Positions 1 through 64,000 of a stretch of 64,000 bases of DNA are shown piece after piece. Source of the DNA: Streptomyces sp. Edi2 (lineage in GTDB: Bacteria > Actinomycetota > Actinomycetes > Streptomycetales > Streptomycetaceae). Under the pieces are notes generated by a model. It did no database searches, was not told where the DNA came from, and was given only the letters and a program-made list of their open reading frames with translations. The position numbers were made by a program, and so were the translations under genes. Position 1 is the first letter of the stretch. Every line of letters begins with the position of its first letter. Location of the stretch: positions 3,100,001 through 3,164,000 of the forward strand of contig NZ_JBEJGX010000003.1 in assembly GCF_040253635.1 (NCBI RefSeq), read 5' to 3'.

Positions 1-600
1 GACCTCGCCCTGGGCGATCATCCGCCGGGCGTTGCCGATCTGCACAGCGGACGAGGCGCAGCCGCACGAGACGGTGTAGCAGGGGCCGTTGGACTGCGTC
101 AGCGCCGCTTGCACGAGGGCGACATCGGAGGGGGTCACGGCTTGCTGGGCCGCGACGAACAATTCCATGGCGTCCGGTGCGGAGGTCTTTCCGGGGTCGG
201 CACTCAGCACCGAAAGGTAGCTTTCGACATTGGAGTCCACGCCTCCGCGGCCGACCAGAATGGCGGCCTCACTCAGCGCGCCGCCGCAGAAAGCCAGACC
301 GGCATCGGTGGTGGCTTCCGCCATCGACACCAGCCCGAACCGGTGCGCCGGGGTGTAATGCTGGGAGAAGAACGGCGGAACGTCCGGGAGGCGTTCGTCG
401 AACATCGCCTGGGTGAGCTCGACCGAGCCGTAATACACCTCGTCACGCTTGAGGCAGGACCGGCCGTTGGAGACGACGTCCCACATGTCGTCGGCGGTGA
501 AAACCGGCTCCGTACGGCCGGGCAGACAGAACCCGACGCCGGTCACCACGACATTCCGTCCGTCACCTGAGCTTGCGTCTTTACCGGATTCTCGGTTCAT
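1..600 (-). CDS. Beta-ketoacyl synthase (ketosynthase), N-terminal 200 residues, cut by window edge
   Basis: Condensing enzyme that would join acyl units in polyketide or fatty-acid-like synthesis. Reading from the ATG at 600, the protein opens with a short polar tail, then NVVVTGVGFCLPG, the usual first beta strand of FabF/KS-II proteins. Near residue 180 the segment TVSCGCASSAVQIG aligns with the KS active-site region (TVDTACSSS or ATACTSG type); the second Cys is the expected nucleophile. The catalytic His residues lie beyond the window. The start overlaps the stop of an 11-codon reading frame by 4 bp (ATGA), so translation is probably coupled. The neighbouring DUF5988-like gene suggests a secondary-metabolite cluster rather than primary fatty acid synthesis. 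The cluster type cannot be told from this fragment. Confidence 0.85.
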   Translation of the reverse strand, partial: MNRESGKDASSGDGRNVVVTGVGFCLPGRTEPVFTADDMWDVVSNGRSCLKRDEVYYGSVELTQAMFDERLPDVPPFFSQHYTPAHRFGLVSMAEATTDAGLAFCGGALSEAAILVGRGGVDSNVESYLSVLSADPGKTSAPDAMELFVAAQQAVTPSDVALVQAALTQSNGPCYTVSCGCASSAVQIGNARRMIAQGEV

Positions 601-632
601 GACAGGGCTCCGTCTCTCACGAGGTTCAACAT
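597..632 (-). CDS. 11-residue leader peptide coupled to the ketosynthase
   Basis: A very short reading frame, MLNLVRDGALS, starts at the ATG at 632. It has a strong ribosome binding site (AGAGGAGA about 7 nt upstream) and ends in TGA that shares ATGA with the ketosynthase start. The ketosynthase itself has no better Shine-Dalgarno sequence just upstream of 600, so ribosomes probably load here and re-initiate. The peptide has no run of one amino acid that would suggest classical attenuation. It could be a translational-coupling device, a regulatory leader, or a degraded remnant of a small gene. Coding status rests on the ribosome binding site and overlap only. Confidence 0.55.
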   Translation of the reverse strand: MLNLVRDGALS

Positions 633-679
633 GGTCGTTCTCCTCTGCACATCGCTTGCTTCCCGTGGACGCACAGCGC

Positions 680-886
680 CTATTCGGCGATTCTTGTGCG
701 GTAACACCAGCGGTACACGGGGACCGGCTCTCCGCCCAAGTCCGCGTATTCGCCGTAGAATTCGAAGCGCTCGTACCCGTTGCCGCGCAGGATCCTTATC
801 GGATCGCCCGCATTGTCGCGCGCGTGCTGCGGCAGGCCATTTCCCTCGGGCCCGTCGACCAGGATCACCATTCTTCTTTGCGCCAT
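680..886 (-). CDS. Small DUF5988-like protein
   Basis: A 68-residue protein starting at 886 with GGAGGA about 8 nt upstream. The sequence has a short hydrophobic strand (RRMVILV), then DGPEGNGLP, RGNGYERFEFYGE and the ending PVYRWCYRTRIAE. This pattern (glycine-rich opening, NGYEHFE-like centre, YRWxxRTxIAE end) resembles the small DUF5988 proteins that accompany actinomycete biosynthetic clusters; the match is from memory. Function is unknown. It lies just upstream of the leader peptide and ketosynthase on the same strand and is probably co-transcribed with them. The 48 nt between its stop and the leader peptide hold no obvious terminator. Confidence 0.65.
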   Translation of the reverse strand: MAQRRMVILVDGPEGNGLPQHARDNAGDPIRILRGNGYERFEFYGEYADLGGEPVPVYRWCYRTRIAE

Positions 887-1059
887 GCTGTCCTCCGGTG
901 TGCTGTCGGAGTGGGTGTGTGGGGGCAGGCTTCGGATGGGCGGTCGGGGGAGCCGGATACGGCTCACTGCGGGGCGGCGGCCGGGGCGTCCGGGGCCGGG
1001 CGGCTGCGGGAAGGGGGCCGGGGTGCCCCGGGGCACGGCCGAGGGGCGGCCGGCCGGTC

Positions 1060-1521
1060 TCAGAGGGCCGGCTGCACCTGGGGGAGGAAGCCGGAAAGGG
1101 GGGCGCCGACCGGGCCGGCGGCGGGGTGCGGGGCGCCGCACCGGACCATCGCGTCCACGGGGACGGCCGGACGGGCGCTGGTGCGGAGGTCTCCCACAGG
1201 GCCGGCGGCGCAGCCGGTGACGCCGCTCGCGGCCGTCGGTACGGCGCTGCTCGCGGGCGTCGGTACGGTGCTGCTCGCGGGCGTCGGTACGGTGCCGTTT
1301 CCGGTGGTGGGGAGGGTGCCGCAGGCCGGGGAACTCCCCTTGCGCACGAGGAGGCCGAGGGACCTCGCACGGTCATGAGGGGCGGGGGCGGCGTGCTTGC
1401 CGCCGGGAGCGGGGGTCGTGCGGGTCGTGCCGGACCGGGCAGGTACCGGTGCTGTCACGGTGAGGCCCGGGGTCATGGCGCGTAGGCCGTTGACCCAGCG
1501 AAGGAAAAAAATGGTTCGCAT
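1060..1521 (-). CDS. Hypothetical Pro/Thr/Ala-rich protein with octapeptide repeats
   Basis: A possible 153-residue protein starting at ATG 1521 with a G-rich ribosome binding site. The N-terminus (MRTIFFLRWVNGL) is basic-hydrophobic but too short and polar to be a clear signal peptide. Residues about 85-110 contain a tandem repeat of the type TVPTPASS, encoded by the 24-bp repeat at 1235-1306. No family is recognised. It is the first gene of the minus-strand group that leads into the DUF5988-like gene and the ketosynthase. A perfect 14-bp hairpin lies about 30 nt upstream of its start. It could be a real exported or linker-like protein, or non-coding sequence open by chance at high GC. Confidence 0.35.
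   Translation of the reverse strand: MRTIFFLRWVNGLRAMTPGLTVTAPVPARSGTTRTTPAPGGKHAAPAPHDRARSLGLLVRKGSSPACGTLPTTGNGTVPTPASSTVPTPASSAVPTAASGVTGCAAGPVGDLRTSARPAVPVDAMVRCGAPHPAAGPVGAPLSGFLPQVQPAL
1235..1306. repeat. 24-bp tandem repeat, about 3 copies
   Basis: Units start at 1235, 1259 and 1283 and share the core GTCGGTACGG followed by GCTCGCGGGC. The first two differ at one base and the third diverges after its first half. On the minus strand the repeat keeps the reading frame of the hypothetical protein and encodes an eight-residue Pro/Thr/Ser/Ala unit. Confidence 0.85.
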
Positions 1522-1551
1522 GAAGCCCCCTGACCGAATGTGGGGGGCCGA

Positions 1552-1583
1552 TCAGCCGGTGCCGACGTATCGGCACCGGCTGA
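1552..1583. other. Perfect inverted repeat (14-bp stem, 4-nt loop)
   Basis: Arms 1552-1565 and 1570-1583 pair without mismatch around CGTA; the core is CCGGTGCCGA / TCGGCACCGG. No T tract follows on either side. It sits just upstream of the minus-strand gene starting at 1521, so it could be an operator or a terminator isolating that group from transcription entering from the right. Confidence 0.6.
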
Positions 1584-2358
1584 CGGATCCAAAACCCTCT
1601 ACCGGGGACGCCCATACGGCATCTCGGTCTGACCGCAACCAGGCGCTGGGCCGGGCCAACGGATAGGCCAGGTGCCGCTCCCCGGAGAGGATGGGCGGCC
1701 CACCGGTTGGATGCGACTAGTTATCCATGCGGCTCGCCGGGCTACAACAGTCAACCGATAAGGCCACCCGTTCGGAGCAGCGCGAAAAGAACAAACCCGT
1801 ACCAACTTGCGCAATGGCCCGAGGAGATGCCTTTATTCCACTCATGACTGATGAAGCGTTTGATTGCTCACTGCTCCCGCTCGGTGGTGCAGTAGAACCG
1901 TGCGCAGCAGCAAGCTCGTCGCTTGTCATTCTTACAGGGGAGCGCAGCGACAACTGACGTGCCGCCATAGGCAGCGGAGACGGCCGACGATGACGGGAGG
2001 AGCCGGAAGTCGCCGCGGCCCCGGCACACACTCATCCGCACACACAACTCCCTTACTCCCTTACCCAGTTGGAGAAAACGTTCACCATTCTCCCGTAGCG
2101 GTGACGGAGTCCGGGCGATCGTCTTACGGGCCGTCCGCACCGGCGAGTTCGGCCCCTTTCCTGCCATGGCCGGCTGTTGTTCCCTCCACCGCGGCGGACC
2201 GCACGCCAAAGCGCTCTGCGCCAGGGGCAGCAGTTCGCCGCACCGCCCGCCGGCATGAAGTCAGCACGATTCCCCGGGAGTCGCATTCACGCTCAAGAGA
2301 GCATCCTGCCATCACCGGACGGCCGAATAACTCCCCAGCAGACAAGGGTGATTCGATA
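1584..2358. other. Intergenic region without a convincing gene
   Basis: This stretch separates the biosynthetic genes from the recombinase. Base composition is lower in GC than the flanks between about 1720 and 1960. Several short frames are open on both strands, for example 1727-1957 (+), but none has a good ribosome binding site, a recognisable family or typical codon use. The region probably holds promoters for the divergent genes and perhaps attachment-site remnants. No tRNA or obvious att core was found. Confidence 0.4.
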
Positions 2359-3408
2359 ATGAACAATAACGCCGGGTGCCGGTTTCCCTGGGAGGCCGAC
2401 ACCCACACGATGTCGCTCGCCGACTACGGGGAACGGAGGTGGCCGGCCGCGATGCACGGCCTGGAGGCCCTGACCATGTCCCCCTACCAGGCCGGATGGC
2501 GGCTGCGTGTCGTTCCCAGCATCGGGCACGTCCTGATCCGGAAAGTCACCCGCCGCGTCGTCAACCGCGCCCTGCACTGCTGGATCGCCGACGAATGCGG
2601 CCTGTCGACGGTGAAGAACAGCCTTGCCGTGCTCGTGCGGGTCCTGGAACAGGCCGTGCGGGACGGGATGCTCGACGCCAATCCGGCCCGGGTGGCCGGC
2701 TGGCAGCAGGAGTTCCAGCGTGCGCAGAGCGAACGCACCACTCCCCGGGCGCTGGCCCTGCCGGACGTGCAGACGCTGGAGCGGCTGGCGACCGCTCTCG
2801 TCCAGCGCTCCCCGGACGGCTACCAGGGGTGGGGCGACATCGTCAGGTTCGCCGCCTGGACCGGCACCCGCTTCAGCGAGGTGTCCGCCCTGCAGGCCCA
2901 GGACATCGATATGAGCACCTGGACCTGGGAGGTCCAGCGCTTCACCGTCTCCGAGCCGGAGGGCCTGGACGACCGCGCCTGCCGGGGCAGGCACCGCCGG
3001 GTGGTGCCGCTGCGCCCCGCCGCGCGGGAACTGGCCGCCGGCCGGCTGGAGGCGGCGCGGCACGCGCCCGCGGCCCGGCTGTTCACCGGTCCGCACCGGC
3101 GCCGGTTCACCGCCGCGGTGCTGCGGGACACGACCCGCTGGGACGATGTGGTGGCCGAACTCGGTCATGAATACCTCCGGCGCCAGGATCTGCGCCACAC
3201 CGGGCTGACGTGGATGGCGGACGCGGGGCTTCCGTTGCCCTTGCTGTGCGGCGCCGCCGGGCGCCCTCCGCACGACGCCCGGCGCTATCTGCCCCCCGAC
3301 GGGCCGGTGCGGTCCGGGGAGAGCCATGGGGAGCCACCGGCGAGTTCGGCCCCCGCCCGTACGACGGGCGGGGGCCGAACCGCTTTGCGGCGTCCCCCCG
3401 CGGGGTGA
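2359..3408 (+). CDS. Tyrosine site-specific recombinase (phage integrase family), probably degenerate
   Basis: 349-residue protein with the layout of a tyrosine recombinase: N-terminal DNA-binding part (about 20-130) and a catalytic domain. The first catalytic Arg is R171 in TGTRFSEVSALQ. In the box-II region RRQDLRHTGLTWMADAG, R279 is kept but the catalytic His of HxLRH is Gln (Q276). The later His (usually LGH) is replaced within LLCGAAG. Y310 in RRYLPP is the likely nucleophile. A 17-bp perfect hairpin at 3344-3380 lies inside the last codons, so the reading frame runs through what looks like its own terminator; the original stop was probably lost. Start chosen at ATG 2359 after AAGGGTG. 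It may be inactive, or a non-phage accessory recombinase at the edge of an acquired cluster. Confidence 0.7.
   Translation: MNNNAGCRFPWEADTHTMSLADYGERRWPAAMHGLEALTMSPYQAGWRLRVVPSIGHVLIRKVTRRVVNRALHCWIADECGLSTVKNSLAVLVRVLEQAVRDGMLDANPARVAGWQQEFQRAQSERTTPRALALPDVQTLERLATALVQRSPDGYQGWGDIVRFAAWTGTRFSEVSALQAQDIDMSTWTWEVQRFTVSEPEGLDDRACRGRHRRVVPLRPAARELAAGRLEAARHAPAARLFTGPHRRRFTAAVLRDTTRWDDVVAELGHEYLRRQDLRHTGLTWMADAGLPLPLLCGAAGRPPHDARRYLPPDGPVRSGESHGEPPASSAPARTTGGGRTALRRPPAG
3344..3380. terminator. Perfect 17-bp hairpin inside the 3' end of the recombinase frame
   Basis: Arms 3344-3360 and 3364-3380 pair perfectly around a 3-nt loop (ACG). The stem is almost all G-C, as is usual for Streptomyces terminators, and lacks a T tract. 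It lies 28 bp before the annotated stop of the recombinase. Confidence 0.75.
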
Positions 3409-3423
3409 CGGCGCCGGGGTGCC

Positions 3424-3468
3424 CGGACGGGTCCGGGCGGGCCGGGTGCGGCCCGGGGGACCCGTCCG
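3424..3468. terminator. Hairpin between convergent genes
   Basis: An 11-bp perfect stem (3424-3434 with 3458-3468) encloses a second GC-rich stem. It lies between the recombinase and the convergent IPT/TIG gene and could stop transcription from both sides. Confidence 0.65.
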
Positions 3469-3500
3469 GACGCCGGGCCGTCATCCGGTGGGCCGGGCCG

Positions 3501-4313
3501 TCACAGGTAGGTGAACGAACCGGCGTTGGCGCTGCCGGCCGCGGTCTGGACGGTCACCTGCACGGTCGAGCCGACCGTGCCCGGCGGGACGGTCCCGGTC
3601 AGGGACGTGCCGCCGGCGTTGACCACCACGCCGGCGGCCGGGACGGCCCCGAAGAGCACGGTCGCCCCGAGGAGACCGGTACCGACGATGGTGAAGGTGG
3701 CGCCCGCCGCCGCCGAGGACGGCGACACCGTTCCGGTGACCGTCGGAGGCGCCGCCAGGTAGGTGTAGCCGCCGGGGACGGTCGTGGTGCCGCCCGGGGT
3801 CGTCACCACGACCGGGACGTTGCCTCCTGCGGGGGGTCCCGCGGGGGTGACGCCGAACAGGACGCTGCCGGTGAGGTCGGTGCCCACGACGGTCGCGGCA
3901 TTGCCCCCGATGGTGACGGTGGCGCCCTGCAGGCCGGTTCCGGCGATGACGAACGCGGTGCCGCCCGCGACCGGCCCCGAGTTGGGGGTGATGACCGCGG
4001 CCGTCGGCGGGACGGGCGCCAGGTACACGTACGAGGCCGGGTTGCTGGTACCGCCACTGGTGGTGACGGTGACCTGCACAGCACCCGCGGCGTGCGCCGG
4101 GGCCAGGACCGTCACGGTCAGCCCCAGCGGGTCCTGCCCGACGATCGTCGCCGTCGACGGCCCGAAGAGGACACTGGTGGCGCCGCCGAGGCCGAGCCCG
4201 ACGAGCTGCACGGTGTTGCCGCCCGTGGTCGGCCCCGAGTTCGGCACCACGCCGAGCAGCACGGGTCCGATGGGCAGCGCCGGCAGAGCCGGCTGGATGG
4301 TGGGTGTGGACAT
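3501..4313 (-). CDS. Three-domain IPT/TIG repeat protein
   Basis: 270-residue protein made of three immunoglobulin-like IPT/TIG domains. Each opens with a variant of VxPNSGPxxGGTxxxIxGxGL (about residues 22-40, 105-125 and 190-210) and closes with a strand such as VTVTTxGGTS followed by a Tyr-rich end (YVYLAP, YTYLAA, FTYL). Such domains usually mediate binding at the cell surface or in secreted proteins. No signal peptide, membrane helix or sortase signal is visible; the first 20 residues (MSTPTIQPALPALPIGP) are Pro-rich. The start at 4313 is preceded by AGGAGGA at good spacing, which argues against a start 17 codons further upstream. A related protein that adds a YVTN propeller lies at 61892-63460. 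Confidence 0.8.
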   Translation of the reverse strand: MSTPTIQPALPALPIGPVLLGVVPNSGPTTGGNTVQLVGLGLGGATSVLFGPSTATIVGQDPLGLTVTVLAPAHAAGAVQVTVTTSGGTSNPASYVYLAPVPPTAAVITPNSGPVAGGTAFVIAGTGLQGATVTIGGNAATVVGTDLTGSVLFGVTPAGPPAGGNVPVVVTTPGGTTTVPGGYTYLAAPPTVTGTVSPSSAAAGATFTIVGTGLLGATVLFGAVPAAGVVVNAGGTSLTGTVPPGTVGSTVQVTVQTAAGSANAGSFTYL

Positions 4314-4650
4314 GGAGTCCTCCTGCAGTGTGAGCGCGCTGCCGGGCCCGTTCGTGACGGACATGGCTCACGAGCCGGGACCCGAGCACTGGCAGCGGCC
4401 GGCCGTACAGGAGGACGGCACACACGGCGCACGGTGGCCGGGTCGCCCCGTGCGGGGCGACGGGGCCGTCGTGCTGCCGGCCGTCCTTCGGGCCCCACAG
4501 CGAAGAGGGCTGGAGGGTGGGCCGACCGCGGAAGCCCGAGGGGGATGGACGGCCCACCGACCAGGCAGCACCAGTAACCCAGAAGAGGGGGCGCCGGACA
4601 ATCGCGTTGACGCCGGAGCACCCGTTCGGCTCAGCGTGAAGCCGGGAAGT
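4314..4650. other. Intergenic region upstream of the IPT/TIG gene
   Basis: Contains the ribosome binding site and presumably the promoter of the IPT/TIG gene, and the 3' flank of the monooxygenase gene. A small inverted repeat (TCGTGA ... TCACGA) lies near 4350-4372. No other gene is supported here. Confidence 0.4.
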
Positions 4651-6096
4651 TCACCACCGGGCGCGGACCGCGGCGGCGACCAGCGCGGGGTAGTCGGCCG
4701 GTGTGAGGGCCGCGGAGATGTCGTGGCCCTGTTGCAGCATGGCGGCGACGGCGGCCGGGGAGTTCAGGGCGGCGTTACGGGCGTCGAGGGCTTCCCGGGT
4801 GGCCGGGGCCAGGAACTCCCCGGCGCCGCGGCCGCCTTGCTGGCACCGGGTCACATAGGGGCGCAGGGCGCGTTCGTAGCGGGCGAAGGCCGTGTGGTGG
4901 TCGCCCCCGGCGAGGGCGAGTTCCCCGGCGAGGACGTAGGCGCCGATGATCGCGGAGCCGGTGCCCATGCCGCCGACCGTGGCGCCGTGGGCGGCGTCCC
5001 CGAGGAGCGCGATGCGGCCCGTGGACCATCTCGGTACATCGGCACGGCTGATGGAGTCGAAGTAGACGTCATCGGCCTGCCCGAGTGTGGCGATGAGTTC
5101 CGGCGTCCGCCAGCCGGCGCCTTCGTAGGCCCGGGCTATCGCCTGCTTCCGGGCACGGGCGTCGCGCCGGTCGGGTACCAGCTCCTCCTCGGAGGCGAAG
5201 ACACAGAAGGCTTCGCCCGCGTAGCCCCGTTCCCCGCTGCGGCGGGGTGTGCGGCCGACCGTTGCCAGGCGCCCGGGTTCGCCGTAGCCGACCGGGCGGG
5301 CGGCGAGGTCTCCGGCGCCTTCGGGCAGGTCCCAGGCGGCGACGTAGTAGCCGAGGTGCCGGACGAAGTCCCTTTCGGGGCCGAAGGCGAGCCGGCGCAC
5401 GGTGGAGTGCAGACCGTCGGCGCCGATCACCAGGTCGAAGGTGCGCGGCGCGCCCCGTTCGAAGGTGGCGTGGACGCCGTCGGCGGTCTGGGTGAGGGAG
5501 GAAAGGGAGTCGCCGAAGAGGTATTCGGGGGTGACCGGGCCCTCGGGCGGGCTTCCGGGAGTGTGGTGGGTGCCGGCGGCCCGTTGGGTGTCGGGAGCAG
5601 GGTGCGTGCCGGGCTGGGTCAGGCTGTGCCGGTGAAGGATGCGGGACAGTTCCGAGCGGAGTATCTCGACCTCGCCGCCGCTGAATTCGGGAGGCATCGC
5701 GGCCAGCGGACGCCCCTGCCCGTCGATGAAGGTGAGGGGGTCACCGCCGCCCGTGCTGTGGGCCCTGATGTCGTCCAGGACGCCCATCCGCTCCAGGACC
5801 GTCAGCTGCGCCGCCCCGCGGAAGTCGACCGCGAAGCCGCCGCCGCGCAGGGCGGGAGCCAGCTCGATCACGGTGGTCCGGAAGCCGTAGCGGCCGAGCC
5901 AGTAGGCCAGGGCCGGGCCCGCCACGCTGGCGCCGGAGATCAGAACGGAGCGCCCCGGCGGCGCCGTTCGCCATTCCCGCACCCGGTGGTCCGTCCGGGC
6001 CGCCCCCTCGCGCCCCGCTGTCGCTTCGTACGTCTTCTCGTACGTCGTCTCGCACGCCTCCGCGCACGTTGCCTCGTACGCCCTCTCATACGTCAT
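4651..6096 (-). CDS. FAD-dependent monooxygenase (PHBH/TetX-like)
   Basis: 481-residue flavoprotein hydroxylase that would use NAD(P)H and O2 on a small aromatic or antibiotic-like substrate. Residues 50-70 (SVLISGASVAGPALAYWLGRYG) form the FAD-binding Rossmann strand. The DG motif is GADGLHSTVR and the second FAD motif is GRIALLGDAAHG. The first 25 residues are a tetrapeptide repeat (TYER, AYEA, TCAE, ACET, TYEK, TYEA) from a 12-bp DNA repeat at 6022-6093 and look like an added tail; a GTG at residue 39 is an alternative start without a good ribosome binding site. The divergent TetR gene at 6206 shares a 109-bp spacer with two palindromic operators, so the pair probably forms a substrate-responsive resistance or catabolic unit. 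Confidence 0.85.
   Translation of the reverse strand: MTYERAYEATCAEACETTYEKTYEATAGREGAARTDHRVREWRTAPPGRSVLISGASVAGPALAYWLGRYGFRTTVIELAPALRGGGFAVDFRGAAQLTVLERMGVLDDIRAHSTGGGDPLTFIDGQGRPLAAMPPEFSGGEVEILRSELSRILHRHSLTQPGTHPAPDTQRAAGTHHTPGSPPEGPVTPEYLFGDSLSSLTQTADGVHATFERGAPRTFDLVIGADGLHSTVRRLAFGPERDFVRHLGYYVAAWDLPEGAGDLAARPVGYGEPGRLATVGRTPRRSGERGYAGEAFCVFASEEELVPDRRDARARKQAIARAYEGAGWRTPELIATLGQADDVYFDSISRADVPRWSTGRIALLGDAAHGATVGGMGTGSAIIGAYVLAGELALAGGDHHTAFARYERALRPYVTRCQQGGRGAGEFLAPATREALDARNAALNSPAAVAAMLQQGHDISAALTPADYPALVAAAVRARW
6022..6093. repeat. 12-bp tandem repeat, 6 copies, in the 5' end of the monooxygenase gene
   Basis: Codons 2-25 consist of six 12-bp units of the form ACG/GCG-TAC-GAG-N, giving xYEx tetrapeptides. 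The unit is in frame, so copy number changes would only lengthen or shorten the N-terminal tail. Confidence 0.8.
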
Positions 6097-6148
6097 CGCA
6101 TACTCCCCCGTCGATCCGATCCGTCTGATCCTTCGTACCGATAAAAGA

Positions 6149-6192
6149 AACTGTATCCGCCGGACACTGTTCTGTATACCCCGGACACAGTT
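6149..6192. promoter_or_regulatory. Two overlapping TetR-type operators
   Basis: Operator 1 (6149-6171) is AACTGTATCCG-C-CGGACACTGTT, with 9 of 11 positions symmetric. Operator 2 (6170-6192) reuses the right-hand consensus CGGACACAGTT with a weaker left half. Both lie between the divergent monooxygenase and TetR genes and end 14 bp before the TetR start, as expected for autoregulation plus control of the neighbour. Confidence 0.7.
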
Positions 6193-6205
6193 CTAGGATG
6201 CGGGG

Positions 6206-7000
6206 ATGGCGGGAGACGACGGCAAGCGCAGCGTGTTCGGGGATCAGGCGGGCAGCGTCGAGCTGCTGTGGGGCGGGCGGGAGCGGCCCAGCCGGGGCCC
6301 CAAGCCGGCGCTGAGCCTGGAGCGGATCACGCGTACGGCGATGGACCTCGCCGACGCCGGCGGGCTCGGGGCGGTCTCCATGCAACGGGTCGCGGCCGAA
6401 CTGGACTTCACCAAGATGTCCTTGTACCGCTATGTGCCGGGAAAGAGCGAACTGGTCGCCCTGATGATCGATACGGCGATGGGGGAGCCGCCGGCCGCGG
6501 CTGCGCCCGCCGGCCCCGGCCGGGACGACCGCGCGGGGTGGCGGGTGGCGCTGCGCGCCTGGGCGGAGGCGCTTGCGGCGGTCTACCACCGGCACCCCTG
6601 GCTACTGGGCGCGGCCCTCGGGCCCCGGGTCATGGGCCCCCACGAACTCGGCTGGACCGAGCGCGCCCTGGCCGCGCTCACGGACACCGGCCTGACCGGC
6701 GGCGAACAGCTCGACGCCGTGGTCGTGGTGCACGGCCACATCCGGACCATCGCCCAGGTGTCGGCCTCGATGGGGCTGGACAGCGCGCGGGCCAAGGGGC
6801 CGGAGGAGCTCATGAGCGCCGCGCTGAACGAACTCCTGGCCGGCCGCGCCGACCGCTTTCCCGCGCTCGCCGCGGCCGTCGCCGACACCGGCAGCGGCAG
6901 CGGCAGCACGTCGTCCCGCGACCAGGCATGGGAGTTCGGCCTGGAGCGGATCCTGGACGGCCTGGAGGCCTATATGAGCAGGCCGCGGGGCGGCGCTTAG
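6206..7000 (+). CDS. TetR-family regulator
   Basis: 264-residue repressor. An unusually long 35-residue N-terminal arm precedes the DNA-binding helices (residues about 37-83: ITRTAMDLADAGG, SMQRVAAEL, MSLYRYVPGKSEL). The C-terminal part is the all-helical ligand-binding and dimer domain, with a Gly/Ser run (GSGSGSTSS) near residue 240. It is divergent from the flavin monooxygenase and has palindromic operators directly upstream. Its ATG follows a weak GGATGCGGGG, so initiation may be inefficient. Its stop codon overlaps the stop of the convergent epoxide hydrolase gene (TTAG at 6997-7000). Confidence 0.85.
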   Translation: MAGDDGKRSVFGDQAGSVELLWGGRERPSRGPKPALSLERITRTAMDLADAGGLGAVSMQRVAAELDFTKMSLYRYVPGKSELVALMIDTAMGEPPAAAAPAGPGRDDRAGWRVALRAWAEALAAVYHRHPWLLGAALGPRVMGPHELGWTERALAALTDTGLTGGEQLDAVVVVHGHIRTIAQVSASMGLDSARAKGPEELMSAALNELLAGRADRFPALAAAVADTGSGSGSTSSRDQAWEFGLERILDGLEAYMSRPRGGA

Positions 7001-8076
7001 GAAGCCGGCCGCGCGGCGGGCTTCGCCGGCAGGGATCCCAGCCAGTCGAGGAGGATGTGGTTGACCTCCTCGGCGCGTTCCTGCTGGACCCAGTGACCGC
7101 AGCCTTCCAGGATGTGGGAGGCGGACAGGCCGGGGAGGGTCTGCGGGAAGGCCTTGATGGCGTCGGCCATCCAGTTGGTGGTGGCGTCGCGCTCCCCGCC
7201 GATGAAGAGGGACGGCTGCCGCAGCGGCGCCCCGTCCCAGGCGGCAAGGTCCTCCCAGTCCCGGTCGACGTTGCGGTAGCGGTTGAGCCCGCCGGTCAGG
7301 CCGGTGCGCTCGAACTCGCCCGCGTAGAAGTCGAGATCGGCGTCGGTGAGCCAGGGCAGGGGCAGGGGGTTGTCGGCGGGGAAGCGGTCGGACAGTTTGC
7401 CGCCCGGCCGGACCGAGAACCCTGCGACGTGGTCCCCGCCGGACGGCGGCTCGGCATCGCCCGAGGCCACCGCGTAGAACCCGGCGAGCCAGCCGCGGAC
7501 ATCGGGTTCGATCTCCGACTCCGCCCGGCCCGGCTCCTGGAAGTAGCTGACGTAGAACTCCCCGGGGCCGCCGACCCGCGCGAAGCCCTCGGTGGGCCGC
7601 ATCCCGCCGCGGGGCGTGTACGGCACGCTCAGCAGCGCCACCGAGGTGAAGAGGTCGGGCCGCAGCAGCGCCGTGTTGGCGGCGATGGGCGAGCCCCAGT
7701 CGTGGCCCACGATGGTCGCGGTCTCCTCGCCCAGGGCGCGCACCACCGCGACGTTGTCGGCGACATGGGCGAGCATCCGGTAGGCGGCCACGTCACGGGG
7801 TTTCGAGGAACGCCCGTAGCCCCGCACGTCGATGGCGACCGCGCGGTAGCCCGCCGCGGCGAGCGCGGGGAGCTGGTGGCGCCAGGAGTACCACGACTCG
7901 GGGAAGCCGTGGACCATGAGGACGAGGGGACCGCTGCCCTGCTCCACGAGGTGGATGCGGCCGCCGGGGACCTCCACCGAGCGGTGGGTCGCCTCCGGCA
8001 GTCCGGCGGCCGGCTGCGGGGCCGGAGCGCCCGGGGAAGCGGGCGGCGTGGACGGGGTCTTGGCGGACTGCGGCAT
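6997..8076 (-). CDS. Alpha/beta-hydrolase, epoxide hydrolase type
   Basis: 359-residue soluble hydrolase. HGFPESWYSW (residues 56-65) carries the HGxP oxyanion motif, DVRGYGRSS follows strand 4, and the nucleophile is D126 in GHDWGS, which favours epoxide hydrolase or haloalkane dehalogenase over an esterase. GERDATT and GCGHWVQQE (His near 328) complete the triad. Tyr-containing segments in the lid (FYVSYFQEPG, DLDFYAGEF) fit epoxide activation. Residues 1-30 are Pro/Ala-rich and likely disordered. The start at 8076 has an excellent AAGGAGGA site. The substrate is unknown. The gene converges on the TetR gene with overlapping stop codons, leaving no room for a terminator. Confidence 0.85.
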   Translation of the reverse strand: MPQSAKTPSTPPASPGAPAPQPAAGLPEATHRSVEVPGGRIHLVEQGSGPLVLMVHGFPESWYSWRHQLPALAAAGYRAVAIDVRGYGRSSKPRDVAAYRMLAHVADNVAVVRALGEETATIVGHDWGSPIAANTALLRPDLFTSVALLSVPYTPRGGMRPTEGFARVGGPGEFYVSYFQEPGRAESEIEPDVRGWLAGFYAVASGDAEPPSGGDHVAGFSVRPGGKLSDRFPADNPLPLPWLTDADLDFYAGEFERTGLTGGLNRYRNVDRDWEDLAAWDGAPLRQPSLFIGGERDATTNWMADAIKAFPQTLPGLSASHILEGCGHWVQQERAEEVNHILLDWLGSLPAKPAARPAS

Positions 8077-8279
8077 ACATCCTCCTTGAGGAGTTCGGCG
8101 GCGCCGGTGGTGGCGGTGGCCTGCGGGCGGCGGCACAGGGCGCGGGGCCGCGGACCGGCGCGCCCCGCGGTCCCCGCGACCGCTCTGCCACGATCATGGC
8201 GGTGCCCGCACCGCGCCCGCGAGGAATCTTGCCGGTTCGGCAAACCGTCCTGACGCGGGCCGGCGCCCTCTGCCGCTGC

Positions 8280-9359
8280 CTACAACCGCACCGTCCGCCG
8301 CGGTTGTTCCTTGGCGCCCGTCAACACGCCGTGCAGGGAGGCGAATTCGTCGACGCACTTCGCGGTGCCGTTGACCACGCAGTCCAGGGGCTGGTCGGCG
8401 ACCGTCACGGGGACGCCCATCTCGTCGCGCAGCCGCTGGTCCAGGCCGCGGAGCAGGGCGCCGCCGCCGGTCAGGGCGATGCCGCGCTCGACGATGTCGC
8501 CGGACAGCTCCGGGGGGCACTCGTCGAGGGTGCGGTGGACGGCGCGGACGATCGCCTCGACCGGTTCGGCCAGCGCGTCGCGGATCTCCTCCTCGCTGAT
8601 CTCCTGGGTCCGGGGCAGGCCGCTGATGTGGTCGCGGCCGCGGACCGTGTAGGAGAAGGGGCGGTCGGGTGCGCCGTCCTCGTCGATGTCGACCGGGGTC
8701 CAGACCGCCGAGCCGATCGCGATCTTGATGTCCTCTGCGGTGCGCTCGCCGATGGCCAGGGAGTGCTGCTTCTTGACGTGGGCGGTGACGGCGGCATCCA
8801 GGGCGTCGCCGGCGACCCGTACGGACTGGGCGGTGACCAGCCCGCCCATGGAGATGACGGCGACCTCGGTCGTCCCGCCGCCGATGTCCACCACCATGCA
8901 GCCGACCGGCTCGTCCACGGGAAGGCCGGCGCCGATCGCGGCGGCCATCGGCTCCTCGATGAGGTGCACTTCGCGGGCGCCGGCCCCCCGGGCGGAGTCG
9001 ATGACCGCACGCCGTTCGACGCCGGTGACGCCGGAGGGGACGCAGATGACCACCCGCGGCCGGGAGAAGCGGCGGCTGGGCAGGGCCTTCTTCATCAGGG
9101 CGCGCAGCATCCGCTCGGCGGCGTCGAAGTCGGCGATGACACCGTCCCGCAGGGGGCGCATCGCGGTGATCCCGGAGGGCGTACGGCCGATGGTCCGCTT
9201 GGCGTCCGCGCCCACGGCGATCACCTCGCCGGCGGCGTTGACCGCGACGACGGACGGTTCGTTCAGCACCACGCCCTTGCCGCGGGCGTACACCAGAGTG
9301 TTGGCCGTGCCGAGATCGATGCCTATGTCGTACGTTCCGGACGAAGTGCTGGACGCCAT
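8280..9359 (-). CDS. MreB/Mbl-type bacterial actin
   Basis: 359-residue member of the MreB family. It has the phosphate-1 motif DIGIDLGTANTLVYARGKGVV (residues about 10-30, given as parts DLGTANT and YARGKG), the phosphate-2 motif CMVVDIGGGTTEVAVIS, and the adenosine motif GIALTGGGALLRGLD. The length is that of a full MreB/Mbl, unlike the shortened paralogue known in Streptomyces. In streptomycetes these proteins act in spore-wall synthesis with Mre and PBP partners, not in vegetative tip growth. It stands alone, without mreC/mreD/rodA, so an Mbl-like second copy is more likely than mreB itself. The ATG at 9359 has no clear ribosome binding site; a start further upstream (frame open to 9455) cannot be excluded. 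Confidence 0.88.
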   Translation of the reverse strand: MASSTSSGTYDIGIDLGTANTLVYARGKGVVLNEPSVVAVNAAGEVIAVGADAKRTIGRTPSGITAMRPLRDGVIADFDAAERMLRALMKKALPSRRFSRPRVVICVPSGVTGVERRAVIDSARGAGAREVHLIEEPMAAAIGAGLPVDEPVGCMVVDIGGGTTEVAVISMGGLVTAQSVRVAGDALDAAVTAHVKKQHSLAIGERTAEDIKIAIGSAVWTPVDIDEDGAPDRPFSYTVRGRDHISGLPRTQEISEEEIRDALAEPVEAIVRAVHRTLDECPPELSGDIVERGIALTGGGALLRGLDQRLRDEMGVPVTVADQPLDCVVNGTAKCVDEFASLHGVLTGAKEQPRRTVRL

Positions 9360-9606
9360 GGGGGGTTCGTGTGCTCTCTCGCGACGGAGTGGGGGTCCTG
9401 GGGCATTGCGCCGCAGACAACCCCATGGGCGAGCAATGGCGTTCATTGCGGGCAATCAATAAGACTACCGGGGGCCCGGAATGGTTCCCCCACGCCGGTT
9501 CCGCGCCGCCCCGCCGGCGCCCTTCCTCACCTCGCCCCGCTCCGCTTGCCGCTTCGCTTCCGCACCTCGCCCCACCGCCGGCCGCTTCCCCTGCTCCCGC
9601 CCGCCC

Positions 9607-11721
9607 TCACCGGCTGCCGCCGTCCCGGGCGTCCTGGTCCGCCCCGTCCTCCGTACGCGGCTCCCGCGACAGCGCCTCCGCGAGGTCGTCGAGGGCGTCG
9701 AGCTGCAGGTCCGCGACGCGCAGGGCGACACCACGGCTCTCGTCCTCCGCGTCCCACCTCTCCCATACGGCCCGCAGCTCGCTCCAGTTCAATTCGCCCC
9801 GCTCCCGCACCGCGAGGGTGGCGTCCTCCAGGCAGGCGCGCAGTTCGAAGGCGAAGGCGGTGGCACCGGGTGAGGCCGCGGCATCGCGTTCGGGGAGGTG
9901 GACCTCCAGGATCATGGTGACCCGGCCCATCGTGGCGAGCGCGGCGCCGGCCGCCTTCGCCGAGGCGCGGGACAGCCCGCGGTGGCGCACGGGTTCCTTC
10001 TCGGCGCGTGCCTCGCTCTCCTCCCAGGCCGCGCGGGCCGCACGGGAGTCCAGCAGGGCGTCGCGGATCTGCCGGGGGCGGCGTTCGGCGGGCGTGGCGT
10101 AGAGGTCGAACACGGCCAGGGCGTAGCGCCCGTTGGCCTCCAGCCACGCGGCGAGCCGGTCGCGGAGCTTGGGGGTCTCCCAGGCGGGGAACAGCGCGTA
10201 CGACAGCATCGCGAGCAGTCCGCCCAGGAGGGTGAGCACCACGCGTTCCTGGACGGTCTGCTCCCAGCCCGCCCCGGCGAGGCCGAGCAGGAAGACGACG
10301 TACGCGGCCCCGCACGCCGAGGTCACCGAGACGCCGGTGCGCATCAGCAGGTACATCAGCCCCACGCTGACCACGGCGAGCCCGGCGCTGACATAGCTGC
10401 CCGGATGCGCCAGGGCCATCAGCCCGCCCGCGACGGTGACACCGGCGAGGGTGCCGATGAAACGGGCGATACCGCGGGAGTAGGTCTGGGCGAAGTCGGG
10501 GCGCATCACCATGACGGAGGCCAGCGGCGCCCAGTAGCCGTGGCCGAACGGGAGCACGGTGCCCAGCAGATAGCCGGCGGAGGCGACCGCGGAGACCCGC
10601 AGGGCGTGCCGGAGGATGTGCGAGGACCAGCGGCCCTCGCGGTGCAGCGAGCGCAGTGCGCCGGGCACCAGCCGGGGGACGCTGGGGCGCAGCAGATGGC
10701 CGCGTTCGGCCTCGGTGGTGGGGCGGGTGGAGCGGACCGGCTCGTCGGTGAGCTCGACGGCGTCGGCGAGCAGTGAGATCAGGCGGTACGCGGAGCGCCG
10801 GGCGGCCCCGTGGAGCATCGGGCCGGTGGCGGGCACTTCGAGGACGGCCATCGCCTCCGGGGGCAGTCGGACGGGTCTGGCGTGCCGTACCGCGTGGGCG
10901 ACGGCGTCCAGGACGGTGGCCGCGGCCCCCAGCAGATCACGGGCCCGGTCGCGTTCGGGCCCTTCCAGAGGGGCGCCGACGACCGGGTCGGCGAGGGAGG
11001 CGAGGACCGGCCGGACGCGTTCGGCGAGTCCCCGGGGACCGTGCAGCTGTACGGGGCGGCGCCTGGCCTGACGGGGGGTGAGGGCGGAGGCGAGCCGGGC
11101 GTCCATCAGGGGCGACGGGTCGAACGGGGCGACCGGGTCGTGCCGCAGCCGCCGGGCGTAGTCCGCCTCGTCGGCCAGCGCGTCGGCGAGCGCGTCGCGC
11201 TGGACGCCCCAGGGCCGGACCGGGAGGACCACGATGAGGGTGGCCTGGACGAGGCCGCCGAAGAACATCAGGGCGGCGTGTTCCAGCGCGCCGAGGACGG
11301 ACGTCGGCAGGGTGACGGTGACCAGCATGATCGCCACGGTCTGGGTGCCGATCAGCCCGGCGACCGGCCCGATCGCCCAGGCCATCCCGGCCAGCAGGGT
11401 CCAGCCGGCCAGGAGCAGGACGAAGGAGACGAGACGCGCTGCGGCCAGGTAGCCGAGGAAGGTGGAGAGGGCCAGCGCGCCGGCGACCGCGAGCGCCAGC
11501 ACCGGACGCGGCCGCATGCTGCGCTGGAAGGTGACGATCCCGGAGGCGTACGCGCCGAAGGCGGAGGAGACCGCGAGGGTCGGGTCGCCGCGCCACAGGC
11601 ACAGGCCGATGACCAGGGCGACGCCGGCCGCGCCGCGGAGGGCGATCAGCGGGGTGAGTTTGGCCCGCTCGATGCTCAGCCCCGAACGAGCCGCTTCCTT
11701 GAGCGCACGCGACCAGGTCAT
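9607..11721 (-). CDS. FUSC-family / aromatic acid exporter-like membrane protein
   Basis: 704-residue integral membrane protein with two blocks of membrane helices (about residues 20-185 and 370-510), each followed by a soluble helical domain. This is the two-repeat layout of FUSC/YccS/AaeB-type proteins. The segment RSMRPRPVLALAVAGAL and the second-half GHGYWAPLASVMVMRPDFAQTYSRG match the conserved FUSC entry motif (YWxxLTxxxVxxP...R). Proposed role: efflux of aromatic acids or related amphiphiles; no substrate evidence is present. It lies 247 bp upstream of the actin gene on the same strand. The start at 11721 was chosen because membrane homology begins soon after; no strong ribosome binding site is visible. 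Confidence 0.8.
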   Translation of the reverse strand: MTWSRALKEAARSGLSIERAKLTPLIALRGAAGVALVIGLCLWRGDPTLAVSSAFGAYASGIVTFQRSMRPRPVLALAVAGALALSTFLGYLAAARLVSFVLLLAGWTLLAGMAWAIGPVAGLIGTQTVAIMLVTVTLPTSVLGALEHAALMFFGGLVQATLIVVLPVRPWGVQRDALADALADEADYARRLRHDPVAPFDPSPLMDARLASALTPRQARRRPVQLHGPRGLAERVRPVLASLADPVVGAPLEGPERDRARDLLGAAATVLDAVAHAVRHARPVRLPPEAMAVLEVPATGPMLHGAARRSAYRLISLLADAVELTDEPVRSTRPTTEAERGHLLRPSVPRLVPGALRSLHREGRWSSHILRHALRVSAVASAGYLLGTVLPFGHGYWAPLASVMVMRPDFAQTYSRGIARFIGTLAGVTVAGGLMALAHPGSYVSAGLAVVSVGLMYLLMRTGVSVTSACGAAYVVFLLGLAGAGWEQTVQERVVLTLLGGLLAMLSYALFPAWETPKLRDRLAAWLEANGRYALAVFDLYATPAERRPRQIRDALLDSRAARAAWEESEARAEKEPVRHRGLSRASAKAAGAALATMGRVTMILEVHLPERDAAASPGATAFAFELRACLEDATLAVRERGELNWSELRAVWERWDAEDESRGVALRVADLQLDALDDLAEALSREPRTEDGADQDARDGGSR

Positions 11722-11987
11722 AGCGAGAGGATACGGGCCGGACACGGACGTTCCGGGCCACGGGAAACAGGCGCGGTTCCGCGCGTCCCGCTGCCCCGCC
11801 ACCGGGAAAATCCCGGTAAACCAACCTCCCTGCCTGCGTAAAACGTCCCAGGTCACAAAGGGGATGCCCGGATTCCGCAGGGCAGTGCGAGCAAACCGAC
11901 ACCCCGGAAGGGAAACCCGGGCCCGCACCGCCCCCTCTTGCTGGCCAGCCGGGGACAGCTCCCGGATGCCGGCAAGGAGAAGGCCCC

Positions 11988-13007
11988 GTGCGCAAAGCCC
12001 TGTTCCCCGTGGTGATCACGCTGATCACCCTGACCGTCCTCGTCGGTACGTCCGGCTGCGGCAGCGGCGCCGGCCAGGCCTCTCCCCTGCGGTTCGGCGG
12101 CTCCCGGGCGGGCGCCGCGCTGCATGCCACGCCCCAGGGAAAGCGGTCGCTGGTGCAGTGGCCGACGCATCCGATCAGCTTCGAGGAGGAGAGCCGGGTC
12201 GGCGGGGCCGGCGAGAACACCCCGATAGGCGTGACCACCCTGCACGGCCCCAAGTCCGGCTTCACCGGGAAGGTGTGGGTATGGGCGCCGCCGGAGTACT
12301 ACGAGAAGCGGAACGCGAACAAGGGCTTCCCGGTGATGGAGGCGCTGCCCGGCGCGTACGGCTTCCCCAACAACTACTGGATCGGCTCCGACCTCAAACT
12401 CCAGGAGAGCCTTGCCCAGTGGTCCAAGAACGGCAGCAGCCTGCCCTTCATCGTCGTCATGCCGGTGCTCAACCCCAATGACAAGCAGTACTACGACGGC
12501 AGCGACATACCGGGCCGGCCGAAGATCGGCACCTGGCTCAGCCAGGACGTGCCCGATCTCGTCCGCCAGAACTTCCGCACCCTCAAGACCCGCGACGCCT
12601 GGGCCATCATGGGCTCCTCCTCCGGCGGGTTCGCGGCCCTGAAGAACGTGCTCCAGCACCCGGACACCTTCAAGGTGGCGATACCCAACGGGCCGGATAT
12701 CGTGCCCGACTCGCCGCTGTGGAACGGCCACGCCGAGGCGGAGCGGGAGAACAACCCGGAGGTGCTGGCCCGCCGCCTGATGGCGCGCGGCGGACCGCCG
12801 GTCTACCTCGCCTTCCAGGACGGCTCCCAGGAGCACACGGTGCTGCCGAAGGTGCGGAAGTTCATCGCGCGCTACGGGCACGGGCCGGTGCACACCCGAC
12901 TGCAGATCGTGCCGGGCGGCACGCACAGCGCCGAGACGTATGTGCAGGGCCTGGGCGAGGGCACGATGCGCTGGGTCAGTGCCCGGATGCAGGGGCCGAC
13001 CGCCTGA
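11988..13007 (+). CDS. Putative secreted/lipoprotein esterase of the esterase-D / mycolyltransferase fold
   Basis: 339 residues from a GTG start with AAGGAGA 7-8 nt upstream. A basic N-terminus and hydrophobic core lead to VGTSGCGSG, a plausible though not ideal lipobox, so the protein is probably a lipoprotein facing outside. The mature part resembles the PF00756 esterase fold: VWVWAPPEYYEK opening strand, nucleophile in GSSSGGFAALKN (Ser about 213), acidic residue in the QDGSQEH region and His in GGTHSAETY. Substrates in this fold include acyl esters and, in mycolata, trehalose mycolates; a general esterase is more likely in Streptomyces. It is divergent from the FUSC gene and stands alone. 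Confidence 0.75.
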   Translation: MRKALFPVVITLITLTVLVGTSGCGSGAGQASPLRFGGSRAGAALHATPQGKRSLVQWPTHPISFEEESRVGGAGENTPIGVTTLHGPKSGFTGKVWVWAPPEYYEKRNANKGFPVMEALPGAYGFPNNYWIGSDLKLQESLAQWSKNGSSLPFIVVMPVLNPNDKQYYDGSDIPGRPKIGTWLSQDVPDLVRQNFRTLKTRDAWAIMGSSSGGFAALKNVLQHPDTFKVAIPNGPDIVPDSPLWNGHAEAERENNPEVLARRLMARGGPPVYLAFQDGSQEHTVLPKVRKFIARYGHGPVHTRLQIVPGGTHSAETYVQGLGEGTMRWVSARMQGPTA

Positions 13008-13086
13008 CGAGGGCCCCCACGGGCGGTGAGGGAGCCGCGCCCCACCGCCTGCCCCTCGTCACACCGTCCCCCGGCGGCCGTGCCCC

Positions 13087-13180
13087 CTCACGCCATCGTC
13101 ACGACACCACGTCCTTGCGCGCGAACCCCCGGACTCACGCCGTCGTCACGACACCACGTCCTTGCGCGCGAACCCCCGGA
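13087..13180. repeat. 47-bp tandem duplication covering the 3' end of the permease gene
   Basis: Unit 1 (13087-13133) and unit 2 (13134-13180) differ at one base only (A13095 against G13142). Unit 2 holds the last codons and the TGA (13146-13148) of the minus-strand permease gene; unit 1 is a second copy of those codons and stop in the 3' flank. A recent event is implied by the near identity. Confidence 0.95.
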
Positions 13181-14006
13181 ACGCCAGCGCGCACAGCACC
13201 AGCGCATACGCCACCGAGACCGCCGAGCCCTGGATCATCCCGGACCACTCCATCCCGGGCTGCAGCGCGTCCGCCCAGGAGTACTGCCAGTGGGCGGGCA
13301 GCACCTGGCGCCAGGTGCCCAGGGCGGTGACCTGGTCGAGGACATTGCCGACGATGGTCAGCCCGACGGCGCCGCCGACCGCGCCCAGCGGCGCGTCGGT
13401 CACCGTCGACAGCCAGAACGCCAGGGCCGCGGTGACCAGCTGGCTGACGAAGAGGTAGCCGACCACGACCGCCAGCCGCGGCAGCGCCTCCTGCGCCGGC
13501 AGCGCGCCGCCGGCGGGCAGTTGCAGCGGGCCCCAGCCGTACGCCGCGGTGCCCACGCCCAGCGCCACCAGCGGCAGCAGCAGCATCGCGGCGGCGCTGA
13601 ACAGCAGCCCGACGGTGAGCTTGCTCAGCAGCAGCCGGGCCCGTGGGACCGGCGCGGCCAGCAGATAGCGCAGCGAGGACCAGCTCGCCTCGGACGCGAC
13701 CGTGTCACCGCAGAACAGGGCCACCGGGACCACCAGCACAAAACCCGCGGAGACGAACAGGGCGGTGGCGGCGAAGTTGGCGCCGGAGGCGGTGGCGCTG
13801 TCGATCAGGGTGATCCGGCCGTTGCTGCGGCCGTGCGGGTCGCCGCCGATCGCGAACGCCGCCGCCAGCACGAACGGCAGCAGCGTCAGGACGGCGGCGA
13901 TCACCAGGGTGCGGCGCCGCCGCAGCTGGCGGCGTGCCTCCACGCGCAGCGGGAGGGTGCGGCGCGGACGGTAACCCGGCGCCCGTGCCGTGGCGTGCGC
14001 GGTCAT
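13146..14006 (-). CDS. ABC-2 type permease
   Basis: 286-residue membrane protein with six predicted helices (about 35-55, 78-103, 128-150, 178-200, 205-225, 255-275). The RRQLRRRRTLVIAAVLTLLP entry and the long hydrophobic stretches fit the ABC-2 permease class. It overlaps the upstream hydrolase-ATPase fusion gene by 4 bp (ATGA), so the two are translated together and almost certainly form one complex. The substrate is unknown. The 3' end lies in a 47-bp tandem duplication. Confidence 0.85.
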   Translation of the reverse strand: MTAHATARAPGYRPRRTLPLRVEARRQLRRRRTLVIAAVLTLLPFVLAAAFAIGGDPHGRSNGRITLIDSATASGANFAATALFVSAGFVLVVPVALFCGDTVASEASWSSLRYLLAAPVPRARLLLSKLTVGLLFSAAAMLLLPLVALGVGTAAYGWGPLQLPAGGALPAQEALPRLAVVVGYLFVSQLVTAALAFWLSTVTDAPLGAVGGAVGLTIVGNVLDQVTALGTWRQVLPAHWQYSWADALQPGMEWSGMIQGSAVSVAYALVLCALAFRGFARKDVVS

Positions 14007-16702
14007 CGGTCACCTCCGATCAGGGTGAGGAAGGCGTCCTCCAGGCGGCGGTGCGGTCCGATGCGGTCCACGGCGACCTCCAGCCGGAGCAGTTCGGTGA
14101 GCAGCCCGGTGATGGTGAGGCCGCCGCCCAGCTGCACGAGCAGGCCCCCTTCGGCGCGCACGGCCGAGACCACACCCGGCAGTGCGGCCACCTTCTCCAC
14201 CACGGCGTCGCCGACCGGTTCCGCGGCACCGACCAGCACGGTGTCACCGGAGCCGGTGATCTCGGCGACCGGACCGGACCGCACCAGCCGCCCGCGGTCC
14301 ATCACGACCAGATGCGTACAGCTCTGTTCGACCTCGGACAGCAGATGGCTGGAGACGATGACGGTGCGTCCGGCGGCGGCGTAGCGGATCAGCACCTCGC
14401 GCATCGCACGGATCTGCGGCGGGTCGAGGCCGTTGGTCGGCTCGTCGAGGATCAGCAGATCCGGCAGCCCGAGCATGGCCTGGGCGATCGCGAGCCGCTG
14501 CCGCATGCCCTGGGAGTAGGTGCGTACGGCGCGCTGCAGGGCGTCGCCGAGGCCGGCGATGTCCAATGCCTCGTCGAGGTGCGCATCGGCGGCGGGCCGG
14601 CCGGTGGCCTGCCAGTACAGCTCCAGGTTGGCGCGGCCGGACAGATGCGGCAGGAAACCCGCGCCCTCGACGAACGCCCCGACCCGGGACAGCACCTCGG
14701 CGCCCGGCCGGACGGCCTGCCCGAAGACCCTGATCTCCCCCTCGTCGGGCCGGATCAGCCCCATCAGCATGCGCAGGGTGGTGGTCTTGCCGGCACCGTT
14801 GGGCCCCAGCAGACCGAGCACCTGCCCCTTCTCGACCCGGAAGGTGAGGTCCTGGACGGCATACCGGTCGGCGGACTTGGCGTAGCGCTTGCTCAGGCCG
14901 CTGATCTGCAGCGGGACCTCGGCGAGCGCCGGATCGGGGGCGGGCGCCGCGGCCCTGCGGCGGGTGGTGAGCAGCAGCAGCGCGGCCACCACGGCGGCCG
15001 CGGCGGGCAGCTGCCAGGTCCAGGCGGGCAGCGGGGCGGCCGCGCTGCGCACCTGCGGCGCGGTGGGCACGCTCAGGGCGCCGCCCTGCAGCGAGACGTG
15101 GTAGGTGGCGGGTCCGGACGGCGAGGCATAGCCGAGGTCGGTGGCGGAGAGCACCAGCCGCAGCCGGTGGCCGGCCGCGAGCTCGTGGTCGACGGCGGGC
15201 AGGTGCAGCCGCACGGTCCTGCCGTCGCGGGCGTCCTTGACCCGGTAGGGCGTCACGAGCTGGGACGGCAGGACCTGGCGGCGGCCGTCCGGGGCGACGT
15301 CGTAGACCTTGGCGAAGAACACCGCGTCCCGGGAGCTGGACCGCACGTGCACGGTGGCGGTGGGGCTGCCGGTGAGGTGGAGGGGGGTGCGCAGCGGCGC
15401 CGAGGCGAAGGCCGCGTACTGGCCCGGGAAATCCACGGACAGGCCGCCGGCGCCCAGCGAGGAGAGGTTGCCGAGCGCGCCGACGCCGGGCACCGCGGAG
15501 ATCGCGGGCGGTCCGGCACCGGCCGGGTTGCTGAAGTCCTGGGGGCGGCCCGCGAGGCGCACCCGCCGGGGATCGTTGTCCAGGCCGGGGTAGCTGCCCC
15601 CGCTCGCGCCGCGCAGCCGCACCGCGCCGTCGGTGGAGTCCACTCCCCCGGCGCGGCTGATCCGGAACGCGGGCCCGGTCGCGGCGTGCTTGTCGCCCTT
15701 CAGATAGCGGTCGAACCAGTCCTTCGTACGGGCTTCGAGACGGCCGAGCTCCCGGTCCCCGCCGTCGTGCCCGCCGGCGATCCAGTCGACCTCGGACGGC
15801 GCGCCGTTCTTGCGGATCGCCCGGTGCATGGCGTCGGCCTGGTCGAGCGGGAACAGCGAATCGGTCTGGCCCTGCATGATCAGGGTCGGCACCTTGATGC
15901 GGTCGCCGACCGCGGAGGGGCTGCGGGACTCCAGGAGCCGGCGGGCAGCCTCGTCCGGTCTGCCCTTCTCGGCGACCCGCTCGTACGTCCGGCACACCTC
16001 CGGCTCGAACCGGACGCAGCCGCCGGGCGCCGAGGGGGCGGCGGCCGGCGAGCCGGAGGTGCCCGCGGGGCCGGTGGTGAAGAAGATCCCCGCCCACAGC
16101 TTCTTGAAGACCCCGTGGGGGAAGAGGGCGTCGGCGAGGTTCCAGTAGGTGATCTGGGGGGCGATGGCGTCGACGCGCCGGTCGTAGCCGGCCGCCAGCA
16201 GCGAGATCGCGCCGCCGTAGGAGCCGCCGGCGACGCCCACCCGGGGATCGCCGGCCTTGTCGAGCCGCACTTCGGGGCGCTTGGCCAGCCAGTCGATCAG
16301 CCGGCGGACGTCGGCGACCTCGCCGTGCGGGTCGTTGAGCCCGATCTTGCCGGTGGACCTGCCGAAGCCGCGGGCCGACCAGGTCAGTACGGCGTACCCG
16401 TCCCGGGCCAGCTTCTCGGCCTGCGGGCGGAGGGTGTCCTTGGTGGCGCCGAAGCCGTGGGCGAGCAGGACGGCGGGCCGCCGCCGTGCGGCGGGCCCCG
16501 CCGTGAAGAAGGAGGTGTCGATCCGCACCTGCTCCTTGCTGCCGGGACGGTCGGGCATCGTCATCACCCGGTCCGCGCGGTGGACGGCGGGCGCGGCGTC
16601 CGAGGAGGCGGCCGCCCAGGTGCCGCCTCCTATGAGGACGGCCAGCGCACCCGCGGCGGCGCACCAGCGCCGGCCGCGCAGTCTGAGACCTCGGAGATCC
16701 AT
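14003..16702 (-). CDS. Fusion of an extracytoplasmic CocE/S15-type hydrolase with an ABC ATPase
   Basis: 899 residues in two functional parts. Residues 15-35 form a signal anchor. Residues 45-390 are an alpha/beta-hydrolase: HGFGATKDT (82-90), nucleophile S161 in GVAGGSYGGA, D281 in QGQTDSLFP, H312 in AGGHDGGD. Residues 395-550 form a beta-sandwich as in X-Pro dipeptidyl-peptidase/CocE proteins. Residues 561-580 are a second membrane helix. Residues 598-899 are a complete ABC ATPase: Walker A GPNGAGKT (633-640), signature YSQGM (729-733), Walker B LLILDEP (749-755), switch H786. Topology predicts hydrolase outside and ATPase inside. It is coupled by ATGA overlap to the permease. Proposed: a transporter whose ATPase subunit carries its own surface hydrolase, for export, immunity or peptide processing. 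Confidence 0.85.
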   Translation of the reverse strand: MDLRGLRLRGRRWCAAAGALAVLIGGGTWAAASSDAAPAVHRADRVMTMPDRPGSKEQVRIDTSFFTAGPAARRRPAVLLAHGFGATKDTLRPQAEKLARDGYAVLTWSARGFGRSTGKIGLNDPHGEVADVRRLIDWLAKRPEVRLDKAGDPRVGVAGGSYGGAISLLAAGYDRRVDAIAPQITYWNLADALFPHGVFKKLWAGIFFTTGPAGTSGSPAAAPSAPGGCVRFEPEVCRTYERVAEKGRPDEAARRLLESRSPSAVGDRIKVPTLIMQGQTDSLFPLDQADAMHRAIRKNGAPSEVDWIAGGHDGGDRELGRLEARTKDWFDRYLKGDKHAATGPAFRISRAGGVDSTDGAVRLRGASGGSYPGLDNDPRRVRLAGRPQDFSNPAGAGPPAISAVPGVGALGNLSSLGAGGLSVDFPGQYAAFASAPLRTPLHLTGSPTATVHVRSSSRDAVFFAKVYDVAPDGRRQVLPSQLVTPYRVKDARDGRTVRLHLPAVDHELAAGHRLRLVLSATDLGYASPSGPATYHVSLQGGALSVPTAPQVRSAAAPLPAWTWQLPAAAAVVAALLLLTTRRRAAAPAPDPALAEVPLQISGLSKRYAKSADRYAVQDLTFRVEKGQVLGLLGPNGAGKTTTLRMLMGLIRPDEGEIRVFGQAVRPGAEVLSRVGAFVEGAGFLPHLSGRANLELYWQATGRPAADAHLDEALDIAGLGDALQRAVRTYSQGMRQRLAIAQAMLGLPDLLILDEPTNGLDPPQIRAMREVLIRYAAAGRTVIVSSHLLSEVEQSCTHLVVMDRGRLVRSGPVAEITGSGDTVLVGAAEPVGDAVVEKVAALPGVVSAVRAEGGLLVQLGGGLTITGLLTELLRLEVAVDRIGPHRRLEDAFLTLIGGDR

Positions 16703-16900
16703 ACCGTGAATCCTAGGTACGGACCGCGGCGGGCGGCCGGTACCCCGGGCTGACCCCCGCGGCCTCCCCGGGGAGTAGGGTTCGCGCTTTTGTACCGCGC
16801 CTGCGGTACGGCAACGGCGGAGCCGCTGCTCCGCGGGCCCGGGGCTTTGCCGGACCGGCCTGCTCCACCGGCCGGCCGGTCCGGGAGCGCCGCCCGCCCG

Positions 16901-18061
16901 TCAGTACTGCGGCGGCCCGAACCCGCCCTGCGGGGGCGGCGGGGTGCCCGGCGGCATCGGCGGGGCACCGGGCGGCGGCATCGGCGGGCCGCTGACCGGG
17001 GGCACCGGGCCGGCGGGCGGCTGCCAGGACGGCGGGGCCAGCGGGCCGGGCGGCGGGGCCAGCGGCCCCCCGGTCGGCGCCGCAAAACCCGGCGCGGCGA
17101 ACTGCGGGCCCGGCACCGGCGCGAACCAGGCGGGGGCGACCGGCTCACCGCGGCCCATGAGGACGAGCAGCGCCGCCGAGCCGAACAGGTCGAGCAGCAG
17201 CCCGATGTCCCCGATGATGCTCAGGCCCGGCATGGAGTCGCTCATCTCGAAGAGGGTGCCGTTGCCGGCCAGCGCGATCACCGTCACCAGGGCGCCGGGC
17301 AGCGACTGGATCGCCAGCCCGAAGGCCAGGCCCCGGGCCGCCGCGCCGCGCATCAGGCTGCTCAGCGCGGCCACCGCGGTCAGCACGAGGAAGACCAGGG
17401 CGGACCAGCCGGGAGCCATGCGCAGCAGCTCGCCGAGGATGCCCTTGCCGAGGTAGTACACGGGGAGGGATGCGGTGTCGCTCTGCACCACGATGTAGCC
17501 CTGCCAGACCAGGTTCCACAGCACATTCACGCCGAGCAGCAGACCGGCCGCCAGGCCGGGCTTCCGGGCCGGGCGCTTCGGCGGGTCCGTGGGGGTACGG
17601 CGCGGCCAGGAGCGCATTCCGGCGAGCAGCACGACGCCGGCGACGAAGGACAGCAGGAGCAGCCACACACTGCTGAGGAAGACGCCTTCGAAGGTCGTGG
17701 TGTCGACGTCGGCGTGCAGGTACCAGCGGTTGTCGCTGGTGTGGAGGCCGGTGCCGATGACGGCCTGCAGGGCGGTGGCGAAGGTGATGGTGGTGGCGAC
17801 GGCCAGCAGTCCACCGGCCACCCGCCGGCCGGCGAAGGCCGCGAACACCGCCGCCAACTGGACCACGGCGAGGCCGACATGGAACGGGGCGGTGGCCTGG
17901 TTCGTGCGTGCGCGTTGACGGGCCCAGGCCTCCCAGAGGCCGTCGAGGCCGAACTCGCTGACGTCCACTGCCAGCCAGTAGGCCGTGAACAGGAAGAACA
18001 ACAGGCAGAAAACTCCGCCGGTGATACGGGCGCCCTTGGCGAGCGCCATGGATTGCGGCAT
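16901..18061 (-). CDS. Multi-pass membrane protein with Pro-rich C-terminal tail
   Basis: 386 residues. About seven to eight hydrophobic helices lie between residues 12 and 300, followed by a cytoplasmic or surface tail (about 310-386) very rich in Pro, Gly and Ala (PPPGAPPMPPG, TPPPPQGGFG). No family with known function is recognised. The residues between helices 1 and 2 (LAVDVSEFGLDGLWEAWARQ) suggest an extracytoplasmic loop. The ATG at 18061 follows GGGGGA. It is preceded by the iolA gene on the same strand but separated by about 200 bp and unlikely to be part of inositol catabolism. Low-complexity tails of this type often mediate protein-protein contact. Confidence 0.7.
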   Translation of the reverse strand: MPQSMALAKGARITGGVFCLLFFLFTAYWLAVDVSEFGLDGLWEAWARQRARTNQATAPFHVGLAVVQLAAVFAAFAGRRVAGGLLAVATTITFATALQAVIGTGLHTSDNRWYLHADVDTTTFEGVFLSSVWLLLLSFVAGVVLLAGMRSWPRRTPTDPPKRPARKPGLAAGLLLGVNVLWNLVWQGYIVVQSDTASLPVYYLGKGILGELLRMAPGWSALVFLVLTAVAALSSLMRGAAARGLAFGLAIQSLPGALVTVIALAGNGTLFEMSDSMPGLSIIGDIGLLLDLFGSAALLVLMGRGEPVAPAWFAPVPGPQFAAPGFAAPTGGPLAPPPGPLAPPSWQPPAGPVPPVSGPPMPPPGAPPMPPGTPPPPQGGFGPPQY

Positions 18062-18226
18062 TTCGTCCCCCGGTTACGTCGATGCTCGGCGAGGGAGCAC
18101 CGTAGCAACGCGCAGGCCGGCGCTCTCCCCCCGGACCTGCGCCCTCCACCGGCCCCGGGCAGCCGCGGCCCGGACATGACGGACCCCCCGCCGGAGAGCA
18201 CCGGCAGGGGGTTCGTCGGAGAGCCC

Positions 18227-18253
18227 GTCAGCGGGACGTCAGCGGGACGTCAG
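18227..18253. repeat. 11-bp tandem repeat in the 3' flank of iolA
   Basis: GTCAGCGGGAC occurs at 18227-18237 and 18238-18248, followed by a partial third copy, beginning 9 bp downstream of the iolA stop. A TGA falls in each unit on the minus strand. Confidence 0.8.
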
Positions 18254-18261
18254 AACATCCC

Positions 18262-19755
<1,494 letters not shown>

Positions 19756-19792
19756 GCGGAGGGCCTTTCTGGGTGACGACTTCGAGCGGGAG

Positions 19793-21709
19793 TCAGAGGT
19801 GGCGGCGGCGCCCGGCGGTGTGCCGGTCGTACGCCTCCCGGGCAGCCACCGCCGCCGGACGTGTCGCGGTCTCGGCAACAGGAACATCCCACCAGGCCTG
19901 GGCCTCGGGCGCGCCCGGCACAGTGTCAGCCGTTTCGGTCTCGACATAGACACATGTGGGCCGGTTCGCGCCACGCGCCTCGGCGAGCGCGGCACGCAGC
20001 TCACCGACGGTGGACGCACGCAGCACCTGCATGCCCAGCGACGCGGCGTTGGCCGCGAGATCGACCGGCAGCGGCGCACCGGTGTACGTGCCGTCCGCGG
20101 CGCGGAAGCGGTAGTCGGTGCCGAAGCGCTCACCGCCGGTGGCCTGGGACAGCCCGCCGATCGAGGCATAGCCGTGGTTCTGGACGAGGACGACGTTGAT
20201 GTGGATGCCCTCCTGGACCGCGGTGACCAGTTCGGTGGGGTTCATCAGATACGTACCGTCGCCGACCAGCGCCCACACCGGCCGGTCGGGGGCGGCGAGC
20301 CTGACACCGATCGCGGCGGGGATCTCGTAGCCCATGCAGGAGTAGCCGTACTCCAGGTGGTACTGCCTGCGGGACCGGGCGCGCCAGAGTTTGTGCAGGT
20401 CACCGGGGAGGGAACCGGCCGCGTTGATGATCACGTCGGTGTCGTCGACGACGGCGTCCAGCGCGCCGAGCACCTGGGTCTGCGAGGGCCGTACGGACGG
20501 GTCCTCGGCGCCGTACGCGGCGTCCACCCGGCGCTCCCAGCCGGCCTTCGCCTCCCGGTAGGCGGCCTCGTACTCCGCGTCGACCCGCTCACCGGACAGC
20601 GCCTCGGTCAGCGCCTCCAGACCGGCGCGGGCGTCGGCGACCAGGGAGAGCCCGCCGAGCTTGTGGGCGTCGAAGGACGCGATGTTGAGGTTGACGAAGC
20701 GGACACCGGGCGCGGCGAACAGGGTCGACGAGGCGGTGGTGAAGTCGGTGTAGCGGGTGCCGACGCCGAGGACCACGTCGGCCTCGCGGGCGAGGGCGTC
20801 GGCGGTGGCGGTGCCGGTGTGGCCGATGCCGCCCACGTCGGCGGGGTGGTCGTGGCGCAGCGAACCCTTGCCGGCCTGGGTGGACGCGACCGGGATGCCG
20901 GTGGCGTCGGCGAACGCGCACAGCGCGTCCTCGGCCTCGCTGTGGTGGACCCCGCCGCCCGCGACGACCAGGGGCCGGCGGGCGCCGCGCAGGGCCCGTA
21001 CCGCCTCGGCGAGGGCATCGGCGTCGGGGGCGGGCCGGGGAACGCGCCAGACCCGGTCGGCGAAGAACTCCTCCGGCCAGTCGTACGCCTCCGCCTGCAC
21101 GTCCTGCGGCAGCGCGAGGGTGACGGCGCCGGTGTCGACGGGGTCGGCGAGCACCCGCATGGCCTGCAGGGCCGCGGGGATCAGCGCCTCGGGCCGGGTG
21201 ACCCGGTCGAAGTAGCGGGAGACCGGGCGCAGCGCGTCGTTGACGGAGACATCGCCGGCGAAGGGCACTTCGAGCTGCTGGAGGACGGGGTCGGCGGGCC
21301 GGGTGGCGAAGATGTCGCCGGGCAGCAGCAGGACCGGGAGGCGGTTGACGGTGGCGAGCGCGGCACCGGTGACGAGGTTGGTGGCGCCCGGGCCGATGGA
21401 GGTGGTGACGGCCTGCGCGCCGAGCCGGTCGCGCTGCCGGGCGTAGCCGACGGCGGCATGCACCATGGCCTGCTCGTTGCGGCCCTGGAGGTACGGCAGC
21501 ACCGGGGGTCCGGGGGTTGTCCCCTGGTAGGACGCAGCGCCGGACTCCAGCAGCGCCTGGCCGAGGCCGGCGACATTGCCGTGGCCGAAAATGCCCCAGC
21601 AGGCATTGATCAGGCGGTGCCGGCGGCCGTCCCGCTCGGTGTACTGGTGGGCCAGGAACTCGACCAGGGCCTGCGCGACCGTCAGCCGGCGGGTCGTCGG
21701 AGCATTCAT
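19793..21709 (-). CDS. iolD: 3D-(3,5/4)-trihydroxycyclohexane-1,2-dione hydrolase
   Basis: 638-residue thiamine-diphosphate enzyme that opens the inositol ring, giving 5-deoxy-glucuronate. The N-terminal domain starts RRLTVAQALVEFLAHQYTE with the IolD-typical CWGIFGHGNVAGLGQAL. The cofactor motif is GDGTYLMNPTELVTAV, followed by NHGYASIGGLSQATGGERFG. The length matches the family. The ATG overlaps the iolB stop by 4 bp, so the two are translationally coupled, and iolA follows 37 bp downstream. Confidence 0.95.
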   Translation of the reverse strand: MNAPTTRRLTVAQALVEFLAHQYTERDGRRHRLINACWGIFGHGNVAGLGQALLESGAASYQGTTPGPPVLPYLQGRNEQAMVHAAVGYARQRDRLGAQAVTTSIGPGATNLVTGAALATVNRLPVLLLPGDIFATRPADPVLQQLEVPFAGDVSVNDALRPVSRYFDRVTRPEALIPAALQAMRVLADPVDTGAVTLALPQDVQAEAYDWPEEFFADRVWRVPRPAPDADALAEAVRALRGARRPLVVAGGGVHHSEAEDALCAFADATGIPVASTQAGKGSLRHDHPADVGGIGHTGTATADALAREADVVLGVGTRYTDFTTASSTLFAAPGVRFVNLNIASFDAHKLGGLSLVADARAGLEALTEALSGERVDAEYEAAYREAKAGWERRVDAAYGAEDPSVRPSQTQVLGALDAVVDDTDVIINAAGSLPGDLHKLWRARSRRQYHLEYGYSCMGYEIPAAIGVRLAAPDRPVWALVGDGTYLMNPTELVTAVQEGIHINVVLVQNHGYASIGGLSQATGGERFGTDYRFRAADGTYTGAPLPVDLAANAASLGMQVLRASTVGELRAALAEARGANRPTCVYVETETADTVPGAPEAQAWWDVPVAETATRPAAVAAREAYDRHTAGRRRHL

Positions 21710-22662
21710 CGGGCGTCTCCTGCGGGCGCTTCGTAGAGGGGGAGGCGGGGGTCGACGGGCTGACCGGGCCAGGTGGAGCGGATCCAGCCGTGGTCGGGGT
21801 GATCGCAGATCAGCCACTCACGGGCCTCGCCGGGCCCGGCCATCACATTGAGGTAGTACAGGGCGTGGCCGGGCGCCGCGATCGACGGACCGTGCCAGCC
21901 GTCGGGGATCAGCACCGCGTCGCCGCTGCGGACCTCGGCCAGCACGTCGGTGCCGCGGCCGCGCCCCGAGGGGGTGACGCGCTGGTAGCCGACGCCTTCC
22001 GTGCCGTGCGCGGACTCGACCTCGAAGTAGTAGATCTCCTCCAGCTCGGACTCCTCGCCGGGGCGGCACTCGTCGTGCTTGTGCGGCGGGTAGGAGGACC
22101 AGTTGCCGCCGGGGGTGAGCACTTCCACCGCGATCAGCCGGTCGCACTCGAAGGTGCCCGCGGCGCCGAAGTTGTTGACCTGGCGGGAGCAGTTGCCGGT
22201 GCCGCGCAGCTCCACGGGGACGTCGGAGGCGGCGCCGTAGCGGGCGGGCAGACGGCGCTCGCAGCGGGCGCCGGTGAGCGCGAAACGGCCGCCGGCCCCG
22301 CTCGCGATCTGCACATGGGCGTCCCGCGGCACGTACGCGAAGTCGCTGACCCCGCTGAACACGCTTTCCCGGCCGGTCAGTTCGAACATCTCGCCGGTCT
22401 TACCGGACTCACCGGTCTTGCTGGCCTCACCCGCCTCGCCGGCCTCACCGGTCTCGCCGCTGTCGGTCAGCACCGTGCAGCCGCCGGACAGCGGCAGCAC
22501 GATCCATTCGCTGTCGCCGGTGGCGAAGGAGTGGTGGCCACCGGGCGGCAGGTCGAGGACGCGCAGCGAGGAGTAGCCCCAGCCCGCCCGCTTCGGATCG
22601 ATGTCCAGCGCATACGGGCCGTCGGCCGCCGCTGTGGCCTTCAGGTGGAATTCAGTGCTCAT
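21706..22662 (-). CDS. iolB: 5-deoxy-glucuronate isomerase
   Basis: 318-residue cupin that isomerises 5-deoxy-D-glucuronate to 5-dehydro-2-deoxy-D-gluconate. Metal-binding cupin motifs are present as YPPHKHDE and LEEIYYFEV in the first barrel and IPDGWHGPSIAAPGHALYYLNVM in the second. Residues about 68-91 are an unusual run of Gly-Glu/Lys-Thr/Ala tripeptides (GETGEAGEAG and so on) encoded by a 9-bp repeat at 22390-22463 and inserted in a surface loop; most IolB proteins lack it and are about 20-25 residues shorter. The ATG at 22662 follows AGGAGA. Coupled to iolD by an ATGA overlap. Confidence 0.93.
   Translation of the reverse strand: MSTEFHLKATAAADGPYALDIDPKRAGWGYSSLRVLDLPPGGHHSFATGDSEWIVLPLSGGCTVLTDSGETGEAGEAGEASKTGESGKTGEMFELTGRESVFSGVSDFAYVPRDAHVQIASGAGGRFALTGARCERRLPARYGAASDVPVELRGTGNCSRQVNNFGAAGTFECDRLIAVEVLTPGGNWSSYPPHKHDECRPGEESELEEIYYFEVESAHGTEGVGYQRVTPSGRGRGTDVLAEVRSGDAVLIPDGWHGPSIAAPGHALYYLNVMAGPGEAREWLICDHPDHGWIRSTWPGQPVDPRLPLYEAPAGDAR
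22390..22463. repeat. 9-bp degenerate repeat inside iolB
   Basis: About eight in-frame units of the type CTC-ACC-GGT / CTC-GCC-GGC encode a Gly-Glu-Thr/Ala tripeptide run in IolB. The region is confined to one loop between two conserved beta strands. Confidence 0.8.
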
Positions 22663-22791
22663 ATATCGAGTCTCCTGCGGAAATCGCGGTGTTCACAGCA
22701 GGCCTTCGGTGATGTTCAGGGTGTTCGGGGCCGGCCTACGGCGGGGCGCTTCCGGCCGACGACGGTGTTCAGGGTCGGGCCATGGCGGTGG
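22663..22791. repeat. Spacer built from degenerate copies of the upstream gene's 3' end
   Basis: On the minus strand the aldolase ends GGCCTGCTGTGA followed by CCACCGCCAT. Near 22672-22700 the same string reappears as GGCCTGCTGTGA plus ACACCGCGAT, directly before the iolB ribosome binding site. Between them are weaker copies beginning GGCC and containing CTGAACACC. The spacer therefore appears to descend from tandem copies of the terminal codons and stop. Confidence 0.65.
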
Positions 22792-23679
22792 TCACAGCAG
22801 GCCCACGGCGGTGTCCACGGCCGCCGCGACATCGCCGTCGGCCGGGTAGAGCAGGGAGCGGCCGACGACCAGGCCCTGCACCGTCGGCAGCCGCAGCGCC
22901 TTGCGCCACTTCTCGTAAGCGGCTTCCTGGTCCTGGACGGTGCTGCCGATGTCGCCGCCGAGCAGCACGGTCGGCAGCGTGGTGGTCTCGCAGACCCGGG
23001 CCATGGCGTCGGGGTCGTCGGTGACCGGCAGCTTCAGCCAGGTGTAGGCGGAGGTGCCGCCGAGTCCTGAGGCGATGGCCACCGAGCGGGTGACGGCCTC
23101 GGCGCTGAGGTCGTTGCGGACCGCGCCTTCTATCCGGGAGGAGAGGAACGGCTCCACGAAGACGGGCAGTTGCCGCTCGGCCATCGCGTCGATGGCACGG
23201 GCGGTGGCCTCCAGGGTGGTCAGCGAGCCGGGGTCGCTGTAGTCGATGCGCAGCAGCAGTTTGCCGGCGTCGAAGCGGAGCCGGGCGAGGTCCTGGGGGC
23301 GGTGTCCGGTGAACCGGTCGTCCATCTCGAAGGCGGCACCGGCGATACCGCCGCGGTTCATGGAGCCCATCACGACCTTCCCCTCGAGGGCCCCGATCAG
23401 CAGCAGGTCCTCCAGGATGTCGGCGGTGGCGAGCACTCCGTCCACACCGGGCCGGGACAGCGCGAGGACCAGACGCTCCAGCAGATCGAGGCGGTTGGCC
23501 ATGGCGAGCTGCCGGTCTCCGACGGCGAGCGCGCCGCGGGCCGGGTGGTCGGCCGCGACGATCATCAGCCGGCCGCTGTCGCCGATGAGCGGACGACGGG
23601 TGCGGCGGGCGGCGGCCTCCGCGACGGCTTCGGGGTGCCGGGCCCGCAGCGTCGCGAGGTCACTGATCCGAGGGTTCAA
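22792..23679 (-). CDS. Cgl0159-type (beta/alpha)8 aldolase of the inositol pathway
   Basis: 295-residue TIM-barrel protein of the class often annotated as deoxyribose-phosphate aldolase or Cgl0159 family. In actinobacterial iol operons it sits where Bacillus has iolJ, so the inferred reaction is cleavage of 6-phospho-5-dehydro-2-deoxygluconate to malonic semialdehyde and dihydroxyacetone phosphate. Visible features are LMIVAADHPARGAL near the N-terminus, MGSMNRGGI, and a candidate Schiff-base Lys in AYTWLKLPVTDD, with a phosphate-binding-like LLGGDIGS. It lies between iolC and iolB on the same strand. The family assignment is firm; the exact substrate is inferred from context. Confidence 0.8.
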   Translation of the reverse strand: MNPRISDLATLRARHPEAVAEAAARRTRRPLIGDSGRLMIVAADHPARGALAVGDRQLAMANRLDLLERLVLALSRPGVDGVLATADILEDLLLIGALEGKVVMGSMNRGGIAGAAFEMDDRFTGHRPQDLARLRFDAGKLLLRIDYSDPGSLTTLEATARAIDAMAERQLPVFVEPFLSSRIEGAVRNDLSAEAVTRSVAIASGLGGTSAYTWLKLPVTDDPDAMARVCETTTLPTVLLGGDIGSTVQDQEAAYEKWRKALRLPTVQGLVVGRSLLYPADGDVAAAVDTAVGLL

Positions 23680-23766
23680 GGCTCAACTCACCTTCTTGAG
23701 TGCACAGGTGGGGCGGGGACGGCTGTGAGGGCGACGGGGACGGGCGCGGCCACAGAGACGACTGAC

Positions 23767-23838
23767 ATGACAGACGTGACAGACGTGACAGACGTGACAG
23801 GCATGACAGGCATGACAGGCATGACAGGCATGACAGGC
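23767..23838. repeat. 9-bp tandem repeat, 8 copies (VNTR-like)
   Basis: Two blocks of units: ATGACAGAC/GTGACAGAC three times, one GTGACAGGC, then ATGACAGGC four times, without interruption. It lies in the 178-bp spacer between iolC and the aldolase gene, 20 bp after the iolC stop. Every unit contains an ATG or GTG on the plus strand and TGTCAT/TGTCAC on the minus strand. Confidence 0.95.
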
Positions 23839-23857
23839 ACGGTTGCGGCCACGGCGG

Positions 23858-24850
23858 TCACCGCCCCGCGAGGAACGCGTCGACCTCGTCGGCCGTGGGC
23901 ATCGCGGACGAGCAGGCGAGACGGGAGGCGACGATCGCGCCGGCGGCGTTGGCGTAACGCATCATCGGCTCCAGGTCCCACCCGGCCAGGAGGCCGTGGC
24001 AGAGCGAGCCGCCGAAGGAGTCGCCGGCACCCAGGCCGTTGACGACCTCGACGGGGGTCGGCGGGACCTCGGCGGTACGGCCGTCGCGGTGCACGGCGAG
24101 CACGCCCTTGGGGCCCTGCTTGATGACGGCGAGTTCGACACCCATGTCCAGCAGCGCCTGGGCGCAGGCCTTGGGATCGCGCAGTCCGGTGGCGACCTCG
24201 GCCTCGTCGACATTGCCGACCGCCACCGTGGCGTGCCGCAGGGCGGCTTCGTAATACGGACGGGCGGTGGCCATCGCCGCGGCCCCGCTCGCGCCGCCGT
24301 CCCCGGAGGCGCCTCCCTCACCGCCCCAGAACATCGGCCGCCAGTCGAGGTCGAAGACGGTCGTCCCCGTCCTGGCGCGCGCCGCGAGCGCGGCAAGGGT
24401 GGCACTGCGGCTGGGCTCCTCGCACAGCCCCGTGCCGGTGACCCAGAAGATCCGGGCGCCCACGATGGCGTCCTGGTCCAGTTCCTCGGGGCGGATGACC
24501 AGGTCAGGGGCCTTGGGGCGGCGGTAGAAGTAGAGCGGGAAGTCGTCCGGCGGGAAGATCTCACAGAAGGTGACCGGCGTCGGATAGGCGTCGACGGGAG
24601 TCACCCAGCGGTCGTCCACACCGAACTCGCGCAGCGCCTGGTGGACATAGTCACCGAACGGGTCGCTTCCGGTGCGGCTGATGACCGCACTCCGCCGGCC
24701 GAGGCGGGCCGCGGCGACCGCCACATTGGTGGCCGAGCCACCGAGGAACTTCCCGAACGTCTCCACCTGCGCCAGCGGCACACCGGTCTGCAACGGGTAG
24801 ATGTCGACTCCGATGCGGCCCATGGTGATCAGGTCGTACGGCTCGGTCAT
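23858..24850 (-). CDS. iolC: 5-dehydro-2-deoxygluconokinase (PfkB family)
   Basis: 330-residue ribokinase-like kinase that phosphorylates 5-dehydro-2-deoxy-D-gluconate with ATP. N-terminal substrate motif GGSATNVAVAAARLG and the PfkB signature NGLGAGDSFGGSLCHG with the catalytic Asp are present. IolC-type DLDWRPMFW is also visible. The loop after it (GGEGGASGDGGASGAAA) is Gly/Ala-rich and longer than usual. The start at 24850 has AAGGGG at good spacing. First gene of the minus-strand iol operon, behind a promoter at 24908-24936. A 9-bp tandem repeat follows its stop. Confidence 0.93.
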   Translation of the reverse strand: MTEPYDLITMGRIGVDIYPLQTGVPLAQVETFGKFLGGSATNVAVAAARLGRRSAVISRTGSDPFGDYVHQALREFGVDDRWVTPVDAYPTPVTFCEIFPPDDFPLYFYRRPKAPDLVIRPEELDQDAIVGARIFWVTGTGLCEEPSRSATLAALAARARTGTTVFDLDWRPMFWGGEGGASGDGGASGAAAMATARPYYEAALRHATVAVGNVDEAEVATGLRDPKACAQALLDMGVELAVIKQGPKGVLAVHRDGRTAEVPPTPVEVVNGLGAGDSFGGSLCHGLLAGWDLEPMMRYANAAGAIVASRLACSSAMPTADEVDAFLAGR

Positions 24851-24907
24851 GTGCGCCCCTTCGGGTCGGCCGGCGCGGCGATTCGGCATGTGCGGCTCTG
24901 AGGAAAG

Positions 24908-24936
24908 GTCTAACGGGGAGACTCAGACCCTGTCAA
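24908..24936 (-). promoter_or_regulatory. Promoter of the iolC operon
   Basis: On the minus strand TTGACA (24936-24931) and TTAGAC (24913-24908) are separated by 17 nt, a good housekeeping-type promoter. A GTCCTTA-type motif (TTGTCCTTACAT at 24941-24952) lies immediately upstream of the -35 box. Confidence 0.7.
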
Positions 24937-24940
24937 TACT

Positions 24941-24952
24941 TTGTCCTTACAT
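24941..24952. promoter_or_regulatory. Candidate iol operator next to the iolC promoter
   Basis: TTGTCCTTACAT shares GTCCTTA with the motifs at 25153-25178 and 26565-26579 upstream of the other iol genes. Its position directly beside the -35 box fits a regulator of inositol genes; no regulator gene for it is in this window. Confidence 0.5.
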
Positions 24953-25001
24953 ACTGACGTCGAAGGGGGCGCGAGGACCGGAAGGGCACAGGTGTGCCGC
25001 G

Positions 25002-25036
25002 CCTCGTGCGCCGCACACGAGGTGCGGCGCACGAGG
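25002..25036. other. Large hairpin between the divergent iol promoters
   Basis: Arms 25002-25016 and 25022-25036 pair perfectly over 15 bp around a 5-nt loop. The sequence is roughly midway between the two divergent promoters. It may be an insulator, a terminator for upstream antisense transcription, or a protein-binding site. Confidence 0.75.
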
Positions 25037-25152
25037 TACAAGCGCGCGAGGCGCGGCGCACCCTGAACGCACCCCCGCAACAATCCGGAAGCCCACCCCC
25101 GCGGCGATCCGGAAACACGCCCCCCGGCATTCCGGAGCGCCACGAAACACCA

Positions 25153-25178
25153 AAGTCCTTAAGTCCTAATGTCAGGAC
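25153..25178. promoter_or_regulatory. Candidate iol operator with direct and inverted GTCCT repeats
   Basis: GTCCTTAA is followed directly by GTCCTAAT and then by GTCAGGAC. GTCCT (25163-25167) and AGGAC (25174-25178) form an inverted repeat with a 6-bp spacer. It ends 6 bp before the -35 box of the iolE-like gene. Confidence 0.6.
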
Positions 25179-25184
25179 GAAGTC

Positions 25185-25213
25185 TTGACACTCCCCGGGG
25201 CGACAGAGAGGCT
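25185..25213 (+). promoter_or_regulatory. Promoter of the iolE-like gene
   Basis: TTGACA at 25185-25190 is followed after 17 nt by GAGGCT (25208-25213), a fair match to Streptomyces -10 elements. The arrangement mirrors the iolC promoter on the other strand, also with a GTCCT motif just upstream. Confidence 0.6.
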
Positions 25214-25276
25214 GTGCCCCACGACCCAGCCCAGCGCCTCCCGGTCACCGCCGACCGGCGAGAGGAGAGCCGCAGC

Positions 25277-26197
25277 ATGTCCGTTCCCCATGCCGCCCCG
25301 CCCGTCCTGGACCGCCTCCGCGTCGGTTCCGCACCCGACTCATGGGGAGTCTGGTTCCCCGACGACGACCAGCAGGTGCCCTGGCAGCGCTTCCTGGACG
25401 AGGTCAGCGAAGCCGGCTACGAGTGGATCGAACTCGGCCCGTACGGCTACCTACCCACCGACCCCGCCGTCCTGCGCGACGAGATCACCCGCCGCAGCCT
25501 GCAGGTCTCGGCCGGCACGATCTTCACCTCGCTGCACCACGGCCCGTCCGTATGGGACAAGACCTGGGCGCACGTCTCCGAGGTCGCCACGCTCACCCAG
25601 GCGATGGGCGCGGGGCACCTCGTCGTCATCCCGTCCTTCTGGCGGGACGACAAGACCGCCGAGGAGATCGAGCCGCGCGAGCTGACCGTGGAGCAGTGGA
25701 AGCACCTGACCACCGGCATGGAGCGGCTGGGCAAGCGCGTACGGGACGAGTTCGGGCTGGACATCGTCGTCCACCCGCACGCCGACACCCATATCGACAC
25801 CGAGGAACACGTCGAGCGGTTCCTGCACGCCACCGACTCCGCCCTGGTCAACCTCTGCCTGGACACCGGCCATTACGCCTACTGCGGCGGCGACAGCGTC
25901 AAGCTGATCCGCACCTACGGCGAGCGGATCGGCTACCTCCACCTCAAGCAGGTCGACCCGGACATCCTCGGCGAGGTCGTCGCCAAGGGCACCCCGTTCG
26001 GCCCGGCCGTCAAGCAGGGGGTGATGTGCGAACCGCCGCTCGGCGTGCCCGCACTGCCGCCCGTCCTGCAGGCCGCCCAGGAGCTGGACGTCGACCTCTT
26101 CGCGATCGTCGAGCAGGACATGTACCCCTGCCCGCCCGACCAGCCGTTCCCCATCGCCGAGCGCACCCGCCGCTTCCTTCGCTCCTGCGGCGCCTGA
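25277..26197 (+). CDS. IolE/IolH-like inosose dehydratase or isomerase (TIM barrel)
   Basis: 306-residue member of the xylose-isomerase-like TIM-barrel family. It opens RVGSAPDSWGVWFPDDD, a signature of inositol-cluster enzymes, and carries metal-ligand candidates in WIELGPYGYLPTD, VVHPHADTHIDTEEH, LCLDTGHYAYCGGD, YLHLKQV and AIVEQDMYP. In this locus it most likely dehydrates scyllo-inosose (the IolE step, otherwise missing from the window); an IolI/IolH isomerase role is the alternative. The start at 25277 follows GGAGAG. First gene of the plus-strand iol arm, with iolG 385 bp downstream. Confidence 0.8.
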   Translation: MSVPHAAPPVLDRLRVGSAPDSWGVWFPDDDQQVPWQRFLDEVSEAGYEWIELGPYGYLPTDPAVLRDEITRRSLQVSAGTIFTSLHHGPSVWDKTWAHVSEVATLTQAMGAGHLVVIPSFWRDDKTAEEIEPRELTVEQWKHLTTGMERLGKRVRDEFGLDIVVHPHADTHIDTEEHVERFLHATDSALVNLCLDTGHYAYCGGDSVKLIRTYGERIGYLHLKQVDPDILGEVVAKGTPFGPAVKQGVMCEPPLGVPALPPVLQAAQELDVDLFAIVEQDMYPCPPDQPFPIAERTRRFLRSCGA

Positions 26198-26582
26198 GCT
26201 CGCTCCGCCGCCGCGAGACCGTGCGCATTGCGTACGGGGCCGTGGACCATGGGGCCGCACACCTCGAGGCCGTGCGCAGCCTCAAGACTGGGTGCCGCCC
26301 CGAGGCTGGGTGCCGCCCCGAGGCTGGGCGCCACCCCGAGGCTGGGCGCCGCCTCAAGTCCGCACCCGCCCCAAGGCGGCGCGCCGCCTCCAGGTCGGGC
26401 GGCTTGAGATCGGGCAGCTTGCGGTCGGGCAGCTTGAGGCGTGCGCCCTCTGCAGGTATGTCTCGCATGCGTATGCCTCACGACGCCTCCTCACACTCCG
26501 GCAACGATTACGGAGAGTAATTAGTTCCCAGAGTACATCACGCTCTGTAGCACGCAGGGAAACGTAAGGACTTGAGGACGAC
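26198..26582. other. Repeat-rich spacer with a candidate iol operator before iolG
   Basis: No gene is supported. The spacer contains an 18-bp tandem repeat (26287-26358), a weaker CGGGCAGCTTG repeat near 26396-26440, and AT-richer DNA from 26500 likely to hold the iolG promoter. TAAGGACTTGAGGAC at 26565-26579 is the complement of the GTCCTnAAGTCCTTA motif seen at 25153 and overlaps the iolG ribosome binding site. Confidence 0.6.
26287..26358. repeat. 18-bp tandem repeat, 4 copies
   Basis: Units start at 26287, 26305, 26323 and 26341 with the consensus GCTGGGTGCCGCCCCGAG; later copies carry two or three substitutions. It lies 90 bp after the stop of the iolE-like gene. Confidence 0.9.
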
Positions 26583-27602
26583 ATGACTTCGCACGAAACG
26601 CTCGGCGTGGCGGTCATCGGCACCGGCCGGATGGGCGCCGACCACGTACGCCGGATCAATGAGGTGATCAGCGGCGCCCGGGTGGCGGCCGTGGTCGACA
26701 TCGATGCGGACCGCATCAAGCACCTCGCCGACGGCATCGACGGCTGCACCCCCTACACCGACCCGGCCGCCGCCATGGACGACCCCGCGGTGGACGCCGT
26801 ACTGATCGCCTCGCCGGGACCCGCGCACGAGGCGGCGCTGCTGGATGCCTTCGCGCGTGATCTGCCCGTGCTGTGCGAGAAGCCGCTGACGCCGGACGCG
26901 GCCTCCGCCCTGCGCGTCCTGGAGGCCGAGCAGGCGCTGGGGCACCGCCGTGTCCAGGTCGGTTTCATGCGCCGTTACGACGCCGACTACCGCACCCTCA
27001 AGTCCCTTCTAGGACAGGGAACTTACGGCCGTCCGCTGATGCTGCACAACAAGCACCGCAACGCCGACACCCCGCCCGGCTTCACCAACGCGATGATGAT
27101 CAATGACTCGGTGGTGCACGAGATCGATGTGACCCGCTGGCTCCTGGAGGAGGAGATCACCGCGGTCCGGGTGCTGCGCCCGGCCCCCACCGGCAACGCA
27201 CCGGAAGGCCTGAGCGACCCGCAGCTGGTCCTCTTCGAGACCGCGGGCGGCCAGGTCGTGGACACCGAGATCTTCGTCAACTGCGGCTTCGGCTACCAGG
27301 TCAGCTGCGAGGCGGTCTGCGAGGGCGGCACCGCCAGGATCGGCGACGACCACGGCGTGTTCAGCAACACCCCGGGCCGCTGGGGTGGCGCCATCCCTCC
27401 CGGCTTCGTGGAGCGCTTCGAGGAGGCCTACGACCGGCAGGTGCAGCGCTGGGTGAACGCCACCCGGCGCGGCGAGGTCGAGGGCCCCAGCTGCTGGGAC
27501 GGTTACGCCGCGGCCGCGGTGTGCGAGGCGGGCGTACGAGCCCAGGCCACCGGCGACCGGGTGCCCGTCGACCTGATCGAGCGGCCGTCGCTGTACCGCT
27601 AG
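26583..27602 (+). CDS. iolG: Inositol 2-dehydrogenase (Gfo/Idh/MocA family)
   Basis: 339-residue NAD-dependent oxidoreductase that oxidises myo-inositol to scyllo-inosose. Rossmann motif [13 protein letters not shown] (residues 9-21), LCEKPLTPD with the catalytic Lys, and the family segment [12 protein letters not shown]. The length is typical. The start at 26583 has GAGGA 6 nt upstream, within a GTCCT-type operator motif. The last six codons and the TAG form the first of six 21-bp tandem units that continue in frame to 27707; reading through TAG would add 34 residues and stop at TGA. A second IolG-like gene is at 33342. Confidence 0.92.
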
Positions 27603-27707
27603 CGGCCGTCGTGGCACCGCTCACGGTCGGCACTGCGCCACCGCCGGCCGGCACTGCACCGCTCACGGCCAACGCCGCGCCGCCACCGGCCGTCGCTGTA
27701 CCGCTGA
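27582..27707. repeat. 21-bp tandem repeat, 6 copies, starting in the last codons of iolG
   Basis: Units start at 27582, 27603, 27624, 27645, 27666 and 27687. Unit 1 is the final seven codons of iolG (RPSLYR-stop, TAG). Unit 6 is identical to unit 1 except that TAG is TGA. The period is in frame and units 2-5 contain no stop in the iolG frame. Confidence 0.95.
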
Positions 27708-27973
27708 CGTGTCCCGCCGAAAGGCGCTCCGCCGAAAGGCCGCCCCACCAAAAAGGCCCGTTCCACGGAAAGGCCCGCCGCACCCGAAAGGCCCCGCTCC
27801 ACCGAAAGGCCCCGCACCATGTACGTCGCTCCTGACGCCGACCCGCTCCGCACCGGCCTCATACCCCTGCGCCCCTCACCGGCCCGCCCCTCTCCGGCCC
27901 GGCCGACACCGACCCCGGCCCTGACCCCGGCCCCGGCCCCCGGCTGGGCCGGCGCGGCGTACCGGAGCTGAGG
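27708..27973. other. Repeat-rich leader of the sugar porter gene
   Basis: From about 27714 to 27819 the spacer is an 18-bp degenerate tandem repeat around CCGAAAGGCCCCGCTCCA (about six units). The rest up to 27973 is Pro-type CCGG-rich low-complexity DNA. No promoter or gene is convincing, so the porter is probably transcribed with iolG. Confidence 0.7.
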
Positions 27974-29434
27974 ATGGCCGCTCCGACCAGCCAGGTGGCG
28001 CCCGACGGCCCGCGCGAGAACGTGCGGGCCCGCAGCGCCAAGCGCTTCATCGTCGGCATCGCTGCCATTGCCGCCCTCGGCGGCGCCCTGTTCGGCTACG
28101 ACACCGGAGTGATCTCCGGCGCCCTCCCCTTCATGGAGACCCATTTCGGCCTCACCTCTCTGGGCGAGGGCATCATCACCAGCGCGCTGCTGATCGGCGC
28201 GGCCTTCGGTTCGCTGATCGGCGGCCGGATGGCCGACACGCTGGGCAGGCGCAACTCCCTGCTGTGGGCGGGCTCCGTGTTCATCGGCGGCGCGCTGGCC
28301 GTCGCGTTCTCGCCGAGCGTTCCCTTCATGACCGTGGCGCGCTTCGTCCTCGGGCTCGCCGTCGGCAGCGCCTCCGTCATCACCCCGCTGTACCTGTCGG
28401 AGATCGCGCCCCCGCACATCCGCGGCCGACTGGTCTCCTTCAATTCGCTGATGATCGTCAGCGGTCAGCTGCTCGCCTACCTCATCAATGCCGTTCTGGC
28501 GCACTGGGCGGCCTGGCGCTGGATGCTGGGCCTTGCGGCGCTGCCCGCCGTGGCACTGTTCGTCGGGCTGTTCTTCCTGCCCGACACGCCACGCTGGTAC
28601 ATCAGCAAGGGCCGGCCGGACGAGGCGGGCCGGGTGCTGCACCGTACGCTGCCCGCCGAGGACGTACCCGCCGAGCTGGCCCGTATCGACCAGGCCCGCG
28701 CCCTGGAGGCCGGCGCCCGGCGCGGCGCCTGGCAGCAGCTGCGCACCCCGTGGGTGCGGCGATTGCTGCTGGTCGGCATCGGTCTGGCAGCCGTCCAGCA
28801 GATCACCGGGGTCAACGCCGTGGTCTACTTCGCGCCCAAGATCCTCGCGTCGACCGGCCTGGGCACCGGCGCCTCGATCACCGCCACCATCGCGATCGGC
28901 GCGATCTCCGTCCTGGCCACGGCGATCGGGATGTCCCTGATCGACCGGGTCGGCCGGCGGCCCATGCTGCTTTCGGGTCTGGCCGGTATGGCCGTCTCGC
29001 TCGCCCTGCTCGGTGCCGCCTTCCGCCTGCCGCACTCCACCGCCGTCAGCGCCCTCGTGCTCGGTCTGATGGTGCTCTACATGGCGTTCATGCAGGCCAC
29101 CCTCAACACTGGTGTCTGGCTGCTGCTCGCCGAGATGTTCCCGCTCAAGGTGCGCGGACTGGCCATGGGCGCCGCGGTGTTCATGATGTGGATGGTCAAC
29201 TTCGGGGTCGCGCTCGCCTTCCCGCTGCTGCTCGACGCGGTCGGCGCGGGCACCACGTTCTGGTTCTTCGGCGTGATGTGTGTGCTGTCCCTGGTCTTCT
29301 GCAAGCGGTACGCACCGGAGACGAAGGGGCTGGCCCTGGAGGATCTGGAGCACGAGCTGCGCAAGGCGGTCACGAACGGGAGTCCGAACGGGAGCCCGGG
29401 CCGGAGTCCGGACGGGAGCCCGGGCCGGAGCTGA
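27974..29434 (+). CDS. iolT: Sugar porter (MFS), probable myo-inositol transporter
   Basis: 486-residue 12-helix transporter of the sugar-porter subfamily. Signatures: GYDTGVISGAL in helix 1, GGRMADTLGRR between helices 2 and 3, PDTPRWYISKGR after helix 6, QQITGVNAVVYFAP in helix 7, DRVGRRP, and YAPETKG after helix 12. These fit proton-coupled inositol or hexose uptake; position beside iolG makes inositol the best guess. The C-terminal tail (NGSPNGSPGRSPDGSPGRS) is encoded by a 24-bp tandem repeat that includes the stop codon and does not belong to the conserved fold. The ribosome binding site (CTGAGG) is weak. Confidence 0.85.
   Translation: MAAPTSQVAPDGPRENVRARSAKRFIVGIAAIAALGGALFGYDTGVISGALPFMETHFGLTSLGEGIITSALLIGAAFGSLIGGRMADTLGRRNSLLWAGSVFIGGALAVAFSPSVPFMTVARFVLGLAVGSASVITPLYLSEIAPPHIRGRLVSFNSLMIVSGQLLAYLINAVLAHWAAWRWMLGLAALPAVALFVGLFFLPDTPRWYISKGRPDEAGRVLHRTLPAEDVPAELARIDQARALEAGARRGAWQQLRTPWVRRLLLVGIGLAAVQQITGVNAVVYFAPKILASTGLGTGASITATIAIGAISVLATAIGMSLIDRVGRRPMLLSGLAGMAVSLALLGAAFRLPHSTAVSALVLGLMVLYMAFMQATLNTGVWLLLAEMFPLKVRGLAMGAAVFMMWMVNFGVALAFPLLLDAVGAGTTFWFFGVMCVLSLVFCKRYAPETKGLALEDLEHELRKAVTNGSPNGSPGRSPDGSPGRS
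29375..29434. repeat. 24-bp tandem repeat forming the C-terminal tail and stop of the sugar porter gene
   Basis: A half unit (29375-29386) is followed by full units 29387-29410 and 29411-29434; the last one ends in the TGA. Core sequence ACGGGAGCCCGGGCCGGAG. Confidence 0.9.
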
Positions 29435-29558
29435 CGGCGGTGCACGCCAAGCGCTGAGGCCTCGCAGGAGAAGTGCTGAGGCGTTGCCGGAACCGCGAAC
29501 CGCTCCCCCGGCGTCAGAACGGGTGGAATCACATCCAACGGGGGAAACGGGGGAATTC

Positions 29559-29924
29559 GTGAATGCCCATACTCTCAGCCGAGCCGTCAAGCGCACGGCC
29601 GTCCTGACCGCGACCGCGGGGCTGCTGACCGCCGGACTGCTCACCGGTCCGGCGTCCGCCGACAGTCCGGCCGGCGGCCGGCCCGGCACACTGGCCGCCT
29701 GCGCGTACTACAACGGAACCGCTCTCACCGTCTACGGTCAGCGCGGCGACCGCGTCTCGCAGGTGCAGTGCCTGCTGGCGAACCGCCGCTATCTCCCGTG
29801 GGGAGATGTGACCGGGTACTTCGGTCCCAAGACCCTGGCCGCGGTGAAGAAGTTCCAGTCCCGGCATCATCTGACCGCCAACGGCAAGGTCGACAAGAAG
29901 ACCTGGCGGGCGCTCTACGCCTGA
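29559..29924 (+). CDS. Small secreted peptidoglycan-binding protein
   Basis: 121 residues from GTG 29559 after GGGGGAA. A Sec signal peptide (hydrophobic TAVLTATAGLLTAGLL, cleavage likely after PASA) precedes one PF01471-type peptidoglycan-binding domain: YGQRGDRVSQVQCLLANRRYLP, GYFGPKTLAAVKKFQSRHHL, NGKVDKKTWRAL. It would attach to the cell wall; there is no catalytic domain. It stands alone between the sugar porter and two strong hairpins. Confidence 0.85.
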   Translation: MNAHTLSRAVKRTAVLTATAGLLTAGLLTGPASADSPAGGRPGTLAACAYYNGTALTVYGQRGDRVSQVQCLLANRRYLPWGDVTGYFGPKTLAAVKKFQSRHHLTANGKVDKKTWRALYA

Positions 29925-29938
29925 TCCGCTGAGCTCGG

Positions 29939-29983
29939 GCCGGACGGACGACCGCCGGCCGGGCTGCCGGTCGTCCGTCCGGC
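29939..29983 (+). terminator. Terminator hairpin after the peptidoglycan-binding gene
   Basis: Perfect 16-bp stem (29939-29954 with 29968-29983), 13-nt loop, 15 bp past the stop codon. Confidence 0.8.
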
Positions 29984-29999
29984 AGGGCCGCTGGTGTAC

Positions 30000-30043
30000 G
30001 TGTGGCGGGCCGGTTTCCCAGCTGGGGAACCGGCCCGCCACAC
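30000..30043. terminator. Second terminator hairpin
   Basis: 20-bp stem with one mismatch (30000-30019 with 30024-30043) and a 4-nt loop. In tandem with the preceding hairpin. The remaining spacer to 30410 is C-rich with short CCGTCCCGT repeats and holds no supported gene; three CGTCACAGCC/GGCTGTCAC-like motifs near 30220-30280 may belong to the promoter of the next gene. Confidence 0.8.
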
Positions 30044-30410
30044 GGCTGTTTCCGCCCCGCCCCTCGGCCGTTCGACCCGCCCCGTACAGGACCGACGCGA
30101 CCTGTCCCGTACCGCCGCCGTTCCGGACCGGCCCGCCGGCATTCCGGGCCGCCCCGCGTCTTTCCCGATCGGCCCCGCCCCGCCCCTGACCGTCCCGTCC
30201 CTGACCGTCCCGCCCCCGTCACAGCCATCCGGCTCGCGTCACGGCTGTCACCGTTACGCGGGGTTTCCGTCACAGCCGATCAACAGCCCCTCCCCCATGG
30301 TTACTCGGTGTCGTTGTCCAGGCACAGGGTGAGTGATCACCAGGCCGTACGCAGCCCCCTGCCGGCCCCACCGGGCCGACCCTGCGTACGGCGCTCAGGA
30401 GGTGGCAGAG

Positions 30411-30605
30411 ATGACCGACCGCAAGCTCTGGTCGTACAAGGAGATCGCCGCGCACATCCAGGTGCAGCCGGACACCGTCCGCTCCTACCGCAAGCACGGG
30501 CTGCTGCCCGAACCGGATCTGGTGGAGGGCGGGAAACCGTACTGGTTCGCCGACACGGTCAGAGCGTGGGTGGCGCAGCGGCCGGGCCAACGCGGCCGGC
30601 GCTGA
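30411..30605 (+). CDS. Small helix-turn-helix protein (MerR/AlpA-like)
   Basis: 64 residues from an ATG with the strong site AGGAGGT. LWSYKEIAAHIQVQPDTVRSYRKHGLLPEPD is a winged-helix DNA-binding segment of the MerR/excisionase type, followed by the wing-like GGKPYWFADTVRAWVAQRPG. It would bind DNA as a dimer; targets are unknown. It stands alone, flanked by hairpins. Confidence 0.8.
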   Translation: MTDRKLWSYKEIAAHIQVQPDTVRSYRKHGLLPEPDLVEGGKPYWFADTVRAWVAQRPGQRGRR

Positions 30606-30621
30606 GAGCCACCGGTACGGC

Positions 30622-30658
30622 CCCGGGCCCCCGTTCCCGGGCGACGCCGGGGCCCGGG
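30622..30658 (+). terminator. Hairpin downstream of the HTH gene
   Basis: CCCGGGCCCCCG (30622-30633) pairs with CGGGGCCCGGG (30648-30658) with one bulged C. It lies 17 bp past the stop. Confidence 0.65.
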
Positions 30659-30699
30659 CTCACCCACCCGTCAGGCTTCTGCGGATCTACGATCGAGGT

Positions 30700-31623
30700 A
30701 TGCCCCGGACCTCCCCAGCAGCGGCACCCGCCCGGATCGCGGTGATCGGCGGCGGCGCGATCGGTGGCTACACCGCCGCCCTGGCGCGGTGGGCCGGGCT
30801 CGACGTCACGCTGTGCGTACGCAGCCCGCTGGACGGTCTGAGCATCGAGAGCGGCGGCACCGTCCGACCCGCGGCGGTGCGTATCGTCACCGATCCGGCG
30901 CAGGTGGGACCGGTCGACTGGGTACTGCTGACCACCAAGGCACAGGACACCGCGGGCGCCGAGGGCTGGCTGCGGCGGCTGTGCGGCCGGGGCACCGCGG
31001 TCGCGGTGCTGCAGAACGGCATCGGCCTGGCGGAGCGCGTCGCTCCGCTCGTTCCCCAGGGGACCCGCATCCTCCCCACCGTGGTCTACATCTCGGCGGA
31101 GCGCACCGCGCCCGGCCGGATCCTGCATCATGTCGCCAGTGAACTGCATGTGCCCGAGGGCCCGTTGGCGGACCGGTTCGCCGCCCTGCTGGACGGCAGC
31201 GAGCTGCGGGTGCATCGCGTGCCCGACTTCACCACGGCGGCCTGGCGCAAGCTGTTCACCAATCTCGCGGCCAATCCGATCACCGCTCTCCTCCAGCAGC
31301 GGACGGGGATCTTCGCCGACCCGGAGATGGCCGCGCTCACCCGTGACCTGCTGCGCGAGGCGGCCGTGGTCGCGCGCGCCGAGGGGGCGGACATCGGCGA
31401 AGCGGACATCTCCCGGACGCTTGAGCTGTACGCCACCGCTCCCCGGGACGGCGGCTCCTCGATGCTCTACGACCGCCTCGCGGGCCGCCCGCTGGAGCAT
31501 GAGTTCATCACCGGCGCGGTGGTCAGGGCCGGCGAACGGCACGGCATCGCCACTCCGTTGAACAGGATGCTGCTGACCCTGCTACGGGCGGTGGACCGCG
31601 AACTGCGGGGCGCGAAGGCGTAG
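30700..31623 (+). CDS. Ketopantoate reductase-like protein (PanE/ApbA family)
   Basis: 307-residue NADPH-dependent 2-ketoacid reductase type protein. IAVIGGGAIGGYTAALAR is the nucleotide-binding motif, and WRKLFTNLAANPITALLQQRTG contains the conserved Lys and Asn-rich helix of PanE. NGIGLAERVA matches the family. It could make pantoate for CoA synthesis, but actinomycetes carry several paralogues and this one has no pantothenate genes nearby, so the role is open. The ATG follows GAGG at short spacing. Confidence 0.8.
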   Translation: MPRTSPAAAPARIAVIGGGAIGGYTAALARWAGLDVTLCVRSPLDGLSIESGGTVRPAAVRIVTDPAQVGPVDWVLLTTKAQDTAGAEGWLRRLCGRGTAVAVLQNGIGLAERVAPLVPQGTRILPTVVYISAERTAPGRILHHVASELHVPEGPLADRFAALLDGSELRVHRVPDFTTAAWRKLFTNLAANPITALLQQRTGIFADPEMAALTRDLLREAAVVARAEGADIGEADISRTLELYATAPRDGGSSMLYDRLAGRPLEHEFITGAVVRAGERHGIATPLNRMLLTLLRAVDRELRGAKA

Positions 31624-31758
31624 GGGGGCGGGCCGGACGGGCTGGGACGGGCCGGGGCGGGAAAGAGCCGGGTGCGCCGGGTGGGCGCGGGGCGGACGGG
31701 CCCGGGCAAGCTCGCACGGACGCCGACCGGACGGGCGCCGGGCAAGGACGCCCCGGGC

Positions 31759-31806
31759 GTGGGTCAGACAGCCCGTGGGTCAGACAGTCCGTGGGTCAAG
31801 CAGTCC
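31759..31806. repeat. 16-bp tandem repeat, 3 copies, containing the LacI-family gene stop
   Basis: Units 31759-31774, 31775-31790 and 31791-31806. The third is the last codons and stop (31796-31798) of the minus-strand gene; the first two are downstream copies with two or three changes. Consensus GTGGGTCAGACAGTCC. Confidence 0.95.
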
Positions 31807-33058
31807 GTGGTGGTGCCGTTGAGCCCCTGATCTCCAGTTCCGGGGGCACGAGTTGCTGTCCGGCCGGGGCATCCGGGCGCTCCATACGGTCCAGGAGGCA
31901 GCGCGCCGCCCGCCGTCCGACCTCGTGGCTGGCGTTGTTCACCGAGTTGAGCCAGAGGTGGCGGATGCGGGCGAGATAGGTGTTGTCGTAGCCGACGAGG
32001 GAGAGATCGGCGGGAACGTCCAGTCCCAGCTCCTGGGCGGCGGACAGCGCGCCGACACCGGAGATGTCGTTGAACGCGAAGACAGCGGTGGGACGTTCGG
32101 CGGTGACACGTCCGGCTGCGGGGTCCATAGCGGTGAGAGGTTCGGCAGCGGGATCTCCAGGGCCAAGGCGTCCGGTGGTACGCGAGGGGTGGAGCAGCCG
32201 GACGGCCGCACGGTAGCCGCCCTCCTCGGTTCCGTCGCCGCTCTCCACGACGGCGCCGGCCGACAGGCCGTGGGAGCGTATGGCGGCCTCGAAGCCGCGG
32301 CGGCGCAGCTCGCCGACCTGGCCCTGCCCGGCGATATGGGCGATGCGCCGGTGGCCGAGGCCGATGAGGTGTTCGGTGGCGAGCCGGGCGCCGCGCTCAT
32401 CGTCGTTGGCGACGAGGTCGACACGCGGCAGCCGCGGTTCGTGGTTGCCCGCGATGACGGTCGGCAGCCGCTCCGCCACCTCGGCGAGGCCTTCGGTGTC
32501 CGGGAGCGTGCCGACGATGACGATGCCGTCGACCCGCAGTTCCTGGAAGGTACGGGCGAAGTCCTGGCCGGCCCGCCGGTCCAGCCGGGCGTCGATCATC
32601 AGCATCCGCAGACCGTGCGCCTGCAGCAGAGAGTTCAGACCGTCGAGCACTTCGACGAACCAGGGGTTGCGCATATCGTGCAGCAGCACGCCGACCGTGT
32701 GGGTACGGCGTGCGGCCAGGCTGCGGGCCGCGGCGTTCGGCCGGTAGCCCAGTTCCTCGATCGCCGCCAGCACGGCCTGCCGCCTGGCCTCGCTGACCCG
32801 CGGTGAGCCCTGCAGCACGAGCGAGACCAGCGACTTGGAAACACCCGCACGCTCGGCGACCCCGCGGATCGTCGGATGCCGGTCCGCGCCCGGCCGCAAC
32901 CCGGACAGCTCGCCGGGCCGCTCGCCGAGCTCTGCTCCGTCCCGTCCTCCATCCCGCTCTCCGGGCCGTTCTCCGTCCCGTCCTCCATCCCGCTCTCCGG
33001 GCCGTTCTCCGTCCCGCTCTCCGGATCGCCCGTCGGCGCGCTGATTGGACCGTTCCAT
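31796..33058 (-). CDS. LacI-family transcriptional regulator
   Basis: 420 residues. The DNA-binding helices are PTIRGVAERAGVSKSLVSLVLQGSPRVSEA (given in parts, about residues 60-90), followed by the hinge YRPNAAARSLA and a periplasmic-binding-like sensor domain (VGVLLHDMRNPWFVEVLDGL, GHRRIAHIAG, NDISGVGAL, SLVGYDNTYLARI). About 55 residues precede the HTH, mostly a charged Gly-Glu-Arg-Asp repeat from two identical 36-bp units, longer than normal for LacI. The start codon lies within an operator-like palindrome, suggesting autorepression. It is divergent from an inositol-dehydrogenase-like gene, its likely target. The 3' end lies in a 16-bp tandem repeat. Confidence 0.88.
   Translation of the reverse strand: MERSNQRADGRSGERDGERPGERDGGRDGERPGERDGGRDGAELGERPGELSGLRPGADRHPTIRGVAERAGVSKSLVSLVLQGSPRVSEARRQAVLAAIEELGYRPNAAARSLAARRTHTVGVLLHDMRNPWFVEVLDGLNSLLQAHGLRMLMIDARLDRRAGQDFARTFQELRVDGIVIVGTLPDTEGLAEVAERLPTVIAGNHEPRLPRVDLVANDDERGARLATEHLIGLGHRRIAHIAGQGQVGELRRRGFEAAIRSHGLSAGAVVESGDGTEEGGYRAAVRLLHPSRTTGRLGPGDPAAEPLTAMDPAAGRVTAERPTAVFAFNDISGVGALSAAQELGLDVPADLSLVGYDNTYLARIRHLWLNSVNNASHEVGRRAARCLLDRMERPDAPAGQQLVPPELEIRGSTAPPRTA
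32939..33010. repeat. 36-bp perfect tandem repeat in the 5' end of the LacI-family gene
   Basis: 32939-32974 and 32975-33010 are identical, followed by a partial copy. In frame, each encodes a 12-residue charged Arg/Asp/Glu/Gly unit between the start codon and the HTH. Confidence 0.95.
33045..33058. promoter_or_regulatory. LacI-type operator overlapping the regulator's start codon
   Basis: TTGGACCGTTCCAT; on the minus strand it reads ATGGAACGGTCCAA, the first codons of the LacI-family gene. The same palindrome recurs at 33169-33182. Confidence 0.65.
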
Positions 33059-33121
33059 GGACCGAGCCTCCCATCGGGCCAGATCGGCGTCAATGCACCA
33101 CCATGCGCCCCTGCAGAACGG

Positions 33122-33151
33122 TTGACATGCGGACATCAGGACATGCAGGGT
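33122..33151 (+). promoter_or_regulatory. Promoter of the second iolG-like gene
   Basis: TTGACA at 33122-33127 and CAGGGT at 33146-33151, 18-nt spacing. The operator at 33169 would lie just past the start of transcription. Confidence 0.5.
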
Positions 33152-33168
33152 GCCCGTGACGGCGACGA

Positions 33169-33182
33169 TTGGACCGTTCCAA
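33169..33182. promoter_or_regulatory. LacI-type operator in the divergent promoter region
   Basis: TTGGACCGTTCCAA, a near-perfect palindrome (TTGGA...TCCAA). Identical over 13 of 14 bases with the copy on the LacI start codon, 124 bp away, a distance that would allow looping. Confidence 0.7.
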
Positions 33183-33341
33183 AGACACGCCCCGTGACGG
33201 ACACGCCGCCTCCCCCACCTGACCCATCCCCCTCGGCCCCGTCGGCCCCCTCGGCCTCCTCGGCCTGCTCCCCCACCCCCTCCACCCCCCTCCGCCCCTC
33301 CTCATCCGCCCCCTCTCCCCCCTCCGGAAAGGAACCGAGGC

Positions 33342-34373
33342 ATGAAGATCGGTCTGATCGGCACCGGGCGCATCGGCGCGTTCCATGCCCGCACTCTGCT
33401 GAGCGTCCCGGGCGTCACCGGCATCACCGTCGCGGATGTGGACACCGCACGCGCCGCGTCGCTGGCCGAGGCCCTGGGCGTACGGTCCGCCGCAAGCATC
33501 GAGGAGATGTACGCGGACGGCCTCGACGGCGTAGTGATCACCGCCGCGACCAGCGCACACGCCGCACTGATCCACCAGGCCCTGGACGCCGGGGTGCCGG
33601 TGTTCTGCGAGAAGCCGGTCGCGCTGGACGTACCGGGCACCGTCGGTGTGGTGGAGCGGGCGCAGGCCGGCTCCGTGCCGGTACAGATCGGTTTCCAGCG
33701 CCGCTTCGACGCGGGTTACCGCGCCGCCCGCGACGCACTGCACTCCGGTGAGCTGGGCTGGCTGCACACCCTGCGGGCTTGCACGAGTGACCGGACGCCG
33801 CCGCCGGCCGGCTATATCCCCACCTCCGGCGGGCTGTTCCGGGACTGCAGCATCCATGACTTCGACATCCTGCGCTGGCTCACCGGCCGTGAGGTGGTCT
33901 CGGTCTACGCCCAAGGCGCCAACCGCGGCGCGTCCTTCTTCGCCGACGGCGATGACGTGGACACCTGCGCGGCGCTGCTGCGCTTCGACGACGACACCCT
34001 GGCCACCGTCACGGCGACCCGCTACAACGGCGCGGGCCATGACGTCCGGCTGGAGGTCTGCGGCTCCGAGGGCGCCCGCTTCGTCGGCCTCGACGACCGT
34101 GCGCCGCTGCCGTCCGCCGAGCCGAAGCTGTCGTGGCAGCGGGCGGCCGATCCGTACGCCACGTTCATGGAGCGCTTTCACGACGCCTACGTCACCGAGC
34201 TGGGCGTCTTCGCCGAGGTCGCGGCGGGGCATGCACCGAGCCCGTGCTCACCGGCGGAGGCCTTGGAGGCGCTGTATATCGCCGAAGGGTGTGAGCGTTC
34301 GCGGCGCACCGGCGAGCCGGTCGCCCTGGCGGATGTCCGGGCCACCGCCGGTGGTGCGGCTGCGCGCGGCTGA
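33342..34373 (+). CDS. Second inositol 2-dehydrogenase-like oxidoreductase (Gfo/Idh/MocA)
   Basis: 343 residues. IGLIGTGRIGAFHA nucleotide-binding motif, FCEKPVALD with catalytic Lys, and the canonical SIHDFDILRWL with the His-Asp pair used by inositol dehydrogenases. RCGFQRRFDAGY-type segment appears as IGFQRRFDAGYR. It is more typical of IolG than the gene at 26583 in the catalytic region, so it may act on myo-, scyllo- or chiro-inositol. The ATG has AAAGGA upstream. Transcribed away from the LacI-family gene, whose operator lies in its leader. No repeats at its 3' end. Confidence 0.85.
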   Translation: MKIGLIGTGRIGAFHARTLLSVPGVTGITVADVDTARAASLAEALGVRSAASIEEMYADGLDGVVITAATSAHAALIHQALDAGVPVFCEKPVALDVPGTVGVVERAQAGSVPVQIGFQRRFDAGYRAARDALHSGELGWLHTLRACTSDRTPPPAGYIPTSGGLFRDCSIHDFDILRWLTGREVVSVYAQGANRGASFFADGDDVDTCAALLRFDDDTLATVTATRYNGAGHDVRLEVCGSEGARFVGLDDRAPLPSAEPKLSWQRAADPYATFMERFHDAYVTELGVFAEVAAGHAPSPCSPAEALEALYIAEGCERSRRTGEPVALADVRATAGGAAARG

Positions 34374-34586
34374 GCCTCCGGGACCCAGGGCAGTTGTCCC
34401 GTTTCACCGGCGTCCGTTTCCCCGGCCGCCGGCCGAGGCCTCCGCGCGCACCCGCGCCCGTATGCGCGTCCGCACTCGCACCTGCCCCCACACCCGCGCC
34501 CCCGGCGGAGCAGGCAACTGCCCCGGCAGATAAGTCGCTTGAGTCGCTCCGCAAGCCACCCAACAAGTCACTCTGCGTAATCAACC

Positions 34587-35282
34587 TCATGTCTGCACTG
34601 TAGGCCCGCCCACTGACAATCGCGCCGACACCATGGACGAGGCCCGGCCGCCCCGCCCCTCGCCCCGGCCGCCGTCACCCCCTTCGGAGGTCCCGCCGCC
34701 CTCGCTCTCGCCACTCTCCTCCGGCGGGTCGCGGAGGGCGCGGCGGCGGGCGGCCCACTGGATCGCGGCGCCGGCCGCGGCGACCGCGCAGGAGACGCCG
34801 AAGCCGACGCCGACGGCGTAGAGCGGGCGGCCGGTGGTGGCGGTGCCCACGTAGCCGAGGCCGACCGAGTACGTCGCCCAGGTCGCCTCGGCGACGGCGG
34901 CGCCGAGCGCGTATTTGCGCAGCGGGTAGCGCAGGACTCCGGATGCCAGAGCGCCGACGATCCGGCCGCTGGGCAGGAACCGTACGGCGATCACGAACGG
35001 CAGGCCGTAGCGCTGGATGCGGCCGGAGGTCCATTCCAGCAGTGCCCGGCGTCGGGGGTTGCGACGCATCCAGGTCCGTACGGGCTCGCCGAAGCGCCGT
35101 GCGGCGGCGTACATGAGGAGGTCCCCGAGCAGTGCGCTGCCCCCGACGGTCAGCAGGACGAGGGGGAGGAAGACCTCGCCCCGGGAGGCGAGTACTCCGG
35201 TCGTGACAAGGAGCGCCGAGTTGGGGATCAGTGGTGGCAGCGTGGTGAGCACCAGCAGGCCGTAGAGGGCGAGTACGTCCAT
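34587..35282 (-). CDS. DedA-family membrane protein
   Basis: 231 residues with about five membrane segments. The DedA/SNARE-associated motif is seen as VIAVRFLPSGRIVGALASGVLRYPLRKY (quoted in part: FLPSGRIVGALASG), with PPLIPNSALLVTTG near the start. DedA proteins are linked to lipid carrier recycling and envelope homeostasis. The C-terminal 45 residues are charged and Gly-rich. The start at 35282 is preceded by GGAGGCGG, better than the far-upstream alternative. The 213-bp spacer to the oxidoreductase gene has C-rich repeats only. Confidence 0.85.
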   Translation of the reverse strand: MDVLALYGLLVLTTLPPLIPNSALLVTTGVLASRGEVFLPLVLLTVGGSALLGDLLMYAAARRFGEPVRTWMRRNPRRRALLEWTSGRIQRYGLPFVIAVRFLPSGRIVGALASGVLRYPLRKYALGAAVAEATWATYSVGLGYVGTATTGRPLYAVGVGFGVSCAVAAAGAAIQWAARRRALRDPPEESGESEGGGTSEGGDGGRGEGRGGRASSMVSARLSVGGPTVQT

Positions 35283-35402
35283 ACGGCCGCCTCCTCGGAT
35301 CCACCCCGAGCCCGTATATCCCAAGGCTGACGCGTGGCGGGGCGTGCGGCAACGTGGTGGGGCGCGGGGGCAACGTGGCGGGCACGCCCGCAAGCTGGAT
35401 TG

Positions 35403-35419
35403 ATACCCCCTAGGGGTAT
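35403..35419. promoter_or_regulatory. CsoR-type copper operator
   Basis: ATACCCCCTAGGGGTAT, a near-perfect palindrome of the kind bound by Cu(I)-sensing CsoR in actinobacteria. It lies about 200 bp upstream of the copper chaperone gene; the sequence between is an A/C-rich, apparently unstructured leader. Confidence 0.85.
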
Positions 35420-35616
35420 AAAGTGCCGAGCGTCAGGAGGCACCGGGGCCGGGAGGCGTCGGCAGTAGCCGGAGTCAGCTACTCGCGATGCGCCGCACCT
35501 CCCCGGCACGTGGCACCACACGGAACACCACGACCTGGCACCGCACACAACACACAGCACCGCACGGACACACCAGCCCCACACTGAACACATCGGCACC
35601 ACAAGGAGAATCCCCC

Positions 35617-35904
35617 ATGGCCGAGAACAGCTCCTGCTGCACCCCCGAAGGCTCCTGCCACTCCGGCGGCACCGACGTCCAGGTCGGCGAGGTGACCACC
35701 ACGTACCGGGTCACCGGCATGACCTGCGGCCACTGCGAGGGGGCGGTGTCGTCCGAGATCGGCGAGCTCGCCGGGGTGAGTGCGGTGCAGGCGGTCGCGG
35801 CCACCGGCCTGGTGACCGTCACCTCCAAGGCCCCGCTGGACGAGGACGCGGTGCGCGCGGCCGTCGACGAGGCCGGCTACGAGCTCGTGGGGCAGGCGGC
35901 CTGA
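35617..35904 (+). CDS. copZ: Copper chaperone (HMA domain, CopZ-like)
   Basis: 95 residues. One heavy-metal-associated domain (about 24-92) with the copper motif GMTCGHCEGAV, a beta-alpha-beta fold length and a typical ending AVDEAGYELV. It carries Cu(I) to an export ATPase, which is not in this window. The N-terminal 20 residues add a Cys/His cluster (SSCCTPEGSCHSGG) that could bind extra metal. The ATG has AAGGAGA 8 nt upstream. A CsoR-type operator upstream indicates copper induction. Confidence 0.9.
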   Translation: MAENSSCCTPEGSCHSGGTDVQVGEVTTTYRVTGMTCGHCEGAVSSEIGELAGVSAVQAVAATGLVTVTSKAPLDEDAVRAAVDEAGYELVGQAA

Positions 35905-36099
35905 CGCGCCACCCCCAGCCTCCGCGCCACGCCCAGCCCCCGCGGCTGCCGGCGACCCCGCATCCGGGAAACTTCACACGGCCCTTACAACCGGCACAAC
36001 ACCCATACCCAAGGGCCTCGATCTCCAGATGGATCCCCTTGACCGCATTCACCCCCATATGGCAAGAGACCCAGATCACACTCATCCGAACGTAACCAT

Positions 36100-36380
36100 T
36101 GAGGGGGGTCGTGAGTCTAACCGGGCAAGTGCAGGCACCCCGGCGGGGCTTGCACTGCAACAGCCGTGCTGATCTTGGGGGATCGTGCACGGCTACGCGT
36201 GGCCGGGGCGACGTGCCCGGGGAGCTTTGAGCGGCCCTCCCGAATGTGCGCGTCCCGGCAGATCGCGGTGCAACCCTGAACGCCCGGACGGATCCCGTGG
36301 GGGGAATCCAACCGGGACAAGGGAAGCGCCCCGCGCTCTGGACCCGTGGGGGGATCCGGAGGCGGGGCGCTTCTTTTTTG
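36100..36380 (+). ncRNA. Candidate small RNA next to citrate synthase
   Basis: The 502-bp gap has no convincing protein gene but holds several hairpins in a row: 36130-36154 (TGCAGGCACCCC with GGGGCTTGCA), 36162-36194 (AGCCGTGC with GCACGGCT), and a final stem AAGCGCCCCGC (36324-36334) with GCGGGGCGCTT (36362-36372) followed by six T, an intrinsic terminator for the plus strand. No plus-strand gene other than copZ precedes it. I recall a reported S. coelicolor small RNA beside the citrate synthase gene, but could not check this. The 5' end is uncertain. Confidence 0.5.
36324..36380 (+). terminator. Intrinsic terminator with T6 tract
   Basis: 11-bp perfect stem with a 27-nt loop and CTTTTTTG after it. 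The T tract is on the plus strand, so it ends rightward transcription; the same stem may also act on the convergent citrate synthase transcript. Confidence 0.8.
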
Positions 36381-36406
36381 CGTGCGGGGAGCCGGCCTCG
36401 GAGGGG

Positions 36407-37696
<1,290 letters not shown>

Positions 37697-37806
37697 GTCA
37701 TCCCTCACCGACGTTGTGCCTCTTCTTCGAGGTGCCCTGACTGCCTATACCTTCCCCCATTTGGGCCTTGGTTGTGCACTCGGGGTCGGCTATAGGGCCT
37801 GTCTGC

Positions 37807-37830
37807 GGCACTCAGTGCCGTCTGAGTGCC
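37807..37830. promoter_or_regulatory. Inverted repeat upstream of citrate synthase
   Basis: GGCACTCA (37807-37814) and TGAGTGCC (37823-37830) are perfect inverted repeats 8 bp apart, about 110-135 bp before the start codon. Candidate operator or the end of the RecD2-like transcript unit. Confidence 0.5.
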
Positions 37831-37874
37831 CATCCTGCCCCCCTTCGCCCCGAATGGGAAAGAGGGGGGACCTC

Positions 37875-40088
37875 TCATATCGCACCGGCGAGCCGGTGAT
37901 CGAGCGCCGTACACCGCCGACCGGCGGATACCGTGCGGACGGCCTGACCCAGGGCCTTGCGGGAGCCGACGAGCACCACCAAGCGCTTTGCCCGGGTCAC
38001 GGCGGTATACAGCAAATTGCGCTGCAGCATCATCCAGGCACTGGTGGTGACCGGAATCACCACCGCTGGATACTCACTACCCTGCGAGCGGTGGATCGTC
38101 ACGGCATAGGCGTGGGCGAGTTCGTCGAGTTCGTCGAAGTCGTAGGGCACCTCTTCGTCCTCGTCGGTGCGTACGGTCAGCCGCTGCTCGTCGGAGTCCA
38201 GAGCGGTGACCACGCCGACCGTGCCGTTGAAGACGCCGTTCTGGCCCTTTTCGTAGTTGTTCCTGATCTGGGTGACCTTGTCGCCGACGCGGAAGACCCG
38301 GCCGCCGAAACGGCGCTCGGGCAGGTCGGGGCGGGCGGGGGTGACAGCCTGCTGGAGCAGGCCGTTCAGGGCGCCCGCGCCGGCCGGGCCGCGGTGCATC
38401 GGGGTGAGCACCTGGATGTCCCGGCGCGGGTCGAGGCCGAACTTCGCCGGGATCCGGCGGGCCACGACATCCACCGCGAGCCGTCCGGCCTCCTCCGCGT
38501 CTTCCTCGGCGAACAGGAAGAAGTCCGTGAGTCCGGTGGTCAGGGGCGGGACGCCGGAGTTGATGCGGTGGGCGTTGGTGACCACCCCGGACTGCTGGGC
38601 CTGGCGGAAGATCCGGGTCAGACGGACGGCGGGCACCGGCCCGGCCTGGTCGAGAAGATCGCGCAGCACCTCGCCCGCGCCCACCGACGGCAGCTGGTCG
38701 ACATCCCCGACCAGCAGCAGATGGGCGCCCGGCGGCACCGCCTTGACCAGCTTGTTCGCGAGCAGCAGATCCAGCATCGAGGCCTCGTCGACCACCACCA
38801 GATCGGCGTCCAGCGGACGGTCCGCGTCATAGGCGGCGTCCCCGCCGGGCTTGAGCTCCAGGAGCCGGTGGACCGTGGAGGCCTCGGCGCCGGTCAGCTC
38901 CGAGAGCCGCTTGGCCGCCCGGCCCGTGGGCGCCGCCAGCACGACCTTGGCCTTCTTGGCGCGGGCCAGCTCGACGACGGAACGGACCGTGAAGGACTTG
39001 CCGCAGCCCGGCCCGCCCGTGAGCACCGCCACCTTCCGGGTCAGCGCCAGCTGCACCGCCTGCTGCTGCTCGGGGGCCAGCTCGGCGCCCGTCCGCCGCG
39101 TCAGCCAGGCCAGTGCCTTGTCCCAGTCGACGTCCCGGAACGCCGGCATCCGGTCCTCGTCCGTGCGCAGCAGCCGGGCCAGCCGGCCGGCCAGGGAGAT
39201 CTCGGCGCGGTGGAAGGGCACCAGGTAGACGGCGATGACCGGCGGCGCGTCGTCCCCGTCGCCCGGCACCTGCTCGCGGACCACGCCCTCCGGGTCCGCG
39301 GCCAGCTCGCCCAGGCAGTCGATGACCAGGCCCGTGTCCACCTGGAGCAACTTCACCGCGTCGGCGATCAGTTGTTCCTCGGGCAGGAAGCAGTGGCCCT
39401 GGTCCGTGGACTGCGACAGCGCATACTGCAGGCCCGCCTTGACGCGGTCCGGGCTGTCGTGCGGAATGCCCACCGACTGGGCGATGCGGTCGGCGGTCAG
39501 GAAGCCGATGCCCCAGACGTCGGCGGCCAGGCGGTAGGGCTGGTTGCGGACGACCGAGATCGAGGCGTCGCCGTACTTCTTGTAGATCCGCACCGCGATG
39601 GAGGTGGAGACGCCGACGCCCTGGAGGAAGACCATGACCTCCTTGATGGCCTTCTGCTCCTCCCAGGCGGCGCCGATCATCTTGGTGCGCTTGGGGCCCA
39701 GGCCCGGTACTTCCACCAGGCGTGCGGGGGTGGTCTCGATGACGTCGAGGGTGTCCGTGCCGAAGTGCTCGACGATGCGGTCGGCGATCCGCGGGCCGAT
39801 GCCCTTGATCAGGCCGGAGCCCAGATAGCGGCGGATGCCCTGGATGGTGGCGGGCAGGACGGTGGTGTAATTCTCGACGGTGAACTGTTTGCCGAATTGG
39901 GGGTGGGAGCCCCAGCGGCCCTCCATGCGCAGCGATTCGCCCGGCTGCGCCCCGAGCAGCGCACCGACGACGGTCAGCAGATCGCCCGCGCCACGGCCGG
40001 TGTCGACCCGCGCGACGGTATAGCCGTTCTCCTCGTTGGCGTAGGTGATCCGCTCCAGGACCCCTTCGATCACGGCTGCGTTGACCAT
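37875..40088 (-). CDS. recD2: RecD2-like SF1 DNA helicase
   Basis: 737-residue 5'-3' helicase of the RecD2 type, acting without RecBC in DNA repair. An N-terminal domain (residues 1-330) with HhH-like segments (LIKGIGPRIADRI, LVEVPGLGPKRTKMI, VWGIGFLTADRIA) precedes the helicase core: Walker A TGGPGCGKSFT (about 357-367), Walker B LVVVDEASMLDL, LVGDVDQLPSVGAGEVL, and the last motif AVTIHRSQGSEYP with LLYTAVTRAK. Length and order fit RecD2. It lies on the same strand as citrate synthase with 178 bp between; an apparently separate function. Confidence 0.92.
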   Translation of the reverse strand: MVNAAVIEGVLERITYANEENGYTVARVDTGRGAGDLLTVVGALLGAQPGESLRMEGRWGSHPQFGKQFTVENYTTVLPATIQGIRRYLGSGLIKGIGPRIADRIVEHFGTDTLDVIETTPARLVEVPGLGPKRTKMIGAAWEEQKAIKEVMVFLQGVGVSTSIAVRIYKKYGDASISVVRNQPYRLAADVWGIGFLTADRIAQSVGIPHDSPDRVKAGLQYALSQSTDQGHCFLPEEQLIADAVKLLQVDTGLVIDCLGELAADPEGVVREQVPGDGDDAPPVIAVYLVPFHRAEISLAGRLARLLRTDEDRMPAFRDVDWDKALAWLTRRTGAELAPEQQQAVQLALTRKVAVLTGGPGCGKSFTVRSVVELARAKKAKVVLAAPTGRAAKRLSELTGAEASTVHRLLELKPGGDAAYDADRPLDADLVVVDEASMLDLLLANKLVKAVPPGAHLLLVGDVDQLPSVGAGEVLRDLLDQAGPVPAVRLTRIFRQAQQSGVVTNAHRINSGVPPLTTGLTDFFLFAEEDAEEAGRLAVDVVARRIPAKFGLDPRRDIQVLTPMHRGPAGAGALNGLLQQAVTPARPDLPERRFGGRVFRVGDKVTQIRNNYEKGQNGVFNGTVGVVTALDSDEQRLTVRTDEDEEVPYDFDELDELAHAYAVTIHRSQGSEYPAVVIPVTTSAWMMLQRNLLYTAVTRAKRLVVLVGSRKALGQAVRTVSAGRRCTALDHRLAGAI

Positions 40089-40574
40089 GGACCGACCGTA
40101 CCGCCGGGGTCTGACATCGCGCCGGGCCGCGGGACACGCGGATCGGGCCGGGAGGCGGGACGCCCGGATCGGGCCGGGTCCGCTCCGGACCGCCGGATCC
40201 TATCGAGGGGCCCGTCCGATGGTCGGGCCCCTCGATTCCCCCTCCACGCCGGTCCCGGGTCCCCCCCGGGCCCCTCCCCTTCGGGACCGGCGTCAGCTAT
40301 GACCTTTGTGGACGGCCAACGGTTGCGCGCATCCGCTGAGTTATTTCTCCGGCACCCGCTGTGCGCTTTGCCTCGTCAACCGGCGTGGGCGGAGGGGGCT
40401 CGTCGCCCGGCGTGCGCGAGGGACTTGTGGTCCGGCGTGCGCGAGGGACTTGTGGTCCGGCGTGCGCAAGGGGCTTGTGATCCGGCATCCGTGGGGGCCC
40501 GTCATCCGGCATGCGTGGGGAACTCGTCGTCCGGCATCCGTGGGGGCTCGTCATCCGGGTGCGTGCGGAACACG
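40089..40574. other. Spacer with terminator and nine-copy repeat
   Basis: No gene is supported. It contains the helicase promoter side (40089-40200), the terminator at 40202-40236, and the 24-27-bp repeat array from 40374 to the TIM-barrel gene's stop. Confidence 0.6.
40202..40236 (-). terminator. Terminator downstream of the TIM-barrel/oxidoreductase operon
   Basis: Perfect 13-bp stem (40202-40214 with 40224-40236), 9-nt loop, core GAGGGGCCCG / CGGGCCCCTC. Confidence 0.8.
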
Positions 40575-40597
40575 TCAACCGACGTGCGTGCGGAAGC
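40374..40597. repeat. 24-27-bp tandem repeat, 9 copies, beginning in the last codons of the TIM-barrel gene
   Basis: Units start near 40374, 40401, 40426, 40451, 40476, 40500, 40525, 40549 and 40573. Consensus CGTCATCCGGCGTGCGCG followed by GGGACT. The last listed unit (40573-40597) contains the gene's final codons and its TGA (40575-40577). Confidence 0.93.
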
Positions 40598-41441
40598 GGT
40601 CCACGATCTCCGCCAGCACCTCCGTGCCGTCGCGCGCCCACAGCGCCGGGCTGAAGATCTCCACCTCGACCGGTCCGCGGTAGCCGGCCGCGTCGACCCG
40701 CTCCCGGAACCACCGCAGATCCACCGCGCCGTCCCCGAGTTGCCCGCGCCCCAGCAGGGCGCCCTCGGGCAGCGGGGTGACCCAGTCGGCGAGCTGGAAG
40801 GCGGCGATCCGGGAGGCGGCCCCCTCGCCGGTGCCGCCCGCGCGGGCGATCTGTGCGCCGACGGTGTCGTCCCACCACAGGTGGTAGGTGTCCACGACCA
40901 CGCCCACCTGACCGGCGGGGAACCGCTCGGCGAGGTCCAGCGCCTGGGCGAGCGTGGAGACCACGCAGCGGTCCGCCGCGTACATGGGATGCAGGGGTTC
41001 GAGGGCCAGCCGGACGCCCCGCTGTGCGGCGTACGGGCCCAACTCGCCCAGTGCGTCGGCGACCCGCTCCCGGGCGCCGGGCAGGTCCCGGCTGCCGGGC
41101 GGCAGCCCGCCGGAGACGAGGACCAGGGTGTCCGTCCCGAGGGCGGCCGCCTCGTCGACGGCCGCCCGGTTGTCGTCCAGGGCGGCCGCGCGCTCACCCG
41201 GGTCCGGCGCGGTGAGGAAACCGCCCCGGCACAGGCTGGTGACCCGCAGCCCGGCGTCCCGTACGAGCCGGGCGGCCGCGGCCACCCCGTACTCCTGCAC
41301 CGGGGCGCGCCACAGCCCCACGCCCCGTACACCGGCCCGTGCACAGCCGTCGGCCAGTTCGGGCAGCGACCACTGCCGGATAGTCTCCTGGTTGAGGCTG
41401 AGACGGTCGAGGAGGCAGAGGGAACGGAGACGGTCGCTCAT
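40575..41441 (-). CDS. Sugar phosphate isomerase/epimerase-type TIM barrel
   Basis: 288 residues of the AP_endonuc_2/xylose-isomerase-like fold. Landmarks: LNQETIRQWSLPELADGCARAGVRGVGLWRAP opening (quoted in part), LALEPLHPMYAADRC, VVVDTYHLWWDD with likely metal ligands, and VEVEIFSPALWARDG. It is the third gene of a coupled operon with a Gfo/Idh oxidoreductase and DUF993; such trios handle an oxidised sugar or sugar acid of unknown identity. Its ATG overlaps the DUF993 stop (ATGA). The 3' end is repeated nine times downstream. Confidence 0.82.
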   Translation of the reverse strand: MSDRLRSLCLLDRLSLNQETIRQWSLPELADGCARAGVRGVGLWRAPVQEYGVAAAARLVRDAGLRVTSLCRGGFLTAPDPGERAAALDDNRAAVDEAAALGTDTLVLVSGGLPPGSRDLPGARERVADALGELGPYAAQRGVRLALEPLHPMYAADRCVVSTLAQALDLAERFPAGQVGVVVDTYHLWWDDTVGAQIARAGGTGEGAASRIAAFQLADWVTPLPEGALLGRGQLGDGAVDLRWFRERVDAAGYRGPVEVEIFSPALWARDGTEVLAEIVDRFRTHVG

Positions 41442-42702
41442 GCGTCCTCCGCCTCCGCCCCGTATACCGCGAGGAGTTGCCGCATCCGGTGAGCGGCGAG
41501 CTCCGGATCGGGGAACAGGCCGAGCCCGTCGGCCAGTTGGTGGGCGCGCCGCAGGTGGGGCAGGGAGCGGGCCGACTGCAGACCGCCGAGCATCGTGAAG
41601 TGGGACTGGTGGCCCGCCAGCCAGGCCAGCAGGACGATGCCGGTCTTGTAGTGGCGGGTGGGTGCCTGGAAGAGGTGCCGGGCGAGCGCGACGGTGGGGT
41701 CCAGAGCGGCCCGGAACCCCGCGGTGTCCCCGCCGTCCAGGAGGCGTACGGCTGCGGCGGCGGGCGCGGCGAGCGGGTCGAAGATGCCCAGCAGGGCGTG
41801 GCTGAAGCCGTGGTCGTCGCCCGCGATCAGCTCCGGGTAGTGGAAGTCGTCGCCGGTGTAGCAGCGCACCGCCGGTGGCAGCCGGCGGCGCAGTGCCACC
41901 TCCCGGGCGGCGTCCAGCAGGGAGATCTTGACGCCGTCCACCTTGGCGGGGTGGTCGCGGAGGAGCGCGAGGAACGTCTCGGTGGCCGCGTCGAGGTCCG
42001 CGCTGCCCCAGTAGCCCGCCAGCGCCGGGTCGAACATCGGGCCGAGCCAGTGCAGGATCACCGGCCGGGTGGTCTGGCGCAGGAGGTGGCCGTAGAGCTC
42101 GCGGTAGTCGTCCGGGCCGGTGGCGGCCCCGGCAAGCTGCCGTGAGGCCATCAGGACCGGGCGGCCGCCGGCGTCTCGTACGCGCGCCGGATGTCCGCCA
42201 AGGAGGCAGAGTGCGGGGGCAGTTGGTCGGTGCCGACGCCGCAGGCGAGAAGGCCGCCGACCGCCGCAGCCTCGGCGGCGGTGCGCCGGATCAGCTCGGC
42301 GGCGGCGCTCCAGTCCAGGCCCGCACCGCGCTGTGCGGTGTCCATGGCCTCGGCCACGCCCAGGCCGTGCGACCACAGGTGGTGCCGGAAGGCGAGGGTA
42401 GCGTCCCAGTCGACGGCGGCCGGGCCGTCCGGGGCGGTGTCGGCGCGGGGATCAGCGACCACATGGGCGGCGGCGAAGACCGTACGGGGGCGGAGCGGGG
42501 GCCGCGGGGAGGACGGGCGGGTGGCGGAGCACGGCCCGTGTGGATGAGGGGCGGAGTCCTTCCCGGGCGGGCGCGTGTCCGCGTCCTTCCCGGGCGGGCG
42601 GGTGCCGGAGTCCTTCCCGGGCGGGCGGGTGCCGGAGTCCTTCCCGGGTGGCCGGGTGGCGGAGTCCTTCCCGGGCAGGGGCTGTTCCTCGGGCGTGCTC
42701 AC
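41438..42702 (-). pseudogene. DUF993 (dihydrodipicolinate synthase-like) gene, broken by a frameshifting deletion
   Basis: The reading starts at GTG 42702, overlapping the upstream stop (GTGA), and gives FAAAHVVADP, DWDATLAFRHHLWSHGLGVAEAMDTAQRG and SLADIRRAYE before terminating at 42151. The rest of the family continues in another frame: VLMASRQLAG, YRELYGHLLRQ, LHWLGPMFDPALAGYWGSADLDAA, VDGVKISLLDAARE, YTGDDFHYPELIAGD, ending at 41438. About ten residues usually found between RRAYE and VLMASR are missing, so the cause looks like a short deletion (not divisible by 3) near 42150-42175, not a single-base error. The N-terminus carries an added nine-residue repeat (RPPGKDS type) from a 27-bp DNA repeat. 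Family identification is from memory of DUF993 sequences. Confidence 0.75.
42553..42690. repeat. 27-bp tandem repeat, about 5 copies, at the 5' end of the DUF993 gene
   Basis: Consensus GGAGTCCTTCCCGGGCGGGC plus GGGTGCC. In frame it encodes a TRPPGKDS-like unit. It lies immediately after the stop of the upstream oxidoreductase gene, so it is at once a 3' flank and an N-terminal extension. Confidence 0.88.
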
Positions 42703-43850
42703 CGGCCCGGCTCCGGGACGTCCAGGCGGCGGCCCTCCGCCGAGGACCGCAGCGCCAGTTCGGCGAGCTGGACGCCGCGGGCGCCCGCCGCCAGGTCCCA
42801 GCGCCAGGGCCCGTCGCGGACGACATGCCGCAGGAACAGCTCCCACTGCGCCTTGAACGCGTTGTCGAAGACGGCGTTGTCGGGGACCTCGTGCCACTGG
42901 GCGCGGAACGGCTCGGCTGCCGGAAGGTCGGGGTTCCAGACCGGCTTGAGGGTGTGGGCGCGGTGCTGGACGCGGCAGTGGCGGAGCCCCGCGACGGCCG
43001 ACCCTTCGGTGCCGTCGACCTGGAACTCGACCAGCTCGTCACGGTGTACCCGGACCGCCCAGGAGGAGTTGATCTGGGCGACGATGCCACCGGACAGTTC
43101 GAAGATGCCGTAGGCGGCGTCGTCGGCGGTGGCCTCGTACGGGGTGCCCGATTCGTCCCAGCGGCGCGGGAGGTGGGTGGCCAGCTGCGCCTGCACGGTT
43201 CTGACCGGCCCGAACAGCTCACGCAGGACGTACTCCCAGTGCGGGAACATATCGGCCGCGATCCCGCCGCCGTCCTCGGCGCGGTAGTTCCAGGAGGGGC
43301 GCTGCGCCTGCTGCCAGTCGCCTTCGAAGACCCAGTAGCCGAACTCGCCCCGCACGGACAGGATGCGGCCGAAGAAGCCGCCCTCGACGAGGCGGCGGAG
43401 CTTGCGCAGGCCGGGCAGGAAGAGCTTGTCCTGGACGACGCCGTTCTTGACGCCCGCCTCCTGCGCAAGCCGGGCGAGTTCCAGCGCGCCCGCATGGCTG
43501 CTCGCGGTGGGCTTTTCGACGTAGAGGTGTTTTCCGGCGGCGATCGCCTTCTTCACGGCCTCCTCGCGGGCGGCGGTGATCTGGGCGTCGAAGTAGATGC
43601 CGATGGAGTCGTCGCCCAGTACGGCGTCGAGGTCGCAGCTCCAGTGCTCCAGACCGTGCCGCTCGGCCAGGGCCCGCAGCTTGGGCGCGCTGCGGCCGAC
43701 AAGTACCGGTTCGGGCCAGATCACCGTGCCGTCGGCCAGTTCAAGGCCGCCCTGTTCCCGCAGGGCGAGGAGGGAGCGCACCAGGTGCTGGCGCTGACCC
43801 ATGCGCCCGGTCACGCCGTTCATGGCGATGCGTACGGTCGTGCGAGTCAC
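42699..43850 (-). CDS. Gfo/Idh/MocA-family oxidoreductase
   Basis: 383 residues from GTG 43850 (GAGGGG upstream). IAMNGVTGRMGQRQHLVRSLLALRE is an atypical nucleotide-binding start (GVTGRMG in place of GxGxxG). YVEKPTASS holds the conserved Lys, and MFPHWEYVLRELFGPV the catalytic-region His. NAVFDNAFKAQWELFLRHVV fits the long-chain members of the family that occur with DUF993 proteins. First gene of the coupled operon; the divergent MarR-GNAT gene is 258 bp upstream. Substrate unknown, probably a keto- or amino-sugar derivative. Confidence 0.82.
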   Translation of the reverse strand: MTRTTVRIAMNGVTGRMGQRQHLVRSLLALREQGGLELADGTVIWPEPVLVGRSAPKLRALAERHGLEHWSCDLDAVLGDDSIGIYFDAQITAAREEAVKKAIAAGKHLYVEKPTASSHAGALELARLAQEAGVKNGVVQDKLFLPGLRKLRRLVEGGFFGRILSVRGEFGYWVFEGDWQQAQRPSWNYRAEDGGGIAADMFPHWEYVLRELFGPVRTVQAQLATHLPRRWDESGTPYEATADDAAYGIFELSGGIVAQINSSWAVRVHRDELVEFQVDGTEGSAVAGLRHCRVQHRAHTLKPVWNPDLPAAEPFRAQWHEVPDNAVFDNAFKAQWELFLRHVVRDGPWRWDLAAGARGVQLAELALRSSAEGRRLDVPEPGR

Positions 43851-44078
43851 GGCCCGGCCCCTCTCGCGTACAGCAGGTGGCAGTCCCGCTCCAGTAAGCG
43901 CCTTCCCGGACGGCGAGCGCCAGACCGCGTGGCAGGACACGAACAAAGACGCGGGCGCCTGCGCAGAAGGCGGAGGAGGCGGGGGAGGCACGAAGGCGTG
44001 GGCGAAGCGGCGAAGCGGCGAAGCGGCGAACGAATGACACGAAAGAGGGATGTGCGGAGCGGCCCCGGCGGCTTACTC

Positions 44079-44091
44079 TTGACTCAGTCAA
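44079..44091. promoter_or_regulatory. Palindromic MarR-type operator
   Basis: TTGACTCAGTCAA, a perfect palindrome around the central base triplet, 17 bp upstream of the MarR-GNAT start. Autoregulation of MarR genes through such sites is common; it may also affect the divergent oxidoreductase operon. Confidence 0.65.
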
Positions 44092-44108
44092 AGGTGAGGG
44101 GGCCGCAC

Positions 44109-45254
44109 ATGATCGCCAGGACGCCATCCGATGCACCATCCGACACGCCAACCGACGCACCGCCCGACGCACCGTGCGGGGCACGGCCCGATGCCGCGGC
44201 CGACGTCCGCGAGCTGCGCAGATTCAACCGCTTCTATACGAATCTGATCGGTGCGCTCGACTACGGGCGGCATCTGTACACCCCGTTCACTCTCACCGAG
44301 GCGCGGGTGCTCTACGAGGTCGCCAACCATCCGCGGGTGGACGCCGCGGATCTGCGCGCCTCGCTGTCGCTGGACGCCGGCTATCTCAGCCGGCTGCTCG
44401 GCAAGTTCGAGGACCGCGAGCTGATCACCCGCGGCCGGTCCGAGCAGGATTCCCGGCGGCAGCGCATCACGCTGACCGAGGACGGCCGGGAGGCGGCCGG
44501 CCTGTTGGAGGAGCGCTCCCAGGACGCCGCGGGAACGCTGCTGCGGCAGCTGACGGCCGCGGACCGCGCCCGCCTGGTGGAGGCGATGCGCACCGTCCGC
44601 GCCCTGCTGGACGAGGGCGCGGAACAGCCCGGCGAAGGGACGGAACTGCCTGACCAGGGCACAGAACGGCCCGGCCAGGGGGCGGAACAGGTCGGTCAGG
44701 AGGCGGCACGAGCCGGCGAGGGGGCGGATCAGCCCGGCGAGAGGGATCGGCAGCCGCGCGGGGACGGCGTATCCGGGGTCACGCTGCGTACCTCCCGCCC
44801 CGGGGACCTCGGCTGGATGGTGGAGCGCAACGCCGCCCTCTACTCCGCCGAGTACGGCTTCGACCTGAGCTACGAGGCGCTGGTGGCCCGGATCATCGCG
44901 GAGTACGCCGAGGACTTCGACCCGCGGTGGGACCGCACCTGGATAGCGGAGCTGGGCGGGGAGCGCGTGGGCGCGGTGATGTGTGTACGGGACGGCAGAC
45001 CAGGGGTCGCTCGGCTGCGGCTGCTGCTCGTGGAACCGGCCGCCCGGGGGCACGGGGCAGGGCGGCAACTCGTCGACTCCTGCATCGAGTTCGCGCGGGA
45101 GGCCGGGTACGGCGAGATGGTGCTGTGGACCAACTCCGTCCTCGGCGCGGCCCGCACCCTCTACCAGCGGGCCGGATTCGAGCTGGTCACCGAGTCGCCG
45201 CACCACAGCTTCGGACAGGACCTGGTCGGCCAGGACTGGCGACTGACGCTGTGA
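44109..45254 (+). CDS. MarR regulator fused to a GNAT acetyltransferase
   Basis: 381 residues. Residues about 33-160 are a MarR winged helix (FTLTEARVLYEVANHP, ADLRASLSLDAGYLSRLLGKFE, LITRGRSEQDSRRQRITLTEDG). Residues about 165-215 are a repetitive Gln/Glu/Gly/Pro linker (EQPGEGTELPDQGTERPGQG). Residues 225-381 are a GNAT domain with the acetyl-CoA motif LLVEPAARGHGAGRQLVDSC and the ending LGAARTLYQRAGFELV. Fusions of this order are common in Streptomyces; partner substrates are unknown. The N-terminal 24 residues repeat a Asp-Ala-Pro-Ser/Pro unit. The stop codon lies in a 20-25-bp repeat array. Confidence 0.9.
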   Translation: MIARTPSDAPSDTPTDAPPDAPCGARPDAAADVRELRRFNRFYTNLIGALDYGRHLYTPFTLTEARVLYEVANHPRVDAADLRASLSLDAGYLSRLLGKFEDRELITRGRSEQDSRRQRITLTEDGREAAGLLEERSQDAAGTLLRQLTAADRARLVEAMRTVRALLDEGAEQPGEGTELPDQGTERPGQGAEQVGQEAARAGEGADQPGERDRQPRGDGVSGVTLRTSRPGDLGWMVERNAALYSAEYGFDLSYEALVARIIAEYAEDFDPRWDRTWIAELGGERVGAVMCVRDGRPGVARLRLLLVEPAARGHGAGRQLVDSCIEFAREAGYGEMVLWTNSVLGAARTLYQRAGFELVTESPHHSFGQDLVGQDWRLTL

Positions 45255-45450
45255 GATCACGGCTGGCGCTGTGAGCCCACGAGTGACGCCACGAGTCCAC
45301 GGCGGACGAGGGGCTCTGTGACACCACGGGTGACGCCGTAAGACCACGGGGGACGGGAGCGCTGTGACACCACAGGTGACGCCGTGAGCGCACAGGTGAC
45401 GCTGTGAATCCACGAGTCCATGGGTGACGCCGTGAGTCCACGGGTGACGG
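45241..45450. repeat. 20-25-bp degenerate tandem repeat, about 10 copies, starting at the MarR-GNAT stop
   Basis: Units of the form GGTGACGCCGTGAGTCCACG run from the last codons (GACTGACGCTGTGA) to about 45450. Reading through the TGA would add 28 codons before TAA. Confidence 0.88.
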
Positions 45451-45537
45451 AGCGGGCAGGCGGGCGATGAAGGCGGGGAGGGGGGAAGGACGGGAAGGAC
45501 AGCGAGGACGGCGTGAGCGACACGAAGGAGCGCAGGC

Positions 45538-46638
45538 ATGGCCCCCACGAATCGCACTGACGGCAAGAGCGCGGACGACAGGCACACGAGCGGCGGACCC
45601 ACGGGCGACAGGCCCACGGACGACACGCACACGGACGGCGGACCCACGATCGACAGGCCCGCGGACGGCGGGCGCACGGGCGGCGGACCCACGATCGACA
45701 GGCCCACGGACGGCGGGCCGACGGAGGTCAGGCCCGCGGAGAGCGGCAGGCGTACGGACGGCAGGGTGCCTGCGATGCGCTATGCGTTTTCGACCCTCGG
45801 TGTGCCGGGGATGCCGGTGGCCGAGGTGCTGCGGCTGGCCGCCGATGCCGGGTATCAGGGGGTCGAGCTGCGGGCCCATCCGGAGGAGCCGGTGCATCCG
45901 CTGATCGGGGAGCAGGAACGGGCCGCGGTGCGGGGGCAGTTCGCGGACGCCGGTGTGGAGATCCTGGCCGTTGCCGGATACGCCCGGGTCGCCGCCGCCC
46001 GCGATACGGCGGGCGAGGAGGAGCTGGCACACGAGCTGGCCGAGCTGGTCCGCCTCGCCGCCGATCTGGGGGCGCCGTACGTCCGCGTCTTTCCCGGCGG
46101 TGGCGACCGCCCGGCGGCCGAGGCGGACGCGGATGCCGCCCGCCGGCTCGCCGCGGTGGCGCCGCTCGCGGCCGAACGGGGCGTCCGGGTCCTGCTGGAG
46201 ACCCATGACTCGCACCGGACCGGCGCGGCCGCCGCCCGTGTGCTGGGCCTTGTGGGGCATCGCCGGATCGGGGCGCTGTGGGATGTGCAGCACAGCTGGC
46301 TCGCCGGCGAGGAGCCCGTCGACACCCATGCCGCGCTCGCCCCGCATCTGGGCTATGTGCAGGTCAAGGATGTCGCCTCGGCCGGGGAAGGCACCCCCCT
46401 CCCGCTCGGCGCCGGCGCCATCCCGCTGGCGGCCGCCCTGCGCACCCTCGCCCGCGAGCCCGAAGGCGCCCACGGTCCCGTACCGGCTCCCGAGGGCACC
46501 TACGACCAGGGCTCGGGAGGCTGGCTCTGCTGGGAGTACGAGAAGCGCTGGTATCCGGAAGCGCCCGACCTCCCCGCCCTGCTGGCACCGGGCCGCGCGT
46601 ACCTCCAACGGCTCCTCAGCGAAGGCACCCCCTCCTGA
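45538..46638 (+). CDS. Sugar phosphate isomerase/epimerase-type TIM barrel with repetitive N-terminal extension
   Basis: 366 residues from ATG 45538, which has AAGGAG 9 nt upstream. The conserved barrel begins only at residue 80 (MRYAFSTLGVPGMPVAEVLRLAADAGYQGVELR, quoted in part) and includes LLETHDSHRTG, GALWDVQHSWLAGE, GYVQVKDVAS and WEYEKRWYP, a hydroxypyruvate-isomerase/inosose-dehydratase-like layout. Residues 1-79 are a Gly/Asp/Pro/Thr/Arg repeat (GGPTIDRPxDGG) encoded by a 45-bp repeat. If the extension is not translated, the start is ATG 45775, which has no clear ribosome binding site. Possibly part of the same sugar pathway as the 40.6-43.9 kb operon. Confidence 0.8.
   Translation: MAPTNRTDGKSADDRHTSGGPTGDRPTDDTHTDGGPTIDRPADGGRTGGGPTIDRPTDGGPTEVRPAESGRRTDGRVPAMRYAFSTLGVPGMPVAEVLRLAADAGYQGVELRAHPEEPVHPLIGEQERAAVRGQFADAGVEILAVAGYARVAAARDTAGEEELAHELAELVRLAADLGAPYVRVFPGGGDRPAAEADADAARRLAAVAPLAAERGVRVLLETHDSHRTGAAAARVLGLVGHRRIGALWDVQHSWLAGEEPVDTHAALAPHLGYVQVKDVASAGEGTPLPLGAGAIPLAAALRTLAREPEGAHGPVPAPEGTYDQGSGGWLCWEYEKRWYPEAPDLPALLAPGRAYLQRLLSEGTPS
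45634..45730. repeat. 45-bp repeat in the 5' end of the TIM-barrel gene
   Basis: GACCCACGATCGACAGGCCC occurs at 45641-45660 and 45686-45705, with flanking GGCGG and CGGACGGCGGG also repeated at the same 45-bp period. Shorter related units extend upstream to about 45590. Confidence 0.85.
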
Positions 46639-46828
46639 CCTGCCCGCCGGCCCACCTGCCCGTCGATCCCACCCGCCCCCCGACGTCCCATCACATATCC
46701 ATGCCCGCCCCGCAATACCTGGGCGCCATCACGAATCGAGTCATTGACCGACAATAGTTTTCCGGCTATCCGTGTCTCCTTGGAAGTTTCCTTCAACGAT
46801 TCGAGGAAGCCCTCCGGAAGGAGCGCAC

Positions 46829-48673
46829 ATGCACTCCAGACGTACCGTCCTGACCACCGCGGCAGCGGCGGCCGCCGCTGCCGCGGGCGGCGCGACGCCC
46901 TCCATCGGACAGCAGCCCCCCTCCCCCGTGTCCGCCGCCGTATCCGCCCCCGCCCCTTCCGACGCCACCCGGGCCCGGCTGCGCCGTCTCATCTCCCGTA
47001 TGTCACCGGAGGAGAAGGCCGGCCAGCTCTTCGTCATGCGGGTCTACGGGCACTCCGCCACCGACGCCGACCCGGCCGATGCCGCCGCGAACCAGCAGGA
47101 GATCGGGGTCGCCAACGCCGCCGAGCTGATCGCCAAGTACCACGTCGGCGGCATCATCTACTTCGGCTGGGCGCACAACACCCGTGAGCCGCACCAGATC
47201 GCCGACCTGTCCAACGGCATCCAGAAGGCCGCCGCCGCCCAGCGCGTCCCCGTCCCGCTGCTGATCTCCACGGACCAGGAACACGGCATAGTGGCCCGTG
47301 TCGGCGCGCCCGCGACGCTCTTCCCCGGCGCGATGGCGCTCGGCGCGGGCGGCTCCCGCGACGATGCGCACACGGCGGCCAGGATCGCCGGCGAGGAGCT
47401 GTACGCCATGGGCATCCGGCAGGACTACGCACCGGACGCCGATGTCAACATCAACCCCGCCAATCCGGTGATCGGCGTGCGGTCCTTCGGCGCGGACCCG
47501 CAGGCCGTGGCCCGTATGGTCGCCGCCGAGGTGAAGGGTTATCAGGGCGCCGGGATCGCCTCCTGCGCCAAGCACTTCCCCGGGCACGGCGACACCGACA
47601 CCGACAGCCATATCGGGCTGCCCTACATCCACCACACCGCCGAGGAGTGGGAGCGGCTGGACGCGCCGCCCTTCAAGGCCGCGATCGCCGCCGGCATCGA
47701 TTCGATCATGACGGCGCATATCGTCGTGCCCGCCTTCGACCCGAGCGAGGACCCGGCCACCCTCTCCCGTCCGATCCTCACCGGCATCCTGCGCGAACGC
47801 CTCGGCTACGACGGTGTGGTGGTGACGGACTCGCTCGGCATGGAGGGCGTACGGAAGAAGTACGGCGACGCCCGGGTGCCGGTGCTCGCCCTCAAGGCCG
47901 GTGTCGACCAGCTGCTGAACCCTCCGGACCTCGCCGTCGCCCATGCCGCCGTCCTCAAGGCGCTCCAGGAGGGCGAGCTGACCGAGCGGGAGCTCGACGC
48001 CAAGCTGATGCGCATCCTGCTGCTCAAGGAGCGGCGCGGACTGTTCAAGGACCCGTACACCACCCACCGGGCGGTGGACCGGGTGGTGGGCACCCGCAGC
48101 CATCTGGCCGCCGCCGACCGGATCGCGGACCGCACCACCACGCTGCTGCGCAACGATGCCGGAATCCTGCCGCTCTCCCGGCGGCGCGAGCGGCGGGTAC
48201 TGGTGGCGGGTGTCGACGCGGCCGCGCCGTCCGGCACCGGCGGGCCGCCCACCACGGTCCTGGCGAAGGCCCTGACCGAGCTGGGCTTCACCGCCACCGC
48301 GCTCTCCACGGGCACGGCGCCGACCCAGCGGCAGATCGACGAGGCGGTGGCGGCGCTCGGGGAGCGGGACGCGGTGGTGGTGGCGACGTACAACGTGACC
48401 GCGGACTCCCGTCAGCGGAAGCTGGTGGCCGCGCTGCTGGCCACGGGCAAGCCGGTGGTGCAGCTGGCGGTCCGCAATCCTTATGACATCGCCCAGTTGG
48501 ACGGCGTCCGGGCGGCTCTGGCGAGCTACTCCTGGACGGATGTGGAGCTCCGGGCGGCGGCCCGGGTGATCGCCGGCCGGCGGGACCCGGCCGGCCGACT
48601 GCCCGTCGCGATAATGCGTGCCGACGCCCCGGCCCAGGAGCTCTACCGGATCGGCCACGGCCTGACGTACTGA
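46829..48673 (+). CDS. Secreted GH3 beta-N-acetylhexosaminidase-like enzyme
   Basis: 614 residues. A twin-arginine signal peptide (SRRTVLTTAAAAAAAAAGG) suggests export folded. The GH3 catalytic domain has LLISTDQEHGIVARV, the NagZ-type His-Asp segment AKHFPGHGDTDTDSH, and the nucleophile Asp in GVVVTDSLGMEGV. A C-terminal GH3 domain (about 420-614) follows. The GHGDTxxDSH motif favours beta-N-acetylglucosaminidase or phosphorylase activity on chitin or cell-wall sugars over beta-glucosidase. The ATG has GGAAGGAG. Upstream at about 46783-46795 is a small palindrome (GGAAGTTTCC). Confidence 0.9.
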   Translation: MHSRRTVLTTAAAAAAAAAGGATPSIGQQPPSPVSAAVSAPAPSDATRARLRRLISRMSPEEKAGQLFVMRVYGHSATDADPADAAANQQEIGVANAAELIAKYHVGGIIYFGWAHNTREPHQIADLSNGIQKAAAAQRVPVPLLISTDQEHGIVARVGAPATLFPGAMALGAGGSRDDAHTAARIAGEELYAMGIRQDYAPDADVNINPANPVIGVRSFGADPQAVARMVAAEVKGYQGAGIASCAKHFPGHGDTDTDSHIGLPYIHHTAEEWERLDAPPFKAAIAAGIDSIMTAHIVVPAFDPSEDPATLSRPILTGILRERLGYDGVVVTDSLGMEGVRKKYGDARVPVLALKAGVDQLLNPPDLAVAHAAVLKALQEGELTERELDAKLMRILLLKERRGLFKDPYTTHRAVDRVVGTRSHLAAADRIADRTTTLLRNDAGILPLSRRRERRVLVAGVDAAAPSGTGGPPTTVLAKALTELGFTATALSTGTAPTQRQIDEAVAALGERDAVVVATYNVTADSRQRKLVAALLATGKPVVQLAVRNPYDIAQLDGVRAALASYSWTDVELRAAARVIAGRRDPAGRLPVAIMRADAPAQELYRIGHGLTY

Positions 48674-48686
48674 CCGGGGGACGGAC

Positions 48687-48722
48687 ACGGCGCGCTCCCC
48701 CTGTCCCCGGGGAACGCGCCGT
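48687..48722 (+). terminator. Terminator after the GH3 gene
   Basis: ACGGCGCG...CCCC pairs with GGGG...CGCGCCGT with a 2-nt internal loop on each side; 14 bp past the stop. Confidence 0.8.
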
Positions 48723-48807
48723 TCCGGTCATCGCACCGCGACCGCCGGGCGCTCCGGCGCGGCGGCGTGCAGCGCGGCGGCGTCCGACGTCCGACGTCCG
48801 GCCTAAC

Positions 48808-48899
48808 GACCTCAGGGCCTCAGGGCCTCAGGGCCACACGGTCAGACAGCCGCACAGACGGCCTCACCGCCTCACGGCCTCACGGCCTCACGGCCTCAG
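48808..48899. repeat. 8-bp tandem repeats around the aminopeptidase stop
   Basis: GGCCTCAC-type units at 48860, 48868, 48876, 48884 and 48892 contain the minus-strand stop (48888-48890). A second block of CTCAGGGC (three copies) lies at 48811-48834. The unit is nearly the same as that at the 3' end of the ABC exporter gene 1.7 kb away. Confidence 0.93.
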
Positions 48900-50306
48900 C
48901 ATCGGCATCCGCCGGACCTCCTGCTTGTCCAGCTGCTTGTCGTACGGCGCCAGCGGTGTGGCCCGGCCGGCCGGGGCCTGGACGCCGGCCCAGTCGAGCA
49001 GTTCGGCGGTGGCCTTGGTGCGGTCGGCTTCCGCCAGCTTCTCGATGTTCGATCCGTGGTTGCCGCCGGGCACGGTGAAGACGTACGAGTCCCTGGACCC
49101 CTTGCCGACCTCGAAGTGTTCCGAACTCCACGGGTCGTACTGCCCGTTGACGAACATCATCCGGTTGGCTTGGTGCCGCACCCAGTGGTCGACGTCGGGC
49201 ATCGCGCGCTTGTCGAAGCGCATCGGGATGTCCTTCGGCACGAACGACCGGGAGTTGTTGATCCCGGGGTACTTCAGCAGGTCGGCCAGCTGCGGATAGC
49301 GGTAGCCGGGCTCACCGAGCTGGGTGCCCGCCTGGTAGTAGTACGGCGTGTACGGCTCCATGCCCTGGTCGGTGTAGCTGTCGAAGCCGCCGACCTTGTC
49401 CATCCACTTCCACAGGTCGTCCGTGGAGACGGTCGGCTTGGGCACCTCGGCACAGGCGGTCTCGGCCGGCTGGTACTGCCAGAACCCGAACACCAGGTCC
49501 GTGACCATGACTTCATAGGCCCGGTCGGCGCTGCCGACGGTGTTGAAGGTCTGCTTCTCCTTCTCGGCCCAGGTCTGGAACCGGGCGACCATCTCCTTGC
49601 GGCGTACCAGGGCCTCGCGCTCGATGGCGGCGAGGTCGCTGCGGCACTGCGCGGTGCCGACGGTCTTGAAGAACCGGTCGTACGCCGAGTCCTCGTCGTT
49701 GCGTACGTCGTTGGGCGCGACGTAGGCGACGGTGCCGTTCATGTCGTGCGGGAAGAAGCGGCGGTAGTACGTCGCCGTCATGCCGCCCTTGCTGCCGCCG
49801 GTGTCGATCCAGTTCTTGCCGTAGATCCGGTGCAGCGCCTGGAAGATGCGGTGCTGGTCGTCGGCGGCCTGCCGGATGTCCAGCTTCTTCCAGTCGGTGG
49901 GCGAGGGCCGCGACGGGGTGAAGTAGCGGTATTCCAGGGAGACCTGGTTACCGTCGATGATCTTGGCGGGCTCGCTGCGGGACGGCGTGGTGCTGACGCT
50001 GTAGCCAGAGGTGAAGAACACCGTCGGCCGGTCCACCGACTTGTGCAGCAGCGTCAGCCGCTGCTGGAAGGTCCCCTTGGAGGGGTGCCGGTGGTCAACC
50101 GGCTGGGTGTAATTCAGTACGAAGTAGCGGTAGCCGTCGACCGGCTTCTCCTCGATGAAGCTCATTCCCGGGATCGCGAGGATCCGGTCCTTGATGTCCC
50201 CGGTCTTCGGCTCGGCGGCGGTGGCCGCTCCTGCCGATGCACTGCCGGCTCCCGCCGTGCCTATGAGCACCGCGAGCGACAGCAGCCATCTGGTGGCCTT
50301 GCGCAT
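48888..50306 (-). CDS. Secreted tripeptidyl aminopeptidase (S37/S28 type)
   Basis: 472 residues. A Sec signal peptide (RKATRWLLSLAVLIGTAGAGSASA) is followed by an alpha/beta-hydrolase peptidase: FVLNYTQPVDHRHPSKGTFQQRLTLLHK, the nucleophile Ser in TGGSKGGMTATYYRRFFP, Asp in FVNGQYDPWS and His in PGGNHGSNI. This is the layout of Streptomyces prolyl tri/tetrapeptidyl aminopeptidases that trim short peptides from the N-terminus outside the cell. Length is typical. The start was placed at the signal peptide, after GGGAGGG. Its stop lies in an 8-bp repeat. Confidence 0.9.
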   Translation of the reverse strand: MRKATRWLLSLAVLIGTAGAGSASAGAATAAEPKTGDIKDRILAIPGMSFIEEKPVDGYRYFVLNYTQPVDHRHPSKGTFQQRLTLLHKSVDRPTVFFTSGYSVSTTPSRSEPAKIIDGNQVSLEYRYFTPSRPSPTDWKKLDIRQAADDQHRIFQALHRIYGKNWIDTGGSKGGMTATYYRRFFPHDMNGTVAYVAPNDVRNDEDSAYDRFFKTVGTAQCRSDLAAIEREALVRRKEMVARFQTWAEKEKQTFNTVGSADRAYEVMVTDLVFGFWQYQPAETACAEVPKPTVSTDDLWKWMDKVGGFDSYTDQGMEPYTPYYYQAGTQLGEPGYRYPQLADLLKYPGINNSRSFVPKDIPMRFDKRAMPDVDHWVRHQANRMMFVNGQYDPWSSEHFEVGKGSRDSYVFTVPGGNHGSNIEKLAEADRTKATAELLDWAGVQAPAGRATPLAPYDKQLDKQEVRRMPMLRP

Positions 50307-50560
50307 GCACCCTCCCCTTGGGATAGCAAAGGTCGGGCTGAACCTATCGGCGCGACGGGGGTGCCACCAGCCCCTGGCGCCGTTCAGCGGATCATCCGAA
50401 CGGCACACTGCCGGTATCGCCGAAGCCGCCGGTACCTCCGGACGACCCCTCGCCTGCCCTCGGACGGCGTATCCCCTGCCTCCGGACGGCGCCTCCGACA
50501 CCTCCGGAGGCCATGCCGTCAGGGCCCTCCGGACCTCAGGCTCCGGGCCTCAGGCGTCAG

Positions 50561-50600
50561 GCCCTCACGGCCTCAGGCCCTCACGGCCTCAGCGCCTCAG
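50561..50600. repeat. 16-bp tandem repeat containing the ABC exporter stop
   Basis: GCCCTCACGGCCTCAG at 50561-50576 and 50577-50592, then the half unit CGCCTCAG (50593-50600) that contains the stop (50597-50599). Related CCTCAGG strings continue to about 50530. Confidence 0.92.
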
Positions 50601-53600
50601 GCAGCCAATTCCTCCTCCTCGCCCGTGAACGTGCGCCACAGCTCCGCGTAGCGGCCGTCGCGGGCCAGCAGTTGGGCATGGCTGCCGTCCTCGGCGATCC
50701 GTCCGCGGTCGAGGAGCACCACGCGGTCCGCGCGGGCCGCGGTGGTCAGGCGGTGGGCGACGATCAGGGTGGTGCGGCGGCGGACGGACGGGGCCTGGTC
50801 CGTCCGGGGGGAGCCGAGAGCCCGGGGGCTGCCGGTGGCCTGGTTGACGACGGCTTCGGTGGCCAGGTCCAGGGCGGCGGTGGCCTCGTCCAGCAACAGC
50901 ACGTCCGGGTCGACGAGTTCGGCGCGGGCCAGCGCCAGCAGCTGGCGCTGGCCGGCCGAGAGGTTACGGCCGCGCTCGGCGATCTCGTGGAGGTAGCCGC
51001 CGTCGAGGGTCGCGACCATCGCATGGGCGCCGACGGCCCGCGCGGCGGCCTCCACCTCGGCGTCGGTGGCCTCCGGGCGGCCGTAGGCGATGGCGTCGCG
51101 GACGGTGCCGGCGAAGAGGTAGGACTCCTGGGGGACCACCCCCAGACGGCGGCGGTAGCCGGTCAGATCCAGCTCGCGCAGGTCGGTGCCGTCGATACGG
51201 ACGGCACCCGCTGACGGGTCGTAGAACCGCGCGACCAGCTTGACCAGGGTGGACTTGCCGGCGCCGGTCTCACCGACGAAGGCCACGGTCTGGCCGGCCG
51301 GAATGGTCAGATCGATGCCGGCCAGGGCCGGCTCGTCGCCCTTGCCGTAGTGGAAGTGCACTGCGTCGAAGGCGATGTCGCCCCGCAGCGCGGGCACCTC
51401 GCGGGGCCGTTCGGGGGCCGGGGTGGTGGTCGGCTCGCGCAGCAGCTCCTGTATTCGTCCGAGGGAGACGGACGCCTGCTGGTAGCCGTCGAAGACCTGG
51501 GAGAGCTGCTGGACGGGGGCGAAGAACAGGTCGATGTAGAGCAGGTAGGCGACCAGCGCGCCGGTGGTGAGGGTGTGGGAGCCGACCCGGTCGGCGCCGA
51601 CGATCAGCACCAGCGCCGCCGCCACGGACGACAGCAGCTGGACGAACGGGAAGTAGACGGATATCAGGAACTGGCCGCGGACCCGCGCCCGGCGGTAGGC
51701 GTCGCTGCGGGCGGCGAACCGCTGTGCGCCGCGCTCCTCGCGCCGGAACGCCTGGACGATCCGCAGTCCGGCCACGCTCTCCTGGAGGTCGCCGTTGACG
51801 ACGCTGATCCGCTCGCGGGCCAGCTCGTACGCCTTCACGCTCTGCTTGCGGAAGAAGTACGTGCCGATGATCAGCGGGGGCAGGGTGGCGAAGACGACCA
51901 GGGCCAGCTGGAGGTCGATGGCCAGCAGCGCGACGAGTATGCCGAAGAAGGTGAGCATCGAGACCAGGGCGGTGACCAGGCCGGTCTGCAGGAACGTCGA
52001 CAGCGCGTCCACGTCCGTGGTCATCCTGGTCATGATCTTGCCGGACAGTTCGCGCTCGTAGTAGTCCAGCCCGAGGCGCTGGAGCTGCGCGAAGATCTTG
52101 AGGCGAAGGGAGTAGAGGACCCGCTCACCGATCCGTCCGGTCATGCGGTTGCCGCCGATCTGCGCGGCCCATTGCGCCAGGACGACGAGCAGGGCGATCC
52201 CGGCGGCGGTCCAGACGCCGACCAGCGCCCCGCGCCGGACGCCCTCGTCGATGCCCTGCCGGATCAGGACCGGCAGCAGCAGCCCGGCCAGTGCGTCCAG
52301 GGCGACCAGCCCCAGCGCGAAGGCCAGCGGCCCGCCGAAGCCGTGCAGCAGCCGGCGCAGGCCGTAGGCGCGCTCGGGGCGCACGGCCTGCTCCTCGTCG
52401 ACGTCCGGGGTCTCCGTGGCGGGCGGCAGGGCGGCGACCTGGGCGAGGAGTTCGGGGGTGGCAGGGAGTCCGGCCATCGCGGCGCCGATACCGGGCCCGG
52501 CCGCGGCGGCCGCGCGGGCCGCCATCCCGGCCCCGCCCGCCTCGGCCTCCTGCTCACGGCGCACCCACAGCTCGGGGGTGATGCTGCCGGCCGCCCCGGG
52601 CCGGTCTGCCGCACCGTCGCCCTCGGTCGCGGGCTCGGGCTCCGTCTCCGTCCCGGCCTCGGCCGCCGTCTCCCTCCCTGCCTCGATGCCGGCCTCGATC
52701 TCGATCCGGGCCGCGGGCTCGGTGGCGTCCGCTGACCGCTCCTGGGCCGGCAGCCGGCCGTCGGCGAACTCGCCGTCGAAGATCCCGGACGCCTCATCCG
52801 CCGGGTCCCAGCCGGTGCCGCCCAGCTCCTCCGGGTCGGCCAGCAGCCTGCGGTAGAGCGGGCAGCGGTCTTCCAGCTCCTCGGTGGTGCCGATGTCGAT
52901 GAGCCGTCCGTCGTCCAGGACGGCGACGCGGTCCGCCAGCGCCAGGGTGGAGGCACGATGGGCGATGAGCAGCGTGGTCCGGCCCGCCATGACGCCGCGC
53001 AGCGCCTCGTGGATCTCGTGCTCGACCCGGGCGTCGACCGCCGAGGTCGCATCGTCCAGCACCAGCAGCCGGGGGTCGGTGAGGATGGCGCGGGCCAGGG
53101 CGACGCGCTGCCGCTGGCCGCCGGACAGGGTCAGCCCCTGCTCGCCGACCTTGGTGTCATAGCCCTGGGGCAGCTCCGATATGAAGCCGTCGGCCTGGGC
53201 GGCGCGGGCCGCGGTGCGCACCTGCTCGTCGGTGGCGTCCGGGTGCCCGTAGGCGATGTTGTCGCGTACGGAGTCGGAGAACAGGAAGCTGCTCTCGGGC
53301 ACCAGGCCGATGGCGGCCCGCAGGGACGCCAGGGTCAGGTCGCGCACATCGTGGCCGCCCACCAGGACCCGGCCCGCCGAGACGTCGTAGAAGCGGGGCA
53401 GCAGCAGCGAGAGGGTGGATTTGCCGCTGCCGGACGTGCCGACCACGGCGACCGTCTCCCCCGCCTCGATGCGCAGCGAGAAGTCGTCGAGAACGGGTCG
53501 GAGGGGGCGGTCGGGACGGTCGTGGTGGTCGGAACGGTCGGAGCCAGGGCGGTCACCGGCGGCCGGGGTGTCCTCCGCGGGCCCGCCGCGGTGACCGTCG

Positions 53601-54700
53601 CCTCCGTCCTCTCCCTCGCTCACACCGTCGCCGCCGTGCGGCCGCGCGTAGCCGAAGGTCACCCCGTCGAAGACGACCGTGGCCGGGGCGTCGGCGGGCA
53701 GCTCGTGCGCATCGGGCCGCTCCTTGAGCGACGGCTCGGTGTCGATCAGTTCGTAGACCCGCTCCACACCGGCCCGCGCCTGCTGGCCGACGGTCAGCAT
53801 CATCGCCAGCATCCGGACCGGTCCGACCAGCTGGGCGAGGTAGGTGGAGAAGGCGACGAAGGTGCCCAGGGTGACCTGGCCCTGGGTGGCCATCCAGCCG
53901 CCGAGGGCCAGCATCGCGACCTGGCCGAGCGCCGGTACGGCCTGCAGGGCGGGGGTGTAGCGGGCGTTGAGCCGGACCGTGCGCAGGCGCCCGGCGAACA
54001 GCCGGCGGCTGACCTCGCGCAGCTTGCCGGTCTCCTGCTCCTCCTGCCCGAAGCCCTTGACGACCCGCACGCCGGAGACCGCCCCGTCCACGACCCCGGC
54101 CACGGCAGCGGCCTGCCCCTGGGCGTACCAGGTGGCGGGGAAGAGGCGGGTGCGGCTGCGCTGGGCGATGAACCACAGGGCGGGGGCGACGGCCAGCGCG
54201 ATGACGGTGAGCAGCGGCGAGAGCACCGCCATCACGACCAGCGAGATCAGGAAGAGCAGGACGTTCCCGATCATCATCGGGAGCATGAACAGCAGGCCCT
54301 GGATCAGCTGGAGGTCGCTGGTGGCGCGGCCGACGACCTGGCCGGTGCTCAGCTCGTCCTGCCGACGGCCGTCGAGCCGGGAGATCGCGCCGAACATCCG
54401 GGTCCGCAGGTCGTGCTGGGCGTCCAGGGCGAGCCGGCCGCCGTAGAAGCGGCGGATGTAGGTGAGGACGTAGACCGCGACCGCGGCGACGACCAGCAGG
54501 GCGGCCCAGGGGCCGAGGGCACGCTCGTGCTTGACGATGACATCGTCGATGATCAGCTTCGGGACGAGCGGGACCAGGGCCAGCACGGCCATCCCGGCGA
54601 GCGAGGAGCCGAGGGCGAGCAGCACGTCCTTTTTGTACTGCCAGCAGTCGCGGATCAGCCGCCGCGCCCAGCTCGCTCGTTGAGAATCCGTCCCCGCCAC
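50597..54700 (-). CDS. Fused TMD-NBD-TMD-NBD ABC exporter with one degenerate ATP site
   Basis: 1367 residues: two half-exporters in one chain. TMD1 about 20-310; NBD1 with a 45-residue Asp/Gly/His insertion before Walker A (GTSGSGKST), LSGGQRQR, and Walker B LLVLDDATSAVD, where the catalytic Glu is Asp. A linker of about 110 residues is rich in Glu/Ala/Gly. TMD2 about 765-1080; NBD2 with GETGAGKST, signature NLSAGQRQ and Walker B LLLDEATAALD. Pairing predicts one normal site (NBD2 Walker with NBD1 LSGGQ) and one weak site, as in heterodimeric TM287/288-type exporters. Likely exports lipids or drugs. GTG start at 54700 follows GGGAGG. Confidence 0.9.
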   Translation of the reverse strand: MAGTDSQRASWARRLIRDCWQYKKDVLLALGSSLAGMAVLALVPLVPKLIIDDVIVKHERALGPWAALLVVAAVAVYVLTYIRRFYGGRLALDAQHDLRTRMFGAISRLDGRRQDELSTGQVVGRATSDLQLIQGLLFMLPMMIGNVLLFLISLVVMAVLSPLLTVIALAVAPALWFIAQRSRTRLFPATWYAQGQAAAVAGVVDGAVSGVRVVKGFGQEEQETGKLREVSRRLFAGRLRTVRLNARYTPALQAVPALGQVAMLALGGWMATQGQVTLGTFVAFSTYLAQLVGPVRMLAMMLTVGQQARAGVERVYELIDTEPSLKERPDAHELPADAPATVVFDGVTFGYARPHGGDGVSEGEDGGDGHRGGPAEDTPAAGDRPGSDRSDHHDRPDRPLRPVLDDFSLRIEAGETVAVVGTSGSGKSTLSLLLPRFYDVSAGRVLVGGHDVRDLTLASLRAAIGLVPESSFLFSDSVRDNIAYGHPDATDEQVRTAARAAQADGFISELPQGYDTKVGEQGLTLSGGQRQRVALARAILTDPRLLVLDDATSAVDARVEHEIHEALRGVMAGRTTLLIAHRASTLALADRVAVLDDGRLIDIGTTEELEDRCPLYRRLLADPEELGGTGWDPADEASGIFDGEFADGRLPAQERSADATEPAARIEIEAGIEAGRETAAEAGTETEPEPATEGDGAADRPGAAGSITPELWVRREQEAEAGGAGMAARAAAAAGPGIGAAMAGLPATPELLAQVAALPPATETPDVDEEQAVRPERAYGLRRLLHGFGGPLAFALGLVALDALAGLLLPVLIRQGIDEGVRRGALVGVWTAAGIALLVVLAQWAAQIGGNRMTGRIGERVLYSLRLKIFAQLQRLGLDYYERELSGKIMTRMTTDVDALSTFLQTGLVTALVSMLTFFGILVALLAIDLQLALVVFATLPPLIIGTYFFRKQSVKAYELARERISVVNGDLQESVAGLRIVQAFRREERGAQRFAARSDAYRRARVRGQFLISVYFPFVQLLSSVAAALVLIVGADRVGSHTLTTGALVAYLLYIDLFFAPVQQLSQVFDGYQQASVSLGRIQELLREPTTTPAPERPREVPALRGDIAFDAVHFHYGKGDEPALAGIDLTIPAGQTVAFVGETGAGKSTLVKLVARFYDPSAGAVRIDGTDLRELDLTGYRRRLGVVPQESYLFAGTVRDAIAYGRPEATDAEVEAAARAVGAHAMVATLDGGYLHEIAERGRNLSAGQRQLLALARAELVDPDVLLLDEATAALDLATEAVVNQATGSPRALGSPRTDQAPSVRRRTTLIVAHRLTTAARADRVVLLDRGRIAEDGSHAQLLARDGRYAELWRTFTGEEEELAA

Positions 54701-54820
54701 CCGATGCCTCCCGCGCCTCGACTCCTGACGCCTGACACCAACAATGCGGGGGGCGGATTTCATCCCGCCGCAACAATTCTCCGGGCCGGGCGGGGCATCC
54801 CGTACGCCTGCGCACGCGGG

Positions 54821-54887
54821 ACGGCCCCCTCCCGGGGGGGGCCGGACACTGTTCCCACAGCGTCCGGGTGGTCCGGGAGGGGGCCGT
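54821..54887 (-). terminator. Terminator between GH65 and ABC exporter genes
   Basis: Perfect 15-bp stem: 54821-54835 with 54873-54887, 37-nt loop. Just outside it, GCTGGAGACG units (15-17 bp, three copies, 54883-54930) lie in the GH65 3' flank. Confidence 0.75.
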
Positions 54888-54949
54888 CTCCAGCGCGGGG
54901 CCGTCTCCAGCGGAGACGTCTCCAGCAGGCCCGGCAACCGCCGAGCGGG

Positions 54950-57880
54950 CTACTTCACCCGCTGCACCGTGAGCTCCGAGATCCCCGGATGCGGCTTAGG
55001 CTTGCCGTCCTTCCCCTTGGCCTGGTCACCGTGCACCACGACCCGTACGTACCGGGCCGGCGTCTTTCCCGCGTATCCGGTCCCTGACCAGTGCTTCCCG
55101 TCCCGGGAGACCTGGACGTTGTAGGACGTGGGCCGGGTGGTGTTCCAGTGCGGGGTGATCTGCCCGACGCGGGTGGTGCGGCCGAGGTCGACGGTGAGGG
55201 TGCCGTCCGCGGAGTTGGGCACCCAGGCGGTGGTGCCGTTGCCGTCCACCGCGGCGGCCGCGTACAGACCGGGCTCCTCGGAGGTCGCCTTGGCGGACGT
55301 GCAGCGGGCCGCGTTCGAGGTCGCCGCCAGATCCGGGCGGCGGGTCTTCAGGACGGCCGGCACCCCCCGGCTGACGATCTTGTCGCCCTCCGGCGTCTCG
55401 ATCCGCATCGGCGCACCGGCGGTCAGCCGCACGGTGGTCTGGTGGGCGCCGATCGCGATGTCATAGGTACGCCCCTGCCAGTGCAGGCCGCGCAGGGTGA
55501 CGCCCTGGGACAGCTGGGGCGGCAGCATCGGGTCGAGGTGTACCGCGTTCTCCCGCAGGCGCAGCCCCGTCAGCCCGTGGGTGAAGGTCTGCAGGAAGCC
55601 GCCCTTGCCGGTGAGGAAGTCCTGTGCGGGCTTGCCGGCGTGCGGGTCCGAAGCTCCGGCCTTGTCGCCGCGTGCCTCGGAGAACTGGTTGAAGGGCCCG
55701 CGGACGAACGGCTGGATGGACCGCCTCAGGTAGGTGTACGTCGAGCAGCCGGGTTCACCGATCCCGGCCGCGTCGATGGCGTGCACCGAGTCCGTCATGG
55801 CCGGGCCGTCCGGGTCGGTGTGCCCGGCGTAGAAGTCCAGGGTGCGGGCCGCCTTGGCCTGCGACATCGGCCATTCCAGCGGGTACATCAGCAGCACGGT
55901 GTCGGCCTGCTTGATGGTCGTGCCCTTGTACCCGGCGTACTGCTCGAAGATCTTCTTCTTGCTGTCGTAGGGGATGCGCAGCTTATCGGCGATGGTGTTC
56001 CAGGAGGCCGGTGCCTTTTCACCGAGGATCGCGGCGACGCGGGTGGCGTGGCGCAGCGCGGTGGCGGCGCCGGCGTTGGTGAACACCCCGTCGTTGACGC
56101 CGTTGCTGTACTCGTCCGGTCCGGCGACGTTCTTGACGGAGTAGCTGCCGTCGGCGTTGTGGGTGGCCCGCGAGGCCCAGAATTCGGCGATGCCCTTGAG
56201 GACCGGCCAGCCACGGGACTTCAGCCAGGCGGTGTCCTTGGTGGCGAGGTAGTACTGCCAGGTGGCGAGGGAGATGTCGCCCATGAGGTGGTTCTGGGTC
56301 TTGCAGTGCGGCGGGTCCCAGCTGTGGCACTCGTTCCACAGATCGCCCTTGCTGCCGCTGGTCCAGGGGTAGAACAGCCCCTTGTAGCCCAGCTTCTCGG
56401 CGTTGGCGCGGGCCCCGGCCCGGGTCTTGTAGCGGTAGTCGACGATCGACTTGGCGAGTTCGGGGTGGGCGGCGAGCAGGCCCGGGTACATCCAGGTCTC
56501 GGCGTCCCAGAAGACCTCACCGGCGTAGTTGTCGCTGGTCAGGCCGGTGGGACCGATGCTGTTGTCACTGCCGGCGCGGGTGGAGGACAGCAGTCCGTAC
56601 TGCGCCGAGCGCACCCAGGACTGCAGATCGCGCTTGCCCCGCACCTCGATGTCGCTGCGCCACAGCCGCTTCCAGGCGGCGGCGTGCCGGGCGAAGAGGG
56701 CGTCCCAGCCGCGGCCGGCGGCCCGGCGCGAGGCCGCGTCGGCGGCGGCGCGCGGGGAGCGGGAGGTGAGTGCGGTGTCCACGCCGACGTACTTGGTCAG
56801 CTCGTACGAGCGGCCGCTGCGGACCGGGAAGGAGACCCGCTGCCGGTTGCTGAGCTTGTCCGCCCGCGGCGCCGGTCCGGGGCGGCCCGCGCGCACCCCG
56901 GGGCCGGTGCGCAGGGTCGAGGCCACTGCGCCCTCGGTCTTCGTCCCGTCCGTGCGGAACCCGACGTCCATGGTGCGGCCGGACTCCTGGCCGCCGCCGG
57001 ATTCCTTGCCGCCGGATTCCTTACCGACAGTGCCCTGGCCGCCGGATTCCTTGCCACCGGTGTCCTTGCCGGCAGTGCCCTGGCCGCCGCCGGACCCGGT
57101 GCCGGACGCCGTCATCCGGCGGGCGCCACGGCCGTCGAGGCGGTCGGTGACGGCGGCGTCGCCGCTCCAGTGGGGCGTCATCCGCAGGCGTACGGCGCCG
57201 GTGTGGGCGTCGTTGCGGTCGGTGAGCACGTCGTAGACCAGGTCGGTGACACGGCCGTCGGCGGCCGTCCAGGTCAGCGAGGTGCGGACGAATCCGCAGC
57301 GCAGCGAGAGCGTCTGGCGGTAGTGCGAGATCCGGCCGGGTGCGGTGGCGGAGGAGAAGGTGTCGGGGTGCGCGCCGCCGGCGCTGACATCGAGGGTGGT
57401 CCAGGTGGGGAGGGCGGCGATGGCCTGCCGGCCCTTCACGCTCTTGGGTCCCTCGGCGTACAGGCCGGAGACGAAGGAACCGTCGTACTCCGGCGTCTTC
57501 AGCGGCCAGCCGGTCGTGCCGCCGGGCGCGGCGTAGCCGGTGCCGTTGGGCGGCACCCGCTGTCCGAGGTAGCCGTTGCCGACGAAGGCGTGATGGCTGT
57601 CCTTGGGGTCGATCTTGCTGCTGGTGGCGGTCCAGCCGTCGCTGCCGTCGCCCTTCATGCAGGGGCCCTGGGCGCCGCCGGCCCGCTGTGGTGCGGGCGC
57701 CGGTGCGGAGGCGGAGGCCGAGACGGGCGCGAGGATCGCGACCAGGGCCGTGGCGAGCAGTGGGGCGACCAGCCTGCGGGAGCGGGGCGCCACCGGCCGG
57801 GATGGTTGCCCGGCCGCGGGAGAGTGCTCCGCCGGGGGCTGCGGGGGCGGGTCCACGGGGTGCTGTGCCGAATGTTCCAT
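54950..57880 (-). CDS. Secreted GH65 acid-trehalase-like hydrolase with discoidin (F5/8C) domain
   Basis: 976 residues. The N-terminus has a long charged Pro-rich lead, then a hydrophobic segment (LVAPLLATALVAILAPVSASA), so export is likely. The GH65 part has FVGNGYLGQRVPP, GEVFWDAETWMYPGLL, and the catalytic Glu in VAGPDEYSNGVNDGVFTN, all as in vacuolar-type acid trehalases. Residues about 265-305 are a Gly/Lys/Glu/Ser repeat (KESGGQGTVGKESGG) inserted between conserved strands. Residues about 840-976 are an F5/8C carbohydrate-binding domain (AVDGNGTTAWVPN, TYVxVSRDG-like VQVSRDGKHW, ARYVRVVVHG). Substrate: trehalose or another alpha-linked disaccharide. Confidence 0.88.
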   Translation of the reverse strand: MEHSAQHPVDPPPQPPAEHSPAAGQPSRPVAPRSRRLVAPLLATALVAILAPVSASASAPAPAPQRAGGAQGPCMKGDGSDGWTATSSKIDPKDSHHAFVGNGYLGQRVPPNGTGYAAPGGTTGWPLKTPEYDGSFVSGLYAEGPKSVKGRQAIAALPTWTTLDVSAGGAHPDTFSSATAPGRISHYRQTLSLRCGFVRTSLTWTAADGRVTDLVYDVLTDRNDAHTGAVRLRMTPHWSGDAAVTDRLDGRGARRMTASGTGSGGGQGTAGKDTGGKESGGQGTVGKESGGKESGGGQESGRTMDVGFRTDGTKTEGAVASTLRTGPGVRAGRPGPAPRADKLSNRQRVSFPVRSGRSYELTKYVGVDTALTSRSPRAAADAASRRAAGRGWDALFARHAAAWKRLWRSDIEVRGKRDLQSWVRSAQYGLLSSTRAGSDNSIGPTGLTSDNYAGEVFWDAETWMYPGLLAAHPELAKSIVDYRYKTRAGARANAEKLGYKGLFYPWTSGSKGDLWNECHSWDPPHCKTQNHLMGDISLATWQYYLATKDTAWLKSRGWPVLKGIAEFWASRATHNADGSYSVKNVAGPDEYSNGVNDGVFTNAGAATALRHATRVAAILGEKAPASWNTIADKLRIPYDSKKKIFEQYAGYKGTTIKQADTVLLMYPLEWPMSQAKAARTLDFYAGHTDPDGPAMTDSVHAIDAAGIGEPGCSTYTYLRRSIQPFVRGPFNQFSEARGDKAGASDPHAGKPAQDFLTGKGGFLQTFTHGLTGLRLRENAVHLDPMLPPQLSQGVTLRGLHWQGRTYDIAIGAHQTTVRLTAGAPMRIETPEGDKIVSRGVPAVLKTRRPDLAATSNAARCTSAKATSEEPGLYAAAAVDGNGTTAWVPNSADGTLTVDLGRTTRVGQITPHWNTTRPTSYNVQVSRDGKHWSGTGYAGKTPARYVRVVVHGDQAKGKDGKPKPHPGISELTVQRVK

Positions 57881-58071
57881 GGTTCTCCGTCGTATGTGCG
57901 CGCCCGTGCCGCATTACCGCGGCACGGACATCACCTTGAACATCATCAGGCCCCCGCCTGCACGGCACCCTAGGCCGGTTCCCCCGTTCGGGTCACGGCC
58001 TTCCGGCCACGAAATTGTCCGGACGCCCCCGTAGCACCACCCCCATGGATCACGCGGACCCTGACTGCGGC

Positions 58072-58095
58072 TACACTTTTAGACTGACCAGTCAG
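58072..58095 (+). promoter_or_regulatory. Promoter and TetR-type operator of the ATPase-YhgE-TetR operon
   Basis: TACACT (58072-58077) is a probable -10 box; no good -35 is seen. The palindrome CTGACCAGTCAG (58084-58095) overlaps the expected start of transcription and is the likely target of the TetR encoded at the end of the operon. Confidence 0.6.
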
Positions 58096-58116
58096 ATCAA
58101 AAGGGGAGGGGTGTTT

Positions 58117-59004
58117 GTGAACACCACCCGCCAGGGGGCGGCGGTCGACGCCAGGGGGATCGGAGTGGAGGGCCCGAGAGGGTGGGCCTTCCAGGGCATC
58201 GACATCTCCGCACAACCGGGCACCCTGATCGCGGTCGAGGGCTCGTCGGGCTCCGGCCGCACCTGTCTGCTGCTGGCCCTCACCGGCCGGATGCGGATCA
58301 CCGAGGGCACGGCGACGGTCGCCGGGCTCCCGCTGCCCCAGCGGATGGGTACGGTGCGCAGCCGTAGCGCCATCGCCCACGTACCGGGCGTCGTCGACCT
58401 CGAACCGGCCCTCACGGTCGGCGAACACCTCAGGGAGCAGGCCCTGCTGGGCCACCGCTTCCAGGGCCTCGGTGCCTCGCTCCCTTGGGGCAAGCGCCAC
58501 AAGGAGGCCACCCGGGCCCGGGTCGACGCCGCCCTCGCTGCCGTCCGGCTCGACCCCGCCACCCTGCCCAAGGGGCTGCGGACGGCCGTACGCGATCTGG
58601 AGCGGATCGAGGCGCTGCGGCTCTCCGTCGCGCTCGGGATCATGCACGGCCCGCAGTTGCTGGCCGTCGACGATGTGGACCTCAAGCTCTCCGAGGCCGA
58701 ACGCGCCCAGGCCTGGCAGATGTTGCGGGACCTCGCGCTGGAGGGCACCACCGTCGTGGCGGCCGGCAGCGACGCACCGGCGGACACCCTGACCGTCCGC
58801 ACCACGCGGGCCAAGCCCGCAGCCGCCACCCCCGCCCCCGTCAAGGACGAGCCCTCCAGCCCCGTCGAGGACGAACCCTCCGCCCCCGTCAAGGACGCAC
58901 CCCGCACCGCCGAGCAGGACGAGCACCGGGCTCCCGTCCAGGACGCGCCCCACACCACCGAGGAGGAAGCAGCGCATGCGTTCGCCGAGACTGGCCGCGC
59001 TTGA
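58117..59004 (+). CDS. ABC ATPase-like protein with degenerate catalytic motifs
   Basis: 295 residues from GTG 58117 after AAGGGGAGGG. The fold of an ABC ATPase is clear (LIAVEGSSGSGRTCLLLALTGRM, VPGVVDLEPALTVGEHLREQ), but Walker A has Arg for Lys (GSSGSGRT), no LSGGQ signature is present (the place reads VRDLERIEALRLSVAL), and Walker B is LLAVDDVDL with Asp in place of Glu. Weak or no ATP hydrolysis is expected; it may be a regulatory subunit. The C-terminal 55 residues are a Pro/Val/Asp/Glu repeat (PAPVKDEPSSPVEDEPSAPV). It overlaps the YhgE/Pip gene by 29 bp. Confidence 0.75.
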   Translation: MNTTRQGAAVDARGIGVEGPRGWAFQGIDISAQPGTLIAVEGSSGSGRTCLLLALTGRMRITEGTATVAGLPLPQRMGTVRSRSAIAHVPGVVDLEPALTVGEHLREQALLGHRFQGLGASLPWGKRHKEATRARVDAALAAVRLDPATLPKGLRTAVRDLERIEALRLSVALGIMHGPQLLAVDDVDLKLSEAERAQAWQMLRDLALEGTTVVAAGSDAPADTLTVRTTRAKPAAATPAPVKDEPSSPVEDEPSAPVKDAPRTAEQDEHRAPVQDAPHTTEEEAAHAFAETGRA

Positions 59005-61096
59005 GCTCAAGCGGTTCGGCAGGGGAAAGCTTCCCCGCCTGGGCCTGGTCGCCCTGATGCTGATCCCGCTGCTCTACGGGGCCCTGTACCTGTGCTCCTT
59101 CTGGGACCCCTACAGCCGCCTGGACAAGATCCCGGTGGCCCTCGTCAACGAGGACCAGGGCGCCACCACCGGCGGCAAGAAGATCACCGCGGGCGACGAC
59201 CTGTCCGAGAACCTCAAGGACAGCAAGAAGTTCCACTGGGAGGACGTCAGCTCCGCGGACGCCGCCAAGGGCGTCGAGAACGGCACGTACTACCTCTCGC
59301 TGACCGTCCCCGGGGACTTCAGCAAGCGGATCGTCTCCAGCTCCGGTGACACCCCGCAGACCGGCGCGCTCAAGGTCCGTACGAACGACGCCAACAACTA
59401 CGTCGTCGGCTCGATCTCCAAGACGGTCTTCTCCGAGGTCCGCGCGAAGACCTCGGCCACCTCGGCGCGGGCCATGCTCGACAAGATCTTCATCTCGTTC
59501 TCCGATCTGCACGACAAGACCGCCGAGGCGGCGGACGGGGCCGGGAAGGTGGACAAGGGGGTCGGCTCGGCCAAGAAGGGCTCCGGTGACCTCGCGAACG
59601 GCCTCGGCAAGCTCAACGACGGCGCCGGCAAGGTCAGTCAGGGCGCCGGTGACCTGAGCAAGGGCGCCGCGACGGCCGTCGCCAAGGCCCGGCAGCTCAG
59701 CGCGGGCGCGGGCCAGGTCGCCGACGGCACCCAGCAGCTCGCCGAGAAGGTCCACGGCCTGGCCAAGAAGGACCTGCCCTACCTGCGCGAACACGGCAAG
59801 GAGATCGGTGCGGGCGCGGCTTTCGTCGCCCACGCCACCGAGACCCTCGACGACGTCCTCGACACCCTGCCGGGCGACTCCGCCAAGGCCGCCACCCAGG
59901 CCCGCAAGAACGCCGACAACGCCGCGGAGATCTACCAGGAGCGCTGTGGCGCGCTGCTGGACACCGACCCCGACTGCACCAAATTGAAGGCGCTCGCGGA
60001 CGGCAGCAAGGTGGCCGCCGACGCGGCGGAGAAGGTCAACGACGCCGTCGCCGGGGCGGACTTCGGGCCGATCCGCAGCAAGCTGCACGAGGTGCACCAG
60101 GGCGCGGAGATGGTCGCCGAGCAGGCACCGGGTATCGGGCAGCGCGCGGACACCGCGATCCGTCAGATCAACCAGCTCAACGCCGGTGCCCACAAGGTCT
60201 CCCAGGGCGCGGGCCTGTTCGCCGACGGCATCGGCACCCTCGCCGACGGCGCGGGCAAGGTCGCCGACGGCGCCGGCAAGGTCCACACCGGCGTCGGCGA
60301 CGCCAAGGACGGCGCGGTCAAGCTCACCGGCGGCCTCTTCAAGCTCAAGGACGGCACCAACCAGCTGGCCGACGGGCTGCACGACGGCGTCGCCAAGATC
60401 CCGGACTACAACAAGAAGGACCGCGACGCCCGCACCGAGGTGATGTCCGACCCGGTCGAGCTGGCCGCCAAGTCGATGCACAAGGCGCCCAACTACGGCA
60501 CCGGCCTGGCGCCGTACTTCATCCCGCTCTCCCTCTGGGTCGGCGCGATGGTCGCGTTCATGCTGCTCCAGCCGCTGGGCAAACGCGCACTGGCCGCGGG
60601 CGCCCCGGGCTGGCGGATCGCCCTCGGCTCCTGGCTGCCGGCCTACGCCATCGGCGTGGTGCAGGTACTGGCCCTGATGGCCGTCCTGCACTGGGGCCTC
60701 GGCCTGGAGATGGCCCGCTCGGCCGGCACCGTCGGCTTCCTGCTGCTGGCCACGGCCTGCTTCACGGCCATCATCCAGCTGCTGGGCGCGTTCTTCGGCC
60801 CGGCCGGCCGGGTGCTGACCCTGGTCGTGCTGATGCTCCAGCTGACCTCGGCGGGCGGCACCTACCCGGTGCAGACCAGCCCCGGGTTCTTCGCCGCCAT
60901 CCACCCGTTCCTGCCGATGAGTTACGTGGTCGACGGTCTGCGCCGGCTGATCACCGGTGGTGACCTCGCCATCGTCCAGCAGGGCTGTGTGGTCCTGGTG
61001 GTCTTCACCGTCGGCGCGCTGGCGCTCACCGCCCTCGCGGCGCGCAGCCGGCAGGTCGTACGGATGAAGGACCTGCACCCGGAACTCAGCCTGTGA
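58976..61096 (+). CDS. YhgE/Pip-type membrane protein (phage-infection-protein family)
   Basis: 706 residues. One N-terminal helix (LGLVALMLIPLLYGALYL, about 22-40), then a large extracytoplasmic part (45-500) with KIPVALVNEDQGA, FHWEDVSSADAAKGVENGTYY, and many Gly-Ala repeats of the type DGAGKVSQGAGDLSKGA and DGAGKVADGAGKV, then five or so helices (about 510-690). This is the usual YhgE/Pip layout; homologues in other genera take part in export of WXG-like substrates, lipids or phage adsorption. The start overlaps the ATPase-like gene; RBS GAGGAGGA. The stop overlaps the TetR start (GTGA). Confidence 0.88.
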   Translation: MRSPRLAALELKRFGRGKLPRLGLVALMLIPLLYGALYLCSFWDPYSRLDKIPVALVNEDQGATTGGKKITAGDDLSENLKDSKKFHWEDVSSADAAKGVENGTYYLSLTVPGDFSKRIVSSSGDTPQTGALKVRTNDANNYVVGSISKTVFSEVRAKTSATSARAMLDKIFISFSDLHDKTAEAADGAGKVDKGVGSAKKGSGDLANGLGKLNDGAGKVSQGAGDLSKGAATAVAKARQLSAGAGQVADGTQQLAEKVHGLAKKDLPYLREHGKEIGAGAAFVAHATETLDDVLDTLPGDSAKAATQARKNADNAAEIYQERCGALLDTDPDCTKLKALADGSKVAADAAEKVNDAVAGADFGPIRSKLHEVHQGAEMVAEQAPGIGQRADTAIRQINQLNAGAHKVSQGAGLFADGIGTLADGAGKVADGAGKVHTGVGDAKDGAVKLTGGLFKLKDGTNQLADGLHDGVAKIPDYNKKDRDARTEVMSDPVELAAKSMHKAPNYGTGLAPYFIPLSLWVGAMVAFMLLQPLGKRALAAGAPGWRIALGSWLPAYAIGVVQVLALMAVLHWGLGLEMARSAGTVGFLLLATACFTAIIQLLGAFFGPAGRVLTLVVLMLQLTSAGGTYPVQTSPGFFAAIHPFLPMSYVVDGLRRLITGGDLAIVQQGCVVLVVFTVGALALTALAARSRQVVRMKDLHPELSL

Positions 61097-61758
61097 GCGT
61101 GCTCCCGGGGCCCCGGGGCGGTGCCGTCGACGGCACCGCCCCGGGGGCTTCCCCCGTCACCCGCCGCACCTCGACGCGCCGCCGGCTCTTCGACGCCGCC
61201 GTGACCCTCATCGCGGAACAGGGCTTCTCCGCCACCACCGTCGACGAGATCGCCGACCGGGCCGGCGTCGCCAAGGGCACCGTCTACTACAACTTCGCCA
61301 GCAAGAACGTCCTCTACGAGGAGCTGCTGCGGGACGGCATCGACCTGCTCGCCGACTCGCTGCGCCGGGCCGCCGACACCACGGCCGCCCGCGGCGGCAC
61401 CCGGGTCGACGCCCTGGACGCCATGATCCGCGCGGGCCTGGACTTCATCGCCTGCTCCCCCGCCCTCATCCAGCTCTACGTCGCCGAACTGTGGCGCACC
61501 AACCGCACCTGGCGCGACACCCTCACCTCGGTACGCGGCCGCGCCCAGTCCGTCGTCGAGTCCGTCCTGCGCGACGCCGTGGAGACCGGCGAACTCTCCG
61601 ACGAGCTCGACATCCCCCTCACCGCCTCCGCGCTCCTGGGCATGGTCCTGGTGGCCGCCCTGGACTGGCAGTCCTTCCAGCCGGACCGCTCCGTAGAGGA
61701 CGTGCATGCGGCGCTGTCGCGGCTGCTGCAGGGGCGGGTGGGGGCCGGCGCGCGGTAG
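61093..61758 (+). CDS. TetR-family regulator of the ATPase-YhgE operon
   Basis: 221 residues from GTG 61093, overlapping the YhgE stop by 4 bp. The HTH is LFDAAVTLIAEQGFSATTVDEIADRAGVAKGTVYYNFASK (quoted in part: TVDEIADRAGVAKGTVYYNF), followed by a C-terminal ligand-binding domain. About 25 residues precede the HTH. Being last in the operon, it probably represses the promoter at 58072-58095 in a feedback loop. Confidence 0.88.
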   Translation: MSVLPGPRGGAVDGTAPGASPVTRRTSTRRRLFDAAVTLIAEQGFSATTVDEIADRAGVAKGTVYYNFASKNVLYEELLRDGIDLLADSLRRAADTTAARGGTRVDALDAMIRAGLDFIACSPALIQLYVAELWRTNRTWRDTLTSVRGRAQSVVESVLRDAVETGELSDELDIPLTASALLGMVLVAALDWQSFQPDRSVEDVHAALSRLLQGRVGAGAR

Positions 61759-61792
61759 GGCGCTCCCGCCCCGCGGCACGGCTGCCGCACGA

Positions 61793-61836
61793 AGGCCGGC
61801 CCGGTCGTGGACAGGTGTCCACGACCGGGCCGGCCT
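61793..61836. terminator. Bidirectional terminator, perfect 21-bp stem
   Basis: Arms 61793-61813 and 61816-61836 are fully complementary around GG. It lies between the TetR gene and the convergent YVTN/IPT gene and can serve both. Confidence 0.9.
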
Positions 61837-61891
61837 CACGCATACCGCTCTCACACATAGCGGCTCAGCCGGCCGGTGACCGGGCGGGGGG

Positions 61892-63460
61892 TCAGGGTTC
61901 GACGACTCCCGCGTGCGCGCTGGACGGCGACAGGATGGCTGTCGGGGTGGTCGCTCCGGCGAAGGAGGCGTCGTAGCCACCGTTGGCGAGGATGTACACC
62001 AGGATGACCGTCTCGTTGAACCGGGCGACGCCCTGGGCGTCGGTGACCGCGGTGCCCATGAGGTTGCCGCCGACGCTGAACACGATGGTCTGGCCGGGCA
62101 CGGGCAGACCGGTGGCCTGGTCGGTCAGCGTGGCGGTCAGGAACGGGAAGTACACGTGCGGCGGGAACAGCTTCGACAGCGCCGGGGTCGCGGTCAGCGT
62201 GGTGGCGTGGACGGGGAGCAGGTAGGTGAAGCCACCCACCAGCGTGGCGCTGCCACCGGGCGTGGTGACGGTGACGTCCGCGGGACCGGCCGCGCCGGGC
62301 GGGGTGACGAAGGTGAGCTGGGTGCCGGTTGCGTTGACGGTCACCCCGGTGGCGGGGTTGCCGCCGACGTCGACACTCGCCCCGGTCAGGTTGGTGCCGG
62401 TGATCGTCACCATCGTGCCGCCCGCGATGGGCCCTTGGTTGGGGACGATGCTGGTCAGTGTCGGGTCGAATTGGATGACGCTGACGTTGTTCCCGTTGAT
62501 GTTGCTGACGTAGACCTTGTTGTTGGGGGCGACCGTCACGGCGATCGGTCCGGCGCCGACGGGGATCGGGGCGCCGACGACGGTGTTGGTGGCGGTGTCG
62601 AACACCGTCACGTTGTTCGCCGCCCGGTTGGAGGTGTAGGCCATCCCGTCGGCGCCGACCGCGATTCCCCACGGCTGGTTGCCGACGGCGATCGGGGCGC
62701 CGACGACGGTGTTGCTGATGGTGTTGATCACCGTCACGGTGTTCGACCCGATGTTGGCGACGTAGGCGTTGCCGTTGGGGGCGATCGCCACGAAGTTCGG
62801 CTGGGCGCCGACGGGGATCGGGGCGCCGATGACGGTGTTGGTGGCGGTGTTGATCACCGTCACGGTGTTCGATCCCCGGTTGGTGACGTAGGCGTTGCCG
62901 TTGGGGGCGACCGCGATCCCGACCGGCTGGGCGCCGACGGCGATCGGGGCCCCGACGACGGTGTTGGTGGTGGTGTCGATCACCGTCACGGTGTTCGCGG
63001 CGAAGTTGGTGACGTAGACGCGTCCGCCGGGGACGGCCGCCACCACGGCCGGCTGGTTGCCGACGGCGATCGGGGCGCCGATGACGGTGTTGGTGGTGGT
63101 GTCGATCACGGACACCGTGTTCGACCCGCTGTTGGGGACGTAGGCGTTGCCGTTGGGGGCGACCGTCAGCCAGACCGGCGTACCGCCGACGCCGATCGGG
63201 CCGCCGATGACGGTGTCCGTGGTGGTGTTGATCGCCGACACGTTGGCCGACCCGGAGTTGGCGACGTAGAGGTCGCTGCTGGGGGCGATCGCCAGCCCGA
63301 CCGGGTTGTTGCCGACGGGGATCGACGTGACGGCAAGGAAGAGGTGCGCCGGGGCTGCCGCCCGGCTCATCTCTCCCGCCCCGGCGGCCGACGGCACCTG
63401 GCCGGGGAGGAGAGCTGTCGCCAGCAGTTCCTGCAGCGGTGACTGAACGCTAGTACTCAT
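61892..63460 (-). CDS. YVTN beta-propeller plus IPT/TIG protein
   Basis: 522 residues. Residues about 50-345 are seven or eight propeller blades of about 41 residues, each with the pattern SNTVTVIDTTTNTVVGAPI and GIAVAPNGNAYVTN. Residues 350-430 are an IPT/TIG domain (IVPNQGPIAGGTMVTITGTNL ... GGFTYL). Residues 430-522 look like an Ig-like Big_1/invasin-type domain (TLTDQATGLPVPGQTIVFSVGG). The fold suggests a binding or scaffold role outside the cell, but no signal peptide is seen in the first 40 residues. ATG 63460 follows AAGGGG. The IPT domain is similar in style to the protein at 3501-4313. Confidence 0.85.
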   Translation of the reverse strand: MSTSVQSPLQELLATALLPGQVPSAAGAGEMSRAAAPAHLFLAVTSIPVGNNPVGLAIAPSSDLYVANSGSANVSAINTTTDTVIGGPIGVGGTPVWLTVAPNGNAYVPNSGSNTVSVIDTTTNTVIGAPIAVGNQPAVVAAVPGGRVYVTNFAANTVTVIDTTTNTVVGAPIAVGAQPVGIAVAPNGNAYVTNRGSNTVTVINTATNTVIGAPIPVGAQPNFVAIAPNGNAYVANIGSNTVTVINTISNTVVGAPIAVGNQPWGIAVGADGMAYTSNRAANNVTVFDTATNTVVGAPIPVGAGPIAVTVAPNNKVYVSNINGNNVSVIQFDPTLTSIVPNQGPIAGGTMVTITGTNLTGASVDVGGNPATGVTVNATGTQLTFVTPPGAAGPADVTVTTPGGSATLVGGFTYLLPVHATTLTATPALSKLFPPHVYFPFLTATLTDQATGLPVPGQTIVFSVGGNLMGTAVTDAQGVARFNETVILVYILANGGYDASFAGATTPTAILSPSSAHAGVVEP

Positions 63461-63658
63461 GTGGACCCCTTCGATGGGGGCCACCCCGGACCTGGCACCC
63501 CCGGGCGGGGAGCGGCACACGTCCGTCGGTCCCTGTCCGGGGCACCACAACCACCACGACAGACCGCAGGTTCACCACAACACGGCGGGCTGCGCACCCC
63601 GAGGAGGGATGGGCAGCCCGTTTGGTTCGGTAGGGGCTGCATGCCCACCCGGCAAGGC

Positions 63659-63736
63659 GGCGAAACCTCCAGGGGCTCAGTGGAGATGTCAGGGCCCGGT
63701 GGAGACTTCAGAGTCCGGCGGAGACTTCAGGAGTCC
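63659..63736. repeat. 19-20-bp tandem repeat, 4 copies, containing the stop of the ThDP enzyme gene
   Basis: Units 63659-63678, 63679-63697, 63698-63716 and 63717-63736. The last contains the final codons and stop (63727-63729) of the minus-strand gene. Consensus GGTGGAGACTTCAGAGTCC. Confidence 0.93.
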
Positions 63737-64000
63737 AGGTGCGTCGGCGCGAACATCCGCAGGTGGGCCGGGAGGACGACGACCGAGGGGCCGGGGGCGG
63801 CGAGCGCCGCCGCCAGGTCCGTACGGAGCCGGTCCGGGGCCGTACGGACCGCGGGGACGCCGAATGACTCGGCCAGCGCCACGAAGTCCGGCCGGGTGAG
63901 TTCGGTGGCGGTGGGCGCGCCGAAGGCGTCGGTCATGTATTCGCGCAGGATGCCGTATCCGCCGTCGTCCACGATGAGCCAGGTCACCGGCAGGTCGTAC
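63727..64000 (-). CDS. Thiamine-diphosphate-dependent enzyme (acetolactate synthase-like), C-terminal end
   Basis: The last 91 residues of a longer protein whose 5' part lies beyond the window. YDLPVTWLIVDDGGYGILREYMTD is the post-cofactor segment typical of the acetolactate synthase/benzoylformate decarboxylase group, followed by RPDFVALAESFGVPAVR and PSVVVLPAHLRMF. The exact activity cannot be judged from this fragment. A GTG inside (VTWL) is not a plausible start, because the domain would be incomplete. Its stop lies in a 19-20-bp repeat. Confidence 0.8.
   Translation of the reverse strand, partial: YDLPVTWLIVDDGGYGILREYMTDAFGAPTATELTRPDFVALAESFGVPAVRTAPDRLRTDLAAALAAPGPSVVVLPAHLRMFAPTHLDS

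What the first reader, a model, noticed from the sequence alone, without database searches (positions are those of the whole stretch)
13087..63736. Stop codons of many genes lie inside short tandem repeats copied into the 3' flank
At least eight genes show the same arrangement: permease (47 bp x2), iolG (21 bp x6), sugar porter (24 bp x2.5), LacI regulator (16 bp x3), TIM-barrel gene (24-27 bp x9), MarR-GNAT (20-25 bp x10), aminopeptidase (8 bp x5), ABC exporter (16 bp x2.5) and ThDP enzyme (19-20 bp x4). In each case one unit is the gene's own last codons plus stop and the others extend downstream. Units differ in sequence and length, so this is not one mobile repeat. It looks like a process that repeatedly duplicates DNA at gene ends, and may generate new C-termini or buffer termination. 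I know of no described system of this kind.
Basis: partly seen in the sequence, partly recalled or inferred. Interest (0 to 1): 0.8.

Follow-up and report, generated by a model that had tools for sequence, protein, structure and literature searches.

The report
Tolerated short duplications at gene ends
In this Streptomyces genome, short stretches of DNA are repeatedly copied in tandem in the spaces after genes, often taking in the stop codon, and the pattern is mostly what is expected where such copies do no harm rather than the work of a machine aimed at gene ends.

Summary
Eight of the nine listed genes have a stop codon inside a tandem array. In the ninth, the sugar porter, the array is coding and ends just before the stop. 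Orthologous gene ends in other Streptomyces carry arrays too, mostly with unrelated units: independent origin, fast turnover.

The stop codon is not the target. Arrays fill the 3' flank, evenly across convergent gaps, and thin out towards the next gene. Stop-spanning arrays enter the gene by up to one repeat unit, uniformly, as expected when duplications are kept that leave the protein unchanged. A neutral placement model reproduces most stop overlaps. I found no sign of backup stops, terminator hairpins or new C-termini.

Best explanation: microhomology-assisted tandem duplication in unconstrained non-coding DNA, sieved by purifying selection. A residual excess of 3' flanks over DNA far upstream of starts, two- to threefold in the first 60 bp after stops in this genome and relatives, is unexplained. 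Known kind of repeat; modest interest.

The parts
13087..13180 (-). 47-bp unit x2 spanning the stop of the ABC-2 permease gene 13146-14006(-); 35 bp lie in the gene
   Evidence: the six relatives shown have a single copy of this gene end (read by eye)
27582..27709 (+). 21/42-bp units (about 6 x 21) from the last 21 bp of the iolG-like gene 26583-27602(+) into the flank; further arrays follow at 27717-27812 and 27870-27940
29376..29431 (+). 24-bp coding repeat at the C-terminus of the sugar porter 27974-29434(+); does not contain the stop
31758..31810 (-). 16-bp unit x3.3 spanning the stop of the LacI-type regulator 31796-32899(-)
40372..40595 (-). 24/25/49-bp units (about x9) spanning the stop of the TIM-barrel gene 40575-41441(-)
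45243..45385 (+). 20/47-bp units spanning the stop of the MarR-GNAT gene 44109-45254(+)
46638..46683 (+). 17-bp unit x2.8 starting at the last base of the stop of gene 45538-46638(+)
48800..48899 (-). 8/16-bp units spanning the stop of the peptidase S37 gene 48888-50306(-)
50523..50602 (-). 8/16-bp units spanning the stop of the ABC exporter gene 50597-54700(-)
63680..63736 (-). 19-bp unit x2.1 (TRF) spanning the stop of the ThDP-enzyme gene, which runs from 63727 past the window end (called to window coordinate 65484)
   Evidence: relative G380 has nearly the same unit with 3.3 copies

Best explanation
These are ordinary non-coding minisatellite-like arrays. Short stretches (mostly 12-50 bp) are tandemly duplicated, often between short direct repeats (replication slippage or microhomology-mediated repair), and then expand, mutate and vanish quickly. 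They persist where they do no harm. A duplication that starts inside the last codons and ends past the stop leaves the protein unchanged, because the first copy keeps the original end; so the 3' flank plus up to one repeat unit of the gene end is a permissive zone. Shown: abundance, positions, uniform one-unit intrusion, loss of frame, mostly unrelated units at orthologous ends, excess homology at duplication borders, no MutS_V match. Inferred: slippage as the mutation, purifying selection as the sieve, and any contribution of missing MutS repair.
For: Convergent gaps are evenly filled, gaps between co-directional genes show a gradient from about 24% after the stop to about 0 at the next start, divergent gaps are poor; enlarged sample: convergent 24.3% (CI 19.1-29.9), co-directional 14.2%, divergent 4.5%. 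Intrusion into the gene divided by unit length looks uniform on 0-1: 75 of 82 are at most one unit, KS p 0.69 for those 75; relatives 39 of 43, KS p 0.17. Periods are multiples of 3 in 242 of 262 gene-internal arrays but 18 of 59 stop arrays. Stop overlaps in co-directional gaps equal the neutral expectation with a 75-bp protected zone before the next start (46 against 46.1; relatives 31 against 31.1 at 50 bp). Of 467 orthologous array pairs, 25 share a unit above the 99th percentile of random pairs (about 5 expected) and 64 share the period within 1 bp. Exact two-copy non-coding duplications (units 12-80 bp) extend by at least 3 bp beyond two units in 17 of 33 (this genome) and 43 of 69 (relatives); blunt joining with a chance match of 0.30 per base predicts about 8%. 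No MutS_V match (11 of 14 control genomes ring), one NucS; NucS is reported unable to correct indels (PMC8228993, passages).
Against: 3' flanks exceed even distal upstream DNA of divergent gaps (>=120 bp from both called starts). This genome: convergent gaps 24.3% and the first 60 bp after stops in co-directional gaps 25.7% (CI 20.5-30.7), against 8.4% (4.1-13.3). Relatives: 27.6% (21.2-34.3) in the first 60 bp against 13.4% (7.3-19.9), not overlapping; convergent gaps 19.5% (12.7-27.4), overlapping. In this genome array starts are about twice as frequent within -20..+40 of the stop as further out; in relatives the decline is gentler. Convergent overlaps are slightly above neutral in this genome (P 0.025). 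The neutral fit for co-directional gaps depends on the protected zone: 0 and 30 bp fail here, 50 bp gives P 0.016, 100 bp overshoots; in relatives 0 bp fails. S. ambofaciens wild-type mutation-accumulation lines are reported with 9 indels, all of 1-4 bp (PMC11109965, passages), so such duplications are not frequent on laboratory time scales. MutS repair mainly handles loops of a few bases (recalled), so its absence may matter little here.
Confidence: 0.7

Rival explanations
1. A mutational bias makes 3' ends duplication-prone, for example replication pausing at transcription-termination zones or R-loops; selection only trims the result.
For: The first 60 bp after stops in co-directional gaps exceed distal upstream DNA in this genome (25.7% against 8.4%) and in relatives (27.6% against 13.4%), with separate intervals; plateau of array starts within 40 bp of the stop in this genome. 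Array-free 3' flanks (65-75% identity, 34 pairs) and distal 5' flanks (63-68% beyond 105 bp, 63 pairs) are about equally diverged.
Against: Convergent-gap overlaps in relatives equal the neutral model (12 against 12.7), and convergent and distal-upstream densities overlap there. Distal upstream DNA may hold regulatory sites that tolerate repeats poorly. The first 80 nt after stops fold no better with arrays (mean z -1.06 over stop, -0.53 flank only) than without (-1.59).
Confidence: 0.2
2. Arrays are selected as backup stop codons, terminators or buffers of termination.
For: Flanks with an array over the stop carry more stops in any frame (2.7 against 1.35 per 100 bp).
Against: In-frame second stop within 10 codons in 8 of 46 against 37 of 272; no reading frame kept; weaker folding than array-free flanks; unit sequences mostly unrelated between orthologs. 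Bacteria in general are reported to show no selection for additional stops (PMC6764699, abstract).
Confidence: 0.04
3. A dedicated process or mobile element targets stop codons.
For: 108 stop overlaps against 53 expected at random.
Against: No peak at the stop, uniform intrusion; 100 of 108 stop arrays have no similar stretch elsewhere in the 1.96 Mb; stop usage in arrays like that overall (77 of 99 TGA against 898 of 1187).
Confidence: 0.03
4. Assembly or gene-calling artefact.
For: Gene calls come from a home-made caller; starts agreed with annotation in only 11 of 22 matched genes.
Against: Stops of 22 of 23 calls agreed with annotation; arrays are in many separately deposited Streptomyces contigs; the G380 ortholog of the ThDP gene carries nearly the same 19-bp unit.
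Confidence: 0.03

Closest known systems
Tandem repeats of archaeal Borg elements (PMC9879509, abstract and passages seen)
   Same: Head-to-tail units essentially unique to each place, independently arising, fast evolving, mostly not multiples of 3 between genes and always so inside genes; [quoted passage not shown]
   Different: Borg units are perfect and A-enriched and lie on extrachromosomal elements; here copies are 82-84% alike (median) and lie in a GC-rich chromosome.
GGGAATC/GGGGA(C/T)T repeats of Xanthomonas and Nostoc (PMC4692102, passages and one section seen)
   Same: Repeats downstream of ORFs concentrate within 50 bp of the stop, some overlap it, and they are rare between divergent ORFs.
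   Different: One fixed G-quadruplex heptamer; here each array has its own unit.
Mycobacterial VNTR/MIRU loci (PMC2734929 passages seen; the overlap of MIRUs with flanking stop/start codons is recalled)
   Same: Actinobacterial intergenic minisatellites of variable copy number.
   Different: MIRUs are a dispersed sequence family; these arrays mostly are not.

Membership tests
Non-coding minisatellite formed by slippage | Head-to-tail copies above chance | tested here: met
   11.0% of intergenic bases against 0.2-0.4% in 5 shuffles
Non-coding minisatellite formed by slippage | Extra homology at duplication borders | tested here: met
   at least 3 bp in 17 of 33 and 43 of 69, about 8% expected if blunt; arrays of more copies (h >= unit) were left out, and later partial expansion could add to the signal
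Non-coding minisatellite formed by slippage | Copy number varies between relatives | tested here: met
   nearly the same 19-bp unit, 2.1 copies here, 3.3 in G380; one case; within-species variation not tested
Borg-type tandem repeats | Perfect copies | tested here: not met
   median match 82-84% by class of array
Borg-type tandem repeats | A enrichment of units | not tested
   unit composition was not measured; window GC is 72%
MIRU / dispersed repeat family | Shared sequence between loci | tested here: not met
   8 of 108 stop arrays have any similar stretch elsewhere in 1.96 Mb at E 1e-4
Fail-safe stop codons | Enriched in-frame second stops | tested here: not met
   8 of 46 against 37 of 272 within 10 codons; 5 of 76 with an array in the flank only
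Intrinsic terminator arrays | Stronger folding than flanks without arrays | tested here: not met
   mean z -1.06 (46 flanks, array over stop), -0.53 (60 sampled of 76, flank only), -1.59 (60 sampled of 272, none)
Known RNA family | Rfam match over an array | tested here: not met
   the one match at gathering score, Scr2736 at 36281-36342, lies on none of the arrays listed

The most novel reading that the evidence does not exclude
In Streptomyces, DNA just downstream of genes suffers tandem duplication more often than equally unconstrained DNA elsewhere, because of something that happens at gene 3' ends such as transcription termination meeting replication; gene-end duplication would then be a lineage-specific mutational process and a steady source of new 3' sequence.
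Probability: 0.18. Interest if true: 0.6.

Novelty: new member of a known kind. Interest (0 to 1): 0.33.

Why it matters
A recent survey reports no average enrichment of short tandem repeats in bacteria (PMC12699852, abstract and passages). Streptomyces non-coding DNA looks like a counter-example for longer units, and its pattern maps where non-coding DNA is free to change. It also warns that repeats sitting on stop codons need no special machinery. If the residual 3' excess survives better tests, it would point to a transcription-linked mutation process that mutation-accumulation lines could test.

Tried and rejected
Rejected: one mobile or dispersed repeat; backup stops and terminator hairpins; Rfam element; arrays as makers of new C-termini (30 of 123 against 79 of 264; the per-gene comparison has few cases, Mantel-Haenszel odds ratio 1.67 on 10 genes, so a small effect is not excluded); purely blunt end-joining, although four strong Ku matches are present and the 47-bp permease duplication looks blunt by eye (my reading). 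MutL was not searched.

Constraint test: array-free 5' flanks look conserved for about 90 bp, but called starts lie downstream of annotated ones in 9 of 22 matched genes (by 18-330 bp) and upstream in 2, so part of that is coding; start-side results are therefore weak.

Dropped rows: own segments at 1.0 Mb, 7.0 Mb, C1 and C2 (100 kb) for poor gene calling (coding coverage 0.14-0.47), from then on. Two loci from other MAGs (L090, L092) are not in the outgroup counts. Searches used the first 1.16 Mb of this genome, the 1.96 Mb. About 48% of 'intergenic' arrays have periods that are multiples of 3 (116 of 243), so some lie in genes my caller missed.

Literature: ten searches were answered, all in the open PMC library. 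Judged by the listed titles and abstract beginnings (8 to 20 papers per call), none is about stop-spanning arrays in Streptomyces. Longer hit lists were not seen in full, and this is not proof that no such paper exists.
Full report
The window lies at 3.10-3.16 Mb of the 9.12-Mb contig C3 in a 9.81-Mb, six-contig genome. The iolG-like protein is 94% identical to that of Streptomyces inhibens and 92-93% to those of S. lydicus and S. nigrescens, so this is a Streptomyces of that clade.

Checking the observation. Eight of the nine listed genes have the stop codon inside an array; the sugar porter has an in-frame coding array that ends before the stop. Arrays are far above chance: 11.0% of bases in 382 intergenic sequences against 0.2-0.4% in five dinucleotide shuffles. 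Genes were called with a home-made model. Against annotation of a 40-kb S. rimosus plasmid stretch, 22 of its 23 stops were right, 22 of 29 annotated genes were found, and 11 of 22 starts agreed. Stop-side results are therefore fairly sound, start-side results weaker. Of 1076 arrays, 108 overlap stops against 53.1 +/- 6.8 for random placement, and 17 overlap starts against 55.1.

Where arrays lie. Around 502 stops with at least 40 bp of gap, the share of bases in arrays is 0.4-3.4% further inside genes, 7.9% in the last 20 bp, 15.6% in the first 20 bp after the stop, about 20% at +20 to +59, and falls to about 8% by +300. Upstream of 529 starts it is 1-7% within 140 bp and about 9-12% further out (starts imprecise). 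Convergent gaps are filled evenly, co-directional gaps show a gradient falling from the stop to the next start, divergent gaps are poor. In the larger sample convergent gaps have 24.3% (CI 19.1-29.9, 137 gaps), co-directional 14.2% (378), divergent 4.5% (158); relatives give 19.5%, 14.3% and 6.2% (58, 302, 130 gaps). The stop is an edge of the zone, not its centre.

Neutral model. If any tandem duplication is kept that leaves the protein intact and spares a zone before the next start, an array may begin up to one unit inside the gene. That predicts uniform intrusion between 0 and 1 unit. Observed: 75 of 82 within one unit, KS p 0.69 for those 75; relatives 39 of 43, KS p 0.17. Predicted stop overlaps in convergent gaps: 27.9 +/- 3.8 against 36 observed (P 0.025) here, and 12.7 against 12 in relatives. 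Co-directional gaps match at a 75-bp protected zone here (46 against 46.1) and at 50 bp in relatives (31 against 31.1); with smaller zones the observed number is above the model, significantly so at 0, 30 and 50 bp here and at 0 bp in relatives, and with larger zones it is below. So most of the signal is explained, with a free parameter for co-directional gaps, and a small excess in this genome is not excluded.

Function tests. Stop arrays keep no reading frame (18 of 59 periods are multiples of 3, against 242 of 262 inside genes). A second in-frame stop within 10 codons is about as common (8 of 46 against 37 of 272). The first 80 nt after the stop fold no better than array-free flanks. C-terminal length changes are no commoner among ortholog pairs with arrays (30 of 123) than without (79 of 264). 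Stop-codon choice is alike in arrays (77 of 99 TGA) and overall (898 of 1187).

Evolution. I compared the window's genes with six syntenic 60-kb stretches of unnamed relatives, one further stretch (G048, later dropped as a duplicate), and 48 named Streptomyces loci. Of 652 orthologous gene ends, 113 carry an array over the stop or starting within 30 bp of it; for iolG 18 of 54, for gene 23858-24850 12 of 51. The units mostly differ: of 467 pairs, 25 share a unit above the 99th percentile of random pairs (about 5 expected) and 64 share the period within 1 bp. Some are shared by close relatives, such as the 8-bp-based array of the S37 peptidase and the 19-bp array of the ThDP gene. The 47-bp permease duplication is absent from the six relatives shown, which keep the single copy (by eye). 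Arrays thus arise from the gene's own end, repeatedly and mostly independently.

Mutation mechanism. Exact two-copy non-coding duplications extend beyond two full units by at least 3 bp in 17 of 33 cases here and 43 of 69 in relatives; blunt joining predicts about 8% at an assumed chance match of 0.30. This favours slippage or microhomology-mediated duplication, with the caveat that later partial expansion would look alike. The genome has no MutS_V match, one NucS and four strong Ku matches. NucS is described as unable to correct indels (PMC8228993, passages), but loops of 12-50 bases are probably beyond MutS repair as well (recalled), so this is at most a contributing factor.

How widespread. 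The share of intergenic bases in arrays is 21.1% in the window, 8.9% in the 1.96 Mb, 7.7% in the 48 named Streptomyces loci, 0.9-6.0% in 80-kb samples of five other genomes of the class (one of them of the same genus), 0.44% in 15 alphaproteobacterial loci and 0.3% in 6 Bacilli loci. The syntenic stretches of the six relatives range from 9.0% to 21.4%. G+C content of the outgroup loci was not matched.

What remains. Distal upstream DNA in divergent gaps (8.4%, CI 4.1-13.3, here; 13.4%, 7.3-19.9, in relatives) has fewer arrays than the first 60 bp after stops in co-directional gaps (25.7%, 20.5-30.7, here; 27.6%, 21.2-34.3, in relatives). For convergent gaps the difference is clear here (24.3%) but the intervals overlap in relatives (19.5%). 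Distal 5' flanks and 3' flanks are about equally diverged. Either regulatory sites keep repeats out of upstream DNA, or 3' ends are more duplication-prone. My data do not separate these.

Known work. [quoted passage not shown] Among the papers listed by my searches none is about stop-spanning arrays in Streptomyces. The finding is real and more general than stated, but it needs no new system.

Noticed in passing
window 36281-36342 (+): Rfam match to Scr2736, a Streptomyces small RNA (56.6 bits, gathering score 43), in the gap between called genes 35617-35904 and 36407-37696.
   Followed up: no
window 62501-63324: 378-bp tandem repeat (2.2 copies, 80% match) inside a gene with NHL/Vgb-lyase-like and TIG domains.
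   Followed up: no
window 45572-45740: 45-bp coding repeat x3.1 near the start of gene 45538-46638.
   Followed up: no
window 48800-48899 and 50523-50602: The arrays after the S37 peptidase and the neighbouring ABC exporter resemble each other (87% over 38 bp), though most other stop arrays have no similar stretch elsewhere.
   Followed up: partly
3' flank of the orthologs of gene 50597-54700(-) in G380, G422, G326: A shared inverted repeat lies downstream of the stop; in G380 and G422 the arrays sit between it and the stop (read by eye, array positions).
   Followed up: no
own genome C3, 64-kb tiles over 2.60-3.62 Mb, and 5.00-5.08 Mb: Array counts vary widely between tiles (14 to 51), and the 5.00-5.08 Mb stretch has almost none between genes (0.5% of intergenic bases).
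   Followed up: no
L063 (S. plumbidurans): 40% of intergenic bases of this 21-kb locus lie in tandem arrays, the highest of the 48 named Streptomyces loci.
   Followed up: no
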